This document shows positions 1-33,732 of a stretch of 33,732 bases of DNA, piece after piece; within the stretch, counting starts at the first letter, position 1, and each line of letters starts with the position of its first letter. Source of the stretch: Bacteroidota bacterium (GTDB lineage Bacteria; Bacteroidota; Bacteroidia; Flavobacteriales_D; Sanyastnellaceae); NCBI GenBank assembly GCA_016868835.1, contig VGFR01000009.1, positions 1-33,732 of the forward strand. The letters run 5' to 3'. A program made the position numbers and the translations under genes. The notes beneath the pieces were generated by a model, which worked only from the letters and a program-made list of their open reading frames with translations, was not told the origin of the DNA and did not search any database.

Positions 1-570
1 TTTTTTGCGTTTTCAGCCCATAAAATGTATGGACCAACAGGGTTGGGCGTGTTGTATGGTAAACTGGATATACTGAATCAAATGCCCCCGTATAGAAGCG
101 GTGGTGAAATGATAAAAGAAGTGCGTGTTGAAGGAACAACATTTCAAAATGCACCTTTCCGATTTGAGACGGGAACGCCGAATATTGAAGCGGTAATTGC
201 TTTTAAAAAGGCATTTGATTTTATAAATGATGTGGGTAAAGAGAAAATGCATCAACATGAGCAATTTCTAACGGATATATGCGAAGATGCGTTGAAAACG
301 ATGCCAGGTCAAACACGTATTTTTGGCAGTCACACAGATAGAATTGGGGTCCTGTCATTTCAAATAGAGGGTGTTCATGCAAGCGATCTTGGGTCGTTAC
401 TTGATCAGCAAGGTGTTGCAATACGAACGGGATACCATTGTGCTCAACCCATTTGGAATAAATACAAAGTTCATGGATCAGCACGAGTTTCGTTCGCCTG
501 TTACAATACAGAAAATGAGGTTATTTATTTCCATGAGGCCATGAAGAAAAGTTTAAATATGTTGCTATGA
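1..570 (+). CDS. sufS: Cysteine desulfurase SufS (5' end outside window)
   Basis: This is the C-terminal part of a class V PLP-dependent cysteine desulfurase, which takes sulfur from cysteine and passes it as persulfide to the SUF Fe-S assembly system in the cytoplasm. The reading frame is open from base 1. The motif SAHKMYGPTG holds the PLP-binding lysine (codon 22-24). The motif RTGYHCAQP holds the persulfide-forming cysteine (codon 439-441), and the C-terminal arginine-containing segment (SARVSF) is also present. An ATG at 25 is internal, because the PLP lysine lies before it. The stop overlaps the start of sufE by four bases (ATGA), which indicates an operon and translational coupling. 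No damage is visible in the part present. Confidence 0.95.
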   Translation, partial: FFAFSAHKMYGPTGLGVLYGKLDILNQMPPYRSGGEMIKEVRVEGTTFQNAPFRFETGTPNIEAVIAFKKAFDFINDVGKEKMHQHEQFLTDICEDALKTMPGQTRIFGSHTDRIGVLSFQIEGVHASDLGSLLDQQGVAIRTGYHCAQPIWNKYKVHGSARVSFACYNTENEVIYFHEAMKKSLNMLL

Positions 571-1001
571 TTGAAGCCAAGCAGAAAGAAATTATCGAGG
601 ATTTTTCGTTTTATGAGAATTGGATGCAGAAGTATGAGCACATTATTGAATTAGCCAAAGAACTTCCGACGCTCGAGGAAGATGAGAAAAGCGATGACTT
701 GTTGATTTCAGGATGCCAGTCTAAGGTTTGGTTAAAGGTATTTCTGAATGCAGACGGGACCATGAGTTTAAAGGCAGATAGTGATGCAATAATTACAAAG
801 GGTTTGGTGTCTTTGGTTGTTTCAATTTTCAATAATGAAAAACCGGAAGATGTGGTTTCGGCACCTATCTATTTTGCTGATGAAATAGGCTTGTCACAGA
901 ATTTAAGTCAAACAAGAAGCAATGGATTTGCGGCTATGGTGAAGCAAATTAAATTATATGCCACTGTTTTTGCATCACAAAATAAGTTTGAAAATGGATA
1001 G
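567..1001 (+). CDS. sufE: Cysteine desulfuration protein SufE
   Basis: SufE accepts the persulfide sulfur from SufS, stimulates its activity and hands the sulfur to the SufBCD scaffold. The 144-residue protein has the normal family length. It carries the conserved acceptor cysteine (Cys50) in the motif SGCQSKVW, and the C-terminal region ends with the typical SNGFAAMVKQIK stretch. It starts inside the sufS stop codon (ATGA overlap) and overlaps the start of sufT by 8 nt, so sufS, sufE and sufT are almost certainly one transcript. The identification rests on the motif, the length and the neighbour. Confidence 0.95.
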   Translation: MIEAKQKEIIEDFSFYENWMQKYEHIIELAKELPTLEEDEKSDDLLISGCQSKVWLKVFLNADGTMSLKADSDAIITKGLVSLVVSIFNNEKPEDVVSAPIYFADEIGLSQNLSQTRSNGFAAMVKQIKLYATVFASQNKFENG

Positions 1002-1305
1002 GAACGCACTCACAGATTTGGTAGTTGCAAAATTGAAGACCATTTACGATCCTGAGATTCCAGTAGACATTTACGAATTGGGCTTGATCTATGGAATAGA
1101 TATTTCAGATGATGCTTCTGTTAAAATAACCATGACACTTACTTCACCAAGTTGTCCGGTAGCTGAAACGTTGCCCCCAGAAGTTGAAGAAAAAGTGGCC
1201 AGTGTTGAAGGTATAACATCATGTAAAGTTGAGATTACATGGGAACCTACATGGGATAAAAGCATGATGAGCCAGGAAGCTCAACTAGAATTAGGTTTTC
1301 TTTAA
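994..1305 (+). CDS. sufT: SUF assembly factor SufT, MIP18/DUF59 family
   Basis: This 103-residue protein belongs to the MIP18 (DUF59) family, whose members help mature or transfer Fe-S clusters. Visible family features are the N-terminal YDPEIPVDIYELGLIYGI segment, a TSPSCP motif with the conserved Cys54, and the C-terminal WEPTWDKSMMSQEAQLELGF tail common to SUF-linked members. The start at 994 (ATG) was chosen because it overlaps the sufE stop by 8 nt and places the family N-terminus correctly. An in-frame upstream start at 958 would add twelve unlikely residues. It is the last gene of the suf operon visible here; no terminator hairpin is evident after it. Confidence 0.92.
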   Translation: MDRNALTDLVVAKLKTIYDPEIPVDIYELGLIYGIDISDDASVKITMTLTSPSCPVAETLPPEVEEKVASVEGITSCKVEITWEPTWDKSMMSQEAQLELGFL

Positions 1306-1518
1306 TATAATTTTTTGCCCCTGTATTTGTTACTTAGCAAATATGGTGAGGTGGCTATGTATATCTTCCACTACTATTGGTCCTGTTCACGGGAAGAGCA
1401 AGTGTAGAGGAAATAATATTAAGTTCTGGATCGAATCACGAACACACGTTTCACGAACAAAATAACTTAGATGGGCTTCATTCATCTACGGGTATTGTTG
1501 AAGAATTTTTAAATTTCT
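1306..1518. other. Gene-poor stretch after the suf operon
   Basis: No convincing gene was found here. A small plus-strand frame starting at ATG 1343 stops after about 40 codons. Another frame is open from about 1377 to 1685, but its translation is low in complexity (acidic and serine-rich) and matches no family I recognise. I also see no tRNA-like fold and no clear terminator. Together with the membrane-protein remnant downstream, this looks like decaying sequence. Confidence 0.5.
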
Positions 1519-1962
1519 TTGAAGCAGATAAAGAGGATGATGACGAACATTTTTGTTGTTTTTCAAGGGTTAATAGTAATTCAGATTTCGATTTACTTTC
1601 TTCGAAATCTATCTTGTTTACGGGGGGGAAATTTACAAACTCTGGACTACGATTATATTTCCTTTTTAATTCTTGTTACTTTTAATGAAAATTATGAATA
1701 CCGGCACAAAATCATGTATTTGAGTGGAGTAATTATTGCGGGATTTTTGTTTTTATTGTGTAGTTTGGCGGTCTCTGGTTTTCCAATTACTCCGAGTTTT
1801 ATAGGAGAAGACTTGATTTATTCGCATATACACGAAGATCAAATTTTCCTTTCTCTTTTTATAAGTATAAGTTTAATCATGGGGGGTTTGGCATTGGGTC
1901 AAATATATTCTCGAATTTTCATGGGTCCGTATATTGGAACGACGCGTGATGTTGCTGAATAA
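1519..1962 (+). pseudogene. Remnant of a NuoL/DabB-like proton-conducting membrane protein
   Basis: The frame is open from 1519 and has ATG codons at 1537 and 1540. The second half, from about 1687, reads like the extreme C-terminus of the proton-conducting membrane transporter family (NuoL/ND5-like, including DabB). It has a long hydrophobic helix, the motif AVSGFPITPSFIGEDL, a second helix, and the end IYSRIFMGPYIGT. Full family members are several hundred residues long, and the rest, with all other transmembrane helices, is missing. The region upstream of about 1630 does not fit the family well, and a run of seven G bases lies at 1622-1628. I therefore read it as a truncated, non-functional gene end. 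A short expressed membrane peptide cannot be excluded. The family assignment is from memory of the motif. Confidence 0.5.
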
Positions 1963-1981
1963 TCAAGTTAAAAAAATAAAA

Positions 1982-2755
1982 ATGAAAAGAATAATTTTAA
2001 TAGTGACTTGCTTGGCCTTGTTGTTGACTCAGCTGCAAGCACAAATTCAACTTCGTAACATGAAAAGCAACAATAACGGTTGGTTCATGTATTTTGGCAG
2101 CCACAAAATTTCAGAAAAAATTGGAGTTCATCTAGAGGTACAATTTCGTAGAAGCGATATAGTTCTTAAACCCCAGCAATTGCTATTACGTGGAGGCTTA
2201 AATTTTCATTTTACATCAAACGCGTTTGCAACAGTGGGTTATTGTTTCGTGAATACTTCTCAGTATGGTGTTTTTCCTGTTCAATGTGCTTTTCCGGAAA
2301 ATAGAATTTGGGAGCAAGTGCAATTTAAAAGTCAAGCGGGAAGAATTGAGTTAATTACAAGGCTAAGATTGGAACAACGGTTTAATAAACTTCCCGTTCT
2401 TCAAGGGCCGGGCGAGTATGCACCAGGTGACGATGTCTATACCAATCGAGGAAGAATATTGGTACGAATGTCTGTGCCATTTAAAGGGAAAACAATTGAA
2501 GATCGTTCAATGTACTTTTCCTGCTATGAAGAAGCGTTTGTTAATTTTGGAAGTAATGTTCAGTCGAATATTTTCGATCAAAATAGAACTTATGTCGCTT
2601 TGGGATATAAATTTCCTAAGTGGGGTAAGTTGGAAATGGGCTACATGAATCAATTGCTTTTGAAAGCAGATGGTGTAAAGATTGAGAATAATCACACGTT
2701 ACAAATGGGATTTTCATCTACTATAGATTTTCATAAAAAGAAGAGTAAGGTGTAA
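1982..2755 (+). CDS. DUF2490 family protein, probable outer membrane beta-barrel
   Basis: This 257-residue protein starts with a clear signal peptide (MKRIILIVTCLALLLTQLQA, cleavage near AQA-QI). It continues as alternating beta-strand sequence with regular aromatic residues, the pattern of DUF2490 proteins of Bacteroidota. The segments FMYFGSHKISEKIGVHLEVQ and LITRLRLEQRF are typical of the family. The function is unknown, and an outer membrane barrel is inferred. The ATG at 1982 was preferred to an upstream TTG at 1934, because it begins the signal peptide and follows an A-rich leader usual for this phylum. It lies 19 nt after the membrane-protein remnant and may once have been co-transcribed with it. 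I see no TAnnTTTG box just upstream. Confidence 0.8.
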   Translation: MKRIILIVTCLALLLTQLQAQIQLRNMKSNNNGWFMYFGSHKISEKIGVHLEVQFRRSDIVLKPQQLLLRGGLNFHFTSNAFATVGYCFVNTSQYGVFPVQCAFPENRIWEQVQFKSQAGRIELITRLRLEQRFNKLPVLQGPGEYAPGDDVYTNRGRILVRMSVPFKGKTIEDRSMYFSCYEEAFVNFGSNVQSNIFDQNRTYVALGYKFPKWGKLEMGYMNQLLLKADGVKIENNHTLQMGFSSTIDFHKKKSKV

Positions 2756-2776
2756 CTACCTTCTCATGTATTGAGA

Positions 2777-2784
2777 TAAATTCG
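2777..2784 (+). promoter_or_regulatory. -7-like box TAAATTCG
   Basis: The octamer TAAATTCG matches the Bacteroidota -7 consensus TAnnTTTG except for one C. It ends 4 nt before the ATG at 2789, the spacing found at eight other genes in this window. A clear -33 TTG is not visible. It is read as the promoter of the downstream lipoprotein gene, giving a leaderless or nearly leaderless mRNA. Confidence 0.55.
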
Positions 2785-2788
2785 CGAC

Positions 2789-3280
2789 ATGTCTAATGTG
2801 AATTTATTTTTTTCATTTGTTTTAGTATTAGTGTTTTTGGGTTGTAATACACCCCAAGAAAGAGCGAGAAATTATAACAATGAAATTGTATTGGTTCTCA
2901 CTGAGGTAGGTTTGGTTATGCAGCAACTAGATGAATCATTGCTGAATCAAACTGAAATCAATAGCCGATTTGATGGCGCCAAGAAGAAAGTAGATTCCTG
3001 TCAAAAGGTACTTAATGAAATTGGTTTGTATGAGAAGGATACAACGCTTGTGTTTCCTGCAAAGCGTGTCATTGAAGTGTATCAAAAATTGCTTTCTAAA
3101 CAATATAGAGATTTGGTTCAATTTCACACCCTTCCTTCATCAGATATAACTTTTGATTTGGTAGACTCAACGCGTGTTTTGAGAATGGAAATTCAAAATG
3201 AATCGACATTTGTACAACGTGATTTCGAGAACGCCCAGCAATCATTTGCCGATAGATATATTTTAAAACTGGTTGAATAA
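2789..3280 (+). CDS. Hypothetical lipoprotein, 163 aa
   Basis: I do not recognise the family with confidence. The N-terminus has a hydrophobic stretch ending in a lipobox (LVFLGC, Cys about 19), so the mature protein is probably lipid-anchored. The rest is mainly helical: helices around residues 28-55 and 60-80, a short extended part near LVFPAKRVIEVYQKLLSKQYRDL, and a C-terminal helix with many Gln and Phe residues. No catalytic motif is visible. The ATG at 2789 sits exactly 4 nt after a TAAATTCG box and has no recognisable ribosome-binding site. The gene is separated by 33 nt from the DUF2490 gene and by about 80 nt from the next lipoprotein, so it may be its own unit. Confidence 0.75.
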   Translation: MSNVNLFFSFVLVLVFLGCNTPQERARNYNNEIVLVLTEVGLVMQQLDESLLNQTEINSRFDGAKKKVDSCQKVLNEIGLYEKDTTLVFPAKRVIEVYQKLLSKQYRDLVQFHTLPSSDITFDLVDSTRVLRMEIQNESTFVQRDFENAQQSFADRYILKLVE

Positions 3281-3339
3281 ACAACCTATATCTTATATGA
3301 TTATTGAATAAGACCCTCTTTCTCTATTCATAAATCTTT

Positions 3340-3360
3340 GGTCCATAATAAAAATGGACC
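3340..3360 (+). promoter_or_regulatory. Perfect 7-bp inverted repeat directly before a start codon
   Basis: The arms GGTCCAT (3340-3346) and ATGGACC (3354-3360) are perfectly complementary and separated by a 7-nt A-rich spacer. The right arm ends one base before the ATG of the lipoprotein gene at 3362. It also contains its own ATG that would read a three-codon peptide. As RNA it would form a hairpin covering the initiation region. As DNA it could be an operator. Function is inferred only from position and symmetry. Confidence 0.45.
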
Positions 3361-3361
3361 T

Positions 3362-3982
3362 ATGAAAAAATTAATCTTTAGTTTATTGATCTTTCTTGGA
3401 ATTGCTTCATGCAAACAAGAAGACGTAACCCCAAGCGGGCTTACTATTCAAGTTTTGGAATCGGGAACAGACTCCCCTATTCCCAATGCGAAATTATTAT
3501 TTTACAAAACGAATGCAGTTGGTGGCGGTCCTGCGTTTCAACTTGTGGATAGTTCAGTGACCAATCAATTGGGTGTATTTCCTCTGATTGAAATTGGAGA
3601 AGTTGATTGTGTTACTGTCGCTAGTCAAGACGATGCATATTATTTTGATGTAAGTGATATTCTATGTGGTTTGAATGGACGAGTTCAACATTGTTTTCGA
3701 GTGAAGTCACGAGCGCAATTGAGTTTTTCATTAACTGATGAAATGAATGTTCAGACTTCATTGAATCACGTGGATGTGCGAATTGAAAAAGGTTTTCAGA
3801 ATAGATTGATAGAATCAACTCTTTATCCGAATTCTAGCTGCGATTCACTTTTTGTATTCGCAAACGAACCCGTAGAGCTCGAGTTTAAACGAGTGTATGA
3901 TTCGGGAGCAAGCACCTACGAATACCTCACCCTTTCTCCATTGGCCAAGAACGAGGTTCATCACATTTCATTAACCTTTTAA
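3362..3982 (+). CDS. Hypothetical lipoprotein, 206 aa, Ig-like/carboxypeptidase-regulatory-like
   Basis: The N-terminus MKKLIFSLLIFLGIASC is a lipoprotein signal with the modified cysteine at about residue 17. The mature part begins with a segment (TIQVLESGTDSPIPNAKLLFY) that resembles the beta-sandwich repeats found in carboxypeptidase regulatory-like and Ig-like surface domains. The remainder is beta-rich with several cysteines. No specific family is recognised. The ATG at 3362 was chosen over a TTG at 3338, because it starts the signal peptide. The gene ends only 10 nt before the large secreted hydrolase, so the two are probably one operon and may act together at the cell surface. A perfect inverted repeat lies just before the start. 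Confidence 0.75.
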   Translation: MKKLIFSLLIFLGIASCKQEDVTPSGLTIQVLESGTDSPIPNAKLLFYKTNAVGGGPAFQLVDSSVTNQLGVFPLIEIGEVDCVTVASQDDAYYFDVSDILCGLNGRVQHCFRVKSRAQLSFSLTDEMNVQTSLNHVDVRIEKGFQNRLIESTLYPNSSCDSLFVFANEPVELEFKRVYDSGASTYEYLTLSPLAKNEVHHISLTF

Positions 3983-3992
3983 AAATACAGTT

Positions 3993-6900
3993 ATGTATAT
4001 TAGAATAACATTCATTCTTTGTCTTTTAACCTTGATGGGTAGAACACAAACGTCTGTTCCTTTTTCAAGACAGCTGGCCCTCGCAGACTCATTGAACCAC
4101 TATAGTTCCACAGCAAGTCAATCCGAGTCTTTATTAAAATTTTATGATCTATCATGTAGCCCTTCTAACCCTTTAAATAATCAACTGGAGCTACTTCATT
4201 TTTCATATCAAAAGGCAAATACAGAAGACGTTGGCAACTTGTTTTTCATTTCTTCGAATCAGGAAGTGATTACTTATCAAAATGAAATTACGTTTCAAAT
4301 TGAATTGAATAATTTGATTTCAAATACCGAATATTCATTCGGCAATGAAATTTGGCAATCATTGACGAGCCCTGAACTGGTATTTATGCCAGACGTGACA
4401 GATACGCTTATACACTTCTCTATTCGTGGCATTGCTAATTCTGAATTTTGGCAGGTGGGAATTGAAGTTCCTATAACGCGACTTGCTGAAATTTCACCAG
4501 ATGCATCTCCTTGGCCAATGGTAGACGGGGATTATCCGTATGAAATTTCAACATATGCATTTAATCAAATGATTTATGGTCACGCCTATGTCAAGTTAGG
4601 TGCTGATGGAGTTTTTGACAAGCCCTTTTTGTTTGTTGAAGGAATTGATTTTGGCACGGATAGAACTGCAACGCGCAACGGTACTTTTGGTTGGAATGAA
4701 TTGGTTTCAGGGAATGAAAGTGGTACATACAGCATGCTTTCATTAATGCCCAATTTTTTAGACAGTATAAGTGAGAGAGGATATGATTTAGTGCTTTTAG
4801 ATTTTGTAGATGGCGCTGCAGATATAAAAAAGAATGCAGCTTTGTTACAGCATTTGATTCAGTTATGTAATACCTATAAAGAAGGAACAAATGAAAATGT
4901 AATAGCTGGAGCAAGCATGGGTGGTATTGTATCTCGGGTTGCACTTCGTGAAATGGAATTAAACGGCATGTGCCATGAATGCTCGCATTACCTCTGTTTA
5001 GACTCTCCTCATCTAGGTGCAAATATTCCACTTAGTCTACAAGCAACCATTTATTTTTTGTCTGAATTTGTTCCTGAGGCGGAATTATTCGTTTCTGAAA
5101 AATTAGAACGAGACGCCGCTAAACAATTGCTTTGTTATCATTGGGGAAGCTCTAATGTTTTGCAACCAAATTGGTTTCTGGATTTTCAAGCGTATTTATC
5201 GGAATTGGGACTACCACAACACACCCTGAATATGGCCATATCGAACGGTTCGTTGAACGCAACACCACAATATTCAGTTTTAGAAACCCCATTACTAAAT
5301 GAGCACTGCAATGCAACGAATTGGCTATCTGGAGAAGAAATTGTTTTTAAACTTTTTCCTTTACCCGGAAATGCCAATTATGATGAGAGCACTACTTATT
5401 CCAATGTATTGGCAGATTTAAGGTTTACACAAATGAGTTGGAACAATTGGTTAAGCCCGGTAGACATTTATACAAGTAAGCCGTCTGTTTCCATTGAAGC
5501 CAAAAGCCTTGATTATTCAAACGGGGGCTGGTCAAGTTCAATTTATGAATTGGTTAAAGTCTTTAACTCTTCGTCTGATTTCACTGATGCATGTGGTGCA
5601 ATTAATGCAGATCAATACGCCTTTAAGCACTGCTTCGTTCCCCTATCTTCAGCGTTATTGCAGGGGGAGCTCGTTGCACATGAATCAATGAATGTTTCAG
5701 CTAGTCCTTTTGATTATTGTTTAGCCGCAAATGGTATGAATGAGCCTCATTCTCATTTATCGTGGAGTCACATAGACTTTTTATTAGATAAACTATCTGA
5801 AGTAAACGCGTGGAGTATGAGTTCAGCTTTGAATAATGCTGAGGAAGTTTCGCTTGTGGAATCAATGGAGGTACTTAGACCAATGCATGTGCATTCCGGA
5901 AGATTGTTATTTACGAATCCTGCTCAAAATGATATTGGTGATGAAGTACAAGTTCAATTCAAAGCTGGATGCGAGAATGCTGAGTTTAATTTAAGTGGGA
6001 ATATGGAAATGCGAATTGGATTTGAAGAGGGAAATTTATTCGCACATGCAACGGTTGCAGATTCGTGTGTTGTTCGTTTGAGTGAATATCAGCAGACTAC
6101 TATTGAGAAAAACAGTAGTATGGTTTTAGAAAGTGGTGCTTCATTGGTTCTAAATGGAGGCACACTAAAATTGAAGGGGAGCCTGTATTTAAATGAAGGA
6201 TCTGAATTGATTCTTCAGAACGGACAATTGATATTGGATGGAGGGAAAATTGAATTGTTGGGAGGAAAGATTCATATTCTTGACGATTTTGAAATTGAAC
6301 AGTCCAACTCAGGCGGTTATGTGGTTTGCAGAAGTGGTGATCTTATAGATTTTGATTTCGAGCTTGGCTCTTCTTTGCATTGGAATGGTAATTCGGCATT
6401 GGATTCTATGTTAGTGGTAGCGGAGGGCTGTATGTTGAATGATGGTGGTGAGGGAGGATGGATAGAGTTTAATAGTGCACATGTAGTATTGGCTTCGGGT
6501 TCTCATGTGGTTTCCTTTAGGAAAAATAATTTTATACATTCTTGGTTAGAAGGAAGTTCAACGTCGAATTACACTGTGCAGTGGGCCGATCTATCTTTTT
6601 ATCAATCGAGAGTGTTGCAGGTTCATGTGCAAAATGATTATTCGTCGTTTGTATTTCGGAACTCTGTTGCTGAATTGAATGAGTTCAATATAAACTTTGG
6701 AAATTACCGCGTTGAGGCTTCTACGTTTCTGACTTCTTCAATTGTGTCTAAGCATTTAAAATCTCGAAGTCGAATTTTACAATCTGGCTTTTATGATTCG
6801 AATGCGCCAGTTGTGGATGAGAGTTTAACAGAATTGTATGTATACCAATCTAATTTCTCGAATCATACAACAGGTATAAAAAAGAAAGGCGGTCGCTTAC

Positions 6901-8099
6901 GAATGCGTTGCAATCTCATTCAATCAAGCGAAATTGGGGTTGCAGCTGAAAAGGGATGTCTTGTTTATTTGGGTTTAAATGATGCGGCTGGATTCAATAC
7001 CTTTTCAAATTTGGAATATGCGATTCAATTGGAGCATGCACTGGTTCCGTCTTTCTTGAATGGTGAAAATAGATTCGAATCTTGTATCATGTATTTAGGC
7101 GGCTCTGTAACAAATGCCACATGTATGACTCAGTTGCATTTTGGTAGAAATTATTTTGAGAATGATGTTTACAACAGATTCTCAGTAACTAGCGCTACAT
7201 CAACCATTGCTAATGCACCATGTTATTTGGGTTTTACATTGGGTGAAAATATTGCGGGAAGTTGTCCTGTTGGTGTTGGGCAAGTTGCAATAGGTAAATC
7301 GAATCAGTTAAAAGACAAGAATTTGATTGTTACGTTGAATGGTTTATCTCTTGAATTGGACTCTGTTTTTTCGATTGTTTCAGATCTCTATTTCTTTTCT
7401 GATACCGTTTATCAGGGTAAGCAATGCATGCAGCTTTTGAGTGAAGCTTTATTACAAGTTCCCCTTGATTCATTAACAGCCGAGGAGCTGCCTAAGATTC
7501 ACGGAGCTATGCATTTTATGAGTTGGTTATTGGACGAGTTGGTACAACGGAATGAAATTGTTTTCTTGAACAATCAGAGTGATTTTGAGCCAGTGGTTTC
7601 TAAATTTTTCGCCGTATTAAATCACTTTAGTGCGGAGTCATATGATGTGCAATCTTTCCACCACCAGTTCTATTGGGAATTGGAAAAAATAAAAGCATTG
7701 CGAACGTTGGGCCTAACGAATCAAGCGTTGTTTATGCTTTCCAACCTGAATCAGTGCAATCTCGAATCTTTAGAATTAGACATTTTGGAATACTGGTTAT
7801 GTTTAACAAATCAAGAAATTGAACAGAATAGCGTAGATATAAATGAGTCATTAAATAATTCATTTCAATTCATCACAGAGACAGAAGTTGTTTTTGGATC
7901 ACAAGTCATTTCTCCATCAGAAATATTTATATATCCTTGTGTTTATTCAGAGAAAAATAATGGTCTCAAGCTTGAAACGGATGTAACATTCGATTCGAAT
8001 ATATTGGGACAGATGACTCGAAGTGAATCAAATGAAAATGGTTGCTATTTCCGAGTGACAAAAACCGGAGAGGTAAAGAAATACTTACGAATGAGATAG
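3993..8099 (+). CDS. Large secreted alpha/beta-hydrolase with beta-helix region and T9SS-type C-terminus
   Basis: This 1368-residue protein begins with a signal peptide (MYIRITFILCLLTLMGRTQT). Residues about 200-620 form an alpha/beta-hydrolase of the PGAP1/lipase-like type. It has FLFVEGIDFG, a nucleophile elbow GASMGG with Ser308, LCLDSPHLGANIPL (Asp337), and HSHLSWSHIDFLL, which probably supplies the catalytic histidine. Residues about 700-770 contain short repeated glycine-rich strands (LNGGTLKL, LDGGKIELLGGKI). Together with about 770-1100 they look like a right-handed parallel beta-helix. The last 70 residues resemble a degenerate type IX secretion sorting domain (IFIYPC... ILGQM ... 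GCYFRVTKTGEVKKYLRMR). The predicted role is hydrolysis of an ester substrate at the surface; the substrate is unknown. The gene follows a lipoprotein by 10 nt and its 3' end overlaps nhaD by 15 bp in convergent orientation. Confidence 0.8.
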   Translation: MYIRITFILCLLTLMGRTQTSVPFSRQLALADSLNHYSSTASQSESLLKFYDLSCSPSNPLNNQLELLHFSYQKANTEDVGNLFFISSNQEVITYQNEITFQIELNNLISNTEYSFGNEIWQSLTSPELVFMPDVTDTLIHFSIRGIANSEFWQVGIEVPITRLAEISPDASPWPMVDGDYPYEISTYAFNQMIYGHAYVKLGADGVFDKPFLFVEGIDFGTDRTATRNGTFGWNELVSGNESGTYSMLSLMPNFLDSISERGYDLVLLDFVDGAADIKKNAALLQHLIQLCNTYKEGTNENVIAGASMGGIVSRVALREMELNGMCHECSHYLCLDSPHLGANIPLSLQATIYFLSEFVPEAELFVSEKLERDAAKQLLCYHWGSSNVLQPNWFLDFQAYLSELGLPQHTLNMAISNGSLNATPQYSVLETPLLNEHCNATNWLSGEEIVFKLFPLPGNANYDESTTYSNVLADLRFTQMSWNNWLSPVDIYTSKPSVSIEAKSLDYSNGGWSSSIYELVKVFNSSSDFTDACGAINADQYAFKHCFVPLSSALLQGELVAHESMNVSASPFDYCLAANGMNEPHSHLSWSHIDFLLDKLSEVNAWSMSSALNNAEEVSLVESMEVLRPMHVHSGRLLFTNPAQNDIGDEVQVQFKAGCENAEFNLSGNMEMRIGFEEGNLFAHATVADSCVVRLSEYQQTTIEKNSSMVLESGASLVLNGGTLKLKGSLYLNEGSELILQNGQLILDGGKIELLGGKIHILDDFEIEQSNSGGYVVCRSGDLIDFDFELGSSLHWNGNSALDSMLVVAEGCMLNDGGEGGWIEFNSAHVVLASGSHVVSFRKNNFIHSWLEGSSTSNYTVQWADLSFYQSRVLQVHVQNDYSSFVFRNSVAELNEFNINFGNYRVEASTFLTSSIVSKHLKSRSRILQSGFYDSNAPVVDESLTELYVYQSNFSNHTTGIKKKGGRLRMRCNLIQSSEIGVAAEKGCLVYLGLNDAAGFNTFSNLEYAIQLEHALVPSFLNGENRFESCIMYLGGSVTNATCMTQLHFGRNYFENDVYNRFSVTSATSTIANAPCYLGFTLGENIAGSCPVGVGQVAIGKSNQLKDKNLIVTLNGLSLELDSVFSIVSDLYFFSDTVYQGKQCMQLLSEALLQVPLDSLTAEELPKIHGAMHFMSWLLDELVQRNEIVFLNNQSDFEPVVSKFFAVLNHFSAESYDVQSFHHQFYWELEKIKALRTLGLTNQALFMLSNLNQCNLESLELDILEYWLCLTNQEIEQNSVDINESLNNSFQFITETEVVFGSQVISPSEIFIYPCVYSEKNNGLKLETDVTFDSNILGQMTRSESNENGCYFRVTKTGEVKKYLRMR

Positions 8100-9374
8100 A
8101 ATGAATACGGCACAACCGGCCAAGAAACCTATTACAGCGAGCCATGATAGGTTTTTGAGATACCACGAAAACGGAATTTTTTCTATACCCATCACGGCAA
8201 CACCGGCGGCGGATCCTATGATTAGCATGCTGCCGCCGGTTCCTGCTGTATAGGCTAAGAATTGCCAGAAGGAACCGTCTTGAATAAACTGACTTAACCA
8301 AACATCAGTGGATCCATTCGCTACAATTGGATACATGCTTTTGCTTGCGGCGACCAAAGGAACATTATCTATTATCGCAGATAAGAATCCGATGGCTACA
8401 TTGATCCCATATCCATTTTGAATGGTGTCTTTGAGCCAGATGGATAGTTCTTGTAAGAATCCAGCTTGTTGTAAAGCACCAACAGAAAGTAAAATGCCTA
8501 GGAAGAAAAGTACAGAGGGTAGGTCAATTTTTCTGAGTGCTGAGAGTGCACTGAATTGAGCCCGTTCTTCACCAATTTTTCTACCATGAACCAAATCAAT
8601 AATGAACCATGTAATACCAACGCTTAGCATCATGCCCATAAATGGAGGCAGATGTGTAATGGTTTTAAAAACAGGAACAAACAAAAGCCCACCCACTCCA
8701 ATTAGAAAAACAGACCACTGCGTTTTTTTAGAGAGTTGAAAATTAGAATAGTGTGTTTCTTCCGTAGGTTGAATACTTCCTTTTTGGGTGAAGGATAAAA
8801 TAATTAATGGAAGTAGAAGGCTAATGAAACTTGGTAAAAATAATGATTGTATCGTATGACCACTAGTAATTTGCCCACCAATCCAAAGCATGGTGGTTGT
8901 TACATCGCCTATTGGACTCCATGCTCCACCGGCATTTGCAGCAATGATGACTACCCCTCCAAAAATCCATCTGGTTTTTTGATCAGCAATGATTTTCCGT
9001 AGCAAGCTCACCATTACAATGGCCGTGGTTAAATTGTCAAGTGCGGCTGATAAGAAAAAAGCAAGAAATGCCAATATCCAAAGCAACTTCACTTTACTCG
9101 AAGTTGAAATTCGATTGGTGATTATTTCAAAGCCGTGATGAGCATCAATGATTTCCACAATGGTCATTGCCCCCATTAGAAAAAGTAAAATGCTTGAAAT
9201 CTCTACAACGTGCTCAGTAAGTGAGTGTGCAACAATTTCTGTTGGCTGTTGAAAGGTGAGAGCGGTCCAACACAACACCCCGCCAATAAGCGCAGAGGCC
9301 GCTTTGTCAATCTTGATGTTGTGTTCAAGAATAATGAATGCGTAAGAGACTATGAAAATTGAGAGTATAAGCAT
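8085..9374 (-). CDS. nhaD: Na+/H+ antiporter NhaD
   Basis: This 429-residue polytopic membrane protein matches the NhaD family of the ion transporter superfamily, which exports Na+ in exchange for H+. Recognisable segments include EISSILLFLMGAMTIVEIIDAHHGFEIIT, AALDNLTTAIVMVSLLRK, and AANAGGAWSPIGDVTTTMLWIGG. A second repeat has IDNVPLVAASKSMY and GTGGSMLIIGSAAGVAVMG. These two inverted halves with Asn/Asp-containing discontinuous helices are the family signature. It is the last gene of a four-gene operon, 5 nt after exbD. The 3' end overlaps the large hydrolase gene by 15 bp on the opposite strand. Start at 9374 (ATG). Confidence 0.92.
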   Translation of the reverse strand: MLILSIFIVSYAFIILEHNIKIDKAASALIGGVLCWTALTFQQPTEIVAHSLTEHVVEISSILLFLMGAMTIVEIIDAHHGFEIITNRISTSSKVKLLWILAFLAFFLSAALDNLTTAIVMVSLLRKIIADQKTRWIFGGVVIIAANAGGAWSPIGDVTTTMLWIGGQITSGHTIQSLFLPSFISLLLPLIILSFTQKGSIQPTEETHYSNFQLSKKTQWSVFLIGVGGLLFVPVFKTITHLPPFMGMMLSVGITWFIIDLVHGRKIGEERAQFSALSALRKIDLPSVLFFLGILLSVGALQQAGFLQELSIWLKDTIQNGYGINVAIGFLSAIIDNVPLVAASKSMYPIVANGSTDVWLSQFIQDGSFWQFLAYTAGTGGSMLIIGSAAGVAVMGIEKIPFSWYLKNLSWLAVIGFLAGCAVFILSHS

Positions 9375-9379
9375 TATTA

Positions 9380-9781
9380 TTATTCGCTGTGAGTGGTTTT
9401 TAAGAACATGCGAATATCATTCTTCGCGCCAATTTGCATGACATCTACAAGATCTTGAACACTTAAAGATCGATCCATAGAAATGGAGCACGAGCTCTCA
9501 GGAAATTCTTTGGCAATGAGTTCTAACCTTCCGTTAAGTTGTTCCAATGTGACCGCATCACCGTCTAAAAAATAATTCCGGTTTGCATCTACAGCCAATT
9601 GAAGTGATTTTTTCGCTTCTTTCTGTTGTGTTTCTGCCGCTTGAGGCAATAGCACTTTAATTACGTTCGGGTTGGCTAATGTTGAAAGTATGAGAAAGAA
9701 TAAGAGTAAAAAGAACATGATATCATTCAATGCATGTGTATTCACATGCGCGCCTTCTTTATGTCTTCTCTTTATCTTCAT
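9380..9781 (-). CDS. exbD: ExbD/TolR family biopolymer transport protein
   Basis: ExbD forms, with ExbB, an inner membrane proton-channel motor that usually drives TonB-dependent outer membrane transport. The 133-residue protein has the usual topology: a short cytoplasmic N-terminus (MKIKRRHKEGAHV), one transmembrane helix with the essential aspartate in HALNDIMFFLLLFFLI (Asp20), and a periplasmic domain from about residue 45. Its start overlaps the exbB stop by four bases. It lies between exbB and nhaD in an operon that begins with an amino-acid dehydrogenase. No tonB follows, so its partner protein must be encoded elsewhere or be different. Confidence 0.92.
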   Translation of the reverse strand: MKIKRRHKEGAHVNTHALNDIMFFLLLFFLILSTLANPNVIKVLLPQAAETQQKEAKKSLQLAVDANRNYFLDGDAVTLEQLNGRLELIAKEFPESSCSISMDRSLSVQDLVDVMQIGAKNDIRMFLKTTHSE

Positions 9782-10437
9782 TCTCTATTCGTGTTTGCTT
9801 TCAATTGCAAATCGAATTCTTCTATCTGAGCCACAAATTTATCCACTCCATTTTGCAATAAGTGGTGTGATAAATAAGCCAAAATACCAACAACAAGTCC
9901 TGTGGCGGAAGAAATCATTTTCTGATACAGACCCTCTGAAATGGTTCCAATGCTTATGTCTGTGGTGGTTGAGATATCAAAGAATATGACAATTACTCCG
10001 GCTATGGTACCAATAAAACCCAATAGAGGCGCAATGGAAGCAATCATGGATAGTACGTTCAATCGTTTTTCCAATCGAGTTACTTCAACATTTGCAGCAG
10101 CCTCTTGCAGCTTTTCTTTTTCATCTGCTGATTTATTGCGTAATGTAGCGAACTGAAAAATACGCGCCCATGCAGAGTTATTCTCTTCACAAACATGCAT
10201 GGCTTGTTCATGGTTACCGTGTGTCATGTTTTCTAAAAATTCTTGAAACCCGGAAGTATTCGAAACTCCTTGTTTACCGAAATACAACATGCGTTCAATG
10301 GCTATGATAATAACCAAAACGGAGAGCGCAAAAAGTGGGTACATGACCCACCCACCTTTCATGAGTAATTCAACCAGGTTTAATGATTTCTCGGCTGTGA
10401 GCCCTTCGGGTATAGGTGTTTGAAGAAATACGTTCAT
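9778..10437 (-). CDS. exbB: ExbB/TolQ/MotA family proton-channel protein
   Basis: This 219-residue protein has the three transmembrane helices of ExbB-type motor proteins: about residues 32-50, 115-135 and 165-185. The conserved segment EVTRLEKRLNVLSMIASIAP, then LLGFIGTIAGVI, and the third helix ISSATGLVVGILAYL identify the family. It makes a pentameric channel with ExbD. The first base of the exbB reading direction overlaps the last base of the dehydrogenase stop (TAATG), and the stop overlaps exbD by four bases, so the genes are translationally coupled. Confidence 0.93.
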   Translation of the reverse strand: MNVFLQTPIPEGLTAEKSLNLVELLMKGGWVMYPLFALSVLVIIIAIERMLYFGKQGVSNTSGFQEFLENMTHGNHEQAMHVCEENNSAWARIFQFATLRNKSADEKEKLQEAAANVEVTRLEKRLNVLSMIASIAPLLGFIGTIAGVIVIFFDISTTTDISIGTISEGLYQKMISSATGLVVGILAYLSHHLLQNGVDKFVAQIEEFDLQLKANTNRE

Positions 10438-11672
10438 TACATTAATTTTTTCAGAGCAATCTCAAAAGCTCTTGCGTTGATTTTTGTTTTATCAATTCCG
10501 CTTTGATGAACTGATTTAAGAGCTTCTTTTATTGTTTTGGAAGTATCTGAGAAAATTGCCGCATCTGATAAACTAACATCGGCTTCGCTCATGAGATAGG
10601 CAAAAACCCTTGCCATTCCGCAGTTCGAAATGAAATCAGGAATCACACTGAAACGTTCGTCGCACCATTCAGAAATGGGTCCATAGAAAATTTGTGAATC
10701 AGCAAATGGAACATTTGCACCGCAAGCGATAACACGAACCCCCGCGTTAAACATGCTTTCAGCTTGTTCTTGTGTTACCAATCTTGAGGCAGCGCAAGGC
10801 AAGAAAATATCTGCCTGAATGGTCCATATTCGCTCATTAATTTCATTGAAAGAAATTAAATCGTTTGAAACAAGGGTGTTTCCCTCTCTGGTTAAAAACA
10901 ACTCTCGAATTTCTTCGAAACTGAATCCGTTCTCATTGATTAACCCGCCGGTTCTATCAATGATTCCAACCACGTGTGCTCCATGCTGCGCCATGTAGAA
11001 AGCGGCTGCTGCACCAACATTTCCCCAGCCTTGAACAATTACCTTTTTACCGCGCAATGATTTTTCAGAATTCCAGATTTCATAATAGTATCTTACACTT
11101 TCTGCAACCCCGAAGCCTGTGATCATATCTGCAACTTTGTACTTTCTTTCTACATCTGGTGAAAATGCATGGTCCTCAATAATACCTATAACACCTCTTC
11201 TGAGGTTCCCTATTCTGCGTACTTTTTGCGATTCAGTAGGCATGAAGTGACCATTGAAAACGCCTTCTTGGGGATGCCAAACGCCGCAATCTTCTGTGAT
11301 TGGTATGACCTCATGAATTTCGTCTACATTTAAATCCCCACCCGTGCCATAGTAATGTTTGAGTAAGGGAGTTACAGCGGCATACCATCTTTCAAGAACT
11401 TCTTTTTTTCTTGGATCAGCAGGGTCGAAATTGATTCCACTTTTAGCGCCACCAATTTGTGGTCCGCTTACAGTGAATTTAATTTCCATGGTTTTAGCCA
11501 AAGACAACACTTCATGTTTGTCGAGACCTTTTCTCATTCTTGTTCCACCCCCAGCGGCGCCGCCGCGAAGCGAGTTGATTACTACCCACCCTTCTGCCTC
11601 AGTAAAAGGATCTTTCCATTCGAAAACAACCTCTGGTCGTTTTTCTTCGTATTTATGCAATAAATCTTTCAT
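10437..11672 (-). CDS. Glu/Leu/Phe/Val-type amino-acid dehydrogenase
   Basis: This 411-residue protein belongs to the NAD(P)-dependent amino-acid dehydrogenase family, which reversibly deaminates an amino acid to its 2-oxo acid and ammonia. The catalytic lysine lies in GGAKSGI (Lys77) and the catalytic aspartate in GTGGDLNVDE (Asp113). A Rossmann NAD(P) site is at VIVQGWGNVGAAAA. The substrate (glutamate, leucine, valine or phenylalanine) cannot be fixed by eye. It is the first gene of an operon with exbB, exbD and nhaD. A promoter box TAGTTTTG with a TTG 19 nt further upstream lies in the 33-nt gap to the divergent DUF4349 gene, predicting a short leader of about 15 nt. Confidence 0.9.
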   Translation of the reverse strand: MKDLLHKYEEKRPEVVFEWKDPFTEAEGWVVINSLRGGAAGGGTRMRKGLDKHEVLSLAKTMEIKFTVSGPQIGGAKSGINFDPADPRKKEVLERWYAAVTPLLKHYYGTGGDLNVDEIHEVIPITEDCGVWHPQEGVFNGHFMPTESQKVRRIGNLRRGVIGIIEDHAFSPDVERKYKVADMITGFGVAESVRYYYEIWNSEKSLRGKKVIVQGWGNVGAAAAFYMAQHGAHVVGIIDRTGGLINENGFSFEEIRELFLTREGNTLVSNDLISFNEINERIWTIQADIFLPCAASRLVTQEQAESMFNAGVRVIACGANVPFADSQIFYGPISEWCDERFSVIPDFISNCGMARVFAYLMSEADVSLSDAAIFSDTSKTIKEALKSVHQSGIDKTKINARAFEIALKKLM

Positions 11673-11691
11673 TCATCGTTTTTCAACTTCA

Positions 11692-11721
11692 CAAAACTAA
11701 CAAACATGATGCGTTTTTCAA
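11692..11721 (-). promoter_or_regulatory. Promoter of the dehydrogenase-exbBD-nhaD operon
   Basis: On the minus strand, TAGTTTTG (11692-11699) is a perfect TAnnTTTG -7 box. A TTG at 11719-11721 lies 19 nt upstream, in the usual -33 position. The -33 part falls inside the first codons of the divergent DUF4349 gene. Transcription should start roughly 15 nt before the dehydrogenase ATG. Confidence 0.6.
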
Positions 11722-12467
11722 TCAGAACTTCGGCAATCTTACTTGTCTTCATGACCTCTATGGTTTCGTGCACGACTAAGTACACCTCTGCAGCGTATGA
11801 TAGTGGGGATTATGACTATGAGTATACGAATATGGAAATAAACGAGGAAAGGGTGGTTACTGCGGGCTTAATGGGAGAGAAAGACATCATAGGGCATGAA
11901 GGAAAATCAAAAATTTCGAGTTCTGAAATTTCACCCCGGTTTAATAAAGAAATGTTGGTATATAATGCAAGTGTTTCATTGACGGTTCGAAACCAAGATT
12001 CTACAATGTCGCGGATAGAAAAACTTGCTACAAAAGAGGATGGATATGTGGTGAGTAAGAGCAATTATAAAATTGTAATTCGAATTGATACGAAGCAGAT
12101 GAATGGTATTTTGGAAACCATTATGAAAGAGGGGAAAGTCGATAGTAAAAACATCTCAACACGCGATGTTTCTGATGAATATGCCGATGTTCAAATTCGA
12201 CTTGATAATGCTGAAAAGGCGCGCACAAGGTACTTGGAATTGCTTGCCAAGGCAGAGAATGTTGAAGCGGCGTTGAAAGTTGAAAAGGAACTGGAAAGAT
12301 TGAATACAGAGATTGATCAGTTGCGAGGACAACTGAAGAAAATGGAACATGACGTTCGGTACTCCACCATTACCGTGAATGTGTATGAGAAGCCCAAACT
12401 AGGTGTGTTGGGTTATGTTTTTGTTGGAATAGGAAAAGGCGTAAAATGGCTTTTTGTTCGAGGTTAA
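11706..12467 (+). CDS. DUF4349 family lipoprotein
   Basis: This 253-residue protein has a lipoprotein signal (lipobox MVSC, Cys about 22). It is followed by a Tyr/Asp-rich linker and then a DUF4349 domain: NASVSLTVRNQDSTMSRIEKLATKEDGYVVSKS, RIDTKQMNGILETI, and a long coiled coil at about 185-220 (VEKELERLNTEIDQLRGQLKKME). It ends with a hydrophobic segment (LGVLGYVFVGIGKGVKWLF). The function of the family is unknown; membrane anchoring at both ends is plausible. Two ATG codons stand in tandem at 11706 and 11709, after an A/C-rich leader. It is divergent from the dehydrogenase operon. Its stop codon overlaps that of the TonB-dependent receptor gene by four bases (12464-12467), tail to tail. 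Confidence 0.85.
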   Translation: MMRFSIRTSAILLVFMTSMVSCTTKYTSAAYDSGDYDYEYTNMEINEERVVTAGLMGEKDIIGHEGKSKISSSEISPRFNKEMLVYNASVSLTVRNQDSTMSRIEKLATKEDGYVVSKSNYKIVIRIDTKQMNGILETIMKEGKVDSKNISTRDVSDEYADVQIRLDNAEKARTRYLELLAKAENVEAALKVEKELERLNTEIDQLRGQLKKMEHDVRYSTITVNVYEKPKLGVLGYVFVGIGKGVKWLFVRG

Positions 12468-14881
12468 AACTCGAAAATAATTCCAAAAGCAGGGATTAAA
12501 CTGCCGTTGATATTTTCTAAAAAGATAGGAACCGCATTACTACCGTTGGTTTGTATGGGCTGACCATCAGTTGTTGAATATCCCGTATTGGCCGCATTTC
12601 GCTCAAAGGTGTAAATATCAGGGCTGTAACTTTTCGCGTTGGTAACGTTTTGAATATCCAAGAAAACGTCGAGTGTAGATTTTTTAAAATTAATTTTCTT
12701 GTCAATTCGAATATCCAATTGATTGAAAAACGGGAGTCGTTGCGAGTTGATTTGATTATAGTCGAGTACTCCGGTTCCTAAGGTTAAATAACTTAATTGT
12801 GATGCCACTAAATCATAGGGCGTGTAAGGGGCGCCACCGGCGAATCTGTATTTAACGCCCAATTCATACCCTCTTTTGAATTTTTTACCGAAGATTAATG
12901 AAAGAAGATGTCTATTGTCCCAGGCCGATGGAGCATAGACGCCATCATCACCAGTGAATTCACTTTTAAAGAATGTGTATGAAGCAGTAAGGTAATAAGA
13001 GGTTGTAAATTTCTTTTGGAAGAACAATTCAAATCCGTAAGCACGCCCTGTTCCTTTATTCTCTACGTCTTCGTTTCCAATAGCGCCGTAGGCGCTTCCT
13101 TCGTTGGCAAGTGAGATGCCATTTCGAATTGAAACAGGGTAGTTGTTGTACGATTTATAAAATCCTTCGGCGGTAACACGCACTGAGTTGGAGGGTAAAT
13201 ATTCTGTTCCTAGTGCAAGGTGATCACACAAGATGTAAGGACTATTTTTATTGGTGGAAATACCATCTTCTTTGTAACCTAAAATGGTATAAGACGGCAG
13301 CTTAGCGTATCTACCAGTTGCAACATTTAGATTCCATTTTGAATTGATAGCGAAAGACGCACTTGCTCTCGGACTCATGGCTTGTAGCGGATCTGTGCCA
13401 TTCGTTGTGAATGAATTCATATCCGAACGCAGTCCGGCGGTTAATGAAAGTCTATCATTCCATAAAAGTCGATTCATTGATACAAATGCACCGCCTTTGA
13501 TAAAATCAATTGATGTGTTGAATGCAATGGACACTGCTGGTATAGTGGCTCCGGTGTTGGGGTCTTGGTATGAAGGGGCTATTCTTGCAAAGAATGCGTT
13601 ATTGTATTTGACATATTGAAATGAAGCGCCATAAACGAATTTCCAATTTCCATAGAATTGATTGATTTCATATCGAAGTTTATTTTCAATTTCTTGGCTT
13701 TCACTTTTAAACGTTCTTTTTTCTTCGTTTCCTTCTTGCGCATCTTCAAAGCGGTCCAATCGATTGTTGAACATATTTCGACTTAAACTCAAATTGGAGA
13801 ATCCATTTTCTAACGTTTTTTTCCAGGTGAAACCCATGGTGTAATTCCATTGGTTAATGTTCGGGTTGGAACGAATGATATATTCTTTCGTGGGGTCTGA
13901 GTTTTTTGGAACAGCGAAATAAAACTCATCGATTGCACCAAGACCTATAGCTGTAATGGTATTTTTCTCATTGATTTTGGTGTTGACTTTGTATTGAAAA
14001 TCCCAATAGTTTGGTCGAATAGGTAGGTCAATCAATTGAAAAAAGTATTGGAGATAGCTTCGTCTTGCACTTGCAAGAAAAGTAGTTTTTTTACCAATTG
14101 GACCCTCCAATGTTCCTGCAAGTTCAGTACTTGAAAGCCTCCAGTTTCCCTGCACACGAGTGGCGTTTCCATTGCGTTGTTTGAATTGCAGCACGGAAGA
14201 CAAGGCATTGTCATACTTTGCATTGAAGCTACTTGAATTCAAAGTCGCTGTTTCAATAAAGCTTACGTTAATGATACCTTGTGGCCCCCCAGAGGAACCC
14301 TGCGTGCTGAAGTGATTGATTTGAGGAACCTCAATGCCGTCAAGGTAATATACGTTTTCACTCGGAGCACCACCTCGAATGATAAGATCATTTCGCTCTC
14401 CTGCTCCCGACAGTCCGCCCACTCCAGGAAGCGCTTGAATGACTTTGGAAATATCGAAATTTCCTCCTGGGTTACTTTTAATTTCTTCAGCAGACAAGCT
14501 TTGCACTGACAGAGGAGATTCCAATTCTTTTCCGTAATTGAAAGATTGAATGTTGATTACTCCCTGTTCATTTGTTGTTTCAGTAAGATCAATAGTGAAT
14601 GTATTTGCATTTCCGTTGGTAATAACAACATTGAAAAGGGTTACAGAGACATATCCGATCATCTCTGTTTTGATATTGTAGGTTCCAGGAGTAATTTTTG
14701 TAATTAGAAACTCTCCTTTTTCATTCGCTATACATCCGAATTGCGAGTTCTCTAAACGAACGGTAGCTCCAAAAATGGGTTGTTGATTTTTTTTGTCGAT
14801 TACAATTCCAGAAACACTTCCGTTTTGTGAAAAGGCTTGCACACCGCACAGCAGCATGAGAAATAAGACTATTTTATTCAT
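12464..14881 (-). CDS. TonB-dependent outer membrane receptor with carboxypeptidase-regulatory-like N-domain
   Basis: This 805-residue outer membrane receptor has a signal peptide (MNKIVLFLMLLCGVQAFS) and a CarboxypepD_reg-like domain at about 22-110 (GSVSGIVIDKKNQQPIFGATV). A plug domain follows at about 125-230 (VQSLSAEEIKSNPGGNFDISKVIQALPGV, IIRGGAPSENVYYLDGIEVP), then a beta-barrel that ends in a terminal phenylalanine. It should import an unknown ligand with energy from TonB-ExbBD. No SusD-like partner is adjacent, so it is not a classical Sus pair. It lies 57 nt downstream of the branched-chain dehydrogenase gene on the same strand, and may be co-transcribed or use its own weak box (TAGTTTAA, 14886-14893). 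It converges with the DUF4349 gene with a 4-bp overlap. Confidence 0.9.
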   Translation of the reverse strand: MNKIVLFLMLLCGVQAFSQNGSVSGIVIDKKNQQPIFGATVRLENSQFGCIANEKGEFLITKITPGTYNIKTEMIGYVSVTLFNVVITNGNANTFTIDLTETTNEQGVINIQSFNYGKELESPLSVQSLSAEEIKSNPGGNFDISKVIQALPGVGGLSGAGERNDLIIRGGAPSENVYYLDGIEVPQINHFSTQGSSGGPQGIINVSFIETATLNSSSFNAKYDNALSSVLQFKQRNGNATRVQGNWRLSSTELAGTLEGPIGKKTTFLASARRSYLQYFFQLIDLPIRPNYWDFQYKVNTKINEKNTITAIGLGAIDEFYFAVPKNSDPTKEYIIRSNPNINQWNYTMGFTWKKTLENGFSNLSLSRNMFNNRLDRFEDAQEGNEEKRTFKSESQEIENKLRYEINQFYGNWKFVYGASFQYVKYNNAFFARIAPSYQDPNTGATIPAVSIAFNTSIDFIKGGAFVSMNRLLWNDRLSLTAGLRSDMNSFTTNGTDPLQAMSPRASASFAINSKWNLNVATGRYAKLPSYTILGYKEDGISTNKNSPYILCDHLALGTEYLPSNSVRVTAEGFYKSYNNYPVSIRNGISLANEGSAYGAIGNEDVENKGTGRAYGFELFFQKKFTTSYYLTASYTFFKSEFTGDDGVYAPSAWDNRHLLSLIFGKKFKRGYELGVKYRFAGGAPYTPYDLVASQLSYLTLGTGVLDYNQINSQRLPFFNQLDIRIDKKINFKKSTLDVFLDIQNVTNAKSYSPDIYTFERNAANTGYSTTDGQPIQTNGSNAVPIFLENINGSLIPAFGIIFEF

Positions 14882-14885
14882 TCAA

Positions 14886-14893
14886 TTAAACTA
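14886..14893 (-). promoter_or_regulatory. Weak -7-like box in the leaderless register
   Basis: TAGTTTAA on the minus strand lies 4 nt before the receptor start codon, in exactly the register of the other boxes of this window. It matches only six of the eight consensus positions. It is listed because of the position, and the call is uncertain. Confidence 0.25.
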
Positions 14894-14938
14894 ACTGCGT
14901 ATGAAACAAGCTAGTGGGCCATATGTTTAGCGAACCAA

Positions 14939-17323
14939 TTATAGTTTTGGGAATACACCCGGTTTGCATTCATGCATGATGGTGTATACTTTCTCTACAA
15001 TATCATCTACAGACGGTTTGCTGAAATAATCTCCATCTGTTGAATACGCAGGTAAATGTTCTTTTGATGCTAATGTCTCGGGTTGAGCGTCTAAATGTTG
15101 GAAAGCACCTTGTTTGTTCAGAATATGATCCAAAAGGTAAGCAGAAGCTCCGCCGGGTACATCTTCATCTACAATGAGTAATCGGTTGGTTTTTTTGACC
15201 GAATTCGCACAAACATGCGTGGTGTCAAAAGGCAAAAGGGTTTGTGCGTCAACAATTTCTGCATGTATTCCAAGGGCAGAAAGTTCTTCGGCAGCTTGCA
15301 TGCATAAGTGCAAAGTTGAACCATAGGATACAACCGTAATGTCTGTGCCTTCCTTGATAACTTCTGCAACTCCTATTGGAACAACATATTGACCCAAATT
15401 ACTTGGCATTTGCTCTTTTTTACGGTATCCATTGAGACATTCAACTACAATTGCAGGGTCATTTCCTTGTAACAGGTTGTTGTACATTCCAGCTGCTTGT
15501 GTCATGTTTCTTGGCACACAGACATGCATTCCACGAACACTGTGAATGATTGCTCCCATGGGGCTTCCACTATGCCAAATACCTTCTAAACGGTGACCAC
15601 GTGTTGAAATAATGGCGGGTGCCATTTGTCCACCGGCTGTTCTATACCGTACCGTTGCTAGATCATCGCGCATAATTTGTAATGCGTAATAGATGTAATC
15701 TAAGTATTGGATTTCCGCAACAGGTCGAAGGCCGCGCATAGCAAGCCCAATGGCTTGACCAACAATAGTAGCTTCTCTAATTCCGGTGTCACTTACACGG
15801 AGCTCACCATGTTTTTCTTGAAGTCCTTCGCATGTTTGATTCACGCCACCAATTTTTCCAACGTCCTCACCAAAAATGAGTACTTCAGGTATTTCAGTTA
15901 ATTTTTGATCCCAGAAGTCGCGGAGAATTATTCGACCATCTACCCATTCACTAGTTTCATTTATTTGTGGAGCAATATGAAGTGAATGATTGGCTTGACC
16001 ATCCATGAGATGCGAACTGTAGGCGAAGTTCATTCTTCGTTGCGCCCCGGCGTACCAATTTTTCAATTGTGTTAATGCGGCACTTTCTTGACCACGACAT
16101 GTGCGAATGGTTTTACGCACAGCATTGAAAATATCTTTTCTTATTTCCGCGCTTTGAATTTCACTCAACACACCGGTTGATGCAAGCTGATTGTGAGCTG
16201 TTCCAACTTCATTGATGAGCGCTAAAGCTTCCTTCTTATCGGTTTGAATGAGCGCTACAAACTCATCCCAAGCTTGTTTTTGTTCATTTCGAACTTGAAC
16301 CTTCGCTTTGTTTCTTAACTCGTCAAGTTCATCTTGATTCGCCATTCCTTTTTCAATAATGAATTCGGAAAACTTGACAAGACAGTCTGCAGTTTCATAC
16401 CAAGAAAGCAGTTTTTTCGATTTATATCGCTCATGTGACCCGCTTGTGCTATGGCCCTGGGGCTGTGTAATTTCATCGACGTGAATTAATACAGGTTGAT
16501 GATATTCTCTGGTATGACGAACGGCTTTGTCAAAGGTGATCTGAAGGTTGGCGTAATCCCACCCTTTCACACGAAATATCTTAATACCTCCTTGACCAGG
16601 CTTACTTTCCATTCCGCTGAGTGAATCAGAAATACTTTCTTTTGCGGTTTGATATTTTTTTGGAACAGAAATTCCCCATCCGTTATCCCAAACACACATA
16701 CACATGGGAACACCCAGAACAGCGGCGGCATTGATGGTTTCCCAGAATAATCCCTCTGAAGTGCTGGAATCGCCTATTGTGCCAAAAGCAACCTCATTTC
16801 CCTTATTTGAAAAATTGGTTTTATGATGAAGTTTTTCGTTTTGCTTGTATAACTTAGATGCTTGGGCAAGGCCCAGCAATCTTGGCATTTGTCCGCCTGT
16901 TGGAGAAATATCAGAAGAAGAATTTTTATGCTCCATGATATTTTTCCATTTTCCTTCCCCGTCTATAAAACGAGTTGAGAAATGACCCCCCATTTGTCTT
17001 CCTCCCGAAGAAGGTTCTTTATTGACATCAGTATGGGCATAGAGACCAGCAAAATATTGTTTTATTGTAAGTTCGCCAACGGCCATCATAAATGTTTGGT
17101 CGCGGTAATACCCGCTTCGCCAATCGCCATTTTTGAACTGCCTCGCCATTGCAATTTGAGCCAATTCCTTTCCATCTCCGAAAATCCCGAATTTGGCTTT
17201 TCCCGTTAAAACTTCTTTCCTTCCCAACAGTGATGCTTCTCGGCTGAGACAAGCAAGAAAATAGTCATCTAGCAATATTTTTTTTGCGGTTTCATTTACC
17301 GCTCCTTTTGAGGTAACTGACAT
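14939..17323 (-). CDS. Fused E1 alpha-beta of the branched-chain 2-oxoacid dehydrogenase
   Basis: This protein joins the E1 alpha and E1 beta parts of a thiamine-diphosphate-dependent 2-oxoacid dehydrogenase, most likely the branched-chain (2-oxoisovalerate) complex that makes branched acyl-CoA for catabolism and iso-fatty acids. The alpha part covers about residues 20-430. It has DGKELAQIA, YYRDQ, GGRQMGGHFS, and the ThDP motif GDSSTSEGLFWETINAA ... WDNGWGISVP. The beta part covers about 470-790 (IFGEDVGKIGGVNQTCEGL, GIREATIVGQAIGLAMRGLRPVAEIQYLDYIYYALQ, then the HGSP-like WHSGSPMG). The ATG at 17323 was preferred to a GTG at 17353, because a perfect TATCTTTG box lies 4 nt upstream of it. 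No E2 or E3 gene is nearby, so the partner subunits are elsewhere. Confidence 0.9.
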   Translation of the reverse strand: MSVTSKGAVNETAKKILLDDYFLACLSREASLLGRKEVLTGKAKFGIFGDGKELAQIAMARQFKNGDWRSGYYRDQTFMMAVGELTIKQYFAGLYAHTDVNKEPSSGGRQMGGHFSTRFIDGEGKWKNIMEHKNSSSDISPTGGQMPRLLGLAQASKLYKQNEKLHHKTNFSNKGNEVAFGTIGDSSTSEGLFWETINAAAVLGVPMCMCVWDNGWGISVPKKYQTAKESISDSLSGMESKPGQGGIKIFRVKGWDYANLQITFDKAVRHTREYHQPVLIHVDEITQPQGHSTSGSHERYKSKKLLSWYETADCLVKFSEFIIEKGMANQDELDELRNKAKVQVRNEQKQAWDEFVALIQTDKKEALALINEVGTAHNQLASTGVLSEIQSAEIRKDIFNAVRKTIRTCRGQESAALTQLKNWYAGAQRRMNFAYSSHLMDGQANHSLHIAPQINETSEWVDGRIILRDFWDQKLTEIPEVLIFGEDVGKIGGVNQTCEGLQEKHGELRVSDTGIREATIVGQAIGLAMRGLRPVAEIQYLDYIYYALQIMRDDLATVRYRTAGGQMAPAIISTRGHRLEGIWHSGSPMGAIIHSVRGMHVCVPRNMTQAAGMYNNLLQGNDPAIVVECLNGYRKKEQMPSNLGQYVVPIGVAEVIKEGTDITVVSYGSTLHLCMQAAEELSALGIHAEIVDAQTLLPFDTTHVCANSVKKTNRLLIVDEDVPGGASAYLLDHILNKQGAFQHLDAQPETLASKEHLPAYSTDGDYFSKPSVDDIVEKVYTIMHECKPGVFPKL

Positions 17324-17327
17324 GTTG

Positions 17328-17355
17328 CAAAGATACGAAATGAAAGCACTCACAA
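17328..17355 (-). promoter_or_regulatory. Promoter of the fused E1 gene
   Basis: The minus strand shows TATCTTTG (17328-17335), a perfect TAnnTTTG -7 box, and a TTG (17353-17355) 17 nt upstream as the -33 element. The box ends 4 nt before the ATG at 17323, so the mRNA should begin at or almost at the start codon. It is the best-formed promoter of this type in the window. Confidence 0.7.
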
Positions 17356-17407
17356 GCGGTTGTTCAAACTTCCATTTAGATGTTACTCATTTTCGAGTTA
17401 GTTCCAT

Positions 17408-17415
17408 TTCTTTTG
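17408..17415 (+). promoter_or_regulatory. -7-like box TTCTTTTG
   Basis: TTCTTTTG matches seven of eight positions of TAnnTTTG and ends 4 nt before the ATG at 17420. It faces the E1 promoter divergently, with 72 nt between the two boxes. No good -33 element is seen. Confidence 0.45.
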
Positions 17416-17419
17416 CAGT

Positions 17420-18289
17420 ATGAGAACATACTTATGCGTGCTATTGATGGTATTGCTGACTGGTTTGAGCTTCGGTCAGCAGAAGGCAAGTTTAAGCAGT
17501 TTGTTTTATGAAAGAACAGACTATTTACCGGCGGGAATTACCCTTGCAGTTGGTCCTACTTTAACATATAGTACGCGGTGGAATAGAGAAGATGAACTAT
17601 TCGCACCGGCTTATGTGAATGGCACCTTTTCAACGCGTCCGCGCGTGGGTTGGAATGCTTCTTTAGCGAAGTATTGGATAAATCAACGTCTCTTGTTTTT
17701 TAATCGAATAGACCTTGGTTTTCAATACAAAAGATTCAACGGGTCTGAGTTATTTGAAGGTGTAGATGCTTGGGGTGGTTCCATTTCTGAAAAACGAATA
17801 TTTCACGAAAACAGAGCGGGGTTATATCTTTCAGGTTCGAATATAATGGGCTTTAAAAAATACAATTGGTTGCAAACAAAATTGGGAGCTGGAATTGATT
17901 ATGCCTACAAGCGATCAACAGAGGGAGAATTTTATAATTTGCCTCGAAATTATTCAGAGCCTTGGAGAGCGGGTGTTTTTGTGGGTGTAGGAGTTGGAAG
18001 ACAAATCAGCGATGGTCTTTTTGCCACAGTTGAAATGGATGCACCTCTGTTTCAGTTTTATCCAGGAGTTTTTGTAGATCAGCGCATGCATTATTTCCAT
18101 TCGCATTATTATCCCATTCAATTGAAGGTTTCGATGATGTGGGCAAAGCACAAGCCGAAAAGAACCTGCGATGATGTGAACAAAGGGCCTGAAAATGTGT
18201 CTATAGAAGACGCTGGGAAACATCAAGGAAATGATTTGTTTGGTCCAGACATGAGAAAATCAAAGAAGAAGAAAAAGAAAAAGAAATAA
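17420..18289 (+). CDS. Hypothetical exported protein, outer-membrane-like, with polylysine tail
   Basis: This 289-residue protein has a signal peptide (MRTYLCVLLMVLLTGLSFG) and many alternating beta-strand segments with aromatic residues, such as WNASLAKYWINQRLLFFNRIDLGFQYKRF and VGVGRQISDGLFATVEMDAPLFQFYPGVF. This suggests a small outer membrane barrel. The last residues form an almost pure lysine tail (eight consecutive Lys before the stop) preceded by a charged linker. I do not recognise the family. The start is the ATG at 17420, placed 4 nt after a TTCTTTTG box. It lies 27 nt upstream of the prenyl synthase gene, which has its own box, so co-transcription is uncertain. Confidence 0.75.
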   Translation: MRTYLCVLLMVLLTGLSFGQQKASLSSLFYERTDYLPAGITLAVGPTLTYSTRWNREDELFAPAYVNGTFSTRPRVGWNASLAKYWINQRLLFFNRIDLGFQYKRFNGSELFEGVDAWGGSISEKRIFHENRAGLYLSGSNIMGFKKYNWLQTKLGAGIDYAYKRSTEGEFYNLPRNYSEPWRAGVFVGVGVGRQISDGLFATVEMDAPLFQFYPGVFVDQRMHYFHSHYYPIQLKVSMMWAKHKPKRTCDDVNKGPENVSIEDAGKHQGNDLFGPDMRKSKKKKKKKK

Positions 18290-18304
18290 GCTGGTTGAAC
18301 TACT

Positions 18305-18312
18305 TACATTTG
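18305..18312 (+). promoter_or_regulatory. -7 box TACATTTG
   Basis: TACATTTG is a perfect TAnnTTTG box and ends 4 nt before the GTG at 18317. It supports the GTG as the true start of the prenyl synthase and predicts a leaderless mRNA. A -33 TTG at the normal distance is not evident. Confidence 0.6.
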
Positions 18313-18316
18313 TAGC

Positions 18317-19291
18317 GTGTCGGTGTTAAAGGAAATACAAGAGCCCGTTAAGGGTGAAATGGCGCAATTTGAGCGGTATTTCCAAGAGCAAATGCGAAGT
18401 GAGCATCGGCTTTTGGATAAGTTAACGCAGTACATTATAAAGCGAAAAGGAAAGCAAATGAGACCTTTGTTTGTTTTTCTTTCGGCCAAGGTTTTCTCAA
18501 AACCGGAAGAGCCAACATACGTGGCAGCCACCATGATTGAGCTACTGCACACCGCAACATTGGTGCATGATGATGTTGTAGACGACTCTCAAATGCGCCG
18601 AGGGTTTTTCAGTATCAATGCTCTTTGGAAAAATAAAATTGCCGTTTTAGTTGGCGATTATTTGTTGTCTCAAGGACTTTCACTTAGCGTAAAGACGAAT
18701 CAGTTCAAACTGCTAGGAATTATGAGTAAGACGGTGAAGGAAATGAGTGAAGGTGAATTGCTTCAACAAGAAAAATCGAGAAAATTAGATATTACAGAAT
18801 CTGTTTACTACGAAATTATTCGTCAGAAAACAGCCTCTTTGATAGCCGCGTGTTGCGAAAGCGGAGCATTGAGCGCCAACGCTTCTGATACTGATGTTCA
18901 GAAAATGGCTCGATTTGGTGAGTTGGTTGGAATGGCATTTCAAATTAAAGATGACTTGTTTGATTTTGGCGTTACTTCTGAAATTGGCAAGCCGGTAGGT
19001 ATAGATATTCAAGAACGTAAAATGACACTGCCTTTGATACACACCTTATTGAAAGTTGATGCATCGGAACGAAGGGAGCTTTTGAGAATTGTGCGAAAAT
19101 TCAATACAAACAGAGAGAAAGTGCAATACTTAATGGGAAGAGTTGAGGCGCATGGCGGAATCGCATACGCTTGGAAAAAAATGATTGCATTTCGTGATGA
19201 AGCCATTGAAATTCTTGAGTCTTTTCCAGAAACACAGGCGAGAAATTCACTTCAACTTCTTGTAAACTACACAATAGAAAGAAATAAATAA
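18317..19291 (+). CDS. Polyprenyl (isoprenoid chain) diphosphate synthase
   Basis: This 324-residue trans-isoprenyl diphosphate synthase elongates allylic diphosphates with isopentenyl diphosphate, probably to the octaprenyl-type side chain of a respiratory quinone. The first aspartate-rich motif is HDDVVDDS (Asp85-Asp90) and the second is QIKDDLFDF (Asp212, 213, 216). The residues KGKQMRPLFVFLSA match the substrate-binding N-terminal motif. The start is GTG, supported by a perfect TACATTTG box 4 nt before it. It is followed after 1 nt by a MORN-type lipoprotein and then a LysM glucosaminidase, so the three form one operon. Chain length cannot be predicted safely. Confidence 0.92.
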   Translation: MSVLKEIQEPVKGEMAQFERYFQEQMRSEHRLLDKLTQYIIKRKGKQMRPLFVFLSAKVFSKPEEPTYVAATMIELLHTATLVHDDVVDDSQMRRGFFSINALWKNKIAVLVGDYLLSQGLSLSVKTNQFKLLGIMSKTVKEMSEGELLQQEKSRKLDITESVYYEIIRQKTASLIAACCESGALSANASDTDVQKMARFGELVGMAFQIKDDLFDFGVTSEIGKPVGIDIQERKMTLPLIHTLLKVDASERRELLRIVRKFNTNREKVQYLMGRVEAHGGIAYAWKKMIAFRDEAIEILESFPETQARNSLQLLVNYTIERNK

Positions 19292-19292
19292 C

Positions 19293-19718
19293 ATGAGGAA
19301 TTTACTTCTATTTTTTATTGCCTTACTACTCTTCACATCATGTGATGAGTTAGATAGCGCCACTCCGAAAGAAATTAAAACAATTAACGGATACAAGATT
19401 GTAGGTTATTATGAAATTGATGGAACAGATTCAATTAAAGTGGGCGAACGCACCTTTTATCCCAACAGTGAGAAAGTATATTTAGAATTTAGAATTAAAG
19501 ATGGAAAGAGACACGGTGAATGCTTGTCTTTTTTTCAAAACGGGACCAGACAGAGCTTGAATACGTATAAAGAGGGAGTGCTAAATGGTGACTACCGTGT
19601 ATGGCATGAAAACGGTGAATTGCAAATTGAAGGTCAGTATGAGAACAATAAAGAGGTGGGTGAATGGGTTTTTTATGATAAAGACGGAAACGTCAAGAAA
19701 ACCCAAAAATTCAATTGA
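19293..19718 (+). CDS. Lipoprotein with MORN/YwqK-like repeats
   Basis: This 141-residue protein has a lipoprotein signal (LLLFTSC, Cys17). It contains repeated short motifs of the MORN/YwqK type: KDGKRHGECLSFFQNG, KEGVLNGDYRVWHENGEL, and NNKEVGEWVFYDKDGN. Such repeats form beta-hairpins; in this phylum they are common in envelope lipoproteins of unknown function. It begins 1 nt after the prenyl synthase stop and its stop TGA is directly followed by the GTG start of the glucosaminidase, so it is the middle gene of an operon. Confidence 0.85.
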   Translation: MRNLLLFFIALLLFTSCDELDSATPKEIKTINGYKIVGYYEIDGTDSIKVGERTFYPNSEKVYLEFRIKDGKRHGECLSFFQNGTRQSLNTYKEGVLNGDYRVWHENGELQIEGQYENNKEVGEWVFYDKDGNVKKTQKFN

Positions 19719-20561
19719 GTGTTGCGTATCTATTTTATTTTTCTTCTATTCTTTTGTCAGTCGGTAATTGCTCAAGTTACAGAAAAGTATATTGCTCAAT
19801 ATGCACCAATAGCCAAGGAGCAAATGAAGAAGTACGGTGTGCCTGCAAGTATTACGTTGGCGCAAGGTATTTTGGAAAGTGGAAATGGGAATAGTGAATT
19901 GGCGAAGGAAGCAAACAATCATTTTGGGATTAAATGTCACAACACCTGGGAGGGTGAACGCGTATATTTTGATGATGATGAAAAAAACGAGTGTTTTCGG
20001 AAATATCCCAATGTGAGTGATAGCTTCGAAGATCACAGCTTATTTTTAAAAAAACCCAGGTATGAAGCGCTCTTCGAATTGAAAATAACGGACTACAAAG
20101 GTTGGGCAGAAGGATTGAAAAAATGTGGATATGCAACAAATCCTACCTATGCTACACAGCTCATTCAACTCATTGAGAGATATGGTTTGGATCAGTATGA
20201 TTTGGGAACTTCGGGGCAGCAGGCTTCGCTGAATTATTTCATTAGTGAGAATAGAATTAAATATGTTAAGGCATTGAAAGGTGAGAGTGTTGAAGAATTG
20301 ACTAAAAGAACTCAGATTGGAAAAAAACGCCTTGCAAAGTATAATGATTGGCCAGAATTAATGGTTTTGAAAGAAGGTGAAATCATTTATCTTCAACCGA
20401 AGAGAAATAAGGCAAGTATTGCAAGCTATAAAGTGAAAAAAGGAGACACCCTTCGATCTATATCACAACAATACGGTATTAAAATGAAGCGCATTTGTAA
20501 ATTGAATGGACTTGCCAATGAAGCTACGCTAAAGGAAGGTCAAGTTTTAGTGCTTCGCTAA
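19719..20561 (+). CDS. LysM-containing endo-beta-N-acetylglucosaminidase (GH73-like)
   Basis: This 280-residue exported protein is a peptidoglycan hydrolase. After a signal peptide (MLRIYFIFLLFFCQSVIA) it has a glucosaminidase domain at about 22-160 (YIAQYAPIAKEQMKKYGVPASI, with the catalytic Glu53 in QGILESG, then NNHFGIKCH, WAEGLKKCGYATNPTYA). A C-terminal LysM domain lies at about 237-280 (YKVKKGDTLRSISQQYGI ... GQVLVLR). A degenerate LysM-like stretch may precede it (about 185-232). The start is GTG, immediately after the TGA of the lipoprotein gene; no other start fits the signal peptide. The 3' end faces the glycosyltransferase operon with a 23-nt gap. Confidence 0.9.
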   Translation: MLRIYFIFLLFFCQSVIAQVTEKYIAQYAPIAKEQMKKYGVPASITLAQGILESGNGNSELAKEANNHFGIKCHNTWEGERVYFDDDEKNECFRKYPNVSDSFEDHSLFLKKPRYEALFELKITDYKGWAEGLKKCGYATNPTYATQLIQLIERYGLDQYDLGTSGQQASLNYFISENRIKYVKALKGESVEELTKRTQIGKKRLAKYNDWPELMVLKEGEIIYLQPKRNKASIASYKVKKGDTLRSISQQYGIKMKRICKLNGLANEATLKEGQVLVLR

Positions 20562-20584
20562 TTTTTCTGTATACAACATGAAAT

Positions 20585-21460
20585 TCAATTTGAAGTGTTG
20601 AGGTAGAGCTTGCCAATAGGAGCCCATCTTCCAGGGTGCATGGGACGTGTATTTGGATACAAGCCAATTGCGTGTATTCCACATGCGGCCGCAATGTGCA
20701 GTGGTCCAGTACTAGCGGCAACTATACAATCGCACGCGGCAATGAATGCAATTAATTCTGCGAGGCTGAGTTTGCCTGTTAAATCGGTGATGTTTTGGTT
20801 AGGGGTGAACGAAGATTGAATAACGCTTCCTTCTTGCTCGGTACCTGTTAAATAAACATGGCAGTTATTCTGCTCTAGTACTTGTGATAAAAGTGAAAAT
20901 TCTTCAAATGACCAGTTCTTAGCACTTCCTTTGCTTAACATATGAAAGATTACCGAACGTTTGTTCGGTACTAGAGGTATTGGATTTTGAACTTGCGGTT
21001 CGAGCTTTTGAAGATTTGTTATTTCTTCCAAAGAAGGAATATTCAGCACACCAAAAAGCTTTAATAAGTGAAAATTCAATTGCGACTCATGGAGATCACT
21101 TTTTTTTCTGGTGAACCAAATGCGTTTATTAGCATAAATCCATGAATGCTTTCTTCTCGCAGTAGCAATGCGATTGGGTATTCCTTTGGATTTGACCCAT
21201 TGCATAACTTGTGGATCTGGAAATGCAAATACTACGGCATCAGCTTCGAGTTGCTCATCATCTTTGAAATCGAAATTTACGAATTCATCAATAAACGGAC
21301 ATGCCTCTGCAATGGCTTTCGTGTAGCTTCTGCCAATGAAAATAACTTGAGTATTCGGTGCGTGTTTTTTAATAAAACCACACAGCGGAAGAGTGACTAA
21401 AACGTCTCCAATACTATCTGTTCTTGCAATTGCAATCCTATTTGGAAACCCTATGCTCAT
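20585..21460 (-). CDS. Glycosyltransferase family 9 (heptosyltransferase-like)
   Basis: This 291-residue protein is a GT9 enzyme of the ADP-heptose:LPS heptosyltransferase type, acting on the cytoplasmic face of the inner membrane in lipopolysaccharide core assembly. Signature segments are IAIARTDSIGDVLVTLPLCGFIKK at the N-terminus, HMLSKGSAKNWSFEEFSLL in the middle, and the C-terminal nucleotide-sugar site ASTGPLHIAAACGIHAIGLYP. It starts inside the 3' end of the preceding GT2 gene (23-nt overlap), so the two are coupled. It is the last gene of the rsmA-fbp operon. Confidence 0.88.
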   Translation of the reverse strand: MSIGFPNRIAIARTDSIGDVLVTLPLCGFIKKHAPNTQVIFIGRSYTKAIAEACPFIDEFVNFDFKDDEQLEADAVVFAFPDPQVMQWVKSKGIPNRIATARRKHSWIYANKRIWFTRKKSDLHESQLNFHLLKLFGVLNIPSLEEITNLQKLEPQVQNPIPLVPNKRSVIFHMLSKGSAKNWSFEEFSLLSQVLEQNNCHVYLTGTEQEGSVIQSSFTPNQNITDLTGKLSLAELIAFIAACDCIVAASTGPLHIAAACGIHAIGLYPNTRPMHPGRWAPIGKLYLNTSN

Positions 21461-22190
21461 GTAACTTTTTGTATTTTAAGTGTGTGGCGAAAGCTGAAAT
21501 TCGAGCAACAGTGAATCCAGATTTTCCATCGAGAAACCCAAGTCTAAAAAAATAGTCTGTACAAAATTTAACCATTGGGCTAAATATGCGTTTGTACAAT
21601 GGAGATTTTTTTCCTTGATTGAAAAGGTCTAAGGCTTGAATAGAAGTGAATTTATCAGCTTGAGCATAATGCTGTTCAACGGTATAATAAGAGTAATGAA
21701 GACAGTGCCCATTTAAGACACAAATGTTTTCTTTATTTAGGTTAGACAGGTTTTCATGAATGGTGCCTTCCCATTGGCTCAACTTTTTATTGAACAATCT
21801 AATTTTAATGTCGGGATACCAGCCTCCGTGTCGAATGAAATTTCCGCAGTAATTGGTCATTCGCTTGAAAGCGGCTGGTTGCGGTGTATTTTTTTTCCAA
21901 TTTAATATAGCCTCAATTAGCTCCGCGTCCAAGACCTCGTCTGCATCTATGCTGAGAATCCAGTCGTGTTGAGCCATGGCATTGCCATCATTTTTTTGTT
22001 GTGAATACCCTTCCCAACTTTGTTGAAACACTGATGCTCCGCAGTCTTTGGCAACTTGAACGGTGTTATCTGTAGAGAATGAGTCCACCACAACAATGTC
22101 ATCTGTCACCTGACTTACTGCACGAAGACATTTTTCAAGATGGTGTCCTTCATTGAAGGTTATGATTACTGCTGAAAGAGAAGTACTCAT
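21438..22190 (-). CDS. Glycosyltransferase family 2 (WaaE/KdtX-like)
   Basis: This 250-residue GT2 enzyme resembles the WaaE/KdtX group that adds a hexose to the LPS inner core. The GT-A motifs are visible: SAVIITFNEGHHLEKCLRAV at the N-terminus, VVVDSFSTDNT, and the metal-binding LSIDADEVLD. Further typical motifs are GGWYPDIKIRLFNK and WEGTIHE. It overlaps the TM2 gene start by four bases (22187-22190) and the GT9 gene by 23 nt, so it lies in the middle of an operon. Confidence 0.9.
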   Translation of the reverse strand: MSTSLSAVIITFNEGHHLEKCLRAVSQVTDDIVVVDSFSTDNTVQVAKDCGASVFQQSWEGYSQQKNDGNAMAQHDWILSIDADEVLDAELIEAILNWKKNTPQPAAFKRMTNYCGNFIRHGGWYPDIKIRLFNKKLSQWEGTIHENLSNLNKENICVLNGHCLHYSYYTVEQHYAQADKFTSIQALDLFNQGKKSPLYKRIFSPMVKFCTDYFFRLGFLDGKSGFTVARISAFATHLKYKKLHEHRVSK

Positions 22191-22543
22191 TTGATTTCAT
22201 TTGAATTCCACATGAAGAAGTGTGGGTTGTTCATGAAAGGTTTGATGTCTTTAACCGCTATTAAAACACCAAGATCTACAAGCCATAAAATTCCGCCACC
22301 ACCTGCGGTTGCAGAATAGAGCACAGGCACTTTTACATCGGTTCCTAAATACATGCGGTGAACGCCTAAATATCCGAGTGTGGCGTTAAGGGTAATTGCA
22401 ACCGCTTTTTGATTTTTAAACGATTTTAGGAGTTGAATTGATTTTCTATTGTGGAATTTTTCGCTATTTATCACCTGTGATTGTACTTGCCCAAAGGAAT
22501 TGAGGGAAAACAATACGAGGTAAATAAATATAGAAATTCGCAT
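22187..22543 (-). CDS. TM2-domain membrane protein
   Basis: This 118-residue protein has a signal peptide ([18 protein letters not shown]) and a TM2 domain: a glycine-rich helix, the conserved loop GYLGVHRMYLG, and a second helix (GGGGILWLVDLGVLIAV). TM2 proteins are small membrane proteins of unknown function. The start codon shares one base with the stop of fbp (TAATG), and its stop overlaps the GT2 start by four bases, so it is translationally coupled on both sides. Its place between a gluconeogenic enzyme and LPS glycosyltransferases is unexplained. Confidence 0.85.
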   Translation of the reverse strand: MRISIFIYLVLFSLNSFGQVQSQVINSEKFHNRKSIQLLKSFKNQKAVAITLNATLGYLGVHRMYLGTDVKVPVLYSATAGGGGILWLVDLGVLIAVKDIKPFMNNPHFFMWNSNEIK

Positions 22544-23550
22544 TAGCCTAGTGTTCGAATTAATTCTTCAACTTTGTTTACCATTTTCAAAGAGCCAATA
22601 AATAGCGGTGATCTTTGATGTAAGTCCGTTGGTTTAATTTCCATGATTCTTCCATTACCATGACTGGCTTTTCCACCTGCCTGTTCAACAATGAAGGCAA
22701 GTGGATTGCATTCATATTGGATACGCAATTTTCCTTCAGGAGATTTTGAACTGCCGGGATACATGTAGATTCCGCCTTTAATGAGATTGCGATGAAAATC
22801 TGCTACTAAGGAACCAATATATCTGGCACTGTAAGGACGATTTGTTTTTTTGTCGGACGCTTTACACCATGAGACATAGGCTTGAACGCCCGGGCTGCAT
22901 GCATTGATATGCCCTTCGTTCACACTGAAAATTGAACCATCCTCGGGAATTCTCATGTTCGGATGAGAAAGAAAGAATTCACCAATACTCGGTTGTAAAG
23001 TAAATCCATTTACACCGCGCCCTGTAGTATAAACCAACATGGTACTGCTTCCGTATATGATGTATCCAGCAGCCACTTGCTCATCACCCGTTTGAAGAAA
23101 GTCATTGACTGTGGCCATGTCTCCAATGCTTGATTTGCGTCTGAAGATGGAAAAGATGGTACCAATACTTACGTTCACGTCAATGTTGGATGAACCATCT
23201 AGTGGATCGAACAAAATGACATACTTTGCTTTTTTGCAATGCTCATGATCAAAGGCGAAATACTTTTCATTTTCTTCTGATCCTGCACCAGCAACTTGAC
23301 CGCCCCATTGCATGGCGTTGAGAAGGGTGTCGTCTGCAAAAACATCAAGTTTCATTTGGGTTTCGCCTTGGACATTCGTTTTCCCTGCGGCGCCTAAAAT
23401 GTCTTGAAGGCCGGCTTTATTCACTTTGTGATTGATGATTTTACCAGCAATTCCAATATCTGATAGTAATCTACTTAAATCTCCTGAAGCGTAAGGGAAG
23501 TCTGATTGACGTTCCATGATGAATTCGCTGAGTGTTACAAGTGCGGCCAT
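22543..23550 (-). CDS. fbp: Fructose-1,6-bisphosphatase class I
   Basis: This 335-residue protein is a class I fructose-1,6-bisphosphatase, the gluconeogenic enzyme that releases phosphate from fructose 1,6-bisphosphate. The metal and substrate motif [24 protein letters not shown] is complete. Also visible are [12 protein letters not shown] and the C-terminal signature [27 protein letters not shown]. The start ATG at 23550 lies 4 nt after a TAAATTCG box located at the end of rsmA, so the gene may be transcribed from its own promoter as well as from rsmA. It is followed by the TM2 gene with a 1-nt overlap. Confidence 0.95.
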
Positions 23551-23554
23551 GATG

Positions 23555-23562
23555 CGAATTTA
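23555..23562 (-). promoter_or_regulatory. -7-like box TAAATTCG for fbp, inside the end of rsmA
   Basis: The minus-strand octamer TAAATTCG begins with the TAA stop codon of rsmA itself and ends 4 nt before the fbp ATG. This is the same box and spacing as at 2789, 29743 and 31873. A -33 element is not clear. Confidence 0.5.
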
Positions 23563-24345
23563 CGCTTGATTGGTTAAGTGAGGAAATAAGAGATGGGTAA
23601 GTTCAATGAATTCAGGAACCCCAAGTTGTTCAGGTCGTTTTTGAAAAATTGGAAGGTTTGTGTCGAGTTGGGTTCCACAAAGCGATTTAACACTGTTTCT
23701 CAGGGTTTTTCTACGTTGATTAAAAGCCAACTTAACAACTTGTTTAAACTCCTTTTCACCCGATACTAACAGAGGTATTTTTTTTCTTGTCATGCGAATA
23801 ACGCCACTTTTTACTTTCGGTGGTGGATTGAAAACGTGTTCGTCTACCGTGAATAAATATTCAATGTCATAATACACCTGAAGAAGCACAGACAAGATTC
23901 CGTAATCTTTATTTCCGGGTCCCGAGGCTACGCGCATTGCAACTTCCTTTTGAAACATGCCAACAAGTTCTGGAACGCAAGTGTGATATTCCAGAACGGC
24001 GAATAGAATCTGTGAAGAAATGTTGTAAGGAAAATTTCCGACAACAGCAAAATGATCACCGAACGTTTCTTTTAAATTCATTCTTAGAAAATCGGAAGAA
24101 TGAGTTTTTCCTTGAAGTTGGGGGTAATGTAATTTTAAATAGGCGACTGATTCCTCATCGATTTCTACGACTTCAATATTTTCAGTTCGCTGCAATAAAA
24201 ATTGAGTAAGTGCACCAGTTCCAGGACCAACCTCTATAATTTTTGAATAATTTTCATGCTTGGTTAGGGCGTTGGATATATCCTCGCAGATTGAGAGATC
24301 CAGCAAAAAATGCTGCCCCAAATGTTTTTTTGGCCTTACGTTCAC
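23560..24345 (-). CDS. rsmA: 16S rRNA dimethyladenosine transferase RsmA (KsgA)
   Basis: RsmA dimethylates two adjacent adenosines near the 3' end of 16S rRNA during ribosome assembly. The motifs are intact: VRPKKHLGQHFLLD at the N-terminus, the SAM site IIEVGPGTGALT (about 36-47), and the catalytic NFPY at residues 104-107. I place the start at the GTG 24345, which gives 261 residues, the normal family length. The frame stays open upstream to an ATG at 24429, but those 28 residues are not RsmA-like. A TTGATTTG box lies exactly 4 nt before the GTG, supporting this start. It is the first gene of a five-gene operon with fbp, TM2, GT2 and GT9. Confidence 0.9.
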   Translation of the reverse strand: MNVRPKKHLGQHFLLDLSICEDISNALTKHENYSKIIEVGPGTGALTQFLLQRTENIEVVEIDEESVAYLKLHYPQLQGKTHSSDFLRMNLKETFGDHFAVVGNFPYNISSQILFAVLEYHTCVPELVGMFQKEVAMRVASGPGNKDYGILSVLLQVYYDIEYLFTVDEHVFNPPPKVKSGVIRMTRKKIPLLVSGEKEFKQVVKLAFNQRRKTLRNSVKSLCGTQLDTNLPIFQKRPEQLGVPEFIELTHLLFPHLTNQA

Positions 24346-24349
24346 ACCA

Positions 24350-24357
24350 CAAATCAA
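24350..24357 (-). promoter_or_regulatory. -7-like box TTGATTTG for rsmA
   Basis: TTGATTTG matches seven of eight positions of TAnnTTTG and ends 4 nt before the GTG at 24345. It is divergent to the CvpA box at 24450-24457, with 92 nt between them. Confidence 0.45.
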
Positions 24358-24449
24358 CCACCATTTTTTTGAAAGTCCTACATGTTTTGATAAACATAGT
24401 TTCGTTAAAAACAAAGGCATGAGGCCCAAGAGTGCTTTGTTTTAATACT

Positions 24450-24457
24450 TAGTTTCG
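24450..24457 (+). promoter_or_regulatory. -7-like box TAGTTTCG
   Basis: TAGTTTCG differs from TAnnTTTG by one C and ends 4 nt before the ATG at 24462. The same TTCG variant occurs at four other genes of this window. No clear -33 TTG is present at the usual distance. Confidence 0.5.
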
Positions 24458-24461
24458 GGGT

Positions 24462-25007
24462 ATGGTAAGTTATTTAGACATATTGTTGGTACTTATGTTA
24501 GCCTGGGCCATTTGGCGAGGTTGGTCAAATGGTTTTGTTGCCGAGTTATTTTCTTTTTTGGCTTTTTTTGTTGGCGTATATGCGTCTGTGTATTTATCAG
24601 AGCCTGTTGGAAAACTTATGGGGGCTACTGATGAAAGCGTTGGCACTCGCGTAGCTGTTTTTTTAGTCATTTTCCTTATTGTGGTTGTTGGCATGTATTT
24701 TTTAGGAAAATTGATTACTTCAAAAATCAAAGGGGGTACAGAAAAATGGAATAAAGCCTTGGGCTCTCTCTTTTCACTAGGAAAATACATGTTGGGAATG
24801 GGCTCTCTTTTCGTTATGCTGCATGCGTTGGATTCAAAATTTCATCTGCTTCCAGAATCGCAAAAGGAGGCGTCGTACGTATATGAGCCCTTGAATTCAT
24901 TTTCAAGAACGCTTTTCCCTGAAATAAAAGAGTTTGAGTCGAAGTTGCCTTCAGACACCACCGTCAAAGACATAAAAGAGGTCAATGAGAAGGTCAATAA
25001 GAAATAG
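24462..25007 (+). CDS. CvpA family membrane protein
   Basis: This 181-residue inner membrane protein belongs to the CvpA family. It has several predicted transmembrane helices (about 4-22, 25-45, 62-84 and 100-120) and the typical N-terminal pattern YLDILLVLMLAWAIWRGWSNGFVAELFS. The C-terminal part is charged and probably soluble. Members are linked to colicin V production in E. coli and to envelope function, but their biochemical role is unknown. The ATG lies 4 nt after a TAGTTTCG box. Its 3' end overlaps the dipeptidase gene by 23 nt in another frame. Confidence 0.88.
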   Translation: MVSYLDILLVLMLAWAIWRGWSNGFVAELFSFLAFFVGVYASVYLSEPVGKLMGATDESVGTRVAVFLVIFLIVVVGMYFLGKLITSKIKGGTEKWNKALGSLFSLGKYMLGMGSLFVMLHALDSKFHLLPESQKEASYVYEPLNSFSRTLFPEIKEFESKLPSDTTVKDIKEVNEKVNKK

Positions 25008-25698
25008 GTTGTGGCTATTGTTTGTGCCTCTTATAACTTCCTGTGTGGTGACCGTTCCTTGTTCATTTCAACCGACATCAAGGAACATAGAGTCATGGCA
25101 ACTTCCTTCAGATGAAGAAACAGAACAACTTGAAAGTAATACTATTTTGGTCGATCTAAGTACAATCAACAGCACGTTTAAAATCGATATTCGGTACGCC
25201 ACAGAGAACAATTTTACGGGTAGAATCCTTTATAGCGAAGCGAAAGCCTATTTACAGAAAGATGCTGCTGGAGCACTGAATGAGGCGCAAGAAATGTTCA
25301 GTGATTTGGGGTTGGGGTTGATTATTTACGATGCGTATAGGCCACTGTCTGTTCAGAAAGAAATGTGGGCAATAAAACCAGATAAACGTTATGTTGCAGA
25401 TCCGAAACATGGTTCAAATCACAATAGGGGTATGGCTGTAGATGTGGGGCTTTATGATCTTGAGACTGGAGCTTATTCGGAGATGCCTACCGAGTTTGAT
25501 GCATTTAATCGCAAGGCATGGGCAAATGCAACTGTTGGTGTGAGTGAGATGGGCAGGTACAATAGATCTATTTTAAAACAGATAATGAAGCGTTGTGGTT
25601 TTAAAATGAATACAAGCGAATGGTGGCATTTTGATTTTAAGGATTGTCATCAATATCCCGTTTTGGATATTCCCTTTCATGAAATTAAATCAGAATAA
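24985..25698 (+). CDS. VanX-like D-Ala-D-Ala dipeptidase (M15D), lipoprotein
   Basis: This 237-residue zinc peptidase matches the M15D family (VanX/DdpX), which splits D-alanyl-D-alanine. Zinc and catalytic residues are all visible: His146 and Asp153 in GSNHNRGMAVDVGL, then Glu212 and His215 in SEWWHFDF. The substrate part IYDAYRP is also present. The N-terminus is a lipoprotein signal (LLFVPLITSC, Cys20), so the enzyme is probably periplasmic and membrane-anchored, suited to peptidoglycan recycling. The start overlaps the cvpA end by 23 nt. The 3' end overlaps the rRNA methyltransferase gene by 22 bp, tail to tail. Confidence 0.9.
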   Translation: MRRSIRNRLWLLFVPLITSCVVTVPCSFQPTSRNIESWQLPSDEETEQLESNTILVDLSTINSTFKIDIRYATENNFTGRILYSEAKAYLQKDAAGALNEAQEMFSDLGLGLIIYDAYRPLSVQKEMWAIKPDKRYVADPKHGSNHNRGMAVDVGLYDLETGAYSEMPTEFDAFNRKAWANATVGVSEMGRYNRSILKQIMKRCGFKMNTSEWWHFDFKDCHQYPVLDIPFHEIKSE

Positions 25699-27035
25699 TT
25701 TTGCTTAACATACCAGGGTTTGGGATACATGTTGTTGCATCTGTTTCCAACGCTTTTTACCCAGCCCAGTGGTTGATTCTGAAATGTAACGAGGTGATAT
25801 CCTCTATTGGAGACTGCAGCTAACGCCTCTCCCCTCAAGTAGGTCTGAGCCTGATCATAAGATACTTCGATTTGGGGCACTTGTTCCTGGAACAATTGAG
25901 TGTTCGCCAAGGATTGGTGAGGAACAAAGCTGTCTCTAACAAATTCGCCCAGTTGCACACCTAAATTGGCATTGGGGTAGTTGTTTTCGAAGAGCGGGAA
26001 AAATGGATGGTGGTAAGGAAAAGTAAATACCCTTCCATTGGCATCTACCCGTGTTTCAATTTCTGGGCGAATGAAATGGGGCAATTCTATGCTTTGACTC
26101 TTTGTTGGTCTTGATAAATTCGATTTTCGAGATTTGAACCTGGTCTCAATAACATCATCATCAGCGCCCTTTTTAAACAGCGAACAAAAGAATCCTTCTC
26201 CCGGAGTTAGGTGTGGAAGCATTTGATACCCAATGCCATGTTTTGTCTGCGTTTCATGAATACTCCATGCTGTTTCAATTGGAACAGCTATGTTTTCTAA
26301 TCGAAACTCTTCACATAGCCAATCAACAATTTCTTCATTTTCTGCTTGGGCATAGGTACAGGTTGAATAAATTAAAAATCCTCCAGGCCTCAACATGCGG
26401 TAAGCTTCTTTCAATATATCTTTTTGTCGCACGGAGCAACCCTGTGCCAAGTGTTCGGTCCATTCATTTCTATACGAAGGCTGTCTTCTAAACAATCCTT
26501 CGCCACTGCAAGGTGCATCAACTAGAATTAAATCAAAGTTGTTTTGAAAAGGTATTTTTTCAGGGCTACTGCCAATGGTTAAGTGATTGAATGCTCCCCA
26601 TTTACTAATGTTTTCCCGAAGTATGGAAAGCCTACCTGGTATAATTTCATTTGATAAACAGAAGCTTTCAGGATGAAGACTGCTGTTCATGAGAAGTGAT
26701 TTTCCACCAGGAGCGGCACACAGATCAAGAGCGGTTATGGGCTTATCTTTTCCAATTGCATATTCGATTAAAGCATGAATGAACATGGAGTTTGCTTCTT
26801 GAGCATAATATGCACCCGCATGGTAATGTGGATCTGCTGTAAAATTTGGTCTTTCATCTAGAATTTTACCGGACGGGTTCCATATTACAGAATGACCATT
26901 CGGTTGATTTTTTTTCTTAGGATTAATTAAAATTGCGGTTTTAGGAATTTCGTTTAGTGCGGAAATGAATTTTTCAAAATCATTTGGAAATTGCAATTTA
27001 ATTTTTTCGACAAAAGCGGCAGGTAGTTTTTCCAT
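25677..27035 (-). CDS. RsmB/NOP2-type rRNA m5C methyltransferase (RsmF-like)
   Basis: This 452-residue SAM-dependent enzyme matches the NOP2/Sun family that makes 5-methylcytosine in rRNA. It has the SAM motif ALDLCAAPGGKS (about 102-113), motif IV VDAPCSGEG (Cys176) and motif VI YSTCTY with the catalytic Cys226. The C-terminal region (about 290-450), with GWVKSVGNRCNNMYPKPWYVK, resembles the RsmF C-terminal domain. Its start overlaps the asmA-like stop by one base (TAATG), so it is translationally coupled. The 3' end overlaps the dipeptidase gene by 22 bp. Confidence 0.9.
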   Translation of the reverse strand: MEKLPAAFVEKIKLQFPNDFEKFISALNEIPKTAILINPKKKNQPNGHSVIWNPSGKILDERPNFTADPHYHAGAYYAQEANSMFIHALIEYAIGKDKPITALDLCAAPGGKSLLMNSSLHPESFCLSNEIIPGRLSILRENISKWGAFNHLTIGSSPEKIPFQNNFDLILVDAPCSGEGLFRRQPSYRNEWTEHLAQGCSVRQKDILKEAYRMLRPGGFLIYSTCTYAQAENEEIVDWLCEEFRLENIAVPIETAWSIHETQTKHGIGYQMLPHLTPGEGFFCSLFKKGADDDVIETRFKSRKSNLSRPTKSQSIELPHFIRPEIETRVDANGRVFTFPYHHPFFPLFENNYPNANLGVQLGEFVRDSFVPHQSLANTQLFQEQVPQIEVSYDQAQTYLRGEALAAVSNRGYHLVTFQNQPLGWVKSVGNRCNNMYPKPWYVKQNYSDLIS

Positions 27036-29743
27036 TATTCTTCTTCTTCATATTGACCTTTTTCTTGCAACCACTTGGGTAATTGATTTCCTTTACCAGC
27101 GCGCTCTACACGTTTCTTCTCTTCATCGGTCATTTTAGATTCGTTTTTTAGCAGTGGAAGTACATTGGTCTGTATTTTTTCTATTTTATCTCCGGCTCGG
27201 CTTTGAACGTTGTTTGTTTCACCCTCCTCTTTTCCTGAAATTTTGCTTTCTCGTTTCGGAATATTGGGAAGATTCAGTCGATTGCGAAATTTTTCTTTCA
27301 GTTTCGCCTTCTTTTCATTGCGCTGTTCTATGCGATCTTCGCGAAGGGCATCTTTGTCTAAACCAAATTCTAAATTCTCCCAAGGGCCTTTCATGAAAAT
27401 ATAAATTTGTCTTCCGCTCGTTCCATCATTACTTAAAAGCACATCTTTCAAATTAAACCCAAATTTATAATCGAGATAGTTTGAAAAAGTATGTGAGCCT
27501 TCAAGAGTAATGTCTAAGGCATTTGATTCAATATTCATGAGAGGAATATCTATGCGTTCATTTTCAATGTGAATAGTATTTTCAAGCGTTTCGAACCGCA
27601 CATGTTCTAGTTTTTCAGAAAATTCATTTTCATTTACGAATGGCGCTATCCATTTGTTTGATCGAATGTAGTCTGTGATATATTGTAAACTTTGAACTTG
27701 AATCAACTCTCCGTTTTCAATTTGAACATCAATATCTGAAACAATGCTGGAAGGAACAGGATTGAATGAGGCATCAAAGACCCCTTGAAATTCAATTGTT
27801 GCATGGGTTTTTCCTTTAATATTTGCATCAGTCAGTGAGTTTTGTTCGAAATTATTGAACAGACGAAATACGTTGTCAATTGCAATATCTTCAAGTCTTG
27901 CTGTTGCTTCTATCTCGGTGTATCCATTTTCTTTAGGTGAAAGCAGAACATCTGTTTGCATTTCTCCCCCTGCAATATCCATACGCAGAGGTGAAAGACT
28001 GAATGTGCCTTGGTAGGCTTCAATGATTCCTTGAACTCTTTTTGCGTTGAAAGTTTGGTATGAAAAGGCATCTACATTGGTTTGTAATACAAGTCGAATG
28101 TTATTTGGCATTCCAATTCCTGACGCATCCTCTTGAGAATCTATCCAGTTTTCTAATTTGAATTCAGGTATGGAAACACGGGTATTCACCAGTAAGTCTT
28201 CATTTGAAGTTGTTAAATAAGGAATAAGATTTTGGAGTTCTCCGGTAATGGAAATTTGCGTGTTATTCAGATTGAAATTGAAAGATTCTACTTTGGCTTT
28301 TTGCTCCAAAAGTGAGAGAGTTCCGTTGATGTTTTTAAGGTGTTGCGATGTTCCATACCATTGAAATTCGGCATTTGAAATTTGTGCCTCACCAGCCATT
28401 TCTACACCAGACCAAATGAACGAACTATCAGCAGAACTAAATTCAACTTTCCCATCTACCCTTGCTTTCAAATTTAATCCGCCAATGCATGTGGTAAGGG
28501 AATCCCAAGCAAGGAAATTTTTCAAATCATTGAGATCAGAATTGGCCTGAAGATTCAGATGAACCTCTGGGTTTTGATTGGGATATATAGATCCATGAAT
28601 GTTTATATTTCCATTACCTAGCTGCGCTTGAAGTGTTTTTATTTCAATACTATCTGTTCCGCTGTTGAGGGTGTATATTCCAGAGAACTGAATATTATCG
28701 AGTTGTACACCGGTATTAATTTCCTTCAGTGACCCGTCTTTAATATCAATGTGAGTAAGAACATTTATTTTCTCAAGAGGGCCTTGAATAGATAAATCGA
28801 AAACGGCTGTTCCCTCAGGCTCATAGGGTGAAAATTGTGCGTTGATTTCTTCAGGAAGAAGAGATATAATTTCATTAAACGTGAGTTCTGTTTTTTCAAC
28901 CTTACACATTACTTTGGGATGCATTCCAAATTCGAAGGCCCCTTCGAAAAGCAAGGGTATATTTTCGATGGAAACACTGGTTTTATTTAATTCAATTCGA
29001 GATTTTTCGGTGTCGAGATGAATGATAGAATTGAAAATAAAATCTTTGTTTTTAAGAAATGACTTGTTGTTTAGAGAGAGTATTTTCGATCTCAGGCTAC
29101 CTTCAATTTCGACGTCAAAAACAGATGATGTAAATGCGCCACTCGCCTCAATGTCGGCAATGTTTAAGTGAATGTGCTGGTTGCTCGAATCATTTTTATA
29201 GATGAATTGAATTTCTTCGGTCAGAATATTTTCTATTGCAATTTCATATTTTTCGCTAGAAGCATCTTGCGTAGAATCGGGTATCCACACATTCCAATTT
29301 TCTTCACCCTGTTTATTTACTTTTAAGTTGCAGAAACCTTTTTCTATTCCTAATTCATCGAATTGATAATTACCAGAGAAGAGGTCGATGACATCGAAGG
29401 AAAGAAACATTTTTTCAGCCTTTATGAGTGTGTCGTGCTGATCCGAGTTTTCTTCAATGTATATGTTATTGAATTGAATTGAGGCGGAGGGAAAATTGGT
29501 CCATAACGTTAATTCGGCGCTTTCAACTGAAGTTTTGGTTTTTATATTTTTTGAGAAATAGGCTAAAGCATAGTTAACGATTTCATTTTCGAAAACGGTT
29601 AACAATAGAAGAATGGTTAGAAAGAAAAGTATGAATAAAGTTGAAATAGAAATGATTATTCTCTTGAGCCACTTGGGAAGTTTCTTCTTGCTGGGATTGG
29701 CCGGCAAGGTGAATTCCGTATTATTTTCAAGATCATTTCCCAT
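27035..29743 (-). CDS. AsmA-like envelope protein
   Basis: This 902-residue protein belongs to the AsmA family, large proteins anchored in the inner membrane and reaching into the periplasm; relatives take part in lipid transport to the outer membrane. A single N-terminal transmembrane helix lies at about 27-52 (IIISISTLFILFFLTILLLLTVF), after a short positive cytoplasmic segment. The remainder is long alternating beta-strand sequence, such as VESAELTLWTNFPSASIQFNNIYIEE near the N-terminus and the ENGELIQVQSLQYITDYI segment near 680. The last 100 residues are highly charged (KKAKLKEKFRNRL). The ATG lies 4 nt after a TAAATTCG box. It is the first gene of an operon with the rRNA methyltransferase. 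Confidence 0.87.
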   Translation of the reverse strand: MGNDLENNTEFTLPANPSKKKLPKWLKRIIISISTLFILFFLTILLLLTVFENEIVNYALAYFSKNIKTKTSVESAELTLWTNFPSASIQFNNIYIEENSDQHDTLIKAEKMFLSFDVIDLFSGNYQFDELGIEKGFCNLKVNKQGEENWNVWIPDSTQDASSEKYEIAIENILTEEIQFIYKNDSSNQHIHLNIADIEASGAFTSSVFDVEIEGSLRSKILSLNNKSFLKNKDFIFNSIIHLDTEKSRIELNKTSVSIENIPLLFEGAFEFGMHPKVMCKVEKTELTFNEIISLLPEEINAQFSPYEPEGTAVFDLSIQGPLEKINVLTHIDIKDGSLKEINTGVQLDNIQFSGIYTLNSGTDSIEIKTLQAQLGNGNINIHGSIYPNQNPEVHLNLQANSDLNDLKNFLAWDSLTTCIGGLNLKARVDGKVEFSSADSSFIWSGVEMAGEAQISNAEFQWYGTSQHLKNINGTLSLLEQKAKVESFNFNLNNTQISITGELQNLIPYLTTSNEDLLVNTRVSIPEFKLENWIDSQEDASGIGMPNNIRLVLQTNVDAFSYQTFNAKRVQGIIEAYQGTFSLSPLRMDIAGGEMQTDVLLSPKENGYTEIEATARLEDIAIDNVFRLFNNFEQNSLTDANIKGKTHATIEFQGVFDASFNPVPSSIVSDIDVQIENGELIQVQSLQYITDYIRSNKWIAPFVNENEFSEKLEHVRFETLENTIHIENERIDIPLMNIESNALDITLEGSHTFSNYLDYKFGFNLKDVLLSNDGTSGRQIYIFMKGPWENLEFGLDKDALREDRIEQRNEKKAKLKEKFRNRLNLPNIPKRESKISGKEEGETNNVQSRAGDKIEKIQTNVLPLLKNESKMTDEEKKRVERAGKGNQLPKWLQEKGQYEEEE

Positions 29744-29747
29744 GTAT

Positions 29748-29755
29748 CGAATTTA
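29748..29755 (-). promoter_or_regulatory. -7-like box TAAATTCG for the AsmA-like gene
   Basis: The minus-strand octamer TAAATTCG ends 4 nt before the ATG at 29743. It is the same box and spacing as at 2789, 23550 and 31873. No -33 TTG is apparent. Confidence 0.5.
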
Positions 29756-29769
29756 AAGACGGCCTGATG

Positions 29770-29777
29770 TACATTTG
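29770..29777 (+). promoter_or_regulatory. -7 box TACATTTG for the superoxide dismutase gene
   Basis: TACATTTG is a perfect TAnnTTTG box on the plus strand. Transcription would start near 29782 and give a leader of roughly 54 nt, unlike the leaderless genes. The leader contains the palindrome GTTTTTTGAAAAAAC (29783-29797) and a short TTGTTAAACAA symmetry close to the start codon. Confidence 0.45.
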
Positions 29778-29835
29778 ACTGGGTTTTTTGAAAAAACTGA
29801 CAACCTTTTGTTTGAATATTTGTTAAACAAGACAT

Positions 29836-30549
29836 ATGAAAAGAATATTGTATTTCGTTGCCTTCATTTTTGTTAATACCACCTTGGGTCAACAAATAGG
29901 CGAGCACAAGCCAGGATTTGTTTTAGGTGAATTGCCTTATGCACTAGACGCCTTAGAGCCGGCCATTGATAAAGAAACAATGAACATTCATTACAACAAA
30001 CATCACTTGGCATATTTGAATAATTTGAATGCAGCCCTCCTTGAAGATCTATATGTTAAAGAGTATGGTGATTTACCTTTGGAAGGCATATTGTTGCGAG
30101 TAGGAGAAGACCATGGTGTTATCCGAAACAACGCTGGGGGGCATTACAATCACCAGTTATTTTGGAATTGTTTAACACCAATCAAAGAAAAGCGTGTGCC
30201 CTCGGGGCTGTTACTTCAAGCAATTCAGCGCGATTTCGGTTCTTTTGATAAATTAAAAGAGCTACTTCTTTTAGAATCGAAAAATAGATTCGGAAGCGGT
30301 TGGGTCTGGCTTTGTAAAGATTTGAATGGCGTTTTGTTTGTCATGAGTACGCCCAACCAAGACAACCCATTAATGGCTAGAATTAGCAATCGGGTTGGAA
30401 TTCCAATTTTAGGTATTGACGTTTGGGAACATGCATATTATCTAAAATATCAGAACAAACGTGTTGATTATGTCAAGTCGGTTCTAGAGATTGTGAATTG
30501 GAGCTATGTAAGCGAGCAATATGAGAAGGAATTTGAAATTGGCAAGTAA
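29836..30549 (+). CDS. Exported Mn/Fe superoxide dismutase
   Basis: This 237-residue protein converts superoxide to oxygen and hydrogen peroxide. All four metal ligands are present: His52 (NIHYNKHH), His106 (GGHYNHQLFW), and Asp195 and His199 (GIDVWEHAYY). The segment STPNQDNPLM resembles the Mn-type signature, so Mn or cambialistic use is likely. The N-terminus MKRILYFVAFIFVNTTLGQQ looks like a signal peptide, which most bacterial members lack, so the enzyme is probably periplasmic or surface-exposed. The stop is directly followed by the DUF2480 gene. A TACATTTG box lies about 58 nt upstream of the start. Confidence 0.92.
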   Translation: MKRILYFVAFIFVNTTLGQQIGEHKPGFVLGELPYALDALEPAIDKETMNIHYNKHHLAYLNNLNAALLEDLYVKEYGDLPLEGILLRVGEDHGVIRNNAGGHYNHQLFWNCLTPIKEKRVPSGLLLQAIQRDFGSFDKLKELLLLESKNRFGSGWVWLCKDLNGVLFVMSTPNQDNPLMARISNRVGIPILGIDVWEHAYYLKYQNKRVDYVKSVLEIVNWSYVSEQYEKEFEIGK

Positions 30550-31047
30550 ATGATTGAAAATAAAATCACAGCTAATTCAAAACTGATAACTCTGAATTTA
30601 TCCGAGCTTATAAGGGAATCTGATTTTCTGGAATTGGATATTGCGCCCTGGTTGTGGCAGGGTTTAGTTTTGAAAGAAACCGAATACAGGGAGGCTTTAA
30701 ATGGAGTGAATTGGAGCGATTTTAATGCCAAACACGTTTTGATTCGATGCAGTGTAGACGCCATTATTCCTACTTGGGCATATATGTTGCCGAGTTCGAA
30801 ATTATCCGGAATTGCAAAATCTGTGACCTATACCACACAAGATAAGGTAGATGAAAACAAGGCGCTAATTGTTATTCACGATTTAGAATTATCGCATTTT
30901 GAAAATAAAAACGTGGTTGTGAAAGGGTGTTCTGATTTGAATTTAACACCGCATGTTTATGTGCAGCTCCAGTTGAAATTGCAGTCGGTAGTGAATCGAA
31001 TTATGTTCGGTGAACCGTGTTCTACAGTTCCTATTTTTAAAAGGTAG
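30550..31047 (+). CDS. DUF2480 family protein
   Basis: This 165-residue protein is a DUF2480 member, a family I know from Bacteroidota and whose function is not established. Diagnostic segments are LDIAPWLWQGLVLKETEYREAL, CSVDAIIPTWAYMLPSS, KGCSDLNLTPHVYVQLQLKL and the C-terminal FGEPCSTVPIFK. Several conserved cysteines could bind metal or an Fe-S cluster; this is an inference. From memory, the family is often encoded next to suf genes; here it follows the superoxide dismutase with no gap, so it is co-transcribed with it. It ends 1 nt before the convergent barrel gene. Confidence 0.85.
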   Translation: MIENKITANSKLITLNLSELIRESDFLELDIAPWLWQGLVLKETEYREALNGVNWSDFNAKHVLIRCSVDAIIPTWAYMLPSSKLSGIAKSVTYTTQDKVDENKALIVIHDLELSHFENKNVVVKGCSDLNLTPHVYVQLQLKLQSVVNRIMFGEPCSTVPIFKR

Positions 31048-31048
31048 A

Positions 31049-31798
31049 TTAGAATCGCAAAGCCATTCCCAATTGAAATAAATCTCTTTTTGTAGAGGTG
31101 TTTCCTATGTTGTAGCTGATGGCGTTATTTTGATCTAAATGAACACTTTCTGGAATGACATACTCTGACTTTCCACCATCAATTTTTTCATAACGAAGAT
31201 CAAAGAATAAATTATGAGCCTTTCCCATTTTTATTCGCACACCGATGCCATAGGCATAAAGAAATGAACCACCTTGTTGAATGAGTTTCGCATCTTCAAC
31301 AGATGAAAATCCTCCACTGTTTTGAATGGTAATGTCTGTTTTGGTTTGAAAATTCTCAAAGCCCCCAAGTAAATCGAAATACGGTTGAATGGCACCGTTA
31401 AAAGGTCTAAATCTGAACTGTGCTAAGTAACGGTAATTATTATTTCGGGCTCGGTATGTTCCGGGATTTCGAACGGTATCGCCCGGATTTACAATAGGAG
31501 CCACCACTTCAATATCTTGATCAAAAGTACCCATGTTGTTCCAAGCGAAGGCCACACCGTATTCAAACGGAGATGCTTTTTTAATTGGAATAGAGATGTT
31601 AACAGAGATACCCAAGGGATTTCCTGAATAGGTTGCCGCGAAATCTTCTAGAGGCCTAACGGCCTGAGCTCCGATGGAGATTGAAGTGGTTCTGGGTAGT
31701 TTCTTTTTAATTTCCCTTTTTTTTATAGGTTCATTGTTTTGGGCAATCGAACTGTAAAAAGCCAAAAGAAGCATGAGCGTTGCGAAAGAAGACTTCAT
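31049..31798 (-). CDS. Outer membrane beta-barrel protein
   Basis: This 249-residue protein has a signal peptide (MKSSFATLMLLLAFYSSIA) and a repeated beta-strand pattern typical of eight-stranded outer membrane barrels. Examples are ISIGAQAVRPLEDFAA, YLAQFRFRPFNGAIQPYFDLLGGFE, FLYAYGIGVRIKMGKAHNLFFDLRYEKI and the final LFQLGMALRF with a terminal phenylalanine. The ATG at 31798 was chosen because it begins the signal peptide; an upstream start at 31954 would add 52 unlikely residues. A perfect TAACTTTG box (31853-31860) would give a leader of about 50 nt. The function is unknown. Confidence 0.85.
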   Translation of the reverse strand: MKSSFATLMLLLAFYSSIAQNNEPIKKREIKKKLPRTTSISIGAQAVRPLEDFAATYSGNPLGISVNISIPIKKASPFEYGVAFAWNNMGTFDQDIEVVAPIVNPGDTVRNPGTYRARNNNYRYLAQFRFRPFNGAIQPYFDLLGGFENFQTKTDITIQNSGGFSSVEDAKLIQQGGSFLYAYGIGVRIKMGKAHNLFFDLRYEKIDGGKSEYVIPESVHLDQNNAISYNIGNTSTKRDLFQLGMALRF

Positions 31799-31852
31799 AA
31801 CTTGTATTTTTTTTGTGAAGACAATTCGTGTGCCGAAATGAAATATCATAAG

Positions 31853-31860
31853 CAAAGTTA
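31853..31860 (-). promoter_or_regulatory. -7 box TAACTTTG for the barrel gene
   Basis: The minus-strand TAACTTTG is a perfect TAnnTTTG box. It abuts the plus-strand box for rmlD at 31861-31868 with no base between. The start codon is 54 nt downstream, so this mRNA would have a leader. Confidence 0.5.
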
Positions 31861-31868
31861 TAAATTCG
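31861..31868 (+). promoter_or_regulatory. -7-like box TAAATTCG for rmlD
   Basis: The plus-strand octamer TAAATTCG ends 4 nt before the GTG at 31873. It supports the GTG as the true rmlD start, rather than the TTG codons at 31870 or 31879. It is back to back with the minus-strand box of the barrel gene. Confidence 0.5.
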
Positions 31869-31872
31869 CTTG

Positions 31873-32736
31873 GTGAGATTGAAAAAGATTTACATATTAG
31901 GAGAATCAGGACAGCTGGCATCTTGCTTTGCTTCGGTGAAAAGAGAATTTCCAAATTTGGATTTGCAATTTTTTGGACGTGATCAAATAGATTTCGAGAG
32001 ACCCCTTGACCCGCAATTCAATTGGAACTTGCCCCCCGATTGGATTATCAATACAGCAGCTTATACTGCTGTAGATCTCGCAGAAACAGAGCATGAATTG
32101 AATTGGCGAGTGAACGCAGAAGCCTTATTGGAACTTTCCAATTGGTGTGAAAAACACAATACACCTCTTATTCATTTTTCTACAGATTATGTTTTTGATG
32201 GTGAAAATCAAGTTCCGGGAGGATATACAGAAGTTAGTGCCGTAAATCCGCAGTGTGAATATGGGCGTGCAAAACTTCAAGGAGAAATGCATGCGTCTCG
32301 GTATGCCAAAGCATTGATATTTAGAATTGCCTGGCTGTATTCACAATTTGGAAAGAATTTTTACTCTACCATTTCAACCAAAATAAAAGCCGGAGAAAAT
32401 CTTTGCGTAGTAAACGATCAGTTGGGTTGTCCAACAAGTGGAATGGCTCTGGCGTATGACATTTTAGATTTTATTAGGCAGACCGAAGTAGACGATGTTG
32501 AATTTGGTTTGTATCATTATAGCCACGAGGGTAAAATAAGTTGGTATGACTTTGCGGTGGCCATTCAAGAGGAATTGAAATGTGAAGTTGAGATTGAATC
32601 AATTTCTTCCGATCAATTGAAAATGGCAGCGAAGCGACCTAAATTTTCAGCCCTTAATTCGAATTTAGCAGAACAAATTTTTCAATTCCCGAATCGTGAA
32701 TGGCGCAGGGAATTGCAAGATATAATTAGAGAATAA
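31873..32736 (+). CDS. rmlD: dTDP-4-dehydrorhamnose reductase (RmlD-like)
   Basis: This 287-residue short-chain reductase matches RmlD, which makes dTDP-rhamnose from dTDP-4-dehydrorhamnose with NAD(P)H for surface polysaccharides. Visible motifs are the N-terminal nucleotide site YILGESGQLA, the HFSTDYVFDG segment with the catalytic Thr104, and YGRAKLQGE with Tyr130 and Lys134. The rmlA, rmlB and rmlC genes are not adjacent, so a related NDP-sugar reductase is possible. The start is the GTG at 31873, located 4 nt after a TAAATTCG box. The next gene follows after 2 nt, so the two form an operon. Confidence 0.85.
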   Translation: MRLKKIYILGESGQLASCFASVKREFPNLDLQFFGRDQIDFERPLDPQFNWNLPPDWIINTAAYTAVDLAETEHELNWRVNAEALLELSNWCEKHNTPLIHFSTDYVFDGENQVPGGYTEVSAVNPQCEYGRAKLQGEMHASRYAKALIFRIAWLYSQFGKNFYSTISTKIKAGENLCVVNDQLGCPTSGMALAYDILDFIRQTEVDDVEFGLYHYSHEGKISWYDFAVAIQEELKCEVEIESISSDQLKMAAKRPKFSALNSNLAEQIFQFPNREWRRELQDIIRE

Positions 32737-32738
32737 AC

Positions 32739-33732
32739 ATGACAGCATTAGCATTGGCTCAGAAAAAGGCAGAGCATTGGAGAACCTTTGATTTGGATAT
32801 AGATACCCGAAACGAAATTGATCGACTGGAAAAAGAAGATGAAAAGCAATTCATTGATTCATTTTATTCTGATTTAGAATTTGGAACGGGCGGCTTAAGG
32901 GGAGTCATGGGAGTGGGAAGCATGCGCATGAACAGGTATACAGTTGGAATGGCTACCCAAGGCTTAGCGAATTATATCAATAGAAGCACAGATCAAGGTT
33001 CAGTGGCTATTGCCTATGATTCAAGAAACCTATCTTCTTTTTTTGCTTCAATTGCGGCTGATGTGCTGAGCGCGAATGGAATTCGTGTGTTTTTGTTCAA
33101 TGAACTTCGACCTACACCTTTGTTATCCTTTGCCGTTCGTGAATTGGGATGTACTTCCGGAATTGTTATTACCGCGTCTCATAATCCGAAAGAATACAAC
33201 GGTTATAAAGTTTATTGGAATGATGGTGGTCAAATTTTACCACCGCATGATGCTGGAATAATACAAGAGGTGCGCGGCGTTGCGCATTGGAATGAGGTTA
33301 AAAAAGATCGAAACGAAACTCTTGTTGAGGTTGTTCCTTCTCATGTTGAGGAGAAATATTTAAGACTGGTGAGTGAATTGAATTTAAGTTCCAGTGAAGT
33401 TCAGCAGGTTTCTGATTTGGGAATAGTTTATACATCTATTCATGGATCTGGAATAACATTGGTGCCGAAGACGCTTGCTGCCTATGGATTTAAGAATGTA
33501 AAGCTTGTGCAAGAGCAGTCCATTCCAGATGGAAATTTTCCTACGGTAGAATCTCCAAACCCAGAAGAGAGAAGTGCCATGAAAATGGCATTGGATCTGG
33601 CTTCGAAAGAGGATGCTTCATTGGTTTTAGGAACGGATCCCGATACGGATCGAGTTGGAATTGGGGTTCGAAATAATAAAAACGAACTTGTATTATTGAA
33701 TGGAAATCAAGCAGGCAGTTTATTGGTTTATT
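32739..33732 (+). CDS. Phospho-sugar mutase (3' end outside window)
   Basis: This partial protein of about 331 residues belongs to the phosphoglucomutase/phosphomannomutase family, which moves a phosphate between C1 and C6 (or similar) of a sugar phosphate. The active-site serine is Ser147 in ITASHNPKEYNGYK and the metal-binding loop is GTDPDTDRVG with Asp300, 302 and 304. The N-terminus has FGTGGLRGVMG, which binds the phosphate of the substrate. The start ATG at 32739 lies 2 nt after the rmlD stop. The frame is open to the window end, so the sugar-binding and C-terminal domains are not seen. Placement beside rmlD suits sugar-nucleotide supply. Confidence 0.92.
   Translation, partial: MTALALAQKKAEHWRTFDLDIDTRNEIDRLEKEDEKQFIDSFYSDLEFGTGGLRGVMGVGSMRMNRYTVGMATQGLANYINRSTDQGSVAIAYDSRNLSSFFASIAADVLSANGIRVFLFNELRPTPLLSFAVRELGCTSGIVITASHNPKEYNGYKVYWNDGGQILPPHDAGIIQEVRGVAHWNEVKKDRNETLVEVVPSHVEEKYLRLVSELNLSSSEVQQVSDLGIVYTSIHGSGITLVPKTLAAYGFKNVKLVQEQSIPDGNFPTVESPNPEERSAMKMALDLASKEDASLVLGTDPDTDRVGIGVRNNKNELVLLNGNQAGSLLVY

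Follow-up and report, generated by a model that had tools for sequence, protein, structure and literature searches.

Promoter boxes set four nucleotides before start codons suggest frequent leaderless mRNAs in an uncultured freshwater group of Bacteroidota

Bacteroidota lack Shine-Dalgarno (SD) sequences, and the main promoter described in Bacteroides fragilis, Flavobacterium johnsoniae, and F. psychrophilum, the sigma-ABfr promoter, carries the -7 element TAnnTTTG; an earlier sequence-only reading of the DNA studied here had assigned its recurring boxes to this element, and the two agree. According to the mapping studies, transcription in F. johnsoniae starts 4 or 5 nt downstream of the -7 box, with leaders over 10 nt in 87% of 241 probable promoters (PMC6847099); the F. 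psychrophilum box spans -12 to -5, and 5.5% among 890 genes are leaderless (PMC9723704). For B. thetaiotaomicron, about 3.7% with a 5' UTR under 10 nt is given. Because so few leaderless mRNAs occur in the mapped species, they were discounted there as an explanation. A study of four Bacteroidetes species describes C signals just before the start codon of non-SD genes, ties upstream biases to leaderless mRNA or ribosomal protein S1, and states in general terms that many leaderless mRNAs had been reported for Bacteroidetes (PMC5397173). A survey reported leaderless genes for 1 of 37 Bacteroidetes/Chlorobi genomes (2.4%) and deemed high unseen percentages unlikely (PMC3160421). Within the accessible portions of the open-licence PMC literature, neither a high leaderless share with a TAnnTTTG box in any Bacteroidota lineage nor the TTCG form of this box is described.

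The window, that is, the whole stretch of DNA analyzed here, comprises positions 1 to 33,732 (33,732 nucleotides) of contig VGFR01000009.1 from assembly GCA_016868835.1 (Bacteroidota bacterium, Sanyastnellaceae). All nine boxes said to end exactly 4 nt before a start codon were located (Table 1), seven of them in the form TAnnTTYG. The boxes at 17420 and 24345 are weak: the A is missing from their TA pair, and this variant (TTnn) shows no spacer-4 enrichment across the genome sample, with 6 cases versus a background mean of 3.2 (P = 0.10). A tenth start, 14881, had been offered as a weak match, but it is to be dropped because the sequence there, TAGTTTAA, lacks the G and forms no box. The base at -1 is C at five of the nine boxes, T at three, and G at one. 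With gene starts taken from our own simple caller, the relaxed box (T[A/T]nnTT[T/C]G) is found 4 nt ahead of 9 of the 31 genes in the window; the other 39 spacers (0 to 39) account for 19 genes in total, with at most 2 each, or about 0.5 per spacer. Scans of the window with Rfam (gathering thresholds) and for tRNA found nothing.

Table 1. Boxes placed 4 nt before start codons in the window
Feature	Sequence	Position	Strand	Start codon	Gene product	Remarks
-7 box	TAAATTCG	2777..2784	+	ATG at 2789	short protein, no Pfam match	strict box; C at -1
-7 box	TATCTTTG	17328..17335	-	ATG at 17323	2-oxoacid dehydrogenase E1 with transketolase domains	
weak box	TTCTTTTG	17408..17415	+	ATG at 17420	no Pfam match	
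-7 box	TACATTTG	18305..18312	+	GTG at 18317	polyprenyl synthetase	
-7 box	TAAATTCG	23555..23562	-	ATG at 23550	fructose-1,6-bisphosphatase (fbp)	
weak box	TTGATTTG	24350..24357	-	GTG at 24345	KsgA-type rRNA adenine dimethylase	
-7 box	TAGTTTCG	24450..24457	+	ATG at 24462	Colicin V production / CvpA family	
-7 box	TAAATTCG	29748..29755	-	ATG at 29743	AsmA-like protein	DUF748 and AsmA matches below curated cut-offs
-7 box	TAAATTCG	31861..31868	+	GTG at 31873	RmlD-type reductase	G at -1

A genome-wide spacer scan, set in advance as the test of the idea against a flat distribution, gave a sharp peak at 4 nt. In a sample covering 38% of the genome (634 genes), 1413 candidate ATGs carried the box at spacer 4 in 44 cases and at spacer 5 in 13, compared with a background mean of 2.8 (Poisson P = 1.9e-36). 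Among the 366 genes whose longest frame has a single in-frame ATG within its first 90 nt, a filter that counts ATG only and leaves GTG and TTG alternatives in place, spacers 0-5 held 0, 0, 0, 0, 26, and 7 boxes, with a background of 0.33. The reported occurrence before both ATG and GTG starts was borne out, the strict box standing at spacer 4 before 44 ATG, 5 GTG, and 1 TTG starts in the sample; two of the five GTG starts (18317 and 31873) lie in the window. The density of the window, where the strict box occupies spacer 4 at 7 of 31 genes versus 42 of 603 in the remaining sample, could speak for selection of a dense stretch and thus for a pattern produced by chance or base composition. Such an origin has a negligible probability, refuted by the spacer controls: no peak appeared at neighboring spacers, with the pattern reversed, or, in the window's genome, with most single substitutions at fixed positions, a weak peak being retained by CAnnTTYG, TAnnCTYG, and TAnnTTYA. 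The constant spacing is therefore, as had been proposed, unlikely to be accidental, and the window represents a favorable stretch of a genome-wide pattern because it is denser than the remaining sample.

The spacing of transcription start sites varies in any promoter, and the promoters might be real while transcription starts more than 5 nt downstream, inside the coding sequence, with the true start codon located later. This arrangement is very improbable. The start codon was assigned independently of the box, the peak is kept in genes with a single in-frame ATG, and the orthologous N-termini of the fbp, CvpA-family, and ksgA genes agree. Closer spacers are nearly empty, as would be expected if the message had to retain the start codon's first base.

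Orthologous loci were also compared. Across many relatives, fbp genes keep the register while the box and its flanks vary (TAAATTCG, TAAATTAG, TACATTTG, TATTTTTG, TACCTTTG), with TTCG, TTAG, and TTTG boxes interchanging at one position. TAGnTTCG-N4-GTG precedes the CvpA-family gene (24462) in 8 of 8 aligned same-genus relatives, and TTGCTTTG-N4-GTG precedes ksgA (24345) in 8 same-genus relatives and in 0 of 11 more distant genomes. The box of the E1 gene (17323) lies 6 nt before the ATG in seven same-genus relatives and 4 nt before it in another genome (G011). No orthologue of the 17420 gene or the polyprenyl synthetase (18317) was aligned among the loci compared.

The arrangement of neighboring genes bears on a further alternative, in which the box is not a promoter but a signal for translation, read in the mRNA as a fixed motif ahead of the start codon. 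Consistent with such a signal, the spacer-4 box also precedes tightly packed co-directional genes (15 of 259), where every other spacer up to 59 has 0-3 matches. However, it is about twice as common before divergent genes (25 of 198), and the box is also enriched at leadered spacers: 90 of the 178 matches at spacers 6-30 precede divergent genes, which make up 198 of 630 genes. In addition, it matches the sigma-A box at the transcription start sites of two flavobacteria (PMC6847099, PMC9723704). A translation signal is thus quite unlikely, and we favor a promoter. Promoter-only logic would lead to strong depletion of boxes inside operons, and no significant depletion was seen, since the share of boxed genes in tightly packed co-directional positions (15 of 45) is not clearly below that of unboxed genes (231 of 531; P = 0.21). 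Few boxes precede loosely spaced co-directional genes (5 of 133), which a simple rule placing promoters before first genes does not predict. Within the window, the TAA of the fbp box at 23550 doubles as the stop codon of the upstream gene, and the polyprenyl synthetase start lies 27 nt past an upstream co-directional gene.

Given the published distance between box and transcription start, a spacer of 4 nt would make the start codon's first base +1. The choice of ATG genes makes +1 an A, so only the base at -1 is informative. Pooled over six genomes, C occupies -1 in 37 of 52 spacer-4 genes (C or T in 45) versus 30% of 705 unboxed genes (P = 6.5e-9); in the window's genome alone, the figures are 19 of 26 versus 27% of 240. 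The excess is confined to the spacer-4 class, as the pooled counts at spacers 9-44 (54 of 164) and at spacer 5 (5 of 13) lack it. A pyrimidine directly follows the box in 67% of leadered and 63% of leaderless cases versus 32% of intragenic box copies. A C-A initiator in leadered promoters was sought as independent proof of the start position and not found: leadered boxes are not clearly followed by a C-A pair at a distance of 4-5 nt (C at N4 in 26%, A at N5 in 45%, within a generally A-rich stretch), and the position is consequently taken from other species. A 49-sequence profile revealed no clear signal for a -33 TTTG/TTG element, which is reported to be similarly weak in F. johnsoniae (PMC6847099).

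Based on these data, the prediction that these mRNAs start at or next to the start codon is supported by the sharp 4-nt peak together with the published spacing, and leaderless mRNA at spacer-4 genes is well supported at the sequence level. In the model that we consider highly likely, -7 elements of the main Bacteroidota promoter are set so that the start codon's first base becomes the transcription start, leading to leaderless translation. RNA polymerase would initiate on that base, as the published spacing suggests, and the mRNA would begin with 5'-AUG or GUG. The C at -1 may prevent initiation one position too soon, and ribosomes would have to accept a bare 5' AUG. Estimated from sequence, leaderless cases make up 28% of box promoters in the window's genome; the figure is 43% for G305 and 87% for G010, the last from a very small sample whose divergent subset gives 57%. 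Approximately a quarter of the genes with a recognizable main promoter in this uncultured freshwater Bacteroidota group thus seem to have an mRNA that starts exactly at the start codon.

The spacer-4 pattern holds far beyond the window. Whole-genome counts at spacers 3, 4, and 5 sum to 563, 1869, and 947 over 13 genomes of the window's family versus 604, 624, and 549 over seven other families represented by one genome each. Spacer 4 exceeds both neighbors at least 1.5-fold in 13 of 13 family genomes versus 0 of 7 from the other families.

The same family is distinguished by the TTCG form of the box, in which the third T is replaced by C (20 of 44 spacer-4 ATG boxes in the sample). TTCG is at least 1.5-fold over control in 70 of 88 family genomes (11 of 19 genera by summed counts), and its summed ratio to control is 2.49 in these 88 genomes versus 0.59-1.58 in the other 11 families, the sums covering 238 of 355 genomes (93 of 210 of family f10 and all of the remaining families). 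The sequence-only reading had suggested a local sequence preference or a different sigma factor. For the former, "local" is too narrow, the enrichment being spread over most of the family. A separate sigma factor reading TTCG boxes would fit the near confinement of the enrichment to one family, but it is unlikely. TTCG boxes also occur at leadered spacers, share the spacer peak of TTTG boxes, and interchange with them at fbp orthologues; strong sigma-A paralogues are fewer, not more, in the window's family (a comparison covering sigma-A); and TTCG is not enriched in genera g13 and g14, whose sigma-A region 2 is the same. A substitution in sigma-A was rejected as the cause, since the 82 residues covering region 2 are identical in all 19 full-length family sequences compared, whether or not TTCG is enriched; a single residue sets the f12 sequence (G353) apart. 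Sigma-A was located in the same-genus genomes G001 and G004 and was not found in the window's draft genome. TTCG is therefore best described as a real -7 variant largely confined to the family, for which a separate sigma factor does not appear to be needed; it is probably an alternative version of this box that the family tolerates.

Loss of the anti-SD sequence or of bS21 was not seen as a cause of the shift. The 16S 3' end carries CCTCC in G009, the sole genome with a 16S match among 13 family genomes searched, and the bS21 gene was found in 28 of 30 genomes and not in two drafts (G000 and G004).

More generally, it is plausible, though somewhat less likely than not, that the whole uncultured family has shifted its main promoter so that it abuts the start codon. 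Initiation on leaderless messages would then be a major mode (in genus g3 perhaps the main one), with C at -1 fixing +1, starts at both GTG and ATG, a relaxed TTYG box, and promoters fitted tightly between closely packed genes, where the box can begin with the TAA stop of the upstream gene. Leaderless mRNA should be common in this family even though the anti-SD (in one member) and bS21 (in most genomes searched) are kept, which would make it a natural comparison for start choice by non-SD ribosomes and provide a box-plus-spacer rule for calling starts in its metagenome genomes.

Compared to the sigma-ABfr promoter, the elements described here have the same box and the same inferred distance to +1, and the 49-sequence profile shows no clear -33 element; in contrast, the third T, reported as nearly invariant in F. 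johnsoniae (PMC6847099), is often C in the window's genome. Leaderless messages also exist in mapped Bacteroidota, but the estimated sequence-based share of 28% stands against 5.5% and 3.7% in the sources above, and the register here is sharp and fixed. Unlike these boxes, the non-SD biases of PMC5397173 come, in the portion available, with no promoter box, fixed spacer, or lineage contrast. TA-led leaderless genes of Actinobacteria and Deinococcus-Thermus are likewise marked by a promoter box, located roughly 10-12 nt ahead of their start codons; theirs is a Pribnow-type TANNNT box, and a survey based on such boxes could miss the class of leaderless genes proposed here (PMC3160421).

All nine boxes that the sequence-only reading had placed 4 nt before start codons were found there (table below); at a tenth start, 14881, where it had seen a weak match, there is no box. 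By our own gene calls, the relaxed box (T[A/T]nnTT[T/C]G) occurs at a spacer of 4 nt, counted from box end to start codon, in 9 of 31 window genes and at the remaining 39 spacers combined in 19. With the strict box (TAnnTTYG), the window is denser (7/31 genes) than the rest of the genome sample (42/603).

Boxed genes of the window
Gene start	Gene	Remark on box	Orthologues compared
2789			no
17323	E1		yes
17420		weak, A of TA absent	yes
18317	polyprenyl synthetase		yes
23550	fbp	box, within 23550-23562, overlaps upstream TAA stop	yes
24345	ksgA	weak, A of TA absent	yes
24462	CvpA-family		yes
29743			no
31873			no

The window is contig C9 of a 2.07-Mb draft genome in 216 contigs, from which it was combined with 40 further stretches into a gene sample (795 kb; 634 genes, called by script from codon use). 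In this sample, TAnnTTYG precedes ATG 44 times at spacer 4 and 13 times at spacer 5, against a background-spacer mean of 2.8. Because start choice must not depend on the box, a subset of 366 genes whose longest frame holds a single in-frame ATG in its first 90 nt was also used; box counts at spacers 0 to 5 were 0, 0, 0, 0, 26, and 7 (background, 0.33), with a further broad group at spacers of about 15–24 nt. Whole-genome counts at spacers 3, 4, and 5 were 563, 1869, and 947 in 13 genomes of the window's family (f1), and 604, 624, and 549 in seven other families, one genome each; these 20 counts match the genome-sample result. The 4-nt spacing claimed for the window thus corresponds to a genome-wide peak.

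The box agrees in sequence with the −7 element found in the main promoter of Bacteroidota. A box-to-TSS distance of 4 or 5 nt is reported for F. johnsoniae (PMC6847099) and a box at −12 to −5 for F. psychrophilum (PMC9723704); given these distances, spacer 4 would make the start codon's first base +1. Consistent with this placement, C occupies −1 in 37 of 52 spacer-4 genes pooled from six genomes, versus 30% of 705 unboxed genes, and in 54 of 164 leadered genes (box at larger spacers) of the same genomes; the base at −1 played no part in finding the sites. Such a C would keep transcription from beginning one base too early. At spacer 5, the pooled genomes show no excess of C, and no matching C–A pair was seen downstream of leadered boxes, so +1 exactly on the start codon stays a prediction. 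The leaderless reading of spacer-4 genes, as predicted messages, is strongly supported.

Orthologue comparison bears on individual genes. The fbp box, TAAATTCG in the window and TAAATTAG in seven relatives of its genus (g1), lies at 4 nt. Among 13 fbp loci outside the genus (54–80% identity; two gammaproteobacterial matches left out), eight carry TACATTTG, TATTTTTG, or TACCTTTG, every one at 4 nt; in one the box stands at 5 nt, and the remaining four lack a box 4 nt before the start examined. A strict box, TAGnTTCG-N4, precedes GTG of the CvpA-family gene in 8/8 g1 relatives aligned, and ksgA has TTGCTTTG-N4-GTG in eight g1 relatives, in both cases wherever the start was covered (loci for the two genes together: L127–L133, L135, L046–L050, L052, and L065); no ksgA box was found in eleven more distant genomes. 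Both genes of the g1 relatives are predicted to yield leaderless mRNAs with a 5′ GUG. The E1 box lies 6 nt before the start in seven g1 relatives and 4 nt in genome G011; G012 has a box placed 4 nt ahead of an in-frame start codon located seven codons farther upstream. No start of an orthologue was aligned for either 17420 or 18317.

With the window's fructose bisphosphatase as query, 20 related loci were retrieved: 13 "Flavobacteriales bacterium" MAG, four Chryseobacterium gleum, one uncultured Bacteroidetes, and two gammaproteobacteria. Several have upstream DNA identical to that of g1 genomes, which makes these MAGs members of the window's genus. The four C. gleum-titled MAG records (L047, L048, L051, L058; 77–86% identity) fall within the uncultured lineage of the window and probably carry the wrong species name.

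Among co-directional genes that are tightly packed, the sole box peak is at spacer 4 (15/259); few loosely spaced ones have a box (5/133). In four of the 15 tight boxed genes (window fbp, L023, L030, and L039), 9 nt separate the two genes, and the TAA stop of the upstream one provides the first three box bases. This pattern either reflects compact internal promoters or is the best argument for an extra role of the box besides promoter.

The TTCG form had been suggested to mark a different sigma factor, a proposal that is unsupported and not needed: TTCG boxes are found at leadered spacers as well, and sigma-A region 2 does not differ among 19 full-length f1 sequences. The cause of the TTCG form therefore lies outside sigma-A region 2; of the sigma families, the comparison covered sigma-A. 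TTCG-N4-ATG stands at 2.5 times control in f1 and at 0.6–1.6 times control in the other eleven families; within f1 it reaches at least 1.5-fold in 70/88 genomes, yet in 11/19 genera, with no enrichment in g13 and g14. Genus g3 (G010, 55% G+C; L066–L085) has spacer-4 peaks for TAnnTTYG (15), GAnnTTYG (9), and TAnnTTGG (6). Separately, the sigma-A genes (loci L166–L195) were compared by RpoD-type matches, counted as strong above 200 bits: 8/9 non-f1 genomes have at least two strong ones, and among 20 f1 genomes with a match a second strong one occurs only in G333. The family seems to have retained a single sigma-A type.

The spacer-4 register is not exclusive to f1. The excess of TTTG-N4-ATG over its reversed control is 3.6-fold in f1 (88 genomes), 2.0-fold in f10 (93 of 210 genomes), 2.2-fold in f12 (three genomes), 1.4-fold in f3 (30), and 1.1-fold in f9 (six). 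In a 148-genome phylum scan, the register was present in some other families, such as f32, and was not found in many others. Of 13 f1 genomes searched for 16S, the single one with a match retains the anti-SD, and a bS21 gene was identified in 28/30 genomes; no link to loss of either is therefore seen in this material.

The leaderless share, taken as box promoters above background at spacers 4–5 over 4–44, amounts to 28% for the window's genome, 43% for G305, and a very rough 87% for G010 (10 genes at spacers 4–5 among 100; its divergent subset gives 57%); it is 28% in G198 (f10), 9% in G014, and 13% in G015. RNA data, not strictly comparable with these sequence estimates, give 5.5% leaderless for F. 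psychrophilum (PMC9723704) and, for B. thetaiotaomicron, a reported ~3.7% with 5′ UTRs under 10 nt. For four Bacteroidetes species, a composition study (PMC5397173) describes C signals immediately ahead of start codons along with biases of leaderless type, and it states that Bacteroidetes had been reported to have many leaderless mRNAs; of 37 Bacteroidetes/Chlorobi genomes in a promoter-box survey (PMC3160421), only one had leaderless genes. For the constant box spacing, its pattern across lineages, and the TTCG form, no earlier description was found in the open-licence PMC literature searched. The predicted message is of a known kind; its lineage and frequency are not described in the papers compared.
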